From: Polytrichum commune | Lineage: Eukaryota > Streptophyta > Polytrichopsida > Polytrichales > Polytrichaceae | NCBI GenBank assembly: GCA_950295325.1 | Contig: OX485804.1 | Span: 62,714,533 to 62,778,532 of the forward strand | DNA: 64,000 nucleotides | Direction: 5' to 3' | Shown: piece by piece, positions 1 through 64,000 of the stretch | How positions within the stretch are numbered: the stretch's first letter is position 1 | Layout of the letters: every line of letters starts with the position of its first letter | The notes under the pieces: model-generated | Databases searched by the model: none | What the model was told of the DNA's origin: nothing | The model's input: the letters and a program-made list of their open reading frames with translations, nothing else | Translations under genes and position numbers: made by a program

Positions 1-174
1 TGAGGTTTCTTGCTTGCTGCTTGTGGCTGATGAGTGTAAAGTAGACATGTGAGCCAATTCCTCATTTCTGAATTGTTGTATGACAAGCTCCACTAAGCTT
101 TAATGGCCTTCTTCTCGCGTTCATTACTCTCAAAATTTTGAAATAGATTGTAGATCCCTCATCTTGATGTAAGA

Positions 175-401
175 ACTACACTAAATATGATATGAAGTGT
201 CACCGGTTCTACTTGTCTTGCTCAATACTAATTGTAAACCGAAGTGTAGTGTCACCAACACTAAATGTTAACCCAACATTATTTGTCATTCCCTGTAAAA
301 TTTTTGGGGGATTATACATTTAAAGTGGTGCAATTACTGAAACTTACCATGTGATTTTTCATAAAATATCATATGACACCATATATCATATTTAGTGTAG
401 T
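175..401. mobile_element. Small TIR element (MITE-like) nested in R1
   Basis: This 227-bp segment begins with ACTACACTAAATATGATAT and ends with its exact reverse complement, giving 19-bp TIRs. Possible 4-bp flanks AAGA lie at 171-174 and 402-405. It has no coding capacity. Copies sit at the same place in R1 copy 2 (33712-33926) and copy 3 (44244-44466), so it entered R1 before R1 spread. Related sequence recurs at 6545-6765 and in the inverted repeat at 12093-12890. Confidence 0.7.
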
Positions 402-449
402 AAGATCTTTGTATGAACTTTGGTACATGTGAAGCCTGTTTTGGTTAGT

Positions 450-588
450 GCATTTTGACTGAGTGAATGTCACCTTACTGCACACCATAATGTCACAAAG
501 TGGACATTCTAAGCTTCTGTTGAGAGAGAATATCCACTTTTTGACATTGTAATGTGGAGTAAGGTGACAATCAATTCAGTCAAGACGC
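450..588. repeat. Imperfect hairpin / MITE-like inverted repeat
   Basis: The left arm at about 450-508 (containing TGTCACCTTACTGCAC) and right arm at about 531-588 (containing GGAGTAAGGTGACAAT) are reverse complements over almost 58 bases, with a loop of about 22 bases. The same hairpin occurs in R1 copy 2 (about 33975-34113) and copy 3 (about 44510-44655). It is probably a fossil foldback element. Confidence 0.65.
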
Positions 589-1961
589 ATTTGAAGTGTG
601 CCCAGTTAAGTTATTGCGAGCCATTGGCATGCAGTTCAGTGTGTAGACTTTTGAGAGATTTCTTGATGTTGAGGAGGAGACAGACAAATTCATGGGGTGA
701 TCCAGTTAGTGTCATGGAAGGCCGGGTTTCCAATTGCGATCCTGGAAATTTGTGTCACTGTCCAACTAAGAGAGGGAAGTCCATCGATTTCGTCAATAGT
801 AATATCGCATTTAATTCATTGCATTTACCAACAGTTTCTTGAACCTGGCCCTTGAGATGTTGCAATGCTTGTATACATGTTGTCCATAGAATCTAGTGTA
901 CTTTTATTATTCCCAAATTAGTAGTCAATCCTTGACCAAATTGTTTGTTGATTCCTGGCATTTGCAGGGTTAACGCCAAAAAAGGGGGGCGCTAATGGAA
1001 ACTACAAAAGATGAATGTTGGTTTTGTGAAGGTTTTGCACATTGTGCATGGAGTATTATTTCCCAGTTCTTTCTTCATTTGAATTTGTCAATAAAGTTAT
1101 CCTTTGATTCAACCGGGAGCTTTGGTCGGGCATTGGTTGCTGTGCATTCAAAACTTTCTATGTTTCAGTAAGTTGGTGCATGATCATATTGGTGTGGAGG
1201 TTTGAACATTGAGCATTCTATATTGATTCATTGGGGCCAAACTCATTTTGGCATGGCAAGAGGTTGTAAAACGAGTTGGGCCCCTAGTGAGTTAATATAG
1301 GATGTCCTTTGTTCATACCTCTACATCGAACATGGACCCAAAACTCACCGAACATGGAAAGTTTCGCTTGCAGATCAATCGACTCCAAACCAAAACTCCC
1401 GTTGAACCAAATGATAAGTCTATTTGACAACAAGAATCTATGGCACGACTTCTTCTCTGCGCATATATTGCAAAATATTTGGATTGACACTCTAGTGTTA
1501 ATGTAGTTGTACAATCATCTGCATGAAACTTGAAATGGGTTGTGACGCATTGGATGTTTTTGCTCAGTGTTTGAGATTCTTTCATGTTACATGTTGCGGC
1601 ATTGCTAGAAGGATGTTTTGCCTTAAAAGCGTATGCAATCAAACCATGAGAAATTGTGCTATCAAGGGTCATATCCATTTGGAATGTTCTTTCTGAAGAC
1701 GTTGATTTCGTTTAATTTACACCTTAGAGCTTTGAAAGGAGGGTCACTGTGTCTTTCTGGATGGATGCATGCTTCGTGCGTACTTAGATTTCACTCTAAA
1801 TTATTTGAGTGGTTGTCATAAGGCCTTGGGCCTCTTTATGGGTCAAAAGAGGCTGCAGTAACCTAATGTATGTGCACGTATACGTGAAAATTGCAAACTC
1901 TATGTGGGGATCTTTTAAATTACAATAGAGATACCATGAGGTATGTGACATGCTTATTGTG

Positions 1962-2543
1962 CTTGGGGCGATCACACCCCCTTACCTTTCGTAATCACGT
2001 GCAATAATGGGGTATTTAATGGGGGGATATTTATGCACGTCTCAATATTTGTTCCCTTCCCTTTTGTAGATAAATAGCTATTTTGACATATTTTTTAGCA
2101 CCTTATATTTATTTGTAGTTATTTAGAGAGGCTGATTTTTAGCAGAACATTTTGTTAATAAACCCAAGAGCTGTTGAGGAGCGCTAGCACATTCCTTCGC
2201 CCAAGAGAACCCCACAACATTTCCCTTCATACTAACGCGCTTGATTCAAATTTGGATAGAATCTACACACTTGTTCATCCAAGTAGTCAAACCCATAAAT
2301 GTTCTACAGATCCTACTACACATTTTTAAGGGGATCCTATGTATATGACCTTATTTTTTTTCTACTGCTTATTGAAACGGAGGAATTATCCACCACCCTA
2401 TCTTACATATAATCATGTAGGGGACATATTTCCAATATTGTGGTAGATCTAACGAAATTATAAATTTTACCCTGAATGAATTAAATTGACCCTATATTTT
2501 ATTTCACTTGGTTTCCTAAAATTTTGATAGTCACCTCCCTGAG
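1962..2543. mobile_element. 582-bp non-coding insertion with 8-bp target duplication
   Basis: The R1 sequence is interrupted here. The octamer TTATTGTG lies on both sides (1954-1961 and 2544-2551), while the other R1 copies read straight through (near 35386-35397). The ends (CTTGGGGCGA and CCTCCCTGAG) are only weakly inverted-repeat related. An 8-bp TSD with a short non-autonomous body is typical of hAT-type elements; the superfamily assignment is inference. Confidence 0.5.
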
Positions 2544-2965
2544 TTATTGTGGGTACTTTGACTTCCACCTCCACAAACCAGTCTAAGAAGTGGAAGAACT
2601 TGTTCATCTAGCAGATTTGGGTAAGGAAGAGGGCCGGTGAGAAATTTGCAATCATAGTTCATATGCTCTCAAGAACTTGGTTAAAGTGCAAAGTCCATGA
2701 TTTGTGAAGTGATCATGATTTGAAGGTCACATGTGATTAGAATGTCACGTATATGTGCCTATTCATGTGTCATCATGTGGAAAAGAACAATCTACCACAA
2801 TCAAACAACATGTTTTGCATTTGAAATTGGACTTGACAAAACAAATTTGACCAAATTATAGAATGAAATTGGCCTTCAAAACTTGCATGAAATTCTTGAG
2901 TTGAAATATCTATTTTTTTCTTTTGAAGAATTATAGGAAAAAGATAACACCTAATAAATACTCTT

Positions 2966-5900
2966 AATGGATTGAACGGGGTTCCAATACATTATTTCAA
3001 ATCTGCCTCTCAAGTTATTCAGCAAAGTATTGCATGTGCTCATGTGAGGCTTGGCATGTAAGCCTAGTTTAACCTCAATACAAGGCCGTGTATGGCAATC
3101 AAATATTGAGTGATTTCATTAGGTTCAAGTACATGGAAATAAACACAAATAGCCTCCAGATACCACACTGACGATTTTGGCCTTGAGCCTCCATAACATA
3201 GATTGGTTCATTTTAAATGGGGCTAGTCTGGGCCTAGTTTGGTCAATTATTTTAAATGAATTCCTAGAATTTCAATCATGGCTAGTCATGTATGGATACA
3301 TAAGAACAAATACCCAAACAAAGTTTTGTTTACAAAGATTGGACTATGTGTTAAGAAATTGACAACCATTCTGAAACTTAGTGGTCACCATAAGTAAATT
3401 GGGGGACGGGGTGGGGGGTAAGGGGGGTTATATGACCGCGTTATGGCTTCTTGGCCGTTGGTTGGTTGGTTGTAAATTTCAATTTTCAAGGTAGATTCCA
3501 AATTTCTAAACACTCAAACGATCGAACATGGCTTCTCCATCCACATTCATGGATCAAATAACATTTAGACTTCATGTATTAGAGTTGTATTTCATAGCAA
3601 GCAAGGGATAATAAGTCACCATGTGAGACATGTCTACAAGACCAATGTTGGTCCAACATCGTCTTTTTTGGTACCATTGGGGTATCTATAATGAGGATCT
3701 CATAATTTTTGATACCCACATGATATGTGTATATAAAGGTATTTTTGTTTTCAAGTACCATTCAAGCCTATATGCCATGCAAGAATCTTCATATTTAGAC
3801 AATATCATCATGATATCAATATGGTTTAAAGTGATTCCAACCCAAATACTAACTCGGACATACAAAGACTCTCTCATAGTGAGATTTCCACCAAGTATCA
3901 ATATTTGACTGGTGTTACAACCTTGATACCCACGAGTATGTTCTTCGACACCATTGTTGAGGTTGAGTATCGATACCATTCACTCAGCCATATACCAAAC
4001 CAACACTGGTCTACACAAGGGCCATGGAGCCTAAGTTTAGACTCCTGTGAAACTCACCTTGCAACTGGTGAATGCTTCTGCTTTTGGAAGAGCTTCGTCT
4101 TGCATTGTTTCATGGCGCCTGGCCACTGCACAATCAAGAACGAGGACACAATGCTTGTCGTTCATTAATCAACAGGTGAACTGTTTTAGTTATTTCATTG
4201 TTCATGGGTGAGACCCGGCTTTCAATGACCCTCTCATCAATGCTTGCATCCCATATTTGGCGTGAGAATCTCCTCTATGGGTGGTTACAGTAGCATGCAG
4301 TTGGGAATAACTTAGTTGGAGAACCCACCACTAGTTCCAGATGAACTGGTGGAGTTGGGGAACATCCACTTGAACTTTAAGACTTCAGAAAAGTTACTGA
4401 TCATTCTAGAGGAATCTAGGGAGTATGCCTGAAACCAAGAAAGGAAAACCAAAAGATCACAACATGTAACCATTCCTAGAATCTAGTGGATTTAATGTCG
4501 TATTCGATTGTCAACTGCGTGGCATTCTTAGTTTCCACACAGTGAAAGTGTCATATTTCTGATGCTATTGTGTTCAATAAGTTGACATTAACACAGTCAA
4601 AATGCATTAGTGAACTGGTTTGAAACGCTAGGATTTTGACCCATTATGTCCCAAAAATCTCTCCAGGAAACTGGCATGTGCGATTCAAGCATAGATTCTT
4701 GAGAGGTTCTTGCCAGTGTTGGCTGATGGATTTGGGTAATTGAATCCATGCAACTGATACTCTCAGAAGTTCAAGGCCATCCCTTGTATGTACCCTTGAC
4801 AACATGTATTAGGATTTGCATGGAGTAGGTCATGTGCACTTTGAAATGTTGAATTTCTTGAGTTTCCTCAGTGACTGTTTCAAGAGCGAGTGTCCCACAA
4901 CTGGAGGATCATCATACAGTGGAAGTCACGGATTATGACATTCAATCCCACTGGGGAGCTGGAAAGGTGTTGAGGAAAAGGAATGGCCTCATCATCCTTC
5001 ACTTTGGCTCAAGTTGAGCTAACTTAGTACCTGATGCAGAAGAATACTCTTGGGTTGCCTGGTTCAGAGTCAACTAGAAACTAGGATTGATATTAGAAAT
5101 ATACTCATTTAATGGCCAGAATGTTGTATAATCTTTCCTGGGTGGATACGAGAGTGATGTGCTCTGACGTTCTTGAAGCTCGAAGGATTGAGGTGAGGAA
5201 TGAATGACTCACAAGATCTTCTTGAACTTGTGTTTGCAAGTACATGCTCGAGGCCTTTTGAATTCTTTTCAAAATTCGATATCATATTCTTCCATATTTT
5301 TGACGTAAAGGTGGAGCCACCAATGCATCACCAATTTTCAAAATCAAGGTATCAATCAGCTGGGAGAAAATCATAATGAAAGGTAATCCCTCCATACATT
5401 ATGCCTTGGATTGATGGTGGTTTTCTCTAAATTGTTTCAAGCAACCTAGAAGACCAAGTTCATATTGAGACGAACTTAGACATATTCCAAGGCAAGGACA
5501 ACTTGAACATGTGATGTTCAATGAATTCTAAGCCCAAGTTCCAACTCAAGCTATTATGTCAAACCCTCACCACTAGATTATACCACACAACTTATTGCAC
5601 ATGTTTCCATGCATTCTAACTTATAGAATTTAATAAGCTATGTAATCCTAATTCCTCTTCGTGCCTAAAATGTGATCATTCAAGTTCCCACTGGTTATTC
5701 CTTGCTTGGTGCAATACATTTGAGAGTTTAAATGCAAAATGGTTATTCCAAGTTACTTTATTACACTTTATCCATATTGTCTTGTTCGTGATTGGCATGT
5801 GCAAATATGAGCCCAAAAGAAGGTGTCCAAAGGCTGTCCCAAGCCACCTCCAAAATCATGTAGTGTGGTCATAGACCCTCAAGTGTATTTTGAAGTCATA

Positions 5901-6544
5901 TGTGATCGGGCCTCAACCACATGCTATTTCAATGAATTTCTATTCATTGATGAAATAGAATAAATTAACGGTTGTGAGGGTTCGGAGTCCATGGTCTCCC
6001 AGTTTTGTGTTAGGCCTACCTCCAAGAGATGATTTTTGAAAATAGTTCAAGTGACCATGAAACATGATCCATTTTGTGCCACGTAGGAATCCACGTGGAC
6101 TTTACAAAAAGGGTGACATGTCAGTGATGTTGTGGCACCAATAAATTTCTTTGCAAGCCTAATTGAGAAGGAGGTATGGTAAGGGCCATTTTTACACACA
6201 TGCCCAAGGTCCGTGAGAAAAAATGATGCAAGATTTCCCGTGGACTTGGTCGGCGGTCCGAAGACCATGAGCAAGAGAAATCCACATCACCTTTTTGAAA
6301 GACTTGGTCATAAACATGGTGTGGAGCGGACAAGTTAGATTGGGACAAAGTGTTTCTCATGAAAATAAAACATATAATAACACTAAAAACAAATATTTTT
6401 TGAACATTGAGGTGTTAAAATTAGATATTCAAATTTTATTTTTCTAACATGATCACCCATGGTCACAAGTAATGTCACCCTAAATTGCTTTTAGTTTATC
6501 CATTATTGCTATTCTCTACGTCCTAACATTTCTATGATGAGAGA
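2966..6544. other. No gene recognised; AT-rich intergenic DNA
   Basis: I see no conserved protein, RNA gene or long repeat. Open frames up to 97 codons (3630-3908, 3686-3979 minus, 3905-4168) overlap on opposite strands and show no recognisable motif. Around 4580-4615 there is a fragment resembling one arm of the R1 hairpin (450-588). Confidence 0.6.
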
Positions 6545-6765
6545 TTGTCATGGACAATCAAAATTTGGATGAAAAAACGCTTAGTAAGTGCTGATAATTG
6601 CAACATTGTAAATCTATGATTCCCAAAAGTAATTTACAAGGAATGACAAAGAATGTTAGGCTTCGAATGTTAGTGTTGGTGAGCCTACACGGGCAGTTTC
6701 CAAGATTTGTATCGAACACGACAAAAGAATTGGTGCCACTAACTAAATACAACAGTTAGGGTAGT
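6545..6765 (-). repeat. Diverged copy of the small element family seen at 12093-12890
   Basis: The stretch with GGATGAAAAAACGCTTAGTAAGTG, the CACGGGCAGTTT segment and the GTGCCACTAACTAAATA end parallels 12690-12880 in the same orientation. It is a non-coding, degraded fragment. Confidence 0.5.
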
Positions 6766-7102
6766 GTCCACTAGAGGCCCTAAGTTAGTGGGTACTGTGT
6801 GCTCCACTACCTATATAGTTCTCTTGTGTCCATTCCTCACTCCATTGCCTTGCGAAGTTAGTGAGCAGCCGGCGCCTGTGATGCGGCCCTCGTCGCTCGC
6901 TCGCTGAGTGTAGTTCGGCGGCTCATAGATGGTTGCCAGAGGATTTCGTAGTAGATTGGTGTGTTCGGAGACGATGCTTCTTAGTCTTCACTCTACTTTG
7001 GCGATGTCCTCGTCGGCAAATGTTTGGATTGGCAGCAACGTAGTCGGCGAGCAGACCGAGCTACTCCACCGACCAGAGGACGATCTCCTCAACTCCCGCA
7101 AC

Positions 7103-7889
7103 GCTCCGCCTGGGAAATGGACGCCAACCACGACAGTCCTGATGCGGAGGTTGTCGCACAACGATTACACCCCGCTGGTGGCGCAGTAGCCTTGTGCGTC
7201 AATCTCAGCATCAGAGCTGCCGTGGTTGGAGTCCGATACTACGACTGCAGGGGGCGGCAGATTGCACCCTGTCACTGGTGGTGCACGATGAAGAAGCAAC
7301 GGTCCGCCTTGGAAATGGATGCCAACCACGACAGTCCTGATGCGGAGAGTGTCGCACAACGAGTGCACCCCGCTGGTGCCGCAGTAGCCTTGTGCGTCAA
7401 TCTCAACATCAGAGCTACCGTGGTCGGAGTCCGATACTACGACTGCAGGGGGCGGCAGATTGCACCCTGTCACTGGTGGTGCACGATGAAGAAGCAACGG
7501 TCCGCCTTGGAAATGGACGCCAACCACGACAGTCCTGATGCGGAGATTGTCGCACAACGAGTGCACCCCGCTGGTACCGCATGAGCATTGTGCGTCAATC
7601 TCAGCATCAGAGCTGACGTGGTTGGAGTCCGATACTACGACTGCAGAGGGTGGCGGATTGCACCCTGTCACTGGTGGTGCACGATGAAGAAGCAACGCTC
7701 CGACTTGGAAATGGACGCCAACCACGACAATCCTGATGCGGAGATTGTCGCACAACGATTACACCCCCCTGGTGCCGCAGTAGCCTTGTGCGTCAATCTC
7801 AGCATCAGAGCTGCCGTGGTTGGAGTCCGATACTACGACTGCAGAGGGCGGCAGATTGCACCCTGTCACTGGTGGTGCACGATGAAGAA
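7103..7889. repeat. Four tandem 198-bp units (66-codon minisatellite)
   Basis: Units start at 7103, 7301, 7499 and 7697, with the last ending about 7889; they differ by a few substitutions. Because 198 is a multiple of three, frames stay open on both strands: plus 7024-7584 and 7588-7917, minus 7165-7755. The plus unit reads with ALEMDANHDSPDAE near its start and the minus unit with PPVTGCNLPPPAVVVSDS. Neither matches a family I know, and openness is not independent evidence of translation. A TATA-like CTATATAG lies upstream near 6808 and the region is GC-richer than its surroundings, so a diverged repetitive gene is possible. Confidence 0.75.
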
Positions 7890-8220
7890 CCCATGCGGTT
7901 CATCTCAGTTGATGTAGACTACCCCCTGCAGTTCAATGTCTCGTGGATGGTAGAGATTTGTATGGCTTGTTCGCACACATCTCTGTTTTGAGAGTTCTGA
8001 AATGGTCGAGATTTTACTTCCCTTTTATCTGGACCAGTTTTGCATCTAGAAAGTCGAGAACAGAGATAACTCTTATTAGGATTCTTGAACATCAGGTCGT
8101 CGATGAGGATGGCAGATCATACCCCTGTACACATGACGCAAAATGGTGTTATCGACAATGCCGAGCTTCATGTGCGCTCCAACGCCAAGGATGACTCTGC
8201 AGGAGTAACTCATCAAGTTT

Positions 8221-9300
8221 CTACCAGAATGTTCTGGAGTGATGATATGTAAGCTCGAACCTTAAATTTCTGGCTGCTTCTTCAAACCTTACCTCCTCGC
8301 CGTGCTTTTCAGTGTCGAAATGGAATCTGAAGAAGGTGGGGTGCACTCTTTTAACACTTTTGTCTACAATAACCCCTTTACTCTTTGGTAGTGGAATTTC
8401 CCTGCTAGCAATTTTTGATGCATGATTCCGGGGATTGATCGAGCTACTGGTTGTACTCATCTTGTATTTTTGTGGTATGGAGATACCATGAGCATTGTGG
8501 ACAGATAAGGAGCTGGGGGAGATGATCGACCTAGGTGGGAGCTTGCAACTTAAAAGGGCATGCTCTTCATCAACCCGCCGCCGAATGTGAGGAATGCAAC
8601 AACCTGCATTATGCACAGATACATCATAGAGTCAAGAGTAGTAGAATGCTTACTGGAATGACACCTAGATACTTGCAATGTTCCACGTAGACTAGTTAGT
8701 TCCAGGTAGATTGACAATAAGTTCTGGAATGAGCTTGTTGATATTTGGATTTAATATTGTTCCCGCATCTTTCTCTCTCTCTATCTCTCTCGGAATAAGT
8801 TGAGAGACAAGCGATGGAGTCATTTCCAGTTAGCTCGGAGGTTGCAGGCTAGCTCATCGGTAGAACCTTAGGAGATGGCTGAATGTTCAACTATGTATAG
8901 ACAGTTTGACTGTGCAACGGACTACACTTTTGTTTCATTCCGCATTGTTATGGAATTGCCTATGTCTGCAATATATATACCAAGCAATCTTGACAAAAAA
9001 TTTGGTGAAATTGTGCGATTATTCTGAACTGATACAATATCAAGTGCTACCCTACCTGCTCGCCGCGCTTCTGAGGGTCTTAATGGAATCTGAAGGTGGA
9101 AACTCTCTTCCGAGTGGACATTTAGTGGCAATTTTCGATGCATGATCATGGGGATTGATCAAGCTACTGTTTGTATTCATGTGGTGTACTTTTCTGAAGC
9201 TTAGTATTGACACTATCAACTCAACATGATACAGAAATTTCCGAATACATCGTGCCTGCTCTCGGTTGAGGCCATGCATAAAATGCTATATAGGTAGGCA
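8221..9300. repeat. Two diverged copies of a local duplication; no confident gene
   Basis: The segment at about 8285-8460 (CTCGCCGTGCTTTTCAGTG, then GATGCATGATTCCGGGGAT) recurs in weaker form at about 9050-9190 (CTCGCCGCGCTTCTGAGGG, then GATGCATGATCATGGGGAT). A minus-strand frame of 131 codons (8221-8616) covers the first copy but is not kept open in the second, so I treat it as non-coding. Confidence 0.4.
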
Positions 9301-9910
9301 GGGCGGAAATTATGTAGGAGTATTTTATCCATGACCTCCCCAGTGCATCGGTGGCTGTAATTATACTGGTTCATATTGTGAATATGGATAATAAAATTGG
9401 ATGTCAGGCTCGCACACATTGCAGGAATTTTGGATGCAACGAATGTCCTCATATTTAGCTTATAAGGCTAATCCAGCAGTATGTTCACCGCAGTACTATT
9501 CTCATGAAGCAAAACAAGATGCTTGAGAATTCAGTACTAAAATGCATGAGAAGCATCAACTAATTTATGCACATTCTGCTGCCATGTGGTATCCACATAA
9601 TCAAGTCGAGTTTATCAATCCTCTGGAGGAGCCAGTGAAAGGTATGCTCGCCTAAAATAAAGTTTATTCAGTAGTGTGCTCTCCCTAATTTCTTTCAAAT
9701 AGTGTGCAATCATGTCTGCATTAGAGGGCAGTTTCTCGTGCTCCACAGCAATTCGGAAATCCTTCTACAAACTCCCCCCTCTCTCGAACTGAATTTTCGT
9801 GCTGGCGGGATTGATCTATGCATACATCGATTTATTGACTTCTACTTTGGATGATCCAATCAATATCTCCAATTTCAAGTATCCGTCCTACTCAAGGATT
9901 GCAAAACTAC

Positions 9911-9984
9911 TGCTTCCACTAAGAGTTGAACTCGCGAACTCCCGCTTACTAAACATGTGCTCTAGCCAATTGAGGTATAGAAGC
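9911..9984 (-). pseudogene. tRNA-Thr (AGT) pseudogene
   Basis: On the minus strand this 74-base segment starts GCTTCTA and ends TGGAAGC plus A, which pair as a complete acceptor stem. The anticodon loop reads TTAGTAA, giving AGT (Thr). The D region CTCAATTGGCTAGAGCA resembles the plant tRNA-Thr D arm. The T-arm is damaged: the usual TTCGA is TTCAA, and the T stem and anticodon stem have mismatches. The CpG-to-CpA change in the B box should weaken Pol III transcription. It lies six bases after the tRNA-Ala pseudogene in the same orientation. Confidence 0.7.
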
Positions 9985-9990
9985 AAAGAG

Positions 9991-10063
9991 TGGAGATGCG
10001 GGGTATCAATCCCTGTACCTCCTGCATGCTAAGCGAGCATTGTACCATTTGAAGCATATCCCC
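9991..10063 (-). pseudogene. tRNA-Ala (AGC) pseudogene
   Basis: On the minus strand the segment reads GGGGATA at its 5' end and CATCTCC plus A at its 3' end (six of seven acceptor pairs), with anticodon loop TTAGCAT (AGC, Ala) and a T loop ATTGATA. It closely resembles plant tRNA-Ala(AGC). Two B-box-region differences from the usual gene are CpG-to-TpG/CpA changes, and single mismatches affect the anticodon stem and T stem. It is most likely inactive. Repeat R2 begins directly beyond its 5' end at 10064. Confidence 0.75.
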
Positions 10064-11887
10064 GAATGGTGAAATTTGGGTTTTCTGGACCCGCTTTTGG
10101 ACATTTTGGAGGCGTTTGGGCATCGAGTCAAGTAAACGTGGATAGGTCCAAGTACGTCTAAAATGGGCCCAATTTTTTTCTAAAAACATTGCTTGTTTCT
10201 AAATATGTGCATCGTCTTATCTACCCCTTGGATTTGAGTACTTGGGAAATGTGTTTTTTGTGGAATAAATTTCTCAAGTCAACCCATATTTGATATCTAC
10301 CCCAAGCCTAGGAAACCACATTAAATAACTTCAAAAGTAACTCTTTCCTCATTGTAGATGGGCTGAACTCTTATGTGGAGGTCTAGAAGGAGAAAGATCA
10401 CCTTGAAAACAATAATGCGATTATCAATGAGGCAATACCAACCAAACACTAGATTTGAACTTCCCATAGATTATTCCTAGTGGACTTTATTGTAGATTCC
10501 AAGTAGACCCTAATCTCAATAGTCAAAACACTCACAAATAATCTAGGAAGAAGATGTCGGCACCCTCAATACGACTATATCTAATCCATGAGGATGGTTT
10601 GGAAAAACAATTCCTAGACTAACACCCACTTTAACATCCATAATTTAAAACATAAAAATTGTTGTAAATTCTACTTTGCTCTACACATGGTCTTTTATGG
10701 GTCAATCAATAAGTTCCCCCAAAATATCTAAGACAAGCCCAAACTCTATACCCTCTTATATATTGGGTTCCTCTTTAAAGGAATTTCCTATTAGGAGTTC
10801 ATTGGAGGTCCTTGTGTTGGTGCCTAGTTTTGGAAAATGGGTATTAAATGTGCTTGAACATATTTGAAGGTATCCACCATGTAGCTATTGAAAGAAGAAA
10901 ACTTCCATGGAAACCTTTCATATTTCAAAAATGATTTTCATGTGTTTTAGAACATTCAACCCCCAAACTAGAGGAATTAGCATGCCATACCAACATACAC
11001 ATTTATGTTATATATTTCAGATGTTGGACACTTGGATGGTTAAAATTTTGTATGAACGATCCGAACCACATGAAGATTCTCTTCATAGAGTCAAATCTAC
11101 CATTAGAGGTACAGATATTCCTGAATGAGCTAATGTATTGGAATAGACTATTTAAGACAATTTTGGGTAGATTTCACTTCAACATTTAGAGGTTAAGTGG
11201 GGATGAATCTACCATAAACATGTTATGGGTAGGGTTTCAATGGACCTCCTTGCAGGCCACCACATAACCTCCACACGGGATGTCCATTGCATATATTGTG
11301 ACATGGTGCTCAAGGAGCATTCAAAGTATATTGTGGACCTTATTTGATTGCTCTTTTTAATTTGACACCTAAATTTGGATGGTACAGGGTAATACACGTA
11401 GTTAAGAATGCACACTCACTTAATGGACAATATGCACAATTTGATATGAAGAGGCATACTTATAAAGAAAATTAAAATAATTTTTTTTAATAAAAAAACA
11501 ACTAGATGTACTAGTTATTGAAATTTCTTGTCCATGAGATTATTCTACTAAGTTGAATTATACTATGTTTATTCTCACTACAAAGCATTGCACTGGTGAT
11601 TCAAGCTGAAAAAACTGAGGTGAAGCAGTGTATTGATATTACTAGAATTGAACGCATGATAGCAATCAAATAATGTTATGTCGCCTCCAAAAATTGGATA
11701 AAACCAGTTCATGAATGAATATTATCCTCTGTAAATGTCATCAAGGGCTTGCATATCAATTGGTTTAAGAACTAATTTCCAATTAGGTTTCCAGTCATAT
11801 TAAATATTCAATCCGACATGGCCTTTAAGATCCTCTAATGTGTAACAATGCCACTATTACTAGTACATCAATCATTGTATTTAATGT
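10064..11887 (+). repeat. Dispersed repeat R2, copy 1
   Basis: This stretch of about 1.8 kb aligns in the same orientation with 40387-42211. For example, the TTTTGGACATTTTGGAGGCG block is at about 10095 and 40419, the line with GGAGGTCTAGA at about 10378 and 40707, and the end block with TATTTAATGTCA at about 11878 and 42200. It has no conserved open frame and no visible TIR or TSD. The copies differ by many substitutions and small indels, so it is old. Confidence 0.75.
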
Positions 11888-12092
11888 CATATTTAAAAAA
11901 ACCCATGAAAATGGGAATGATGAGCCCATTCAAACGAATAAGTGAAAATTTATATTAGAAAAAAAGGAATTAATATTTTTTAATCATAGGGCAGATGAAA
12001 TTTCAAAATATATATTTTTATCTAATGAGCCTTATTTTCATAAATAAATAAATATTTGTTTCGAGGTGCACGAACCAGCTACGGTGCTACGG

Positions 12093-12890
12093 TAGTGTCA
12101 CCAATTCTATTTGTCTTGCTCAATACCGATTGTAAACCACCCGTATTTACACTAACACTAAATGTAAACCTATCAATATTTGTCTTTTCGTGCAAGAAGA
12201 TTTGGGCATTATAGATCTACAATGTTGCAATTGTAACTTACTAAGTGGGTTTTCATCCATATTTCAATCATCCATGACAACATTTCATCATGAAGTTGTT
12301 TAGATGCGTGATATAGTACCAAACTTTGTTTCAATGATTGGCATGGATTTCATCCAAGTTTCAATTATCCATGATGGTACTTGTGAATTTATCTATAAGA
12401 AGTGTCATTAGAAAGTTACCATATGACACTAAATATAATATTTAGCCTAGTTAGTTGGAGTCACATATGCATGCTGGGAACTCAAATCTTATTTATCCAA
12501 GGCTTTGGTGCTTCAAACTCTCACATTTAGTGGGGAGACATATGGGGAGGTGGTTTGAACAACCACACTATATATTGTATTTTAGTGTCATATGGTATGT
12601 TATGTCATTGTGCTAACTTTTCTAATGACACTTCTTATGAATAAGTTTACAAGTACTAAAAATTGTATAGTAATATATCATGGATAATTGAAACTTGGAT
12701 GAAAAATCACTTAGTAAGTGACAATAATTGCTAGATGTTAGATCTATAATGTCCACTTTCTTTTTACAAGGAATGAAAAATGTTGGTAGCTTTACATATA
12801 GTATTGGTGACACTACACGGGCGGTTTACAATTAGTATTGAGCAAGACAAACAGAATCGATGGCACTATATACAATATTTAGTGTACTAT
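12093..12890. repeat. Long inverted repeat of a small-element family (about 330-bp arms)
   Basis: The left arm begins GTGTCACCAATTCTATTTGT (12093) and the right arm ends with its diverged complement, ACAAACAGAATCGATGGCAC (about 12847-12866). The internal blocks CATATGACACTAAATATAAT (12420) and TTTTAGTGTCATATGGTATG (12580) also pair. The arms are separated by about 120 bases. A transcript across it would form a long double-stranded RNA. It looks like two head-to-head copies of the element family at 175-401. Confidence 0.6.
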
Positions 12891-12894
12891 TGGC

Positions 12895-13562
12895 ACTAAT
12901 TAGGATCTTAACATCCCTTTTTTATGTGCGTGTCTCTAATTTTACTGCTACAATCAAGATCTTTCGAATGAAGTTCTAGGTAAATATGTGAATTTGTTAG
13001 ATTAGTGCACAAACTACTGTGGTGTATGTAATGTGGCCAAATATTATTCAAGTCATAATATAACAATAATCTCCATTTTTCTCTTGCAATAGTAAATGTG
13101 GTTATTCTAGTATGATTTCAACCCCATAATCTCGGGGGGGGGGGGCACTGGCAAATATTTGTAGAAACAACGTGCGATAAAAAATAAGGTCTAATATATT
13201 CATTGTACATCAATTATGTAAAAAAAGTACATATAATATAAGGGGTTTGCAAATAATGAAACATGTTTACATTTAAAATATCAGCACATATAATGGCCTC
13301 TTTTATCTAGTCAATACATGTAAAATAATATGGAAACAAATAATAGGGGTAGCGGGTCTAGGGTAGGGTTTGTGCTAATGAATGAAAAGAGGTAATATTT
13401 TATTGAAAAAGCTGAGATGGATGACTTCGCAAGTTGGTTGGCTTGAACGTTACCGAACCAACGTATCCAATGTGGAGTTAAATAAATGTTCTCTACCTAC
13501 ATGCCGGGAGGGAAAATTTCAACGCGTTGTTTGAATTGCAATCTTCTTTCCGATTTTCTTTG
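12895..13562. other. No gene recognised
   Basis: AT-rich DNA with a G tract near 13134-13146. No coding or repeat structure was recognised. The last four bases before element A (ATTG, 13563-13566) are its target duplication. Confidence 0.5.
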
Positions 13563-13594
13563 ATTGAACACTATATTCGTTATTTGGAGACTTT
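13563..13594 (+). repeat. Element A left TSD and TIR
   Basis: The TSD ATTG occupies 13563-13566 and the TIR 13567-13594. The TIR runs AACACTATATTCGTTA, then TTTG, then GAGACTTT. The last block is followed by GG and AAAGTCTC, so the end contains a second, 8-bp inverted repeat (GAGACTTT/AAAGTCTC), a plausible transposase-binding motif. Confidence 0.9.
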
Positions 13595-13851
13595 GGAAAG
13601 TCTCAAAATAAATTGGACCCATAGTTTCGGATGCGAATATTGTGAACGTAGGGAACATCGGGAACATCGGGAACAATTACATCATAATGTTTTAGAAATC
13701 CATATGCGATGGAACTATATATTACTAAATATAGTAAGTATGGGGATGAGAATCAAATGACACAATTACACGATTATTTGTTTTTTTGGGATTGTGTTGA
13801 ACAAAAGTAATGAATCCATAAATAGCCATCTAATTTTATATGTATTGACTC

Positions 13852-14080
13852 TTGGATGCGCATCCGAAACATAAAGCTCTTGGCCTATTGTGGTTGAATT
13901 GAATGGCACATCCCAATTGCAACAATACTTAAAATAAATTGACAATGTTAATTAGAATTTACAAATTAATATAATATGCAATATTAAATATTTTGGATTC
14001 CACATCCGTAAATATAAACATATACTAGAAAACATTTGATAGCGCATGGGAAGGGTGATTCCACATCCGTAAATCAATAC
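13852..14080. repeat. Palindrome variant and half-sites near element A left end
   Basis: At 13852-13869 the sequence GGATGCGCATCC lies between TT and GAA, a variant of the element's palindrome with GGATG instead of GGACG. Two half-sites with CCACATCCGTAAAT follow at about 14003 and 14061. They may be decayed members of the palindrome set. Confidence 0.45.
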
Positions 14081-14210
14081 AGTCATGCAATAATATTATA
14101 CTAGTTGTAATCTATAAAATGTGTCTAATATAATATTCAACCCCAATGTCATATATTAATGACAAACAAATACACATTTCAACTAACTTTGGTCCCGACG
14201 TACGTCAATA

Positions 14211-15740
14211 TCATTCCCCCTCTTCATCTTCATCTTCAACTTCATTTCCATTTTCAAGATCGTTTTCCGCAGCTGCGATACGTGCCAAGTTGTCTTTGGC
14301 AAAATCTATATGTTTTTGCGGGATGGTCATTGTCTCTGATTTCGAACCTTTGCGTGGTTTCCAAGCACAAAGTATGGTATCTGTGTTTATCCAAACCGGT
14401 TCGTATGATGAGTCCATTGTCCATTTGAAATATTTTTTGGTGTCCCACCCTAAATATGTCCGGAGCACATTTTGATCTTTGGTGCTTGGACGGCAATATT
14501 CCACCTCAATTTGGCGAAAATTTGGACTAGTTGGAACAAAGTTTGGTGATGACAATGCTTTCACCAACCAAATTGGCTTGGGATGCTCCTCATCCCCAGC
14601 ACGTACGAGCAGCAAATAACCTTCGTGGCAATCAACCCCAACACGAAACGACGGCTCCGGTCGATTGCGAGCAGGGCCAACATAATGATCGTCCGCAGCG
14701 AACTCTTCACGAACGTCCCCATTGTTGAACAACATGGCCTCAGATTCCACGACTGTCACTCGACTTTGTGGCCAAAACCCTTGTGTCAAACATGAATGTG
14801 TATCAACATCGGGTGCTATCAATGTCGTGCGAATGCGATCCCAATACGCAATCAATGGTTTGTGGGTATCCCTAACACGTCTTGTGATGTCTTCCTCGCA
14901 CAATTCTTTCCAATACTCAATGAATCCGGATATACCTTTGATGATTTCTGGCCCATTCCTCATGGGGCTGGGTGTGCAAGGCTTCGGCTCACCATCAGGT
15001 AGCACACATTTGCCATCTTCGTTTTCGTGCCAAATGAGTATCCCTTCCTCCGGACCCCAATTCGGGGAAGTGCACAAAACTTTGAATTGCATGGCGGGCA
15101 GACCATCGTCACGCATATAAAATTGGAATTGTTGAGCCTTGGTGTGGCCCACTAGTCGGTCAGACCCCTTAAGAATGAATGGTTTTATAAACCGTTTGAA
15201 ATCGGGCACTTCTTCAATCAAATGTGGAATGACTGGCACATTGTCCAAATCCATATATTGGTTTCATGAGAAGAGGAATTGTCGGAAAATCCTCCTCGTG
15301 CAACTTCATACTCCAACGTCCAAATGAAGCGTCGATGTCATCGTGCGTGTGGCCAACCATCAAAAAAGACACAAACACTTCTTTGAAAATGCCCTTGGCT
15401 ACCAGCAATGACCATAAACAAAACACGTATCGACATTTGTTATCTTTGGCACAATTGTCAAGTTGCACGTGTAGAGTTCGAGGCAAAAGTTTAGCAAGAA
15501 CGGGTTGTTCAGGCGGTTCTTGAAGTGAAGATAGACAAACTTCCTTCCCCTCTAGCACAGCCTTATAAATCGGAGTTGTTCCACATCCAACAAAAAGAGC
15601 ACGCGAGGATGATGTTGGCGGACTCTCAAGATCTCGTAGAAGTTTTGCAAAAGACCCTACGGTATGATTGGCGTCGCCTGGATAGAAATCCAAGCCATAA
15701 TGTGCATACTTGACGTCCACATGGCCATGTGCAATCATAC
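14211..15740 (-). CDS. Element A transposase-like gene, exon 2 (catalytic core and C-terminus)
   Basis: Begins MIAHGHVDVKYAHY right after the junction and contains QLDNCAKDNK and VGHTHDDIDASFGRWS, the strongest family signature. The frame shifts by one base at about 15253-15262. The rest reads from MDLDNVPVIPHLIEEV to an acidic end (EVEDEDEEGE) and a TGA at 14211-14213. Unlike B, both W codons that are TGA in B are intact here. Confidence 0.8.
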
Positions 15741-15835
15741 CTGAATTAAGACATACAAATGAGAAGTACATTCCAATATCATATATATGAAGGAAATATG
15801 ATATTGCCGCAAGTAAGGAACAACCATGCACATAC

Positions 15836-15861
15836 GAGTTACGGATGCGCATCCGTAACTC
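15836..15861. repeat. Variant palindrome in the intron of element A's transposase-like gene
   Basis: A perfect 26-bp inverted repeat with arms GAGTTACGGATG and its complement around a CG centre. It has the 10-2-10 layout of the element A palindrome but GGATG in place of GGACG. It sits inside the 168-bp intron (15741-15908). Confidence 0.8.
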
Positions 15862-15908
15862 TTAAAAATGAGTATGTGGGCACGCCAAAAAAATGAAAAC
15901 CAACGAAC

Positions 15909-17313
15909 CTGTGACAGATATTGGCAGCTTGAAATATCCATCTGTGGCCTTTATTTTCCGCGCATAACAAGGGCAAGCGGTCTTCACATGGTCCATTTTG
16001 TCATGAATGATTGTCAACACCTCGTTCGGCCTCATTATCGATAAGGCGCGATTCTTGTAGTAGTCTTGACGGTGTGCCTCCTGGTTGTTGACATGCTCAA
16101 TGTATTTCTGTTGATGTCTGGTGTGCGACTCGGTCCCTATTGGATGTGCGTCTCGAAGGCCTTTATATTTTTCACAAGTAAAACACCTAGCAAACTTATC
16201 CCCGGGTCTCTTCGTAATGTATTCAGCGAACTGTTGATTCTTAATCACACTTAATTTTGACAACGAAATCGGCCCACATCCAACATTTTCACCAACTTCA
16301 TTAACATCCACGAGTATGTTCTTCCATTTTGTCCCTGTGGGTAAAACCATCTGAACAACCTTTTCCCCCGACGGCAAAGTGCGTGTCTTGTGTGGCATCG
16401 CATCCGCTAATGGCATAATGATGGTTGACAGAGTTGCAGCCGCTTGGAGTGTTGCCTCCCTGGGCTTCTTTGTACCTGAGTTGTCATGGAACCGAGAACG
16501 CCTTCCTTGCAGCGAGTAGTTCCGGAACCTATAAAAATCTGCCTTTGAAACGGCATGAATAATGTACCATGCCCGGCAACAAACTTCTATATTTTCCAAG
16601 GTCACAACCTTACAACCTCCGGCATCCAAGTGCATGTTGTGATGTACTTCAAGTTTCTTGGTAGACCGCATACGAAAGTCGGCAAGCCACATCTTTTGCC
16701 TCAAAGATTTGATTTTGTCACAGGGAAATAGTTGGCAGCACTTCTTCGCACAACAATCCTTTGTGGCTACGGACCTAATAGATGTGTCTCCCAATGTATG
16801 ATCTCGACGACGCTGCGTGGGTTCACGAGGCACACGAACAGAATCATATTTACGACGACCTTGTCTGGGACGCATTATGGCGAACAAAGACTGTTGCAGT
16901 TGCTCAAATCGGCGGGATTGATCCCACAAGCTCACACCATCGTGATGAACATTTCGCAAAGGCCATCGACGGAGAGAGAACCTCCAACCAGGAGGCACTT
17001 CCGATGGAAGTAAGGAGTTCAATATGCACACCCCAACATCGTCCTCCCCGAGGGGTTTTGCATCAATACAATCCGTTGGATTCGAGTTCCTACAAACACC
17101 GTTGGCCACGGGAACGGCACATGCATTGAGTAGTACAACATCAAGATCAACCCACTGCTCCCGCGAATAACCCTCACATGGTGGTATGATTTCATCATCT
17201 GCATCGGCCACACCATTTGTAGCTTCCTGTTCCACGACATCTTCAAACTCGCTAGCATAGCTTGACGGTTCCGAGGAGAAATCGGACGCACTATCACCGA
17301 CGTCGGAATCCAT
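15909..17313 (-). CDS. Element A transposase-like gene, exon 1 (N-terminal and zinc-binding region)
   Basis: This exon encodes residues 1-468 plus one base. It holds an acidic, serine-rich start, a conserved middle (FSLRRWPLRNV; basic KKPREATLQAAATL), two cysteine clusters (CCAKKCCQLF; ARCFTCEKYKGLRDAH) and the first putative catalytic segment LTIIHDKMDHVKTA. It aligns end to end with 48131-49574 of element B, including the splice junction SVTG. There is no internal stop. Confidence 0.8.
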
Positions 17314-17318
17314 GGCCA

Positions 17319-18087
17319 CTACAAGAGAGCCAAATGAAGAATGAGATAAAATATAAGCAGTGTATGTTTACGGACGCCCGTCCGCAAATCATTATCTGAT
17401 AAGAGATGTCAGGGTTAGGCGCAAACGTCTTGGCAAATTAGACAATGTATGTTTACGGACGCCCGTCCGTAAACATCCCTATGTCAAATGACAATTGTGT
17501 CCAAAACAAATAGGGTTGCAAGGAACCAAGAAGTCCCAGCCCCATTTACATTTACACTAAATTTTACCTCCTGGCCTTACCAGTAATGTATTTGAATGTG
17601 TACCAACGGTTTGTCTGTTTACGGACGCGCGTCCGTAAACATACCTTTACCTCATTACTAAACATATGCAAGAGGTTTGTAGGTTTACGGACGCGCGTCC
17701 GAAAACCTACCTTTACCTCATTACTAGAACAGATGCAAAAGGTTCAAGATTTATGGACGCGCGTCCGTAAATATTCATCAGAACAAATATGCATACTATC
17801 AAAACAGATAATAATTCACAGCCCACATTGTAGATGACATACCACCATGTGACACCAAAAGGATGCATGTTTACGGACGCGCGTCCGTAAACCTACTTGT
17901 AAATGCTCAATGAGCCAATGAAAATAGATTGAGATACTCAATGATGCAACGAGCCACTGAGAGATTCAATAAGATATGAGATATTCAATAAGCAAATAAG
18001 TCAAGAGATGTAATGTTTACGGACGCGCGTCCGTAAAGTTCCGTAATTTGCGGCGTCATAATAGGACACTTGAAGCGTGAACAATAC
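17319..18087 (-). repeat. Element A palindrome array, inferred 5'-UTR intron of the transposase-like gene
   Basis: Seven copies of TTTACGGACG-NN-CGTCCGTAAA (or one-base variants) start at 17367, 17452, 17618, 17684, 17750, 17870 and 18016. On the minus strand the region is bounded by a candidate donor CAG|GTATTG at 18088/18087 and acceptor TTGTAG at 17319, just before the ATG. Element B has the same arrangement, with GTTCACGCT just inside both donors. A second candidate donor (GCAG|GTATAG, 18184/18183) and an acceptor at 18121 could define a 33-nt UTR exon (18120-18088). Confidence 0.75.
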
Positions 18088-18189
18088 CTGTCAGAAATAG
18101 AATCCATCGCATTCAGAGATCTAGATAGTGCAAATCGAATATGGGTTTAGGATATAATAGGTTCATTGCAATAGGATCTATACCTGCGC

Positions 18190-21100
18190 GAAACAAGTAT
18201 CCACCACACTACAAGGGTCTCAAGAGCGCAACCCACATCTGAGATGCAAAAAAAGTCCCTTGGTGGGGGGATTTCCCTTAAGTACTCGTCGTCTTCCCTT
18301 GGATCCTTTCTTCAGCATAGGATACTAGCCGCCAACTCTTTCCTAAAAACAAAAACCTAATATTCCAACATAGAGAATGCCAGCCTTGCAATGGAATGTG
18401 TATTCATGGCGGCCAACATGCATTTGACCATGACTCCACATAATGACAAAGCAAAAGGCATCTATATATTTATGGTGTACAACAAAGCAAGTTGGTTAAT
18501 ATTATATGAGCAATAAACATTGTTGAGGGGGGGTTTATATTATTGGAGTACCCAATATTAAGAGTTCATTGTAGAATTTGTGGACAAAAAATTATAGAAT
18601 CGTATAAAAAATCAACCACCACAACAACATTTGTAGTCCATGGACTATAAAAATATATGTGCTTCGGAAATAATCTAGCAACTATTTAATTGTTTTGCAT
18701 ACAATCTTATGATATTAGAATATCATGTTCTCTCCTCTCATCTTGCATTTAATATTGTAATACAATCGGCCACCACCCTACCATCCAACCCTTTTAATTT
18801 CCCCACCTACACATAATATTATTAATACATACAGAAACTTTGATTTCCGTGAGGCCATGAAAGTAGAACATCTATGGACCTAGGTAGGGTTTAGGGTTTG
18901 GTGGGTTTAGGGTTTAGAGTTTGGTTGCAAGCATTCTTAGTTATTGAACAACACCAATTATTTTGCAAGATGGAGTAAGTGGTGAAAAAGTATATGACAT
19001 TGAACAAATATTCATGAAACTGTCAATAACAATTCTAATTGCCATGTACAAAATCTTCATTTGGTATCCTTTAATGAGAGCCATAAAACTTGGGTTGTGT
19101 AACCCTAACTTTCATTTTTTTTAATCTTACTTTTTTTGGGTGAAATGTACCCCTTACATGCAAGTAAAAGATTTAGCCGGGACTTGTTATCCTTTGATAT
19201 GACCCCAAGTTTAAAATGAAATGAAGGGATACAAATATGAAAACAATTAAGGCTTCAAAACATTGAAGATCATTATAATATTTATGTTCCAAGCCGGCTT
19301 TAGCCATTTGCTCTTAACATATACTTTGATGAAAGGTTTTGAAGATCTTATATATTAATTGGTATTCTTTAATGGAGTACTTAACACATCAATCCATGTC
19401 ACCATGGAAACAAAACTCTAGAATAAAAAACAGTTTGCTACTACTTGATGTAGGTGATATACAAGTTTGTGGAAGGATTCAATGAATCCCGATGGTTGTT
19501 TAATGTACAAGAGGGATGTAAATTCAATACATACCCTTGCGTGCACTTTTAATACAAGCTTACTAGACCTATGTTCAAAGGGATTGAATTAATTCGTAAT
19601 GTTGTGCAAGATAATATTATAGGCATATGACTTCAACCCTATTAGATGGTATGAAATAAGAGCTTATAACTCCAAACAAATACAAACATTTTCAAGAACT
19701 CTTGACACAAGATTCCAAAGAGTGTAGTTGGATTGACATCCTCCACTACCTCATTTTATCATTAAAACTCTCAAATGAGAGGCAAGCAATTTGGCCTCAT
19801 GATTACAAGAAGTAGGGTAGTTAAATGCTCACCCTAGGTTCTAGACTTGCATTCATGCTAAACCCCTTAAACCCTAAACCCTCAACCCATAGTATTATGT
19901 CGTTCTTCTCAAAATATGGTGAAATTTCTTCCAAGCCTCGCACTTCGAGGTTATGTTATTGATACCGGCTTAGGATGACCTCAAGTAACGGACGAGAGTT
20001 ATGTCCTCCAAGAATTAAAGAGATTAACATGCAAATTCATCCAAACCGAACATGAATGTCATTATTGTTCACCCTCTTTAGTATGACAAGTGTGAGAAAC
20101 ACAAAAATGTCATGTTATCTAGGTGTCGTCTTCTCATTCATATGACAAGTGGCGTAAAGTTGTCATATTATTGAGGGAATACGAAATTATCATAATAAAA
20201 ATGAGCGCAAAGATATATATACAACAAGTTTAATAGGCAATATAGATGATATGAAATAAGAGCTAATAACTCCAAACAAATACAAATATTTTCAAAGACT
20301 CTTGATAGAGGAGTCCAAAGAGTGGCATATGTCGATGTTTGTATTTACAAAATGCTTAATCTTTAAAAAAAAATTATTGATGTAATTTAATTGTGGACAA
20401 TGATATACTATCATACAATAAATAGTTGTAGCATATCATAATTTGTAATAATAAGCGATAGTTAGTGTACTAGTCATTTAAAGTCCACTTACCTTCATAT
20501 TGCAACAACTCCACAAAAAAATGTTACACTTGAGTTACTCAACCTCATATTGTCCTATAGTTTCAATACCGAAAACTTCCCTAGGCTTATCATTGTGAAC
20601 TTAATAAACATTAGGATTTGTATTGTAGAATGGGTTTGGTTAGGGTATTAATAAATAAAAGGTGACTAATATGACTCCAGGTCATGCATCTTCACCTTAT
20701 GTTAGTTGGGCTTTGTCATAAATATGATGCTACATTGAAGGACTAATATCAAACAATCTATCATGTGGAGTTATGAAGTAATATGGTGTGAGTTGGGTTA
20801 GCACCATAGTCGGTTGGCAGAACAACAATTCCCAAATAAACCTACGAATGAAAATGTGAAATATATAAATATTTATGTCGACATGGAAAAAATGAAATAA
20901 GGGTGATATTTAGGTTTCAGACCAAGAGTCTGCCACTATTTAATGAAAATAAGGATTTCAAGAGATTATTTTAAACAAAGACTATATTCGAGTACAAGGT
21001 GCAGAACCCAATTGTCACTGGTGCTATGTTTTTACAATTTGTATCTTACATGCTATGTTACTACCATGTCCCTTCTCCTTTTGTCATTGTTAAATTTTAA

Positions 21101-21789
21101 TCATATAATTAATGGTACACATTATATGTCACTTCCACTTATTACCATTAATAGTTGAAATTTAGTGTTTGAGTTCACAGTTAAAAGTACCTTACTTTCA
21201 TAGGGTTAGTGATATTTAGTGTAATTGGATGTTGCGACTGGATGATGGTGACATGTCAACTAATACTTATATGCATATGATATTGAGCAAGAAATGCGTA
21301 TAATGGTTGTTGAGTTGGTGGATGCCGTTTTGGGAATCAATAATGCAGAAGGCTTTGATTTTAATGTTAATTTGCATTTGGTTCATTTGGATGATGTTTT
21401 TTCACGTACAATATTAAAGCGTCAACGTTATGCATCATTGTTGTCTAATTTTTTATTAGACAATTTGTTTCACTTAGGTAGGCAACACTAGACTCAGATC
21501 ACTGAACTCTTATTTCAATAATTATTGAGAACGCTTGTATTTGTTTGAAGTTATACGTTATTATTTCATACAATATATATAATAATTGCTTACATCCGTT
21601 GTGTGTGTTTTGAAGCTCATATTTCTTTTGTTTTTTTATTTGCTCAATAGTACGACAATTTTACAGCGTTTGTCATATTAACGAGAAGACAACATGTCGA
21701 TAATACGACATTTTTTGTGATTTCCAAACGTGTCTTACTAAAGAGGGAGAGGTGTGCCACATACCTCTCCAATATGAACCTATAGGGTT
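18190..21789. other. Central non-coding region of element A
   Basis: No gene recognised. The region is AT-rich and holds short telomere-like GGGTTTAGGGTTT tracts near 18890-18925 and CCCTAAACCCT near 19862-19885, plus a diverged duplication (about 19630-19725 and 20235-20330, sharing AACTCCAAACAAATACAAA). It separates the divergent promoters of the two element genes. Open frames at 20943-21158 and 21294-21491 have no recognisable content. Confidence 0.55.
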
Positions 21790-22835
21790 CTGCCACGTGG
21801 CGATGGGGTGCAGGGTGGATGGGACGTTGGGAGTCGGGGCGTTTGGGGGGCTCCTCTTGAGTACTTAAGGGTTTTAGGATTTCATTCGCCCATTTTCACC
21901 CTCTCATTTCTCCGCCTCCCCTCTCTCGCTCTCCTTCCTCACATTCTTCTCACGCTCCTCTCTTGCTTCTCTAGGGTTTGTTGTTGTCACCCTAAACCCT
22001 CTCCTCCCCGCGTTCCTCTTGTTGTTGGCGCTTCTCTCCGCGCTCCTCTCCTCTTGCTGTTGGCATTCCTCTTGCTCTCCTCTTGCTCTCCTCTTGCTGT
22101 TGGCGCTCCTCTTGCTCTCCGCGCTCCTCTCCTCTCCGCGCTCCTCTTGCTGGTGGCGTTGGTCCTCTTGCTGTTGGCGCTCCTGGTCACCTCACAAGGT
22201 TGTTTGTTGTTTGTGTTTGTGTTTGTTCTTGTGCTTGCTGGTTTGCTTTGCTTTGCTTTGTGCTTGTGCTTTGCTTTGCTTTTGCTTTGCTTTGCTTTTG
22301 CTTTGCTTTGCTTTGCTTGTGTTTTCTTGGCTTGTACTTTACTTTGCTTTGCATTGCTTGTGCTTGTTGGTTGTGCTTGCTTGTGTTTTGTTGTGCTGGC
22401 TTGGTTGCTTGTTTGATTGCTGGCCTCTTGCATAATGACATAGGTTGCTTGTTTGATTGTGTTTTAGTTAATTTCTTGCTTTGACTTGCTTGTTTAATTG
22501 TTTGATTGCCTGCTGCTTGTGTCATTGTTTGTGCTTGCTAGCTGGTTGTGCTTGCTTGTGATTGTTTTTTAATCTTTTGTTTATGTGCTTGCTTGTGATT
22601 GCTTTTTCTCTCTTTTGCTTGTGTGCTTGCTTGCTTACAGTTGTTTGATTTGCTTGTGCTTGCTGCTTTGCTTTGCTTTGCTTGCTGGCGTGGTTGCTTG
22701 TTTACTTGCTGGCCTCTTGCATAAGTACATAGATTGCTTGTTTGATTGTGTTTTAGTTTATTTCTTGCTTTTTTACTTGCTGGTTTGATTGTTTGATTGC
22801 TTGGTTTTTTTTGTTCTTTGCTGGTTTGCTTGTAT
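21790..22835 (+). promoter_or_regulatory. Probable promoter/leader of element A's second gene; CT- and TG-rich low complexity
   Basis: CCACGTGG (21793-21800) is followed by a CT-rich tract (21895-22180) like a plant 5' leader, then TTGCTTTGCTTTG-type repeats. A segment of about 285 bp (with TTGCTGGCCTCTTGCATAA) is duplicated at 22405 and 22690. Long open frames on both strands here (leucine/serine-rich plus, lysine/glutamine-rich minus) are products of the low-complexity sequence. A donor for the 5'-UTR intron could be CTCACAAG|GTTG at 22198/22199; I am not sure of it. Confidence 0.4.
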
Positions 22836-22917
22836 TTTGCATCATATACAAAACCACCTTCTTGAAAATCTGGAACCCTCTCAACAAGGACCAGATTAAC
22901 CAATGTAGGGCTTGAAG

Positions 22918-23494
22918 TTTACGGACGCGCGTCCGTAAACTTTGACGCACCAGGTGGGTGAAGCATGCAACATATATCCAGAACTTACGGACGCGCGTCC
23001 ATAAGTTCTGGATATATTTAAAAAACAATATTATTACTAATGGACAGTATATTTTCCTAGTTTACGGACGCGCGTCCGTAAACTAGTGACATCCAAGTAA
23101 ACCCCACTCCTAGTTTACGGACGCGCGTCCGTAAACTAGTGACACCCGAGGAAACCCCATTCCTAGTTTACGGACGCGCGTCCGTAAACTAGTGACATCC
23201 AAGTAAACCCCATTCCTAGTTTCCGGACGCACGTCCGTAAATTAATGCTAACCCCGTAAACCCAACTACTAGTTTGAGGACGTGCGTTCGTAAACTAGAA
23301 CTATCTTATTAAATCTCATCTTTGTTCATAGTTGAGATTCTCATCCCCAACTACCCGTTGATAGTTTACGGACGCGCGTCCGTAAACTACATGTGAAATT
23401 TCGTATTGACATATGCAAAATCTTTTCGGATAGTTCATTCTGACATTATAATTCAAAACAACCTGTGGAAAGTTTACGGACGTGCGTCCGTAAA
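22918..23494. repeat. Element A palindrome array upstream of the ParB-like gene (5'-UTR intron)
   Basis: Nine copies start at 22918, 22984, 23061, 23114, 23167, 23220, 23273, 23365 and 23473. Five of them (23061-23294) repeat at exactly 53 bp with shared spacers. The centre is usually CG, with TG and CA variants. Several copies have complementary flanks beyond the core, the longest a 46-bp palindrome at 22972-23017 with one mismatch. The array ends 46 bp before the ATG at 23540, which directly follows a TTTGCAG acceptor. Confidence 0.9.
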
Positions 23495-23539
23495 CTTGAC
23501 ATTGATCATAATGCTAAGCATTGTTTTTTGCATTTGCAG

Positions 23540-24829
23540 ATGGCATCTACAAAAAGACCTGCAATTGACCAGACATTTGAGTTTCTTCCGCCTCCACTTC
23601 CACCCGCCATCAAAGATATAAGCCACAACGATCACTACAAGCCAGTCGAAGACACAGTAGACAACTGGACAATTTACGTAGAGAAACTTGATAATGACAC
23701 ATTCGTACTTAGATTTGGGTATCAAATGAATACCAAAGATATAGATGTAGATAAATGGGTTAGAGTTAAAAATTGGTCAGTAGAGTGTGCAGTGGCCCAA
23801 GGTGACTATGTCGTCATAGATCTTGAAAAACAAGATGACAGAGTCACAATTCTTCTTCATGAGTACAAATATCCATTCCACAAGGCTGAATGCGAAAATG
23901 GCAGCCCGGAAGCGGGTTGCTTCAATCTGGCAACTGAATTCCAAGACTATGCATGCAATGCACCTTGGACGGGTAAGCGGCTTGGAAGACTCCTCAACAA
24001 TGTCACGAGAGTGAATGGGGCAGTCCTGGAGTCCAGAAAGGGGAAAATGAAGAAGAAAGTCGTTTCTGAACGACAACCGCATGTTCCACAGACAGTCCCG
24101 GAAGGATCAAGACCGTCCCAAAGTGGAGCATCGAGAGGGAGCAGACCATCCAGTAAACGCTCCCATTCACAGATGGAGTCATCTGGACTTACCGAAGGTC
24201 CAGATGTCAGCTCCACCCTTACTGTCGCACCACTTCTGAAGAAAAGAGAACGCCCGAACTCTGATCTATCAACAAAAATTCAACAAAAGTTGGACGAAAA
24301 AACGAAAGCCTGCTGGCCAATGGGCAGGTATTTCACATTTGACGTGGATGTTTATAAATGCCACCAGGGCACCGAGAGTATGAATACTAGGGTGCAAGAA
24401 GAGAGCGGGGTCTGGTGGCAGATGAACAACATCATGAACAACCCGAAAGCTGACCGGCAGACCATATGTGTGACCCCAAAGGATCCAATCGTGGAGGTCA
24501 CACCAGAACATTGGCCAATTATTAAGCAAGGGGAATTCTACATCGTGGACGCCCAGAATAGCGTGGAAGCTGCAAAAGCTCTCCTCGCAGACGATAATTG
24601 GAAGAGCCCTCTGAAACCCACAATCTGATATTGGAAAGCACTTCTCGTGCATTCAGAGGACTCCAATCAGCTCATCGCCATATCTGCCTTCCTCAACCAG
24701 ACAAACAAAATCAAAGCGTTTGAGGCGTCATGGGCAGCCAACATCGTGGCTGGTAGGACCTTGTGGGAGGAGCACGGCTGTCCACCAAAAGAGAGGGACA
24801 ACGCAGTCGTCAAGAATCCCAAATGGCAG
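23540..24829 (+). CDS. Element A second gene, exon 1: unknown N-terminus plus ParB/DGQHR-like domain
   Basis: 430 codons from ATG 23540, placed directly after a splice acceptor. Residues 1-170 are a conserved domain of unknown function. Residues 180-270 are a basic, serine-rich linker. From about 290 there is GRYFTFDVDVYKC, then GEFYIVDAQNSVEAAKAL with D337. This matches the IDGQHRLEAA signature of ParB-like and DndB/DGQHR proteins; B has the closer IDGQHSVEASK. A helical segment follows (AISAFLNQTNK, SWAANIVAGRTLWEEHG, CPPKERDN). TGA at 24626-24628 interrupts the frame just before WKALLV and corresponds to a lysine codon in B. The donor is CAG|GTAATA. Confidence 0.7.
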
Positions 24830-24847
24830 GTAATATTCCCAAATGAA

Positions 24848-24970
24848 TTTACGGACGCGCGTCCGTAAATTCTCCTTCATTCTTTCTGTGCTCCAAATTT
24901 ACGGACGCGCGTCCGTAAACTTTCCCTTTATTCTTTGTGTGCTCCAAGTTTACGGACACGCGTCTGTAAA
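24848..24970. repeat. Three palindromes in intron 2 of element A's second gene
   Basis: Copies at 24848-24869, 24898-24919 and 24949-24970, about 50 bp apart with shared spacers (CTTTCTGTGCTCCAA, CTTTGTGTGCTCCAA). The first has complementary flanks GAA/TTC. The third has decayed CpGs (ACACG, GTCTG). All lie between donor 24830 and acceptor 25034. Confidence 0.9.
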
Positions 24971-25034
24971 CTAGACTGTTCTCATTCTATTTTTTGATCT
25001 CATTTCAACAACTCATTTGTTTCTCTACTTGCAG

Positions 25035-26354
25035 GCATTCAGCAGTGCGATTGTGACGAAGTTCTTAAGCATTGACATGAAGCAAAGCGGCATGAAGACA
25101 GTGCAAGATCTGAAGGGCGAACTGAAGCTCATCACTTCGTCGGGTAGGACCTGGGCTATCTGGATGCGTGTCTTCCATGCACACAGCAACGGAGAACTCA
25201 TCAACCTTGAGACGGAGAAGAAGTACAAAGAGGACCTGAAGATTAAGGTGCCTCCAATCCTCAGAGAGTTCTTCCGTCCCCTCCAAGGGTTGCTCGATGC
25301 CGAGCTTTACAAGGCGGCAGAACACCTTCTTAAGGAGACTCCGAGAAGGACAGCGCCGTATCCCAAAATCTTCCTCAAACGACCAAGGTTTATGAAGCCT
25401 TCAACATACCATATTAAGGAATGGTGCGAATACAGGAAGAAGAAGACATTGGCTATGAGGGAGATAGGCAAATTGGTACCCGCCTACAACCTTACAGATG
25501 CAGATGGTGACATTGTGTGGGACAACTGGAGGGGATTGAAAATAGCATACCACATCAATGGCGTCTCAATGAAGGCATTGATAAGAGCAGCATCTCCGTT
25601 CTTGGCCCAGCGCTCAAGGAAGAACGAGAAGAAAGGTTCTATCGACGAAAGGGAGACAACTTTGTATAAACACTTCCTCGATAGAAAGAAGAATGCCAAA
25701 TTCGAGGGTGTCGCGAGGTTTTGCGCTGTGACATCACAATTCAAGTTCGGCAAGTGGGACACCCATGCTTCGCGGGCCACTGTGAGAGATGACCCCCGGG
25801 GTTGTCCTTTTGCTATCTTTGATTTCCGTGCATTTCCAAATTCTTGGAAACAACCTCCTCCAGGGACCCCTTTCTACGACAGCTTCCTGAAAGCTTTCAA
25901 GAGCTTTCGGTCCCCTGCACTTCTGGAGCCAAACGTGTGGCTGTGGATTGTGGACCAAGAGAGATCCGCGGCGGTCGTCGACCTATACAACTCGACGATG
26001 GATCTCGAATACAATATCTTCCACAGCACATACGTCCCCGCGAAGACGGAAGGCATCGCCGTCATCGAAGAAGCAAGGGGGGTAAAGCAGGTCGGCGCTA
26101 TATGTCTCTATTTCTTGACACGGAAGTCTTCGCCAAGTGGGCGTTTGCCTGTAAAGGCGAAGAGCGTGTTCAAGAAAATTTACCAGTTGCCGCCTCCACA
26201 CCCCAAGGAGCTAATGGACGAGGCGATGTTCGCAATCTGCCCGGCAACCGAGCTCCGAATGGACTTTTACATAGGAGTATTGAAGGCTGTGACTGTGATG
26301 AGTGAGACAGTGTACAACGTCTTCGGGGGGACCAAATTTGTTTATGCGGCATTG
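25035..26354 (+). CDS. Element A second gene, exon 2: methyltransferase-like region
   Basis: 440 codons without a stop, residues 431-870. The second half resembles a beta-type DNA N4/N6 amino-methyltransferase in order: CPFAIFDFRAFPNSW at the place of a DPPY motif (D693), a strand after a loop (PNVWLWIVDQERSA), IFHSTYVPAK, a strand with ICLYFLTRKS, and, across the exon 2/3 junction, NVFGGTKFVYAAL|MLG, like the F-G-G-S-G-T AdoMet-binding loop. Known enzymes need D/N/S-P-P-Y/W/F, and DFRAFP does not meet this, so catalysis is doubtful. This is fold-level pattern recognition; the assignment is tentative. Confidence 0.55.
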
Positions 26355-26396
26355 GTAAGTACTTAAAAAAACTTTCATGCCTCCACCTGATGCAAC

Positions 26397-26547
26397 TTTA
26401 CGGCCGCGCAACTGTAAAGTTTAACCACCTAGTTCATTTCAACTTTGCGGCTGCGCTACAGTGCATATTTATGGCCGCGCGGCCGTAAAGTTATCAAACC
26501 TAACCCAGTGTGCATTTTACGGACACACGTCCGTAAAATGCACACTG
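26397..26547. repeat. Palindromes in intron 3 of element A's second gene, including a GGCCG variant
   Basis: Degenerate copy at 26397-26418; a variant with TTTATGGCCG-CG-CGGCCGTAAA at 26468-26489; and a core copy at 26516-26537 whose flanks extend it to a 42-bp perfect palindrome (26506-26547, 19-bp arms beginning CAGTGTGCATTTTACGGAC around ACAC). A relic with TTTGCGGCTGCGC lies at 26443. Confidence 0.8.
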
Positions 26548-26626
26548 CATCATGTTTGTATGTCCATCTTCCCCGTCAATTCAATCTTGATACCAACAAT
26601 CCACTAACTTTTTTTATTTGGTGCAG

Positions 26627-28015
26627 ATGCTTGGGTTGCAGGTTAACTCGTTTGTGGGGGCTGGCGACATGGATGAGTGCAAAGATCACAGGAAGCTTGC
26701 AAAGAAAATGGATCTCAATGACTTCTTGGATATCATTACCCCACATCCTGTTGTTCCTCTTGCCTCTAGAGAGGAGCCTTCTCATGCAGGCGGGTGGGGC
26801 AGCGATGGAGACGATGATCCAATGTCTCCAAGGGGACAGCCCTCCAGGCAGGAAGACTTGCGCGGTCTTGCTCATCATCCAGTGTATCGCGTGGCGTATC
26901 TCCTGGGTGAAGACGACATGGATGCAGAGGAGGCGCAGCCCAACGTCACTCCAATTCGGGTGCCTCATAATACGCCTAGTCTATCACCCTTTGGGACTCC
27001 CACTTCTCGAGTTGGGCTTCCTTCCACTGCGGGGCCATCTCGTGCTGCAAGGCTTATGGCGGAGAGGGATGCGGACCTTGCTGCAGAAACCGGATGCACG
27101 GTGTCCTCTGGTGGGGGAGAGCCCAGTGAGCAGGCGGCGCTCCCGCCCATGGAAGGTAGAGATATGCTAGAGTTGATATCGAGGCCCGATATCGACTCCT
27201 ACCGTGCAAGCCGGCGGCAGAGGAACAAGACGCCTTACAACGAATACCCCGAAGGCGCCGTCTTGGAACTCTCAGATGAAGACGAGGATGAGGTGAGGTT
27301 GTACGCTTCCATCTCCGCCTTGCCTTCTGAGCCATGCAAGGTGAAGAGAGAGCCCATGTCCGTCTCCGAGCTGGACGAGAAGATGGAGAAGAGGATGAAG
27401 GAAGAGCTTGACATGCGGCTCCGGGAGGCCAACGAAGAGCACGCCAGGAAGATGGCCGCCATCCAAGCTGAGATGGAGCAAGCTAGGTTGGAGTCTGCTC
27501 GGAGGCACGCCGACCTCATGGCTCAAAATCAACAATTCTTGGCTCAAAGCCAACAATTCATGAGCATGATGGCAAGCTTGCAGGCAAAACCCCAGGTGGT
27601 GTATGCAGCGCCCGAGCCCGCCATGTCCGTGCCCCCCGTTCTGGTGCGCCCTCCTTCTAGCAGCCGCACGGTGTACATACCGGAGCACACCTATACGGCC
27701 CCCGTGTTGGTTGTCCCGCCCCCTCCCCAGGTTGCTGCCGCTCTAGAGCCCTCCCCTCCCGCCATAGGAGACGATGAAGATGTCAACATGGGCGACGCCC
27801 CCCTCGCCGATGAAGATGTACATATGCGGGGGGGCCAAGACTCCTCGCATGAGGATCAACCTTTCGTCGGCACGCAAGCGTCGCAAGCAGGTGGAGCCGA
27901 TTTGTTGGTGGTGGAAGACACGCAGGGCGAATTTACGGACGCGCGTCCGGAACCTGGCCCCGCAACTGGGCCTGGTGAGGGAGGCACTGCCGGCGAGGAA
28001 CTCACCGCTGAAGAG
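26627..28015 (+). CDS. Element A second gene, exon 3: end of methyltransferase-like region, coiled coil, proline-rich tail
   Basis: 463 codons, residues 871-1333. The start MLGLQVNSFVGAGD completes the glycine-loop region, and LAKKMDLNDFLD is shared with B. An acidic patch (LSDEDEDEV) is followed by a charged coiled coil of about 70 residues (from about 1117, SELDEKMEKRMKEELD, into a QNQQFLAQSQQF stretch), then a proline-rich low-complexity region. One copy of the element palindrome is read in frame at 27932-27953 (FTDARP). The donor is GAG|GTAATC. Confidence 0.65.
27932..27953. repeat. Exonic in-frame element A palindrome
   Basis: TTTACGGACG-CG-CGTCCGGAAC, 20 of 22 positions as in the core, encodes FTDARPE near the end of exon 3. 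Element B has its own palindrome twice in the same part of the same exon. Confidence 0.9.
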
Positions 28016-28043
28016 GTAATCAACCTTTGAGCATGCCTCTCTC

Positions 28044-28065
28044 TTTACGGACGCGCGTCCGTAAG
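28044..28065. repeat. Palindrome in intron 4 of element A's second gene
   Basis: A single copy (TTTACGGACG-CG-CGTCCGTAAG) starts 28 bp after the donor at 28016. Element B has a single copy 22 bp after the equivalent donor (60186). Confidence 0.9.
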
Positions 28066-28360
28066 TTCCCAGTCAGCCAGCTTTCGTGGCGTGTGCATAT
28101 TTTCGAGTTCGAATCTCGACTTCGCCCGCGGCGGCGGATCCAATTTTGCTAGTGTAGGCTCAATTAATCTTAGGAGAGACCTTTAGTGACAATGTAAATT
28201 ATTCGCGAAATGTATATCACCAAACACATTAATACAATTTTTTGAACTGGATAGTTCTTCGGATACTTGTTGCCTCGCATTTCTTTGTTGCGTTTTTGCA
28301 TGCTTGTCATTTGGTTTTCCTGGGTAGTGCCATTCACCTAGGTAGTATGTGCCATCACAG

Positions 28361-29122
28361 GGTCCGTCGGAGATATGTCGCCACCCCGCCGAAAGACCAA
28401 GCCATATTATGAGGAAAAACTTCATAATATTTGACCTCAATGGCGTGCTTTGTCAATCCACACATATCTCCAATAGTGCGTCCAAGGGTCCCTACCGTAC
28501 TCCACAAGACATGGATTATGGCGGGCGCTTCGATACACTAATTAACAAGAAGGTTGTGCGCGTCCGGCCCGGCTTGAGGTGCTTCCTTCGTGAGGTCCTC
28601 GGCTTGGCCCATGTCATCATCTGGAGCTCCATGCTGATGGACAACACGAAGGCCGTCGTCAGTTTCCTTTTCCGAGAACTCGCAATGCCGTGCTTGCTTC
28701 TCGGTCAAGAACACTGCGATGACCTTTATGACCGTAGCGGCAACATTGTACCCAAGGTCGGAGGAGGCCGCGGACCTCAATTCCTTAAGGTGCTGAGGAA
28801 GAACCTCTGGGTGGGCGTCCCGATGTTGGAGGGGGTCCCCCAAGGTTATTGGCCCACTCCGGAGAACACGCTCCTCATTGACGACAGCCCGGCGAAGAGC
28901 GTTCTCAACCCCCCGGGCAACTGCATTTTCCCGAACCCTTGGGAGGGCGATAGAAACGACAACTTCCTAGAGTTAGAATTAGGACCCTACATTAGAAGGC
29001 TTGCCCATCACTCCGGAAGTGTCCCGGATTTTGTCCTCTCAAATCGTATTGGCAATAGACCTCTAGGCCCAAGAGATACAGAATTTAGGAGGTTGTACGG
29101 CTTTGCTGAACTCAATAAATTG
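28361..29122 (+). CDS. Element A second gene, exon 4: FCP1/NIF-like HAD domain
   Basis: 254 codons, residues 1334-1587. Motif I is FIIFDLNGVL (D1358): the nucleophile Asp is present, but the second Asp of DxDx(T/V) is Asn. Motif II is IIWSSM, like the WTSS/WTAS of FCP1/SCP phosphatases. The motif III region is FLKVLRKNLW. Motif IV is TLLIDDSPAKS (D1507, D1508). Known FCP1-family proteins dephosphorylate serine in the Pol II C-terminal domain and other proteins. Loss of the acid/base Asp makes hydrolysis uncertain, and a binding role is possible. The acceptor is ATCACAG|GG; the donor TTG|GTATGA is intact, unlike in B. Confidence 0.75.
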
Positions 29123-29221
29123 GTATGAGAACTTTGATACTTTTTGGCTCCGTACTTGGACTCTCCATGTTTATATCTAACATTTCTCTCCTTATTTTGT
29201 AAATGTATTTTTGTGCCTTAG

Positions 29222-30093
29222 TTGCCTCACCAAGCATCCCAAAGTCTCGGACATGGCATGTCTACATCTCAGCCGGGCCCCAGCTCCCCTTCCATTGGTG
29301 TGACCGACGTTTCAATGCCTTCACTATTTCAATTTTCGGCCGTCGATGCCGCCTCTGCCGTGGATTACTCCAAAGACTCGGGGTTCGAAGACGGAGTTGT
29401 CGATAGCCCTCCTCCAAAGGTTGCAAAGCTCAATTATGCTCTACCCCCATCCCCATCTCCCCTCCGCAATGAGAAGCACGTTCGAAACCCGCGGTCGACC
29501 CGGCGTCTTTGCATGGATGAACCCCACATTGATGTCCCGGCCTTTACGAACGTCCCGGTTGTGCTTGTGTCTACTCCCCTCGATGTCCCTGAAGATCAAA
29601 CCGCCGCCCTGTAGGCCAAGGTGCCCCACTATTGGCATTCTCAAGTTTTTCGTTCATGATGTCCGCATATTAATTTAGTGCATTTCAAATTCTTGGGTTT
29701 TTCGGACTTACATCCGTAACTTATACTAACCCACGTCGTTATATATATTTATGGTCATTGTTTCAGACCCCAATATACATGGATGTGGGACGTGCATCCT
29801 CCACTCCGTCATTGGATAGGCGAACACTGAAGACTGCGACTTGCGAGTCTGATCGTTGTTTGGCCCTACGAAAGAGTGCAAGACGTTCGGTTTCCCAAAC
29901 ACGTTCGTATTCCACTTATTCGGTAGGGGGTCGGCCAATATGGGAAAATGGCATATATTCGAGGGCTGGGAATGGGAATAAACAAGGTTACAGTCGCGGA
30001 GCCGAGATATTTAGAGCCATGGACGCCATGAAAGCAAAAGAAAAAGAAACGGCCGCAAAGGCTAATAATAGTATTTCAAAAACAAAAGAGTGA
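29222..30093 (+). CDS. Element A second gene, exons 5-6: low-complexity basic C-terminus
   Basis: Exon 5 (29222-29620) carries AASAVDYSKDSGFEDGVVDSPPPK, shared with B (AASTIDYSKEPIDAGVVDSPPPK), and has an in-frame TAG at 29612-29614, two codons before the donor AAG|GTGCCC. Exon 6 (29767-30093) carries the conserved block GYSRGAEIFRAMDAMKAKEKE and ends in a TGA. The arginine- and lysine-rich content could serve nuclear localisation or nucleic acid binding. A decayed palindrome-like stretch (TTCGGACTTACATCCGTAAC) lies in the intron at about 29700. Confidence 0.65.
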
Positions 30094-30431
30094 CGCCTAT
30101 TCATGGTCCAAATGTATAGGCTATATTAAAATACATATAGATGTGGATTTGTGTTTCTAGGGCTTTGGCCTAATAGTGGATATTCCACTTGCATTTTGTA
30201 TTTTGACCCTCTTCAATGAATATGATATCGATTTCCTATATGCAAATGTTGTAATTGTCCCATTTCCCTATTTTTATATGTGTAATTACATGCATTTGAG
30301 TTTCATATTTGTTTCCATATTGGGAACATAGCATATTTGTAGTGTTTTCATTCCTATAAATGTGAAAGCCACGTCCTTAAATAGTCTCAAAATTAACAAA
30401 AAGTCTCCAAATAACGAATATAGTGTTATTG
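30094..30431 (-). repeat. Element A right subterminal region, TIR and TSD
   Basis: Past the stop codon there is about 300 bp of AT-rich 3' UTR and subterminal sequence. AGTCTC at about 30383 repeats a TIR-internal motif. The TIR is 30400-30427 and the TSD ATTG is 30428-30431. Confidence 0.85.
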
Positions 30432-31865
30432 TATAAATAAAATAGGGTATTTTTATATGATTCCACTTAGAATTTACAATAATTGATAGGGTGTATTAAA
30501 ATACAAACATTTACCTTTATTTTTAAAAATACCATATCTTAAAATCTTTTCTACAAGAAAAATAACCCTCATATCAATAGGTACTGAGCGCACATGTATA
30601 CATTAATATAAAAGGGAATGACCCCCCCGAGCCCATAATCGCTTACACAATATTTAAAGCTATCCATATGGTCCAGATGTTGTTAACCGAGTCTCCAAAC
30701 CATATGATATTAATGAACGACTTTCAACTAGAGACCGATTTCAAATGATTTTCAAATGATTCAATTCTTAGGAGTGCATGCTTTTGGATTATCATAGACC
30801 ATTTCACTTGTCAGTGGTTTATGATCCTTTAGGGATTGAGGTGCTTGCTAACACTAGTCTATATGGTTAAATGTTGGCATCAAGTGGTCACTCTTTTTTA
30901 TCAAACACCTATGTTTGAATGATGTATCAAATTACATACATTATTGTAGGTAAAAACTATCAAAATTTACAAGGTTTATGTGGTCATTCAAAAAGAAAGA
31001 GAATTGTCACTTTGATCTCTTGTAATTTTTGCATCTCAACTCTAACGATACCAAATCTTGGGACCACAATTGTTTATAGAGCATTTTTTTTGAATCCAAT
31101 AGCATTTCCCATTCAAAAAAAATGGCACCTCCCAAAGCAACTCATTAATCTCAAGCCAGGCCCAAGAGAGCAACAAGGAGAAGACCCGCAACATGAAAGA
31201 ACTTAATGTACACATTGTCACACAAACAACACAAAGCAAAGGCCAAGAGCCGCCATCTCCACCTCAACGCGGTTGGAGAGATAAATCATAAAATTATCTT
31301 GTTTACATCATTACATGATGTCACTCCACACCATGACTAGTCTATGACAATTTTTTGCACCTCATAATTGCTAACCGTATGACAAAATTCCCGAACTTAT
31401 CCAACGTACATAATTATCCGTGCAGGTTGGAAGGGCCCAGCCCACAAATAAGGGCATGTTCTAAACCGAAGGCATTCGGCTATGGCTCTTAAATAATCAT
31501 GGTAACCCCAATTTTTGGATGAATCCCTAGAGAAGCCCATGGACATTAGCCCAACATCTTTTGGAGGGCACAAGCCCTTAGTGTAATTCCCGAATTCCCA
31601 CCGCAAATTTCATCAAGCCTACCTTCAATAGCCATCCCAAAAACAAAAGACCCTACAATCCTGGACAACAATATCCACACTTATCATGTGGAAATCCATG
31701 TAGATTTTTCATCCACTGAAAATGGTATGGGCTGTGGTCCAAAACTACCCTCATGTAAACCTACAGTGGATAGCCTGCAACGCTCTCAACCAATGAAGAT
31801 TCAAGAACTCAGTCACAGCCATGGCCTACTGGCTTTCGTGTAAACAGGCCCTACGGCTACTTAAA
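30432..31865. other. No gene recognised between element A and R1 copy 2
   Basis: AT-rich DNA without recognisable proteins, RNA genes or long repeats. Frames of 65-95 codons (30919-31206; 31042-31239 minus) overlap each other on opposite strands and are not supported. Confidence 0.5.
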
Positions 31866-33711
31866 CTTAACTTACCTTACAAAAACAACTTGCATCTCAA
31901 ACTGGTCAGAGACCAGGTCTTACAATCCATCACTTCTGTAACTTCATCTTCACCTGACTCGAGATCCGTTTAAATCACGAGCTCTCACACTTCAGAAAAT
32001 CAACAATTTACGAGGGAAATAACCAATGAAGGTAACTCCAACCAAGTGAGCCAGCCTGTATATAACTGAGGAGTGAGCTGCCAGACTCCATAGCTCATCT
32101 TCGCCTTCTGCACGCTCTTTGTGCTCCTCTCCTACTCTCCATTCCTCAACATCTCACACTCGCTGACTCAGTAGAGAATTCCTTTAGACCTAGACTTCTT
32201 GTGCAGGATAGATTTCTGTTTGAAGTTTCGACAAATCTTATATCTCAGCTGGTCCTTTAGTTCCTTACACAGTAGAACAGAACTTGTCCATTACAACCAT
32301 CTGTTGCAACTTGTCCATGGCAACTCATACTGAGAATATGCATAAACAATTTTTTTTGCAGTTGTCAAGCTGAGGTTTTTGGTTAGTACATGTTTTGAAT
32401 AAGTGGCAAAGAAAAACCTCATGTTGACAACCACAATGATGGATTTATGCATTTTCTCATCATGAGCTGCGATGTACAAATTGCAATGGTTGGTGACTTG
32501 ATAATGGACAAGATCGTTCCACTTTCCTTCAATGCACACTCTTTGCTTTCCTCCCTCTTGGTGCAAGATGAACTCCCTTAGATATTCAGCTGAAAAACGA
32601 GACATTGATTTTGTTTTTTTACTTAGCATTTTGTCACTACAAGGAGCGTGTAGCCACAATTGCCACTGGTTCATTGCCATTAGGATATAGATTGTTAGTC
32701 TCAAAATCAACTGGACAAATAGATTTGGGTATCAGAACACGACCAGTGTGGCGAAGACCCGGCGAAGAATCAACGATACATGATCCCTGTAGTGAGTGGA
32801 AGAGAAAAAACCATTGTCCATTCACTTGGTAGGGAATAGCTGTTGCCTCACCAATGATCACACTCTTGCAATACATTTTGAGAGTATGCTTTACAAGCAA
32901 GCAACTACTTGTACGAGGCATTTATATGATCCACAACTCCATGTCTCAACAGTCAGTCTTTGGAGTATGAAAAATTGAGGTAAAACTAAAGATTAAGAGC
33001 AAGGTGCTGTAGTTTTGAATCTTAATTATCAGTATTAGGCCTTGTTATACCTCACAAGTTAGAAGATAGGTGAACTTGTTGAAATATGGCGTCAAGGAAG
33101 CGTTCTGGTTTCTGTGCATTTAAATCAGTAATAGATAGGCCTTGCTCAGATGTTTGCTACTGGGCCATCATCAATCTTGTTTAGAAATTTAACCCTGCAA
33201 GATAATATTGCACTGTAGAATGTGCATTAACTACGTGTGCTCCTAAGGAGCTTAACAATGCTAGAGAATCCTCTGTGACTCTCATATATCTTCACTTAAT
33301 CCCCTTGCTCTTGCTCTTGCACCCCGTAGCAATGGAAGACAAGTGATGGAGATGAGAGAGAAGGAACTCAATGTTTCTAATTAGTCTTTCTCATAGTTTC
33401 AAGTTGTAGATGTTTCCATTTCTTGGTGTAACATTTCTGACAATTTTATTTGAACCAGAGGTGTGGCGGGCGTGATTTCAAGATCTCGACTCCATACAAC
33501 TATTTTGATGTTTAGGGTGGCGAGAGCCAGAAACTGAGGTTTCTTGTTTGCTGCTTGTGGCTGATGAGTGTAAAGTAGACAGGTGAGAGCCAATTCCTCA
33601 TTTCTGAATTGTTGTATGACAAGCTTCCACTAAGCGTTCATGGCCTTCTTCTCGCGTTAATTACTCTCGAAATTTTGAGATAGATTGTAGATCCCTCATC
33701 TGCATATGCGA

Positions 33712-33926
33712 ACTACAGTAAATGTGATATTTAGTGTCACCAGTTCTATTTGTCTTTCCCAATACTAATTGTAAACTGCAGTGTAGTGTCACCAACACTA
33801 AATGTTTACCAAAAATTATTTGTCATTCCTTGTAGAATTTCTGAGGGATGATAGATCTAAAGTAACACTTACCAGGTGATATTTCATCAAATATCATATG
33901 ACACCATATATCATATTTAGTGTAGT
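33712..33926. mobile_element. Small TIR element in R1 copy 2
   Basis: The equivalent of 175-401: starts ACTACAGTAAATGTGATAT and ends ATATCATATTTAGTGTAGT, with two mismatches between the TIRs. Confidence 0.65.
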
Positions 33927-35381
33927 ATGATCTTTGTATGAACTTTGGTACATGTGAAGCCTGGTTTGGTTAGTGCATTTTGACTGAGTGAATGTCACCT
34001 TACTGCACACCATAATGTCACAAAGTGGACATTCCAACCTTCTGTTGCGAGAGGATATCCACTTTTTTACATTGTAATGTTCAGTAAGGTGACAATCAAT
34101 TCAGTCAAGACGCATTTAAAGTGTGCCCAGTTAAGTTATTGTGAGCCATTGGCATGGAGCCCAGTGTGTAGACTTTTAAGAGATTTCTTGATGTTGAGGC
34201 GGAGACAGACAAACCCATAGGGTGATCCAGTTAGTGTCATGGAAGGCCGGGTTTCCAATCGCAATACTGGAAAATTGTTTCACTGTTCAACTTCAAAAGG
34301 GAAGTCCATCAATTTCGTCAACAACAATATCACATTTAATCTACCAGCAGTTTCTTTAACCTAGCCCTTGAAATGTTGCAATGCTTGTATACATGCTGTC
34401 CATATAATCTAGTGTATTCCAAAATTAGCAGTCGATCCTTGACCAAATTGTTTGTTGATTCCTGGCATTTGCAAGTCTAATGCCAAAGAAGGGGGGCGCT
34501 AATGGAAACTGCAAAAGATGAATGTTGGTTTTGTGAAGGTTTTGCACATTGTGCATGGAATATTATTTCCCAGTACTTTCTTCATTTGAATTTGTTATTA
34601 AAGTTATCCTTTGATTCAACCAGGAGTTTTGGTCGGGCGTTGGTTGCTTTGCATTCAAAACTTTCCATGTTGCGGTAAGTTGGTGCATGATCAAATTTGG
34701 TGTGGAGGTTTGAACATCGTGCATTCTAAATTGATTCATTGGGGCCGAACTCATTTTGGCATGGCAAGAGGTTGTAAAACGAGTTCGGCCCCTAGTGAGT
34801 TAATATAGGATGTCCTTTGTTCATACCTCTACATCAAACATGGACCCAAAACTCACCGAACATGGAAAGTTTCGCTTGCATATCAATCAACTCCAAACCG
34901 AAACTCCCGTTGAAGCAAATGATAAGTCTATTTGGCAACACGAATCAATGGCACGACTTCTTCTCCGCGCATATAAAGTAAAATATTTGGATTGACACTT
35001 GAGTGTTGATGTAGTGTTACAATCAACTACATGAAACTTGAAACGGGTTGTGACGCACTGAATGTTTTAACTCAGTGTTTAAGATTCTTTCATGTTACAT
35101 GTTGCGGCATTGCTAGAACGATGCTTTGCCTTAAAAGTGTATGCAATCAAACCATTAAAAATTGTGCTATCAAGGGTCACATCCATTTAAAATGTTTTGT
35201 GCATGCTTCGTGCGTAGTTAGATTTCACTCAAAATTAATTGGGTGGTTGTCATAAGGACTTGGGCCTCTTTATTGGTTAAAAGAGGCTGCAGTGACCTAA
35301 TGTATGTGCACGTATAAGTGGGAATTGCAATCTCTATGTGGGGATCATTTTAATTCCAATAGAGATACCATGAGGTATGTG

Positions 35382-35385
35382 ACAT
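35382..35385 (+). other. Unoccupied paralogous target site of element B
   Basis: The sequence GAGGTATGTGACAT followed by GCTCATTGTGGGTACTTCC reads through here. In R1 copy 3 the first part lies left of element B (to 45974) and the second part right of it (from 62934 as ACATGCTCATTGTGGGTAC). A single ACAT is present here, as expected for an empty site. Confidence 0.9.
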
Positions 35386-35698
35386 GCTCATTGTGGGTAC
35401 TTCCACTTCCACTCCACAAACCAATGTGATCGTTAGATCAAGCAGTTGAAGAACTCGTTCATTTAGTAAATTCGAGTGAGGGAGAGGGCCAGTGAGAAAT
35501 TTGCAATCGTAGTTCATATGCTCTTAGGATCTCCGGTCAAAGTGCAAAGTCCATGATTTGTGAAGCGATCGTGTAAGGGGAGGAATCGTGAGGGTCACAT
35601 GTGATTAGAATGTCACTTACATGTGCCTATTCATGTGTCATCATGTGTAAAAGAACAATCTACCACAATCAAACAACATGTTTTGCATTTGAAATTTT

Positions 35699-36998
35699 GT
35701 GAATGAGACACCTATGCAATGTATGGAATTGGTGTCAAAGTGGTCACAAAATAAGATTTTGTTCCTTTGTCAATTAAGAGCGGTCCCTAAGGGGGATGTC
35801 AAACCTCCCCCTACGAGCTTTTCGGGGGAGATAGATACGGGCACGGGTAGCTCCGAAAAAGAAATCAAGATGTTTTGGACCTCACTAAAAACTTATGCCG
35901 GCCCATCCAACTTCAAAAAAACCATTGCCTTTTCATTTTTGAAAGCCACTTATCCACAAAGCCCATGTTGAGTGCACTTCAACTTCAAGGTCCAAAATCA
36001 TATATATGTGTGTGTGTGTGTGTGTACTTCCACTTAGTAAATAAGCAATTGATTGGAATTTTAGCCCTGAAGTGACATAATTGTCAAGTAAGCACGTAAT
36101 TAACACGGAAGTCACAAACATTACCAAGTCCTCATTAACATCGAGGTTTTAACTTAACAGTTGAAAGGGTCTTCGTCATTCAAATATAAAACTTAAGCTA
36201 ACAGGTAACATGTGGATTTCTATTCTTGAGGTTGGGCAAATATGCTTAAAACAACACGATCATAATTGATATACATACAATATATCAATCTAACCATTTT
36301 ATATGTGTACATGCTTAAACCCTACTTCAAACCTAATTTAATTAGGTATCCACTTAAGCAAAATGACCACTTAAGGCAAGCATAAGGCACACTTATCTTG
36401 CAATGAATCAGTTACAATAAGAGTAAACTTGTCATAAGCGACAAACTATTAGACATTTTAGCATATATTCATGACAATAGTTTTTTTTAAATTGTTATTA
36501 TTGTTATTTTTTTAGTAGAGTGACGCCTTAATTTATTATTTTAAAATGATTGATTTGTAATCAAATTTAATAATGATAAGCTTATGTAAACCAAGCACTC
36601 TTTAAGTAACCGCTCCTTTGCAATGCTAGTGAATGCATGGGAGTATATTAACTATGTGTATCTAACAATTAGCAAGCCGAAGGAAATGAAGGAAATGAGA
36701 CATGTAGACAAGTCCATCATATGTAGTAAGAGTATTTTGAGGAGACTCTCCATTTATCCTTGCTTCCACGGGAAGCCGGTGTTTCTATCATTATCAAACT
36801 AAAAGTGTAGAGGTGTATATTTGAACAATGAAATGAGGATATTGTCACCTAGCATACATTAGGATTGTGGTCCGGGAATGCAATCAATGTTGAGATTCAA
36901 AATGATGTGTGTAGGAAACAATCCTACCAATCCCCTATTTATATTTACCATGATCATTCTAAGGGTGATTATTTTTTAATATTACCTCACTAATTGCA
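35699..36998. mobile_element. Possible nested insertion in R1 copy 2
   Basis: R1 copies 1 and 3 read from GCATTTGAA directly into the AAATTTGACCAAAT region, but here about 1.3 kb intervenes. It begins GTGAATGA and ends TCATTCAC (8-bp inverted termini). No clear TSD or coding region. Part of it (about 35860-35990) resembles a later part of R1 (37370-37470), so a rearrangement is an alternative. Confidence 0.35.
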
Positions 36999-37770
36999 AT
37001 TCATTCACTTGAAAAAACAAATTTGACCAAATCATAGAATGAAATCGGCCTTCAAAACTTGCATAAAAGTCTTGAGTTGAAATGTTTGGTTTTTTCCTTT
37101 GAGGAATTATTGAAGAAAATAATGACAACACATATTTACTACATTTTTCTACCACATAGAATTTGCACAAGGTTTACCATGTAACCATCTTTTCATGTGT
37201 CTTGATATCAATGATAAATAAGTGGATTAAAAGTACCAACTTGAGTCATTTTGGTTTTCTACCATATTTGAGTGCCACCCCTGGGATGGAACCCATTGGC
37301 TAGAACATCGTAGTGAGGACTCAATGAACTATCCTTTGAGCAAAAGAGGGGGCTGATAAAAAAAACATTGTCTGCCCCTTCCCACTTCAAAAAAAAGTTG
37401 CCCATGCATTCATCAAGGCCACTTTGTCCATAAAACCATATTGAGTGCACCTCATTTTCCAAGCCCAAAATCCAATATTTATGTTCACTTCCACTTAGTA
37501 AAAGAGAAATTAATCGGGATATCATTCCCAAAGTCACAACGCGAGTTGATGCGAAGACTTAACAAATTGTGACTCTATTGAATGAGATTTATAAGTAAAG
37601 TCGGATATCTTTCTCAACGCAGTTAAATCAAAGTTGGTTACTGAATACCAAATCTTCTAGTAAGTTCGCGCGATTGTTTAGTGCACTGAAGATTTTCCGA
37701 AGAATAGGTCGGGCTTCTTGTGTATTGATGCTCAACCTAAAGTTTGATCATTTCAAATGGCCTTTTATGT

Positions 37771-40386
37771 TGTCAATCCTAATGGAGCATGTCACCGGGT
37801 TCAATATTATAACACAAAAATGAGAGAAAGGGGTTGAAACTACTGTCGCAATTAGTTTCGAGCTCATTTGAAGAGCTCAAGTGTACTACAAAATGATTCT
37901 CACATGATGATTTGTGATAACACAAACATAATGATCTATGTTATGTTTGAATTGTTGTGCTACCTTTGTTATAAAAGAGCATTGAACTTTGCTTTCGGTG
38001 TTTGATCTCTTTTGGAAAGGTAGCTTGGGGGTCAAATTTGTGTATTATGATGTTTGTTTCAATTGATTTAGACATAAGAAAAATGGACTATTTTACAACA
38101 TGGGTCAAAGCACAAATAAAAATATAGAGATGCATAGGTATCTAATTGATGTTTGCTCCAATATCAACATCAATCTCACTTTGCTTCAAAGTCATCCAAA
38201 CCTTACAATTGGCATACCTAAAAAAATCATCTCCCAAACCCTTTCATTGTTGCCATCTTTCACAAATTATCATGATGTACCTTTATTTGACATGACATGA
38301 TAGGCCATCTCTTTGGACGGTGCATGAACTCAATTTATCAATGTCATTTTCTATGACGTGGTCATACGTACATGAATAGCAATAATGCAAGCAACAGTTG
38401 TCATGTGCAAGGTTCAAGGACATGCCCATGTGTCCTCTCACATCAACAATTTACTTGTTACCCATCGTTATAATCTCATGTGAGGCTTTTGTCGTGCTTG
38501 AAATTTAAGTTATCTCTCTTCATGAATAATATGAAATGACATGACATAGCTAGGGACGGTGCATGACCTTAATTTATCAATGTCATTTTCTATGATGTGG
38601 TCATACGTACATGGATAGCAATAATGCAAGCAATAGTTGTCATGTGCAAGGTTCAAGGACAAGCCCATGTGTCGTCTCACATCAACAGTTTACTTGTTAC
38701 CCATTGTTATAATCTTAGTAAGGCTCTTGTCATGCTTGAAATTTAAGCTATCTCTCTTCATGAAAACTATGACATGACATGACATGACATAGCTATGGAT
38801 GGTGCATGACCTCAATTTATCAATGTCATTCTCTATGACTCGGTCATACATACTATAATGACCTCAATTTATCAATGTTGGTCTGAACGACTTAGTCATT
38901 AAAGTTGGCAAGTGGAAGGACAAGTGGAGAGTTAAATTTCTCATTTGTTCTTAAGGTTCATACTACTCATAGATCCTTGCTCTCATTGCATGTTGTAATT
39001 AAGATTCTAAATATTCCTGCCTCCCCCCCCCCCAATCTAATCATCCGAATGGAATAAGACCCATATTAAGAGACATTGAGTTGTAATTTACTTTCTCCAC
39101 TCAACAAAACAATAGCGTGAACCCCCCCCCCCCCGGCCCCCAAGGACTTTAATTTTTCCTTGCGAAGGATTGGAAATACGTAGAAATGGTTTTTGTGAAG
39201 TGAAAATAGCATCTCAATGCTAAGTGGGTGCATGTGCATAGAATGAGATTCAAATCCATATCCTTCCATCCCAAAAGTTATGCTTTCTATGCTCACTTAT
39301 TCTTCAGGGCGATGTGGGAAACCACTTCATAAAGGAAACCTTCATAGAAAATAAAAAAGGCAAAAATCTTTGGGACCACAAAACATTATTACCGTGGAAT
39401 ATTGTAACATTGGATCATTACTACAATGTACATTATAACAATGATGTAACGACTAAACATTGCCAACATAATTTTTAATGGAGAGATGGTATCACCCAAA
39501 TAACAACATGTGTCAAATCTTGAAGCGGCATGAGTAGGCATCGTAGATAATAAAAAAATCATGGGGTTAGGCACACAATAGATGTTACCTATAATTATTA
39601 ACATCATCTTCACTTTGTGTCAAAGTCATCCAAACCTTACTTGCAAAGTTGGCAAATCTAGAAAAATCTTCTCCAAATCTCTTTCATTATTGCCATCTTT
39701 CACAAATTATCATGATGTACATGACTGACATGACCCCAATTTATCAATGTCATTCTCAATGATTCGGTCATATGTATGGATGGCAATAATACAAGCAACA
39801 GTCATCATGTGCAAGGTTCAAGGACAAGCCCAAGCATCACCTCATATCAACATTTAACTTATTACCTAATGTTATAATCTCTTGTGAGGCACTTCACATG
39901 CTTGAAATCATGGTTATCTCTCGTCATGAAGAACATGACATGACATGACATGATTATGGACGGTGCATGGCCTCAAATTATCAATGTCACTCTCCACTAC
40001 TTAGTCATTGTAAAAAAAGACTACCCCCCCCCCCCCCCCCCGGCGCTCCCTCCTATTAACGTTGTTGTCCATTGGATTTTGTCATACCCTCCATGTATAA
40101 AAAACAAAAGGGAAACCCTCATTATGGATACCCATACAACATCCAAAAACTGACAATGCCATACCAACACTGCTCTTAAACCATTGAATTGTAGTTAATC
40201 CCTAAAGGACCGAAGGGCCAAATTTGACTTTTTGCACCATTTTTATTTGGTCCATAGACTTTGTCTCCCCATTGTCAAAGAGCCACATGCACATTTATAT
40301 ATATTAGGGGGTCAATATTGCAAGGCTTTCTCTTCTAGCCAAAAACAAAAGTCATTTGATAATGATTTGCTTATTTTTATCAAGAA
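37771..40386. repeat. Gene-free region with tandem and segmental duplications
   Basis: A unit of about 240 bp containing GACGGTGCATGA starts at 38316, 38555 and 38798 (the third partial). A segment of about 340 bp (38140-38480, with CAAAGTCATCCAAACCTTAC) recurs at 39580-39915. Short ATGAC runs and C tracts (39006, 39122, 40024) are present. No gene recognised. Confidence 0.6.
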
Positions 40387-42211
40387 CATGGTGACATTTG
40401 GGTTTTTGTGGACATGTTTTGGACATTTTGGAGGCGTTTTGGCATCAAGTCAAGTAAACGTGGATAGCTCCAATTACATTTAAAATGGGCCTAATTTTTT
40501 AGAAAAAAAACATTGCTTGTTTCTAAATATGTGCATTGTCTTATCTAGCCCTTGGATTTGAGTACTTAGGAAATCTGTTTTATGTGGAATAAATATCTCA
40601 AGTCAGCCCATATTTGATATTTGCCCGAAAGCAAGCATAGGGAACCACATTAAACAATTCCAAAAGTAACTCTTTCCTTCTTGTAGATGGGCTAAACTCA
40701 CATGTGGAGGTCTAGATGGAGAAAGATCACCTCGAAAACAATAATGTGACTATCAATGAGGCAATACCAACCAACCACTAGATTTGAACATCACATAGAT
40801 TATTCCATCATTGAGTTTTCACACCCTAATCTCAACAGTCAAAACACTCTCAAATAATCTAGGAATAAGATATTAGCGCCCTCAATACTACTATAAATAA
40901 TCCATGAGGATGGTTTGGAAAAACAATCCTAAACTAACACCAACTTTAACGTCCATAATTTAAAACATAAAAATTATTATAAATTCTACTTTGCTCTAAA
41001 CATGGTCCTCAAAGGGTTAATCAATAAGTTCACTCCAAAATACCTAAGACAAGCCCAAAGTCTATGCCCTCTTATATACTTGGTGACTCGTCAAAGGAAT
41101 TTCCTCTTAGGAGTTCATTGGAGGTTCTTGTGTTGGTGCCTAATTTTGAAAAATGGGTGAATCTCTTTGAACATATTTGAAGGTAGCCACCTTATAGCTA
41201 GTTAAAGTAGAAACTTCCATGGAAACCTTTTAAGTCTCAAAAATGTTTTCCATGTGTTTTAGCACATTCAACCCCTGAATTAGAGGAATGAGCATGCCAT
41301 ACCAACATACACATTTATGTTATATATCCTCATATGTGGGACACTTGGATGGTTGAAATTTTATATGAACAATCCTAACCATATGAAGATTCTCTATGTA
41401 CAGTCAAATCTATCATTAGAGGTACAAATCTTCTTGAATGAGCTAATGTATTGGAATAGATTGTTTTAGAAAAACTTGGGTAGATTTCACTTCAACATTT
41501 AGAGGTTAAGTTGGGATGAATCTACCATTAACATGTTATGGGTAGGATTTTAGTGGACCCTCTAACAAGCCACCACACAACCTCAACACAACATGTCCAT
41601 TACATATACTATGAGATGGTGCTCAAGGAGCATTCAAGGTACACTGTGGGCCTAATCTGATCGCTCTTCTAAATTTGACATGTAAATTTGGATGGTACAT
41701 GGTAACGCGTGTAGTTAAGAATGCACACTAACTTAATGAACAATATGCACAATCTGATATGAAGAGGCATACTTAGCAAAAGGAAAAAAAGAAAATTCTA
41801 CATGTACTAGTTATTGAAATTTCTTGTGCCTAACATTATTTAGTTGAGTCGGTATGTTGGGCGGGGCCGAGAATAAGCTAGATTCTATACATAATTATAC
41901 TATGTTTATTCTCACAACAAAGCATTGCACTAGTAGATTCAGGCTGAAAAAACTCAGGTGAAACAATGTATTGATATGATTAGAATGGGACGGTTGATAG
42001 CAATTAAATAATGTTATGTTGCCTCCAAAATTTTGATAAAACCAGTTCATGAATGGTAATTATGCTCTTTAAATGTCATGAAGGTGTTAATCCTCAATTG
42101 ATTCTAGAATTGATTTCCAACTAGGTTTCCAGTCATATTAAACATTTAATTTGAGATGGCCTTTAAGATCTCTTGATCCGTAACAATGCCAGTATTTGTA
42201 TTTAATGTCAC
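40387..42211 (+). repeat. Dispersed repeat R2, copy 2
   Basis: Diverged counterpart of 10064-11887 in the same orientation. It has a short extra segment near 41850-41895 (GTTGGGCGGGGCCGAG). No conserved frame. Confidence 0.75.
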
Positions 42212-42587
42212 TTGTTTTTCCTAGTTAGACAATGCTATATCTTTTGTATTTTTTTACCAAGTAAAGATGTTAATGTTCTATAATGTCCAAACAACCAATT
42301 GGACCTTTTGTTAACAAAAATTGAGATATATAATAAATAGTTATAGGATTGTGCAATTCCAAATAGCAAGTGACACTAAATACAATATTTAGTACTAGTG
42401 AATTGAAACAAGTTATGTCATATTGTTTCGAATCTGCCCTTGATCTACATTTTGCCCCATTGAATCCACACATGCTTGAGAAATTACATTCAACAATTTT
42501 ACCAAACCCTCTATTCACACATGGCATTGTCATACGCGTGGTCATACGTTATATGCATATTTCGGTGAAATGTACACAAAAATGATT
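42212..42587. other. Short AT-rich spacer with a small-element fragment
   Basis: The end with GTGACACTAAATACAATATTTAGT (about 42370-42393) resembles the terminus of the small element family at 12093-12890. No gene recognised. Confidence 0.4.
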
Positions 42588-45500
42588 TTAACTTACCTTA
42601 CAAAAACAACTTGCATCTCAAACTGGGCAGAGACCAGGTCTTAAAATCCATCACTTCTCTAACTTTATCTTCACCTGACTCAACATCGGTTTAAATCACG
42701 AGCTCTCACACTTCAGAGAATCAGCAATTTACGAGGGAAATAACCAATGAAGGTAACTCCAACCAAGTGAGCCAGCCTGTATATAACTGAGGAGTGAGCT
42801 GCCAGACTCCATTGCTCATCTTCGCCTTCTGCACTCTCTTTGTGCTTCTCTCCTACTCTCCATTCCCATGGCAAACTCATATTGAGAATATGCATGAACA
42901 AATGTATTCCATTGTCAAGCTGAGGTTTTTGGTTACATGTTTTGGGTAACCTTCAACTGAAGACCTCTTGTTGACAACCACAACGATGAATTTATGCATT
43001 CTCTCATCATGAGTTGATATGTACGAATTGCAATGGTTGGTGACTTGATAATGGACAAGATCGTTCCACCTTCCTTCAATGCACACTCTTCGCTTTCCTC
43101 TCGGTGCAAGATGAGCTCACTTTGATATTCAGCTGACGGAGACTTTGATTTTTTTTTTAAATTAGCATTTTTTCACTACAAGGAGCGTGTAGCCCACAAA
43201 TGTCATTGGTTCATTGCCATTAGCATTTAGATTGTTGGTCTCAAAATCAAATGGAAAAATAGATCTAAATACCAAAAAACTACCTGTGTGGCGAAGAATC
43301 AACAATACATGATCCCTGCAGTGAGTGGAAGAGTAAAAAACATTGTCCATTCACTTGGTAGGGAATAGCTGTTGCCTCACCAATGACCACACTCTTGCAA
43401 AACATTTTGAGAGTATGATAGATAAGCAAGCAACTACTTGTACCAGGTACTTGTACGTTCCACAACTCTGTGTCTCAACAGTCAGTCTTTGGGGTATGAA
43501 AAATTGAGGTGAAACTAAAGATTAAGAGCAAGGTGCTGTAGTTTTGAATCTTAATTATCAGTATTAGGCCTTGTTATACCTCACAAGTAAGAACATAGGT
43601 GAACTTGTTGAAATGTTGTGTCAAAGAAGCGTTCTGGTTTCTGTGCATTTAAATCAGTGATAGATAGGCCTTGCTCAGATGTTTGCTACTGGCCATCATA
43701 GATCTTATTTAGACATCTTCCTTTGCAAGATAATATTGTACTGTAGAATGTGGATTAACTTCGTGTGTTCCTAAGGAGCTTAACAATGTTGGAGGACCCT
43801 CCGCGACTCTCATACATTTTCACTAAATCCCCTTGCTCTTGCACCCAGTTGCAGTGGAAGGCAAGTGATGGAGATGAGAGGGAAGGAACTCAATGTTTCT
43901 GAAATAGTCCTTCTCAAAGTTTTAAGTTGAAGATGTTCACATTTCTTGATGTAATATTTGTGACAATTTTATTTGAACCAGAGGTGTGGAGGGCGCGATT
44001 TCAAGATCTCAACTTCATACAACTACTTTGATGTTTAGGGTGGTGAGAGCCGGAAATGCAACTGTGGTTTCTTGTTTGCTTCTTGTGGTTGAGGAGCGTA
44101 AGTAAAGTAGACAGGTGAGAGCCAATTCCTCATTTCTGAATTGTTGTATGACAAGCTTCCACTAAGCGTTCATGGCCTTCTTCTTGCGTTTATTACCCTT
44201 GCAATTTTGAGATAGATTATAGATCCCTTATCTTGATATGAGAACTACACTAAATATGATATGAAGTGTCACCAATTCTACTTGTCTTGCTCAATACTAA
44301 TTGTAAACCGCAGTGTAGTGTCAGCAACACTAGAAGATAACCCAACGTTATTTGTTTTTCCTTATAAGAATTTGAAGTGGTGATCTAAAGTGGTGCAATT
44401 ACTAACACTTACCATGTGACTTTTCATAAACTACCATATGACACCATATATCATATTTAGTGTAGTAAGATCTTAGTGTGAACTTTGGTACATGTGAAGC
44501 CTCTTGTGGTGAGTGCGTTTTTGACAGAGTGAATGTCACCTTATTGCACACCATAATGTCACAAAGTGGGCATTCTAAGCTTCTGTTGAGAGAGACTATC
44601 CACTTTTTGACATTGTAATGTGGAGTAAGGTGACAATCAATTTAGTCAAGACGCATTTAAAGTATGCCCAGTTCAGTAATTGCAAGCCATTGCCTTCAGT
44701 TACGTCTGTAGACTTTTGAGAGATTTCTTGATGTTGAGGCGGAACAAATTCATGGGGTGATCTAGTTACTGTGATAAAAGGCCCGTTGTCCAATTGCGAT
44801 ACTGGAAATTGGTTTTTTTCTCCAACTGATAGAGGGAAGTCCATCAATTTTGTCAACAACAATATCACATTTAATTCAATGCATTTACCAACCAGTTTCT
44901 TCAACCTAGCCCTTGAGATGTTGCAATGCTTGTATACATGTTGTCCATAGAATCTAGTGTACTTTTATTATTCCCAAATTAGTAGTCAATCCTTGACCAA
45001 ATTGTTTGTTGATTCCTGGCATTTGCAGGTCTAATGCCAAAGAAGGGGGGCGCTAATGGAAACTGCAGAAGATGAATGTTGGTTTTTGTGAAGGTTTTGC
45101 ACATTGTGCATGGAGTATTATTTCCCAGTTCTTTCTTTATTTGAATTTGTCATTAAAGTTATCCTTTGATTCAACCGGGAGTTTTGGTCGGGCGTTGGTT
45201 GCTTTGCATTCAAAACTTTCCATGTTGCAGTAAGTTGGTGCAGAGGTTTGAACATTGAGCATTCTATATTGATTCATTGGGGCCGAACTCATTTTGGCAT
45301 GGCAAGAGGTTGTAAAACGAGTTCGGCCCCTAGTGAGTTAATATAGGATGTCCTTTGTTCATACCTCTACATCGAACATGGACCCAAAACTCACCGAACA
45401 TGGAAAGTTTCGCTTGCATATCAATCAACTCCAAACCGAAACTCCCATTGAAGCAAACAATAAGTCTATTTGGCAGCACGAATCTATGGCATGACTTCTT

Positions 45501-45974
45501 CTCCAAACATAAATAGTAAAATATTTGGATTGACACTCTAGTGTTGATGTAGTTGTACAATCATCTACATGAAACTTGAAACGGATTATGATGCACTGAA
45601 TGTTTTAACTCAGTGTTTAAGATTCTTTCATGTTACATGTTGCGGCATTGCTTGAACGATGTTTTGCCTTAAAAACATATCCAATGAAACCATGAAAATT
45701 TGTGGAGTGTTTTTTTTTAAGACGTCTATTTCATTCAGTATACACCTTAAAGCTTTGAAAGGAGGTTCACCATGTCTTTCTGGATGGATGCATGCTTCAT
45801 GCATAATTATAGTTCACTCTAAATTAATTGGGTATTTGTTATAAGGACTTGGGCCTCTTTATGGGTCAAAAGAGGCTGCAGTAATTTAATGTATGTGTGG
45901 ATATACATGAAAATTGTAAACTCTGTGTGGGGATTATTTTAATTCGAATAGAGATACCATGAGGTATGTGACAT
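42588..45974 (+). repeat. Long dispersed repeat R1, copy 3, left part
   Basis: Aligns with 31866-35385 of copy 2 and is interrupted at ACAT (45971-45974) by element B. It contains the small TIR element (44244-44466) and the hairpin (about 44510-44655) in their usual places. Confidence 0.8.
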
Positions 45975-46002
45975 AACACTATATTCGTTAAATTGAGACT
46001 TT
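45971..46002 (+). repeat. Element B left TSD and TIR
   Basis: ACAT at 45971-45974, TIR 45975-46002. An inner AGTCTC at about 46009 makes an inverted repeat with GAGACT inside the TIR, as in element A. Two direct repeats containing GGTAGAGCACTC lie farther in, near 46130 and 46174. Confidence 0.9.
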
Positions 46003-46505
46003 CTCTAGTCTCAAATTAATATATGGATCAAACAACATTCCGTGTTCCGAAACTATATTGCGAACAATCTCAAATATATTATATGTTCTAATATCCCAAA
46101 TCTATTATGTGTGGACATAAGCACATATGGTAGAGCACTCAACACCAACTTCATCAACAAAAACACTTTGGGTAGAGCACTCCAAACTAGTTTCATCCAA
46201 TAAACATATAAAATGGTTTATATTATTAGCATGGTCAATAAAATATAGACATTGCAACATACAAAGTGCATGCAATAAATGCATTTTTCTTCAATGGACA
46301 ATTTAGTCCCAAACTTAATAAAAAAATGAACTTCACATTTGTATTGAAATATAGTAAATGAATATTCATCCAACCCCAAACAATATAGCATTCGCAAGTT
46401 CTACCCAAACTTTGCCCCAAGTTTGAGGAGCACACATATGAGTAATATATATTCGTCGAATTACATATTACACTATAATCATGCTAACACAATCCTACCA
46501 ACTTC

Positions 46506-47992
46506 TCATTTAACGTGGGTTGCTTCTTCTGCGATCCGAGCAAGGTTGTCTTTTGCAAAAGTTATGTACTTTTGAGGGATGGACACCGATCCACTATGAT
46601 TTTTCCGTGGTTTCCATGCTATGAATATGGAATCTGTATCTATTCAAGATGGACCATGCTCAGAATCCACCTTCCACCGAAAGTTAGGGTTTGTATCCCA
46701 GCCTGTATAATGCCGAACAACATCTTCATTCCGTGATGTCGGTCGGTAGTACTCTACTTGTATTTGTTGAAAATGAGGGCTGGAAGTTACAAAATTTGGT
46801 TTGGACAAAGCTTTTGCCATCCACACTGGCTTTGCATATGTCTCATCTCCAGGACGCAAAATGAGCATATAACCTTCATGACAATCCACTGCAATGCGGA
46901 AAGATGGTGGCGGACGACTACTAGCAGGCCCCACGTAATGGTCGTCCACATCAAACTCCTCTCGAACCTCTCCATTTCCCAAAAGACTAGCCTCCGAAGC
47001 TTGTACATTGACACGTGTTTGTGGCCAAAACCCATGCCTTAAAGTAAGGGGTGTATCTTCATGAAGGTTTGCCAAAGCGCCACGAACACGTGTCCAATAT
47101 TGTATCCAACTTCCGTAACGAAGCCAACACGATCCACCAACATCCGCTACCCTCAAACTCTCCCAATATTGTATGAAGCCTGATATGCCTTTACAAATGT
47201 CCTCCAAATTCTTCATGGGTATTGGTTTGCAAGGCTTAGGCTCTCCGTCAGGCAACATCGTCCTTCCTTCCCCATCAACACGCCATACAAGGAGACCCTC
47301 CGGCGGGCTTCAGTCTTGTGATGTGCACAACAACTTGTATTGCATGGCGGGGACACCATCGTCACGCACGTAGAACCGAAATTGTTGTGCCTTCGTATGC
47401 CCGATCAATCGGTGAGCTCCGCTTCGAATATACGGTTCTATAAATGCCTTGAAGTTTGGAACCTCCTCAATCATATGTGGGATGACGGGAATGTTCTCCA
47501 AATCCATGTACGACTTCATCAACAATGGGATTGTTGGAAAATCCTCCTCGCGCAACTTCATGCTCCACCGCCCAAAGGACGCATCAATATCATCGTGCGT
47601 GTGGCCTACCAATAGAAAGGACACAAAAACCTCCTTGAAAATGCCTTTCGCAACCAACAACGACCAATATGCAAAAACATATCTACTTTTATTGTCCTTC
47701 GCACAATTGTCCAATTGGACACGCAGAGTTGGGGGCAAATTCTTGGCAATCACATCTTCACTTGGTGGCTCCGGCAATGAGTGCACGCATACATCTCTTC
47801 CATCCAAGACCGCTTCATATAGAGGTGTTGATCCCGAGTTTTCAAATAGCAATCTTGATGAATAGGACGGCGGTTTCTCCAAATCACGTAAAAGCTTTGC
47901 AAATGACCCTATCGTGTGGTTTGAATCCCCCGGATACAAATCAAGAGCATAATGAGCATACTTGACATCTCCATGCCCATGTGCAATCATTC
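46506..47992 (-). CDS. Element B transposase-like gene, exon 2 (catalytic core)
   Basis: Starts MIAHGHGDVKYAHYALD. Contains QLDNCAKDNKSRYVF and VGHTHDDIDASFGRWS, then PTIPLLMKSYMDLENIPVIPH, which shows where element A lost frame. Stops at 47308-47310 and 46644-46646 break the frame; coding similarity to A continues beyond both down to AKDNLARIAEEA and the TGA at 46506-46508. Confidence 0.8.
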
Positions 47993-48130
47993 CTGCAAAG
48001 GCAACCCAATGGTTTAATATTCAACTATAACACCAAAAAATTCACATGGTGTACATGTATGGCCCCAAGTACAAACCTAAACGCACAAATTTGTGTTTAG
48101 GTAATGCAATGCAATTGTTATCAAAATCAC

Positions 48131-49574
48131 CTGTAACCGAAACAGGAAGCTTAAAAAGGCCGTCCGTGGCTTTTATTCGATTTGCAAAACATGGTGAGGC
48201 TGTTTTGGCATGGTCCATTTTGTCATGGATGATTGTAAGGACTTCCAAAGGCCTGGAGATGGACAAAGCTCTATTTGTGTAGTAATCATTACGGTGTGCC
48301 TCTTGCATGTTCACATGCTTGAAATAGTTCATTTGATGTGCGGCATAGGACTCTGTCCCCATCGTGTGTGCATCTCGAAGGCGTTTCAACTTCTCGCATT
48401 TGGAACAACGGGCAAATTTGTCGCCTCGTCTTTTTGTGATGTATTCGCTAAAGTGAGATTTTTTGATAGCACTCAGTTTCGACAACGAAACAGGGTCCAA
48501 CCCGGCCTTCTCGCCAACTGCGTTTACGTCCAACAATATGTCTTTCCATTTCGTGCCTGTAGGAAGAACCTTCTCCACAACCTTTTCACTGGTTGCGAGT
48601 GTCCGTGTTTTGTGCGGCATTGCATCGGCAAGGGGGACAATGATGGTTGCCAAAGTGGCTGTTGCTTGTCTCGTTGCTTCTCTTGGTTTCTTTAAGCCCG
48701 TGTTCCCATGGTGACGGGCACGGCGGCCTTCATTGGCATACGCGGCTTGTCTATAAAATTCCGCTTTCGACACACCGTGAATGGTGTACCATGCCGTACA
48801 ACACACGTCTATGCTCTCAAGGGTGATGACCTTGCGACCCGCTCCGTTCACATGTATCGCCCTATGGACATCAAGTTTTTTGGTGGATCTTAGACGGAAA
48901 TCTCCAAGCCACATTTCTTCACGGATGGCCTTCAATTTATCTCTTGGGAACAATTGGCAACAACGATGTACACAACAATCCTTCGTAGCAACTTCTCTAA
49001 TAGACTCCTCACAGAGCAACCTTTGACGTTTACACTTATTTGCAGACGGAGTAGGACGTGTCAATGTTTCGTACTTCCGAAGGCCTTTGCGTGGCCGAAT
49101 GTTTGCTTGGAGCTCCTGTTGGATTTGGACGTGTCGTCGCTCATGGTCGCGCAAACTAACCCCCTCAATTGTCACATTCCTCAACGGCCACCTTCGCAAC
49201 GAGAACCTATGAGTTGGATTGACTTCCGAATGTACAAGTGATTCTAATATAACAACTCCAACGTCCTCGGTGCCAAGGGAGTGTTCATCAATGCAATCTT
49301 GTGGATGTGTGTTACGACAAATACCCTCCGCCACAGCAACTCCACTGTCATTAACAAGTACCACATCCAAATTCACCCATGAAGCTCGTGAAAGCCCCGC
49401 ACATTCCACAATGGGGCAAAAAGGGTCAGATGGCGAAGGACTCCCCAAATGACCTTCATCTGCACTGTCATCAAAACTATCCTCCCCGACAATGTCTAGC
49501 TCATCCCCAGACAGAGATTGGGTGATGCCCATGTCTTCAGAGAAGGAATCCCCTCTTCCACCAACTCCCTCCAT
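48131..49574 (-). CDS. Element B transposase-like gene, exon 1
   Basis: 481 codons plus one base, without a stop. Acidic N-terminus, then FSLRRWPLRNV, the cysteine-rich CCVHRCCQLFPRDK, the basic KKPREATRQATATLATI, ARCSKCEKLKRLRDAH and the first putative catalytic segment TIIHDKMDHAKTA. Ends SVTG at the same junction as element A. Confidence 0.8.
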
Positions 49575-49579
49575 TGTGC

Positions 49580-50928
49580 CTACACAAATGCACATGAAAC
49601 CTCAACAAACATGGACACAACGTAAGGGTCCAAAAAAATCAAATATTGGAAAATGCAAAACATCACGATAAATGGGGACACTGAGGATCAAGACATTTGC
49701 AACACAAATGCAATGTGAGCTCCCAATACTATGCGCCAGTCCACAAAATGTTCCACAAAATATTTTAGGTGGGAGTTTGGGTCGGCCGACCTAAACCCTG
49801 TGGCACCAGGGATTGAGGGCCATCCACACCTTGCCCGTGGGATAGGGTCGGGTTCCGGTCGACCGACTCAAACCTTGTACAATGATGGGTTGAGGGCCAT
49901 TTAGAATTCCATCACGCTGTGGGGAAAATTTTGGGTCGACCGACCCAATCCTTGTCATGGTCAACTACAACCTCCGAAACTGGGGAAGGGGTTGGGTCGA
50001 CCGACCCAATCTTTGACGGGGTTAATCCACCCACACTGGATAGGGGTTTGGGTCGGTCGACCCAAACTTTCACAGGCTAAATCCATCCACACTGGGAAGG
50101 GGTTTGGGTCGACCGACCCAAACTTTCACAGGGTAAACCCACCACACTCGGAAGGGGTTTGGGTCGGTCGACCCAAACTTTCACAGGGTAAGTCCACCCA
50201 CACTGGGAAAGGGTTTGGGTCGGTCGACCCAAACTTTCACAGTGTAAATCCACCCACACTGGGATGAGGTTTGGGTCGCTCGACCCAAACATTACATATG
50301 ATGGGATAAGGTTCCTACTCTGTCCGTCCAAACCTTCTGAGTACCTTGGGTAAGGGCCATTAACAATTCGTTCACGATGTGCGAAAAAGTTTGGGTCGAC
50401 CGACCCAAACCTTCTGAAAGGTTTTACGATAAACGCCCATAGTGGGGTAGGGGTTTGGGTCGACCGACCCAAATCTCAGAAGGGTCAGACTAGACCCCCC
50501 CCCCCCAACACTAGTGAAGGGGTTTGGGTCGACCGACCCAAACCTCACAAGGGTCAGACTAGACCCCCCCCCCCCCCAAACACTAGTGAAGGGGTTTGGG
50601 TCGACCGACCCAAACCTCACAAGGGTCAAACTAGACCCCCCCCCAACACTAGTGAAGGGGTTTGGGTCGATCGACCCAAACCTCACAAGGGTCAGGCTAG
50701 ACCCCCCCCCCCAACACTAATGGAGGGGTTTGGGTCGACCGACCCAAACCTCACAAGGGTCAGACTGAAACCCGCCAACACTAGTGTCGACCGACGTATA
50801 ATACAGCGTATAATGCGGCGTATAATGCAGCGGATATTGAGAGGTGTGTGGAATTTCATCTCATTGCAAAGTTCACTGCGGACTTGCATGCTGTGAATAG
50901 GTCCTCATGAACAACAGCGTGAACGAAC
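49580..50928 (-). repeat. Element B palindrome array, inferred 5'-UTR intron of the transposase-like gene
   Basis: Fifteen copies of GTTTGGGTCG-NN-CGACCCAAAC or close variants start at 49775, 49852, 49929, 49990, 50046, 50102, 50157, 50213, 50269, 50389, 50453, 50522, 50594, 50660 and 50728. Spacing is 55-56 bp in the middle block; the last five spacers carry C tracts and AACACTAGTGAAGG. Centres are AC, GT, AT, GC or CT. On the minus strand a donor (CGAG|GTTCGTTCACGCT, 50929/50928) and acceptor (49580) would make the block a 5'-UTR intron, as in element A. Confidence 0.85.
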
Positions 50929-51017
50929 CTCGAAGTACAGCTCCGACTAAGAGTTCTCTCTACGAATTCAGGAGTGGGAGAAGAGCAAAAAAGAACCAAC
51001 TTTTGGGGGGTGCGCCC

Positions 51018-51024
51018 CTTTATA
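51018..51024 (-). promoter_or_regulatory. Candidate TATA box for element B's transposase-like gene
   Basis: TATAAAG on the minus strand, preceded by GGATAG, about 90 bp upstream of the proposed 5'-UTR donor at 50929. This would give a first exon of about 60 nt. Position and sequence fit a plant Pol II promoter. Confidence 0.45.
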
Positions 51025-51039
51025 CTATCCACCTCCACT

Positions 51040-53450
51040 TGCCCGACTTCCTCATTGGATGCCTTTCCCGCCTTCTTATTTCAAACCTCCTGACAGAATT
51101 CCCCGTTTTCTGTTTATTGTAGAAAATGCGCATCTTTCAATGCCCCTCTCATACCCCAGCCGTCATATGTCTTAGTCTATGATATTTAATTTTTTTTTGG
51201 TTTTGTGTGTATATGACATACGACATTGGGAGGAAGGGTGGCGGCCACATTAATTTTTTCAAGTGTCACAACGGTATATTTTAACCAATATGTATACCCA
51301 ACCACAACTCCATTCAATGCTTTCAAGTGCAAACCTATTTAGGTGGGGTTGGGGCCATTTGGAGGTTGCAATTATGAGAGAGTTTCCAAGGCTTGAGGCC
51401 ATTGTCATGATGAATAAAATTATTTATTTGTCTCCCCTAAACCCTAAACCCTAGAACATTGCGGCTCTGTTATCTCGCATGGAAGTGTGGCAATGATAAA
51501 CGTATGTGGACGTTGTTAAGGGGATATTAACTAGCAATGTCGCTTTTTGGTTCAATCTTTTAATGTTATTTCAATCCATCCTCAAGTTCACTTCAAGTTT
51601 ACTAATGTGTGTGACCAAAACATCCAAAGTTGGACCCTAAACCCTTATAACATCCACAACATGAAATACGTATTGACAAAATACAAAACCAATTAGTATA
51701 TCATGTTTAAACGTCCCAAATAACATATTAACATGATCAAGATTGTATTTACTATAACCTTCCTATTAGACTCTTCTTCATATTATGCAAACAATATCTG
51801 TTATATCTTTCTCCATTATCCAATACATGTGGAGGGAACAATGAATAAGAACATGATTGCGTGAATGGCTTCATTTGATGTTGTGCTTCTCTTATTTACT
51901 TTTGCATCACATTCCATATATTAAATACATCATGAACCATGGTTTATTGGCGACTATGTGATTCCCTAAAGTGAGCAAAACATCCAAAGTTGAACCCCTT
52001 ACCCCTAATAACATCCACAACATTTCATGTTATTTGAATAAACACAAGACCATTCACTATATCACGTTTAAACGTCCGTAATAACAAATAAACATAATCA
52101 AGATCGTCTTTTCTATTACCTTCCAGTAAAAACCTATTCTCACCAGTAAGTCAATGTTATATGTTAATATTGGATAGATTAATATGTTATAAACCTAACT
52201 CCTAAACCCTAAACCCTAAACCCTAAATACAAAAATTCGTAGTTGTTCACTGCTACCTCCACATACAAACAACATGAACTTTATCTTGCGCCATTATGTA
52301 ATATACGTGGAGGGAACATTCAATAACAACATGATTGCGTCAAAGGGCTTCATTTGATGTTGTGGTTCTCCGATTTACTTTTATATCACATTCGAAGTAC
52401 ATATATCACGATCCATGGTTTATTGGCGACTATGTGATTCATTCAAGTGAGTATGTAAGGGATTTACTAAAAACTTGAGCATGTTAGCATTTCGACATAA
52501 GGATCATGCAATTCCAAACCCTGAGAAAATGCTCTTGGGGAAGGTATACATTTAGCAAACACATTCAAATATCCTAAATTTCCGAATTTCATGTTGGGGG
52601 ACGGGGGTTATATTTTTTATTCATTGCATATTGTGTGAGTTCTTGGCATCATTGGTAAAGTCTAAATGTCAACGATTACATCGTTAAATGTCACGCAATT
52701 GTATTATTTTTCTAACTTGCTCAAACAAAAGAGAAACCAATGATTTCAACTTGTTTGGGAAATTTAGGTTATGGTGTCATGTGAGTAGGGGTTAAGTCTT
52801 AGTTTTAGCATAACGTTGCGTTGTAAAAATGCATTAGTTGTATAAATGGTTTCATTTTGTAGAATACCGCATTTGATGTGCACCTTATGGGGCATTCCCA
52901 CTTGACATTAGTTAGAAGTAGTATTAGTCTAAATGCGGTTTTAGTTATCTAGGTTTCACACATATGGCTCTTTTTAGTGCCGAGCCTAGGTGGCAAATGA
53001 TGTGGCATGGCTTAAAAGTGGAGGTTTTAAGCCTCAACCACCGACGCTCCCATCGGTACCTAAACATTAGGCAAGAATATAGGAATTTTAAAAGTGTCGC
53101 CTCCCACCCTTGTGATTGGTTGCTTTTTAGTCTTAGCTATGAGGGCACGAGGAGCTTCATTAACAAAAACCGATGGTAAGATAGGTGAGTAGTAAGGCAT
53201 TTGGGGATGGGACAAAAACTACCCAACATTCATTGCTTGGTAGATAAAACCATGAACATGTGTGAAAGCTACTTAACTAAAACCTACTTGAAAATCTCCG
53301 GAGCAAGTTCTTGTAGGTGCATTGGGATAGTTGGATGCCTCCGCTATAACCGAGGGAGCTTTACCCGGTCTTTATAAAATAGTGAGGGTCTTAACTAAAG
53401 TCAAGTGGGAATGCCCCATTAGGGTACTCCAAAGTGTCTTGAAAATACTA
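51040..53450. other. Central non-coding region of element B
   Basis: No gene recognised. Telomere-like CCCTAAA units occur at 51437-51453 and 52198-52228. A diverged tandem duplication covers about 51600-52450: ACATGATTGCGT occurs at 51852 and 52331, and GTTTAAACGTCC at 51706 and 52067. It is structurally equivalent to 18190-21789 in element A. Confidence 0.6.
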
Positions 53451-54530
53451 ATGCCCGCTAAGGGTTTACAGTTTGGCTTTAGGATTTAGGGTTCCCCGTA
53501 ATCCTAATTCCGTTGGTGCCCTAATCCCGTTGGCACCCTATTCGTGCGGTTGGGGGCCAATTCCCGAGGCATACAAAACCCCAGCCGTCACAACTTTTCG
53601 CTCTTTCTCTCTCTCTCCGCGCCAAGCATTCGCTCCGCGCCTCTTGTGGAAGCGCCGCCTCTCCTGAAGCGCCGCTTTCGCGAAGCGCCGTGGCGATTCA
53701 GGGTGGCGATTTTCTTCTCTTCCCTCCCTTCTTGTTGCTTTGGCGCCTACTGATTCTTCTCCTTCCCTCCCTTCTCTTGCTGTAGAAGTTAGGAAGTGTT
53801 TGCAATAGAACAGAAACCTAAGGAGAGAGTTTTAGAGTGCGTGAGAGTTAGTAGAGTGATTGTTGTAGAGTGAAGTAAGTAGAAGATTGTTGAAGGGTTT
53901 TCCAACATTCTAAGCTTGCGGGTTTTGGAGGCTGTATTGTAGTTGGAGAGTTTGTGAGATTTAGGAGTTCTATAAGATAATCAGGAGGTGTTTGAGAGAT
54001 ACAAAAGTCATTTGAGAGAGTCAGTCATTGTTTTGAGAGATTCACTTGTTCTTAGGGATTCAGAGGTTGTTTGAAACACTCAATTGTTGTTTGAGAGATA
54101 CAAAAGTCATTTGAGAGAGTCAGTCATTGTTTTGAGAGATTCACTTGTTCTTAGGGATTCAGAGGTTGTTTGAAACACTCAATTGTTGTTTGAGAGATAC
54201 AAAAGTCATTTGAGAGAGTCAGTCATTGTTTTGAGAGATTCACTTGTTCTTAGGGATTCAGAGGTTGTTTGAAACACTCAATTGTTGTTTGAGAGATATC
54301 TAAGTCATTTGAGAGAGTCAGTTATTGTTTTGAGAGATTCACTTGTTCTTAGAGATTCAGAGGTTGTTTGAAGTATTGAATTGTTGTTTGAGAGATTCAA
54401 AAGAGATCTAGGAGTTGTATGAGAGATTGTGGATTTGTGTGAGAGGTTACATTCAACTGTTTCTGTGTTATTGGAAGAAGAACACCTGTTCTAAAGCAAT
54501 TGTTTACAACAACTGCTACATACAACAAAG
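53451..54530 (+). promoter_or_regulatory. Probable promoter and long 5' leader of element B's second gene
   Basis: TATAAA occurs at 53373-53378 and a CT-rich tract (TCTTTCTCTCTCTCTCCGCG) at about 53600, similar to the leader of element A. The leader then has four 99-bp tandem units (from 53991) and ends at a good donor, AAAG|GTATTTTC (54530/54531), followed by the palindrome-bearing intron. The start site is unknown. Confidence 0.45.
53991..54420. repeat. 99-bp tandem repeats in the leader of element B's second gene
   Basis: Units beginning TTTGAGAGAT start at 53991, 54090, 54189 and 54288, with a partial unit at 54387. They differ by a few bases. All frames contain stops (TGA, TAG), so the block is non-coding. 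Confidence 0.9.
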
Positions 54531-55362
54531 GTATTTTCTTTTATTATATGCAATAAGTGTTTGTCAATTGAAGGTATTGTAGCATACACAACGCATAAGC
54601 ATTGTATATGCTACGTGCCAACTTTTAAAAATTACATTAAAATAGGAAAGTTTGGGGAGACGACCCAAACACGGCCACAGGTTTGGGTCGGTCGACCCAA
54701 ACACAGCCTCTTGTTTGGGTCGACCGACCCAAACACAGTCTCTTGTTTGGGTCGACCGACCCAAACACAAAACAAAGCATCATGTTTGGGCCGAACGACC
54801 CAAACACAGCCTCTTGTTTGGGTCGACCGACCCAAACACAGCCTCTTGTTTGGGTCGACCGACCCAAACACAGCCTCTTGTTTGGGTCGACCGACCCAAA
54901 CACAGCCTCTTGTTTGGGTCGACCGACCCAAACACAAAACAAAGCATCATGTTTGGGCCGAACGACCCAAACACAGCCTCTTGTTTGGGTCGACCGACCC
55001 AAACACAGCCTCTTGTTTGGGTCGACCGACCCAAACACAAAACAAAGCATCATGTTTGGGCCGAACGACCCAAACAACGTCTTCTAATTATAAACTCATA
55101 AAGAAATCCATGATTTTTGCATCAATATAAAATTCACATCCACTAAAAAATAATAATCAAGGAATGTATCAAGGAAAAGTATCAAGTAATCCTGCATGTC
55201 ACAAACAATATAAAATACAAATCCACCCAATAATCAAAACATTCTTATTATCAATACAAATGATGCTGAAATATATAAATATACAATCCACCTAAACCTA
55301 TTCATGTCGTAGATGTTTGGGTCGAACGACCGAAACTAACATTGCACATTATTTTCTTACAG
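54531..55362 (+). repeat. Element B palindrome array in the 5'-UTR intron of the second gene
   Basis: Thirteen copies start at 54650, 54681, 54713, 54745, 54784, 54816, 54848, 54880, 54912, 54951, 54983, 55015 and 55054, and one more at 55315. Periods are 32 bp (spacer ACAGCCTCTT) or 39 bp (spacer with AAAACAAAGCATCAT). Three copies have the variant GTTTGGGCCG-AA-CGACCCAAAC. The intron runs from donor 54531 to acceptor TTCTTACAG at 55362, directly before the ATG. Open frames on all strands reading WVDRPKH or GRSTQT here are only translations of the repeats. Confidence 0.9.
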
Positions 55363-56688
55363 ATGGCTCCAAAGAAAAGACCCGGCGAAAGGTGGTTCAT
55401 GCCTGCGCCGGACATGTTGTGGCAGGAGCACAAAACCCCGCAGGATGACTCCTATTCCCCTAAGGACGGGCTTGTCCTCGCGTGGTCTATACAAGTGGTT
55501 AAGGGTTCGCAATACAAAATGATTTTTGTTGTGAAGGTTGGGACCGTGGAGAAGCACACATGGGCTACTCTTACGGGGTGGGACGTGGCATCGGTTCAGT
55601 CTCTTGGAGACTACGTGGATGTCATCCTCGAGAACAACGCTGTCCAGAACGCGCATATGTTTATGCACCAGTTCTCCGAACCCTTTGACGCTATCTATGC
55701 AAAAGAAACATGTGTAGAACCAGACGTCATCAAACCGGAGTCCATATTCATCGATAACAGTACATCGAACACAAAGGTGTCGAGCAGATTCACGAAACTA
55801 AAGCATGCAATCAGCGTGCTCAACAAAGCCCTGCAGAGCAAAACCAAGTCTTAGCAACCCGTGAGGCGGAAAGCAACCACAGAGGAAGGAGCAGGGTCGT
55901 CAAGACCTTAATCGGTGAGGAAGCCGCGACCAGTACCGGCTGACTCGCGGAGGACCACTCCCTCCCAAACACCTGCGGATAGCGAGACGCCTACACCTTC
56001 TGGGAGCCGTCAAACAACTCCATCCAAGAGGGGGAGAGAGTCATCTGTGATGACTGACGAGCCAGTCTCACCGGAGTTGCGCATGCCGAAGCCCGGCGAA
56101 GAGGTGGATGCAGGGGAGCTGCAGAAAATCGTGAACAATTTCACGACGAAATGCTCCCACTGTTTTTTCATGGGCAGGGATTTTAAGTTCGACGTGAACA
56201 TCAGCCAGTGCCATCTAGCGCCACCGGAGAAGTGTGTCCGGGCAAAGGAGGACGCCTACGTTGACTGGATAATCGTGCAGATCGTTTGCGAGCAGTTTAA
56301 AGACGACATGCAAACGATAGTAGTGATGCCACAGGGTCTCAAGAAAATGCCTACACCTGAAATGTGGCCCACAATTCAGAAGGGCAATTTTTGGCTCATA
56401 GACGGCCAGCACAGCGTGGAGGCATCCAAGAAAATCCAACTCATGAATGAGTGGGATGATCCGAACAATCAGAAGGAAAAGCTGAAGGTTTGGAAGGCAC
56501 TAGTGGTGTGGTCTGACGACGAGACCAAGCTCAGCGACATCTCCCGGTACTTCAATATGGGAAATAAGAAGAGGGCCTACCAAGCTTCCTGGATAAGGAA
56601 TATCATGGCCTCGCGGGAGGTGTGGGAGTTCTATGGTAGGCCTCCCAAGGAGAGGGAGAATGCGAAGGACAAGAATCCCAAATGGGAG
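55363..56688 (+). CDS. Element B second gene, exon 1: unknown N-terminus plus ParB/DGQHR-like domain
   Basis: 442 codons. Starts MAPKKRPGERWF; element A's copy starts MASTKRPAIDQTF. After a Ser/Thr/Pro-rich basic linker (with the stops at 55852 and 55909) come FFMGRDFKFDVNISQC, MPTPEMWPTIQKGNFWLIDGQHSVEAS (D347) and ISRYFNMGNKKRAYQASWIRN. IDGQH is the ParB/DndB-like signature and is better preserved here than in A (VDAQN). YFNMGNKKR resembles the conserved Asn/Lys-rich segment that follows DGQHR in DndB-type proteins. Donor GAG|GTGAGT. Confidence 0.7.
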
Positions 56689-56697
56689 GTGAGTATT

Positions 56698-56992
56698 GTT
56701 TAGGTCGACCGACCCAAACTCCTGATGCAGCCTTGTTTATTTAGTTTGGGTTGACCGACCCAAACTCCTGATGCAGCCTTGTTTATTTAGTTTGGGTCGA
56801 CCGACCCAAACTCCTGATGCAGCCTTGTTTATTTAGTTTGGGTCGACCGACCCAAACTCCTGATGCAGCTAGTTTATTTAGTTTGGGTCGACCGACCCAA
56901 ACTCCTGATGCAGCTAGTTTATTTAGTTTGGGTCGACCGACCCAAACTCCTGATGCAGCTAGTTTATTTAGTTTGGGTCGATCGACCCAAAC
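56698..56992. repeat. Seven palindromes in intron 2 of element B's second gene
   Basis: Copies start at 56698, 56744, 56790, 56836, 56881, 56926 and 56971, with periods of 45-46 bp and a shared spacer (TCCTGATGCAGC, then TAGTTTATTTA or TTGTTTATTTA). The last copy has an AT centre, the others AC. The intron runs from 56689 to 57082. Confidence 0.95.
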
Positions 56993-57082
56993 TGTTGTTG
57001 CAGATGTTGGTCATGATATGGGTTGGAAATCACATGTACATATCTAACACGCATTCAAATGTTCTGTTTTGTGGACGTGCAG

Positions 57083-58414
57083 GATTTCAAATACCAAATG
57101 ATCAACAAATTCTCCTCCATTGATAATTCGAGCCACAAGCAGAAGAAATACAGCGACCTCAAGGGGGAGATTTACTTGATTACAGCATCTGACTCAGTTT
57201 GGAGGAAGTGGAAAACCGTGTTTGAAAAGCACGAGACGGGGGATTTGATCGACCCCGACACTGGCATTTTCTTCAGCCAAACCTCGCGCTTCAAGCAGAT
57301 GAAGCCTCTCGTGAGAGAGTTCTTTAGAACTCTTCAAGGGCTGTCAGAGACGGAGGTGGAGAAGGCGGCATCTCACATCCTGCACGTGGCACCCACGGCG
57401 AAAAGGTGTTGGGTGCACCCGAAGATTGTCTTCCAAAAGCCCAAATCCTTCGTTCCTTCATGCTACACCATGAAGGAATGGACGGATAACAGGAAAAAAA
57501 AGACGACTATCGTGTAGGAGCTGCATAAACTAGTGCCAGAGAGGAATATTGTCGTGGACGGCGAGGTCCATGAGGCTAACTGGAGAGCATTCAAAGCTGA
57601 ATATAAGTTCACCAGTGCCTCCATGGCGGCTCTAATAAGGGAAGCGGGGGACGACTTCTTGCGGGCCAAGATGGTGAAGGGTGGGAAGAACCGGGCGCTT
57701 CCGGATCACACAGCGCGTGCGTTCTCGAACTTCATCAAGGAGAAGAAGATTGTCCAGTTTGAAGGGGAAGCGTACTTCAACCTTGTCACCGCCGACCCGT
57801 TGAAAATTCAGGGCTGGCCAGGTCAAGACGCCAGAATGGCGATAAGGACGAAAGCAAGGGACCGCTTTCCTTTTGGGATGATTGATTTCAGGAATATTCC
57901 TGGAAGCTCATTTGAGGGCACGATGAGCACCCTCTTCTATGACCCCTTCCTATCTAAGTTCGTCGATTATGCAAGCCCTAAGTTCAGGGAGGTAGATATC
58001 TGGCTTTGGATAGTCGAGGATAGGAGGGCGGAGCAGGTGTACGAGCTTGTCCGGAAACTGCAGCCGGAGTATGCAGTCTCCAAGTCTCATTACATCGCCG
58101 CACCGGCGGAGGGAACTTACACGACGTTGAGGGACAAGAAGACCAAGTTCATCAACGTCTTGTGTTTGTACTTCGTGTACAAAGCGGAGTTGCTGAAGGT
58201 GCCGAACCACCCTATATCCCGGATGGACAAACTCTTCCAAGTTCCAGAAGGGTTGGGTGCCAACAAGTGCCTCTACGACGAGGCTAAATACGCGAACTAT
58301 CCTTTAGATGAGCTGCGGATGGAATTTTACGTGAGAATGATGAGGACGCTGACGAGGAGAGGGGATTGCATCTTCAACGTCTTCGGAGGCTCTAAACCTA
58401 TCTATGCTGCCATG
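57083..58414 (+). CDS. Element B second gene, exon 2: methyltransferase-like region
   Basis: 444 codons with TAG at 57515-57517, after which the same frame resumes (ELHKLVPERN, matching EIGKLVPAYN in A). FGMIDFRNIPGSS (D710) occupies the DPPY position, followed by DIWLWIVEDRRAEQV, VSKSHYIAAPAEG, VLCLYFVYKAE and, at the end, NVFGGSKPIYAAM. The order of a catalytic-like segment first and a glycine loop last is that of beta-type amino-methyltransferases. The catalytic consensus is missing in both elements. Call made by motif layout only. Confidence 0.5.
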
Positions 58415-58442
58415 GTAAGCGACTTTCTATAACTCGTGCGCA

Positions 58443-58608
58443 GTTTGGGTCGATCGACCCAAACTAGGCTCTGTGTTGGTTTGGGTCGATCGACCCAAAC
58501 TAGGCTCTTTGTTGGTTTGGGTCGATCGACCCAAACTAGTCTCTTTGTTGGTTTGGGTCGATCGACCCAAACTAGGCTCTTTGTTGGTTTGGGTCGATCG
58601 ACCCAAAC
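58443..58608. repeat. Five palindromes in intron 3 of element B's second gene
   Basis: Copies start at 58443, 58479, 58515, 58551 and 58587, an exact 36-bp period with spacer TAGGCTCTTTGTTG. All have the AT centre and so are fully palindromic. The intron runs from 58415 to 58678. Confidence 0.95.
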
Positions 58609-58678
58609 TACACATTGTACTTGGTCTTGTTTATGTCCCTCGCCTAATTCTAATGTCTATATAACTTGGATTGTGTAG

Positions 58679-60163
58679 ATGTCGGGGCTGAGTATATACT
58701 CCTACATAGAGGATGGCGATCTGCCATTTTACAGGACGCAGAGATCGTTGGCGAAGAAGATGGACATCCTCGATTGGATCCCGGGTAGCTACGTCGACGA
58801 GGTTGTTCAGGGGGGCGAAAACCCTCTTGATAGGGTGAGGCGGATCAACCCGGAAGAAATGGCCATGAGGGCCACAACCCAAGAACCCGAACCTCTTGTC
58901 GGGTTGCATCTGGGCAATCCGTCCCGCACAGAAGGTGGCGATGTCGAGGAGGAGGAGGAAGAAGAGGAGCACGAGGAGGCGGAGAAGGAAGGCGACGTGG
59001 AGGAAGGGGCAACGGGCTTCACGCAAGAATCCGAAGCCCCTCAACGGAAGAAGGCGATGCGGGCGGCAACCCCACAGAGTAAGCTCGTGCCCGTCCTGAC
59101 GGTGGACGATGCACGGGACATGTACTCCAGGGACGCGACCGCCACGTTCAGGGAGAGGAGGAAGATGAAGGGGAAGAAGCTGTATGGCGACTACTCCGTG
59201 GAGGAGACCATTGCCATAAGCAGCGAGGACGACGATGACATTGAGCTCGCCAAACGGCTAAGATCAGATCCCCGGTCCCCGACAGCGTTCGATGGCATGG
59301 TTAGGGTGAAGCCCGAGGTCCTGACTGTGGAGGAGGCGAACGAGAAGATGAGGAGGGACGAGGAGCAGCGAGTTCGCCTGCAGAAGGCTGCCGCGGAAGA
59401 ACCCTCAATGCGGAACGAGGTAGCAGAGCTAAGGGCTCTCCTGTTGGAGCAGGAACGACAGAGGGCGATGGCCCAACCTCCGTCCCACGCCGAATTGATA
59501 TCACAAGTGATACAAGGAATGTGGGCGCAAGGTTTGGTGGTGGCTCCCTCCAGCTCCTTCCCGCACTTGCCCCCCGGCTTCCCTCCGCAGAGCATCCCTC
59601 AGCAGCCTGTGCCGCAATCGTCTTTCAGCTTCCAGCACTTGATTCGGCCCCACCAAGTTCCGTACGCGCCGGTCCAGCAAGTGGATGACCCCAACATCTG
59701 GCGCGTCTCTGGAGCCTCCTCCCCTTTGGGCCCTCCACCACTTCGGCCCCCGATAGTCATGGCGCCCCCTCACCAATCGGACGACCCCAGGATGTTTGGG
59801 TCGACCGACCCAAACCCACCATCCACTGGAGTGTCCGAAGGGCCCTCTCCAGATGCAGGACAGTTTGGGTCGCCCGACCCAAACCCCGTTGCAGCGCAGT
59901 CCTCCCTTGACCAACATGGGTGTCAACTAGACACGGCCATGCTAGATGTTGAAGGCTTGCAAGGGCCTGGTGATACCTCTACTCCTAACCAAATCGATGA
60001 ACCCATGCATGATGCAAATGCGGAGATTGGTTTAGGACAAGGGCCTGATGCCGATCGTTTGCAGGAGAAGGTTCCTGACGTCGTCGGAGAAGGCGGTGGC
60101 GAGAGAGGCGGGGCAGCGGGGACGGTGGAGGCTTCCACATCGTCGAGACATGACCAGGGCGAG
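58679..60163 (+). CDS. Element B second gene, exon 3: acidic, coiled-coil and proline-rich region
   Basis: 495 codons without a stop. MSGLSIYSYIEDGD completes the glycine-loop region, and LAKKMDILDWIPG parallels element A. Then follow a Glu-rich acidic run, a second acidic patch (ISSEDDDDIELAKRL), a charged helix (VEEANEKMRRDEEQRVRLQ), a proline- and glutamine-rich region and two in-frame palindromes (FGSTDPNP, FGSPDPNP). Donor GAG|GTAATA as in element A. Confidence 0.65.
59794..59884. repeat. Two exonic in-frame element B palindromes
   Basis: 59794-59815 (centre AC) encodes FGSTDPNP, and 59863-59884 (centre CC) encodes FGSPDPNP. They lie 69 bp apart, a multiple of three, in the low-complexity end of exon 3. 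This is the same region that holds element A's exonic copy. Confidence 0.95.
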
Positions 60164-60185
60164 GTAATACACTGAGCCCTCCCCA

Positions 60186-60207
60186 GTTTGGGTCGACCGA
60201 CCCAAAC
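60186..60207. repeat. Palindrome in intron 4 of element B's second gene
   Basis: A single copy (centre AC) 22 bp past the donor at 60164. The rest of the intron (to 60659) holds C-rich low-complexity DNA and a C tract near 60430, with no gene. Confidence 0.95.
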
Positions 60208-60659
60208 TTGCTGGGTCATTGTCTTGTTGGCGTGGTCGTGTCCCCCTTGCTAGGAGGAAATGCACACCCCCTGCCCCCCATGCTCTACACTTGCTCCCCC
60301 TCCCCCCAACGTGCCCCCCCGCGATCCCCTTCGTCTCACCTGCACTCGACTATGCTCGACCTTGGCGGCGCGCAACCAATTTTGTAGATGTAGAATTAGG
60401 ATAGTGTGAATGCCCTCGTTCACCGCGGTCCCCCCCCCCCCCCCCAATGAAATTGTACATAGAGATTTGTAAAAATAAAATTATTATTTTTGGCGCCCAT
60501 ATGTTTGCATCCGTGTCCCAATGTATGTTGTTCCCCTTGTATGTTTTTGTTGCCACCAATGGTCCAATTCTTCTTGTGTTTGCACAAAATTTCCGTTCTG
60601 CTTGAGATGGACATAGCATAACATAGTCCTCGTCCGCCTTCTCTCGCTCGTCGCCACAG

Positions 60660-61466
60660 GGTTCGGAGCATAGCGTCGCAGCTCCCCACCGATCCTCTCC
60701 GAGGAGTGTGGAGGACAGCGCGGTGGTCCCCCCGATTTTGCCCTCGCCACCTTCGCCTCCCAAGACCCGGTTCCTGGTGCTAGACCTCAACGGGGTCCTT
60801 GTCCAGTGCGTGCATTGTCCGAGGGTCCCCACGGTGCCTTTCTGCAAGCCCGAGGACGCCAACTACGATGGTCCCCCCGCGTACATCAAAAGCAAGCTAG
60901 TGTACCTCCGCCCGTGGCTTCGGCGCTTCCTGCAGGTCGCCCTATCCAAATGGTGGGTGATCGTGTGGAGCTCCATGAAGTCCGAGAACACCCAGGCCGT
61001 CGTGGAGTTCATCTTCAAGGGATTCCAACCCCCGTGCTTGGTCCTAGGACAGGACTCTTGTAGAACGTTATACACCCCCGAGGGCAGGGTTGTGAAAAAG
61101 CCCAACAACCCCGCCGTAAACCAATTTCTTAAGGTCTTGAAGCCAGTCGTATGGGACCAGCGTCCGACCATGGTCGGCTGTCCCTACGACGTTCGCCCCA
61201 CCCGTGACAACACGTTGATGGTGGACGACAGCGCTTCCAAAAACATTTTGAACCCGACCTCGAACTTCATAGTTTGCCCCACGTGGACGGTCGACAAGGT
61301 CCGAGACCGCTTTTTGTTAGACCTACTTAAGTACATTCAAACGCTCGTGGGGAGCGGACTACCCGTGCCCCGGTTCCTTAGTTGTAATCCGATAGGCGAA
61401 AGATACATGGATCCGAAGGACTATATGTACAGAGAGTTGTACGCTCACGCGAAATATAATAAACTC
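60660..61466 (+). CDS. Element B second gene, exon 4: FCP1/NIF-like HAD domain
   Basis: 269 codons. RFLVLDLNGVL carries the nucleophile Asp and, as in element A, Asn in place of the second catalytic Asp. WWVIVWSSMK, NQFLKVLKPVVW and NTLMVDDSASKN match HAD motifs II-IV of the FCP1 family. The extreme end reads MYRELYAHAKYNKL, parallel to FRRLYGFAELNKL in A. A functional donor is missing (ATTTGA at 61467), so the frame would end at TGA 61470-61472. Confidence 0.75.
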
Positions 61467-61591
61467 ATTTGAGATACTACATGGTGTGCCATTGTGTGTG
61501 ATATATTATGCCTCAATTGTATATCGATTTTCACATGCTCCCCCCTCCCCCCCTCCCCTTGGGTTTTGTTTTGTTTCCTTTTTTGCGCCAG

Positions 61592-62391
61592 CGTTTGGAG
61601 CCCTCGATTGAGATCGTCAGCGAATCAAACTTGGGGAGCTTCTTCTACGAGACCGTCTACGATGCCGCGTCCACCATCGACTACTCCAAGGAGCCTATCG
61701 ACGCCGGCGTCGTCGATAGCCCCCCACCCAAGCAAATCTTCCGGCCATCTCCGTCCCCGTCGCCGCTCAAGGGCATAAATCGCAAATGCGTCCGGACGTC
61801 CCCGTCTCGGCCCGGCGGCAGTAGTACACCTCAACGGCGGCTGCGGATGGACGCTCGGCCTACGAAGAGTGGCACCCTTCCTATTCCTTTGCGGGACGCA
61901 TTGCCCCTCCTCGCCGACTCCGACGGGAACGCCCCCGGTGACAAGGTGAACCCCCCCCCCCCCAAACATGGTTAACCGCGCATTACAATCATCCGGCACT
62001 TAAAAAATGAACGTGTGACACGTTTGGGTCTTCCTCCCTAAACTAACACGTGTGTTCTTGCATTGACGCGTTGCAGGTTGCTCCCACCCGTAAACCTATG
62101 CGGGCTAGTGCGTCCGTCGAGTTGGAGCGTTTCTACTCCATGACCAGAAATGCAAGACAGTCCACTTCATCGTATTCGAATTCTTCATCGTATAATTCGG
62201 GCGGCCGACGGAATCCAAAATGTGTTTTTGATGGCGGTCACCCCAAGAATGGCTATAGTCGCGGGGCGGAGATTTTCAGGAATGTTGAAGCAATGCGAGC
62301 AAAAGAAGCCGCAGCAAAAGAAAAAGAGGCAAAAGAAAAAGAGGCAAAAGAAAAAAAAAGCAAAAGAAAAAGAGGTAGTCTCCGAGGCTAG
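61592..62391 (+). CDS. Element B second gene, exons 5-6: low-complexity basic C-terminus
   Basis: Exon 5 (61592-61945; acceptor TTGCGCCAG) has AASTIDYSKEPIDAGVVDSPPPK and the donor AAG|GTGAAC. Exon 6 (62077-62391; acceptor GTTGCAG) has a Ser/Tyr-rich stretch, the conserved NGYSRGAEIFRNVEAMRAKE and a Lys/Glu-rich end. A decayed palindrome (GTTTGGGTCTTCCTCCCTAAAC-like) lies in the intron at about 62022. Confidence 0.65.
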
Positions 62392-62531
62392 ATAGGCCAT
62401 AGTAGGCGTAGGGTTGTGGGCCATAGGCAAGAACATTTTGGGTCGCACTATCCAATGGATGTGTGGTGTTAGCATGCTATGCATTTTACATGCCACACTT
62501 TGTATGTTTTTTTTGCAATAATATAAGTGTC

Positions 62532-62790
62532 ACATGATTTCCCCTTCCATATGGTCTAAGGTTTGGATTGCCCTACCTAAACCATCACAAATATGAGTTT
62601 GGAATATTTTGTATGTTATATTATATTGGTTCACATATTTCCCCTTCAATATGATCTATGGTTTGGATTGCCCTACCTAAACCATATTCATACAAGTTTT
62701 TGTGCGATAATATGAATGTTTTAAGATTTCCCCTTCAACTTGGCCTAAGGTTTGGATTGCCCACCCTAAACAATCCCAAATATGAGTTAT
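62532..62790. repeat. Element B right subterminal repeats with degenerate palindromes
   Basis: Three diverged units, each with a TTTCCCCTTC lead followed by GTTTGGATTG and CCTAAAC, place palindrome-like sites at 62561-62582, 62661-62682 and 62750-62771. They keep the outer bases of the 22-bp motif but not the centre. Confidence 0.65.
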
Positions 62791-62905
62791 TAATGGGGAT
62801 CTTGTTCTAAACACCCGCTTCAAAGTGTTCGCATCTTACAACTTTCTCCAATATGTGTTCCATTTATCCTTGTTCTTATTTTTGTGAATGTCTCAAAATG
62901 CCCAA

Positions 62906-62937
62906 AAAGTCTCAATTTAACGAATATAGTGTTACAT
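62906..62937 (-). repeat. Element B right TIR and TSD
   Basis: TIR 62906-62933, exact reverse complement of 45975-46002, followed by TSD ACAT at 62934-62937. A further GTCTCAAAAT lies just inside at about 62890. Confidence 0.95.
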
Positions 62938-64000
62938 GCTCATTGTGGGTACTTCCACTTCCACCTCCACAGATCAGTCTGACCATTGGATTAAGGAGTT
63001 GAAGAACTTGTTCATTTCGTGGATTTGAGTAAGGAAGAGGGCCCATGAAAAAATTGCAATCACAGTTCATATGCTCTTAAGATCTTCCGTCAAAGTGCAA
63101 AGTGCATGATTTGTGAAGCCATCAAGTAAGGGGACCAATTTTGAAGGTCACATGTGATTAGAATGTCTCATATATGTGCCTATTCATGTGCCACCGTGTG
63201 GAAAAGAACATTCTACCACAATCAAACCACATATTTTGCATTTGAATTTTGACTTGACCAGATTGTAGAATGAAATTGGCCTTTAAAACTTGGATGAAAT
63301 TTTTGAGTTGAAATGTCTATTTTTGTCGTTTGCAAAATTATAGGAAAAAGATTCCACCACATAATAAATACAATTTTCTACCACATAGAATTTTCACAAG
63401 GTTTACCATGTAACACATCTTTTCATGTTTCTTGATATCAATGATAAATAAGGGGATCAGAAGTACCCACTCAAGTCATTTTGGTTTTCTACCATATTTG
63501 AGTGCCACCGAAAGGATGGAACTGATTGGCTAGAACATTGTAGTGAGGACTCAATGAACTATCCATTGAGTAAAAGAGGGCCAGGGCTAATCAAAAAAAT
63601 ATTGCTTGCCCCGTCCCACTACAAAAAATAATTGCCCATGCATTCATCAAGGCCATTTTTTCCATAATACCATATTGAGTGCACCTCATTTTCCAATCCC
63701 AAAATCCAACATTTATGTTCACTTCCACTTAGTAAATGAGAAAATAATTGGGATATCATTACCAAAGTCACAATGAGAGTTTGACACGAAGACTTAACAA
63801 ATAGTGACTCTATCAAATGAGATTTGTAAATAAAATTGGATATCTTTCTCAAAGCAGCTAATCAAAGGTTGTTATAGAACTCCAAATCTTTCCATAAGTT
63901 CAAGAAATTGTTTAGTACACTGAGGATTTTCCGAAGAATAGGTCGAGCTTTGTGTTTATCGATACTGAACCTAAAGTTTGATCATTTGAATAGACCTTTT
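62934..64000 (+). repeat. Long dispersed repeat R1, copy 3, right part (runs off window)
   Basis: Continues R1 copy 3 from the element B insertion. It aligns with 35382-35698 and, after the point where copy 2 has extra DNA, with 36999-37770. It reaches the end of the window, so the 3' limit of R1 is unknown. No gene recognised. Confidence 0.85.

Follow-up and report, generated by a model that had tools for sequence, protein, structure and literature searches.

Family-specific 22-bp palindromes in giant DNA transposons of Polytrichum commune diverge together with an element-encoded ParB-like exon

Two giant DNA transposons, A and B, lie in the window, that is, the whole 64,000-nucleotide stretch of Polytrichum commune DNA analysed here, and each contains a set of 22-bp palindromes found nowhere else in the window. 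The sites themselves, their placement, their self-specificity, their co-divergence with an element-encoded protein, the symmetric change of their two arms and the strong constraint on both sites and protein are shown by the comparisons below. We favour, by a modest margin and in the absence of any binding, expression or methylation data, the interpretation that the palindromes are self-recognition sites of the element's own second gene product (gene 2), employed for element-specific regulation or anti-silencing. The role of gene 2 as the binder, the ancestry of its domains, binding as a dimer and an anti-silencing or activating outcome are inferred.

Structure of the two transposons

The elements and their transposase genes are located as follows (positions refer to the window).

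13567..30427, element A, a DNA transposon of 16,861 bp, delimited by terminal inverted repeats and a 4-bp duplication
Both ends of element A, identical 28-bp terminal inverted repeats, AACACTATATTCGTTATTTGGAGACTTT
13563-13566 and 30428-30431, target duplication ATTG of element A
14211..17313, minus strand, transposase gene of element A (from open reading frames; gene ends approximate)
45975..62933, element B, a DNA transposon of 16,959 bp with 28-bp inverted repeats
45971-45974 and 62934-62937, target duplication ACAT of element B
46519..49574, minus strand, transposase gene of element B (from open reading frames; end approximate)

The inverted repeats of A and B are equal at 25 of 28 bases (counted by eye), and the right end of B recurs in two further copies (L070 and L072), each with different flanks. 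Both elements terminate in AACACTA and are bordered by 4-bp duplications. Target-site duplications of 4 bp are a trait of the Sola1 superfamily of DNA transposons, and those of A (ATTG) and B (ACAT) fit this length. The CACTA/Spm elements are characterized by a 3-bp duplication and CACTA ends, criteria that the ends of A and B do not meet. The A transposase contains a DUF7869 domain at about 15256-15495 (Pfam PF25273, E 9.4e-34), and the segment GHTHDDIDASFGRWSMKL is common to the A and B transposases (identified by eye; Pfam was not run on the B reading frame). A paper search for DUF7869 returned 0 results. In both elements, gene 2 is encoded on the strand opposite to the transposase.

23540..24829, plus strand, A gene 2 exon 1, with the ParB-like box VDAQNSVEAA
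25035..26354, plus strand, A gene 2 exon 2, methyltransferase-like, with DFRAFP and NVFGGTK
26627..28015, plus strand, A gene 2 exon 3
28361..29122, plus strand, A gene 2 exon 4, NIF/FCP1-like phosphatase domain (PF03031, E 1.9e-13)
55363..56688, plus strand, B gene 2 exon 1, with the ParB-like box LIDGQHSVEA
57083..58414, plus strand, B gene 2 exon 2, methyltransferase-like, with DFRNIP and NVFGGSK
58679..60163, plus strand, B gene 2 exon 3
60660..61472, plus strand, B gene 2 exon 4, NIF/FCP1-like phosphatase domain (PF03031, E 3.9e-14)

The coding introns of gene 2 are GT-AG. Exon 4 of A is in frame with exon 3 according to a frame check, its donor being inferred; the acceptor of B exon 4 is likewise in frame with exon 3, and the reading frame stops at 61472, the 3' end of this exon remaining uncertain since no clear donor was seen. 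Both gene 2 copies in the window contain premature stops, at 24626-24628 in A exon 1, at 55852-55854 and 55909-55911 in B exon 1 and at 57515-57517 in B exon 2; the exon 1 frames are open in other copies of both elements.

Palindromic sites and their placement

When up to 3 mismatches were tolerated, 23 sites of the A motif were found, confined to 17367-28065, and 43 of the B motif, confined to 49775-60207; neither motif was matched in 100 dinucleotide shuffles. When up to 5 mismatches were allowed, 26 A sites and 49 B sites were found, each inside its own element, with 0 matches in the window outside it, and a control motif with the arm letters reversed also produced 0 matches at this threshold. 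The two palindromes are unrelated in sequence and share a 10-2-10 design. Conservation falls off within 3 bases beyond the 10-bp arms, the arms holding 1.3-2 bits of information in A and B and the adjacent bases being near-random; the 2-bp centre is unconstrained in families B and C and biased in A, D and F. The sites occupy the same places in the two elements.

17367..18037, A, upstream of the transposase, 7 sites
22918..23494, A, gene 2 leader, 9 sites
24848..24970, A, intron after the ParB-like exon, 3 sites (intron 24830-25034, GT-AG)
26468..26537, A, intron after exon 2, 2 sites, plus a weaker site at 26397
27932, A, within the coding sequence of exon 3, 1 site
28044..28065, A, intron after exon 3, 1 site
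49775..50749, B, upstream of the transposase, 15 sites
54681..55336, B, gene 2 leader, 13 sites
56698..56992, B, intron after the ParB-like exon, 7 sites (intron 56689-57082)
58443..58608, B, intron after exon 2, 5 sites (intron 58415-58678)
59794 and 59863, B, within the coding sequence of exon 3, 2 sites
60186..60207, B, intron after exon 3, 1 site (intron 60164-60659)
62022..62771, B, weaker variant sites near the right end, at 62022, 62436, 62561, 62661 and 62750
46166, B, weaker variant site near the left end

The leader introns are inferred; in A, the leader region is likely an intron, given the AG immediately before the ATG at 23540. Many palindromes sit in tandem arrays, and single sites outside the arrays and within coding exons also retain the motif. 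All strong A and B sites are internal, at least 2.3 kb from either element end, and the B variant sites are found within about 0.9 kb of the right end and, in one case, 0.2 kb from the left end; the five right-end variants are unchanged in L070 and L072. An RNA-hairpin role for the palindromes was considered and rejected, a 2-nt loop being too small.

Most of what an earlier note, made from the sequence alone, had claimed about these sites was confirmed. The unrelated motifs with a shared 10-2-10 arm design, the matching placement in A and B (with the leader introns inferred) and the absence of each motif from the other element and from flanking DNA (up to 5 mismatches, within the window) held; its counts of about 24 and 44 sites are each one too high at up to 3 mismatches. 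The claim of a variable 2-bp centre held only for some families, and the statement that each element has its own set held in part: the A and B motifs have 1147 and 9231 exact matches in the genome, so that it is each family that has its own set.

Genome-wide diversity of the motifs

To sample the 408-Mb genome, 43 loci with a ParB-like exon, including S1 and the window copies of A and B, were hand-picked from the search results so as to cover the identity classes and are not a random sample. The seven large contigs of this genome measure 42-78 Mb; telomere-like AACCCTA units and a Gypsy reading frame judged plant-like by eye are in keeping with a land plant. A palindrome set was recognised at 41 of the 43 loci, and 38 of them have sites in two corresponding positions, one upstream and the other in the intron that follows the ParB-like exon. 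No clusters of two or more sites were seen in 430 shuffles or in 9 non-element 3-kb pieces of the window. At least ten motif types were identified; the motif assigned to L054 is based on two sites. Recognisable sets were missing at two of the 43 exon loci (L006 and L010), in four of seven 6.3-kb stretches adjoining far-diverged DUF7869 genes and in 1 of 7 short stretches beside D-type transposases (L038). In family D1, the sites lie at the same gene positions, despite another motif and an exon 2 identity to B of 28%. The possibility that family D has no gene 2 was rejected, the D gene having been found further upstream.

Related motifs differ by changes made in both arms. At arm position 7, 129 of 137 sites of families A and C are symmetric. 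Symmetry was also seen in 48 of the first 50 listed D sites. A-family copies include some C-type sites (6 AA and 8 hybrid among 90). Steps of one base per arm connect TTTACGGACG and TTTACGAACG, CCCACGGGCG and CCCACGGGTG, and the series CTTCCTCTCG, CTTCCACTCG and CTTTCACTCG.

Co-divergence of motif and protein

Motif distance tracks the distance between ParB-like exons (Spearman Mantel rho 0.77, p 0.001) over 40 of the 43 loci, with L057 (99 aa), L006 and L010 left out. The correlation is also found within A and C (rho 0.87, p 0.001) and within F (rho 0.52, p 0.001), and is not significant within D alone (rho 0.57, p 0.22; 5 loci). On a tree of 42 loci, from which L057 was left out and in which L006 and L010 were labelled as having no motif, the motif labels require 14 changes, the minimum being 13 and the mean for shuffled labels 30.5; none of 200 shuffles was as low as observed. 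Where the divergence between two proteins exceeded 30%, they never had a motif in common (0 of 604 pairs).

Selection was assessed for both partners. Among 18 hand-picked pairs, 6 have the same motif though identity at four-fold sites is only 0.29-0.42, near random; some same-motif pairs have higher four-fold identity, 0.49-0.99. Of 9 exon comparisons, 5 allowed dN/dS to be measured; the ratio in these is 0.05-0.15, which indicates purifying selection. The transposase and gene 2 travel together, and therefore co-divergence alone cannot tell which protein binds the sites.

The earlier note had proposed a co-evolving dimeric DNA-binding protein and its site, to be checked by comparing motif divergence with ParB-exon divergence. 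The comparison supports co-divergence; binding by gene 2 and the dimeric state have not been shown. Of the two observations it named as refuting, a palindrome common to very different ParB-like domains was not seen, and members without palindromes were met only as the minority given above.

Domain composition of gene 2

It is possible, on the strength of weak matches and with domain ancestry inferred, that gene 2 resembles bacterial and phage fusions of ParB with a DNA methyltransferase, with degenerate methylase motifs. A PHROG profile of ParB-like partition proteins matched 3 of 9 gene 2 members (E 0.014-0.1); on seven large contigs it produced two matches only, C7:4184022 and C5:30505991 (E 0.49 and 0.78), both of which fall within ParB-exon matches of the genome search. 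In a profile-profile comparison, the methylase part matched phage ParB-methyltransferase fusions with E 0.0034, against 0.44 and 0.76 for reversed controls, at an HHalign probability of only 9.5%. The ParB boxes formed the second alignment of the same comparison, in the right order and weak when taken alone (E 0.35).

Pfam detected neither ParB nor methylase domains (PF02195, PF01555) in the gene 2 sequences scanned, the ParB-like exons having only scattered matches, the best at E 0.08-0.13 in one member each. PDB profile searches returned nothing meaningful, a tblastn search of phages with the C-family ParB exon gave no match, and no relative was found in viral contigs scanned with exon 1 of A and B. 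The phage fusion L075, when used as a query, retrieved 3 relatives in viral contigs (2 of them used in the profile comparison), 129 records in a phage collection, of which 8 were fetched, and no relative in the genome contigs searched. AlphaFold2 models of the ParB-like exon and of exon 2, built from two-row alignments, had mean pLDDT of 36 and 38 and were not used.

The catalytic motifs DPPY and PFAGSGAT of L075 are opposed by D(F/T)R..P and (F/C)GG.K in 10 aligned exon 2 copies, with CGRNK in D2 where other copies show (F/C)GG.K. At the presumed positions, these 10 sequences have neither motif IV (DPPY) nor motif I (FxGxG) of the N6/N4 methyltransferases. The pairing of motif I comes from the profile-profile alignment, that of motif IV was made by eye only. 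With degenerate motifs at the methylase positions, catalysis is therefore doubtful.

Alternative explanations

Either the DUF7869 transposase or gene 2, the latter as an end-binding factor like TNPA, could bind the palindromes for end assembly in transposition. Co-segregation of the transposase with gene 2 means that co-divergence fits this explanation too, and B has weak variant sites near both ends, the right-end ones being kept in two copies. However, the strong sites are internal, with none less than 2.3 kb from an end, and the arrays are concentrated in leaders and introns, of the transposase gene and gene 2 alike; moreover, the terminal repeats are equal at 25 of 28 positions between elements with unrelated palindromes, so that the end recogniser need not have changed. 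We regard end assembly as unlikely. The same holds for the proposal that gene 2 has N6/N4 methyltransferase activity and labels its own palindromes as self, as suggested for a brown-algal Sola1 protein. In its favour are the order of a ParB-like part followed by a methyltransferase-like part (a weak profile match) and the Ectocarpus study, in which the protein is proposed to bind and modify its own transposon (PMC12477816), but the replacement of DPPY and PFAGSGAT in all 10 aligned copies, with the first of these paired by eye, makes catalysis questionable.

Less probable still, and indeed very unlikely, is the adoption of host transcription-factor or insulator sites as promoters or enhancers. 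That leader and intron sequences of the two genes carry the sites would agree with it; yet the motif differs by family and follows the element's protein, whereas one host factor would be expected to yield one motif, and at up to 5 mismatches each motif is confined, within the window, to its own element. Functionless by-products of tandem repetition, spread by slippage and gene conversion only, would account for the many sites within arrays. This explanation is highly improbable: the motif is retained at single sites outside arrays and in coding exons, the informative arms are bordered by near-random bases, and 6 of 18 pairs have the same motif even though their synonymous sites are near random.

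Proposed mechanism

In the preferred interpretation, self-recognition by gene 2, the protein would combine ParB-like, degenerate N6/N4 DNA-methyltransferase-like and NIF phosphatase-like parts, and a homodimer would read two 10-bp half-sites over the 2-bp centre. Bound to the arrays that lie in leader and intron sequences of the two genes, it may mark or open the whole element, and both genes would be transcribed despite host silencing, the response being limited to elements with the same motif. Upon drift of specificity, a new palindrome would replace all sites of a lineage by array turnover and conversion; on this proposal, the motif and the protein therefore diverge together. A bolder reading, which we consider no more than possible, is that a eukaryotic transposon superfamily employs a ParB/parS-like system, in which dimers would load at private palindromes, spread as clamps along the element and shield it from host silencing, with at least ten mutually exclusive dialects in one genome and lock-and-key evolution of protein and site.

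Comparison with known systems

In the literature searched, no report was found of self-specific palindromes that co-diverge with a ParB-methyltransferase transposon protein. Among the closest known systems are the VANC proteins of the Arabidopsis transposons VANDAL21 and VANDAL6 (PMC5735166, PMC10398659); VANDAL is a Mutator-type element. According to PMC5735166, each VANC protein acts on its own family, and VANC21 motifs occupy introns, tandem repeats and the region upstream of VANA. Shared with the elements described here are a transposon-encoded protein, self-specific motif arrays in introns and other non-coding parts, tandem-repeat turnover and related families with differing motifs. In contrast to the 22-bp palindromes, VANC motifs are of 8-9 bp and, as printed, not palindromic, and VANC proteins belong to DUF1985/DUF287, whereas here a DUF7869 transposase accompanies a ParB/methyltransferase-like gene 2. 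Pfam found no DUF1985 or DUF287 in A exons 1-4, the B ParB exon, B exons 2 and 4, or nine ParB-like and seven exon 2 sequences.

In architecture, the elements resemble Sola1-1_Ec32, a 21.5-kb Sola-1 transposon of Ectocarpus with a ParB-like and DNA-methyltransferase gene on the opposite strand (PMC12477816): both are giant DNA transposons with an accessory ParB-like and N4/N6-methyltransferase gene opposite the transposase, although the domain likeness is weak here. Unlike in Sola1-1_Ec32, the methylase motifs here look degenerate, the gene includes a NIF phosphatase-like exon and sets of sites are reported; the string "Palindrom" is absent from the main text of PMC12477816. Phage and bacterial ParB_N and N6_N4_Mtase fusions, such as L075 (classified by Pfam) and the Desulfofustis phage "ParB-like partition protein" L079 (matched over 97% of L075), share the domain order and the profile match with gene 2; they differ in that the catalytic motifs of L075 are intact, identity is very low and Pfam is blind to the domains in gene 2. 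A ParB-type box and clustered palindromic sites are also features of ParB/parS and KorB/OB, from which the 22-bp sites with a 2-bp centre differ. TNPA of Spm/CACTA is an element-encoded DNA-binding protein with many 12-bp subterminal sites that also acts on methylation; the strong sites here are, in contrast, internal.

By analogy, VANC-like self-specific recognition may have arisen again in an unrelated transposon from bacterial-type modules, and palindromes are a candidate for what the algal ParB-methyltransferase transposon proteins might target. The one-base-per-arm steps provide a natural series of putative protein-site pairs, present in many copies in one genome, in which a shift of DNA-binding specificity along with all sites of an element becomes directly testable.

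Palindrome sets of elements A and B

Elements A and B both have 28-bp inverted repeats starting AACACTATATTCG; two other B copies have the identical end point and different flanks. The minus strand of each element encodes a transposase of DUF7869 type (recognized by Pfam in A and by eye in B), and the plus strand the accessory gene 2.

Features of elements A and B
13567-30427, element A, target duplication ATTG
45975-62933, element B, target duplication ACAT
28361-29122 (A) and 60660-61472 (B), plus strand, NIF/FCP1-like phosphatase exon (PF03031) of gene 2, joining exon 3 in frame

The palindrome sets are real, far above chance, and reach further than could be told from the window by eye. With up to 3 mismatches, the A motif has 23 matches, all within 17367-28065, and the B motif 43, all within 49775-60207, with no matches of either in shuffled sequence. 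With up to 5 mismatches, 26 A and 49 B sites are found, each set inside its own element, with none in the rest of the window and none in a control with reversed arms. The earlier note's claim that each motif is confined to its own element thus holds within the window at this threshold. Its 10-2-10 design, two 10-bp arms around a 2-bp centre, is also upheld by the information profile: arm positions of A and B carry 1.3-2 bits each, and information falls to at most 0.3 bits immediately beyond the arms in B and, in A, after two further bases at 0.6 and 1.0 bits. The claim of a variable centre holds only in part, the centre being unconstrained in B and C and biased in A (CG/CA/TG in 76 of 80 distinct sites), D (AA/TT in 41 of 43) and F4 (AT in 20 of 20).

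Less perfect variants of the B palindrome lie near the element ends, at 46166 (left) and 62022-62771 (right), the latter being identical in two other B copies; conceivably, they are a second class of sites serving transposition. A 99-bp tandem repeat (4.2 copies, 53989-54403) between the two genes of B contains no palindromes.

Palindromes in further families

Searching the genome with ParB-like exon queries yielded 933-956 first-look candidates (A, B, C) and 804 (D), of which only 150 per query were scored. The locus sample (n=43) comprised 40 fetched exon loci spanning the identity range (20 + 20), the two window copies and S1, a D1 element. A 10-2-10 set was found in 41 of the 43 loci, L006 and L010 being those without one. 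In 38 of the 41, sites flank the matched exon stretch, lying upstream of it as well as in the intron that directly follows; L044 and L045 have them upstream only and L054 in the intron only, and the matched stretch itself contains no site in any locus. In some F copies (e.g. L048), the upstream sites are near the matched stretch and possibly not in the leader. None of 430 shuffled loci, and none of 9 pieces of 3 kb taken from the window outside the elements, produced a cluster of at least two sites.

Palindrome motifs by family (one arm) and whole-genome counts
A, TTTACGGACG, also in A' (70-81% identical to A); 1147 exact
B, GTTTGGGTCG; 9231 exact
C, TTTACGAACG; 2909 exact
D1, CCCACGGGTG, and D2, CCCACGGGCG; 853 by joint pattern
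F, types GTTCCTC(T/G)CG, CTTCCTCTCG, (C/G)TTCCACTCG, CTTTCACTCG and GATCCACTCG; 551 by degenerate pattern, part of F only

Reversed patterns gave zero genome matches for every motif or pattern counted. Clusters of CCCACGGG(T/C)G were present in 6 of 7 short stretches upstream of D-type transposases, and none was seen in that of L038. In group E, which is far diverged (the DUF7869 stretch is 37% identical to that of B), a palindrome GGGTGAGGCA-NN-TGCCTCACCC, adjoining arrays of an imperfect GGGTGGGGCA form, was found in 4 of 8 loci (L022, L027, L028, L032). The other four (L026, L029, L030 and L031), which lie beside far-diverged DUF7869 genes, showed no palindrome cluster within 6.3 kb, even though a match to the E-type ParB exon is present at the edge of L026.

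The shared placement of unrelated sequences, noted earlier for A and B, held and extends to S1, which has the same layout with a third unrelated motif. Leaving aside weaker sites at 3 and 5 mismatches, and with introns inferred from frames, S1 has seven gene 2 sites before exon 1, one in the next intron and one past exon 2, together with five upstream of the transposase and one in a transposase intron. In exon 3 of L043 (D2), repeated PHGRSPVG peptides represent palindromes within coding sequence (identified by eye), the counterpart in B being FGSTDPN.

Motif and protein diverge together

Motif distance tracks ParB-exon distance (Mantel rho 0.77, 40 loci, p 0.001), as the earlier note had proposed to check, and does so within A+B+C (0.84), A+C (0.87) and F (0.52; each p 0.001), but not significantly within D alone (0.57, p 0.22, 5 loci). 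Identical motifs were shared by 76 of 176 locus pairs at <30% protein divergence and by 0 of 604 at >30%, so one motif across very different ParB-like proteins, which would have refuted the idea, was not found; members without palindromes, the other refuting case, are a minority, namely two of the 43 exon loci besides four far-diverged loci and L038. On a maximum-likelihood tree of 42 rows, motif labels change 14 times (minimum 13; shuffled mean 30.5). The Mantel and tree tests are inflated by near-copies, and some deep joins of the tree are long-branch.

Both arms change together. Of 137 sites in A and C, 129 are symmetric at arm position 7 (A: 76 GG, 6 AA; C: 47 AA), and the 8 hybrids all belong to A. 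In D, the T/C position shows the same symmetry in 48 of the first 50 sites. The outermost arm base seems loose, since L049 and L050 differ there (C or G) despite identical ParB exons.

Six of 18 compared pairs keep the same motif at four-fold site identity of 0.42 or less (Bwin-L017 0.42, Bwin-L019 0.41, L011-L013 0.35, L012-L014 0.33, L017-L018 0.30, L043-L045 0.29; Bwin is the window copy of B). Sites that persist while synonymous positions become almost random must be maintained either by selection or by continual conversion towards a single sequence. Pairs with changed motifs were S1-L043 (0.37), L046-L049 (0.32), L049-L051 (0.20) and L046-L055 (0.98).

Among the ParB-like exons (L011-L015, L016-L020, L042-L061), 9 of 18 pairs combine four-fold identity of 0.20-0.42 with amino-acid identity of 0.80-0.96; synonymous sites are close to saturation, and the transposon protein is very strongly constrained. 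Between A and A', dN/dS is 0.10 for the ParB exon and 0.15 for exon 2; for exon 2 of B, C and F pairs it is 0.05-0.08. The ParB exon value could not be measured in the other four of five pairs because synonymous distance was saturated.

Gene 2 and its relatives

Gene 2 exons 1-4 join in frame through GT-AG introns in both elements, and the NIF/FCP1-like domain and the ParB-like exon therefore probably belong to one protein; a three-module product is the likely reading, inferred without a transcript. Exons 1-4 contain one premature stop in A and three in B; other copies are open, since of the 150 scored matches of the B ParB exon, 127 are stop-free over the stretch that matches and the remaining 23 contain a stop (manual count). 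The NIF part contains DLNGVL, in which the usual second Asp of the NIF motif is Asn.

The box (D/N)GQH(S/T) is similar to ParB/DGQHR/GmrSD_N proteins, with weak profile matches (GmrSD_N E 0.08; DGQHR E 0.5), and a ParB-like partition PHROG matched 3 of 9 gene 2 members (E 0.014-0.1). Against the whole genome (E ≤10), the PHROG gave six matches, four of them on contigs C23 (twice), C12 and C10, while the other two (E 0.49, 0.78), on large contigs, fall within ParB-like exons already picked up by the exon searches. The small contigs C12 (28600-30400, L075) and C23 (8600-10500, L074) hold bacterial or phage ParB genes, look bacterial and are probably contaminants; L075 is a ParB_N + N6_N4_Mtase fusion.

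When an 11-protein phage/bacterial profile was compared with a 9-row gene 2 profile, the best match fell at the motif I end of the methylase part (E 0.0034, HHalign probability only 9.5%) and the second at the ParB boxes in correct order (E 0.35); reversed controls gave E 0.44 and 0.76. The methylase motifs of gene 2 are degenerate, with D(F/T)R..P in place of DPPY (paired by eye) and (F/C)GG.K, or CGRNK in D2, in place of FAGSG. Descent from a ParB-methyltransferase appears likely, though not proven.

Relation to known transposons

VANC21 and VANC6 are proteins of VANDAL elements (PMC5735166, PMC10398659). The A/B-type elements are not VANDALs, but judged by its anatomy the palindrome system would, by analogy, work in a VANC-like manner. 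Ectocarpus Sola1-1_Ec32 encodes an opposite-strand 1104-aa ParB-like + methyltransferase protein (PMC12477816, which cites Iyer 2011 and Petroll 2025), and A/B-type elements might be of Sola1 type, a membership that is inferred at most. The new features here are the palindrome code and the way it diverges in step with the ParB/methyltransferase-like protein. In the open-access literature searched, no description was found of palindromes that are specific to their own element and diverge along with one of its proteins, VANC being nearest.

Other repeats in the window

Between A and B, direct repeats (31867-35385 and 42588-45974, spacing 10.5-10.7 kb, listed pieces 85-96% identical) would represent another duplicated or mobile unit, as inferred from the sequence only. 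At 7098-7889, a 198-bp tandem repeat in four copies, 93% alike, has long overlapping reading frames on both strands.
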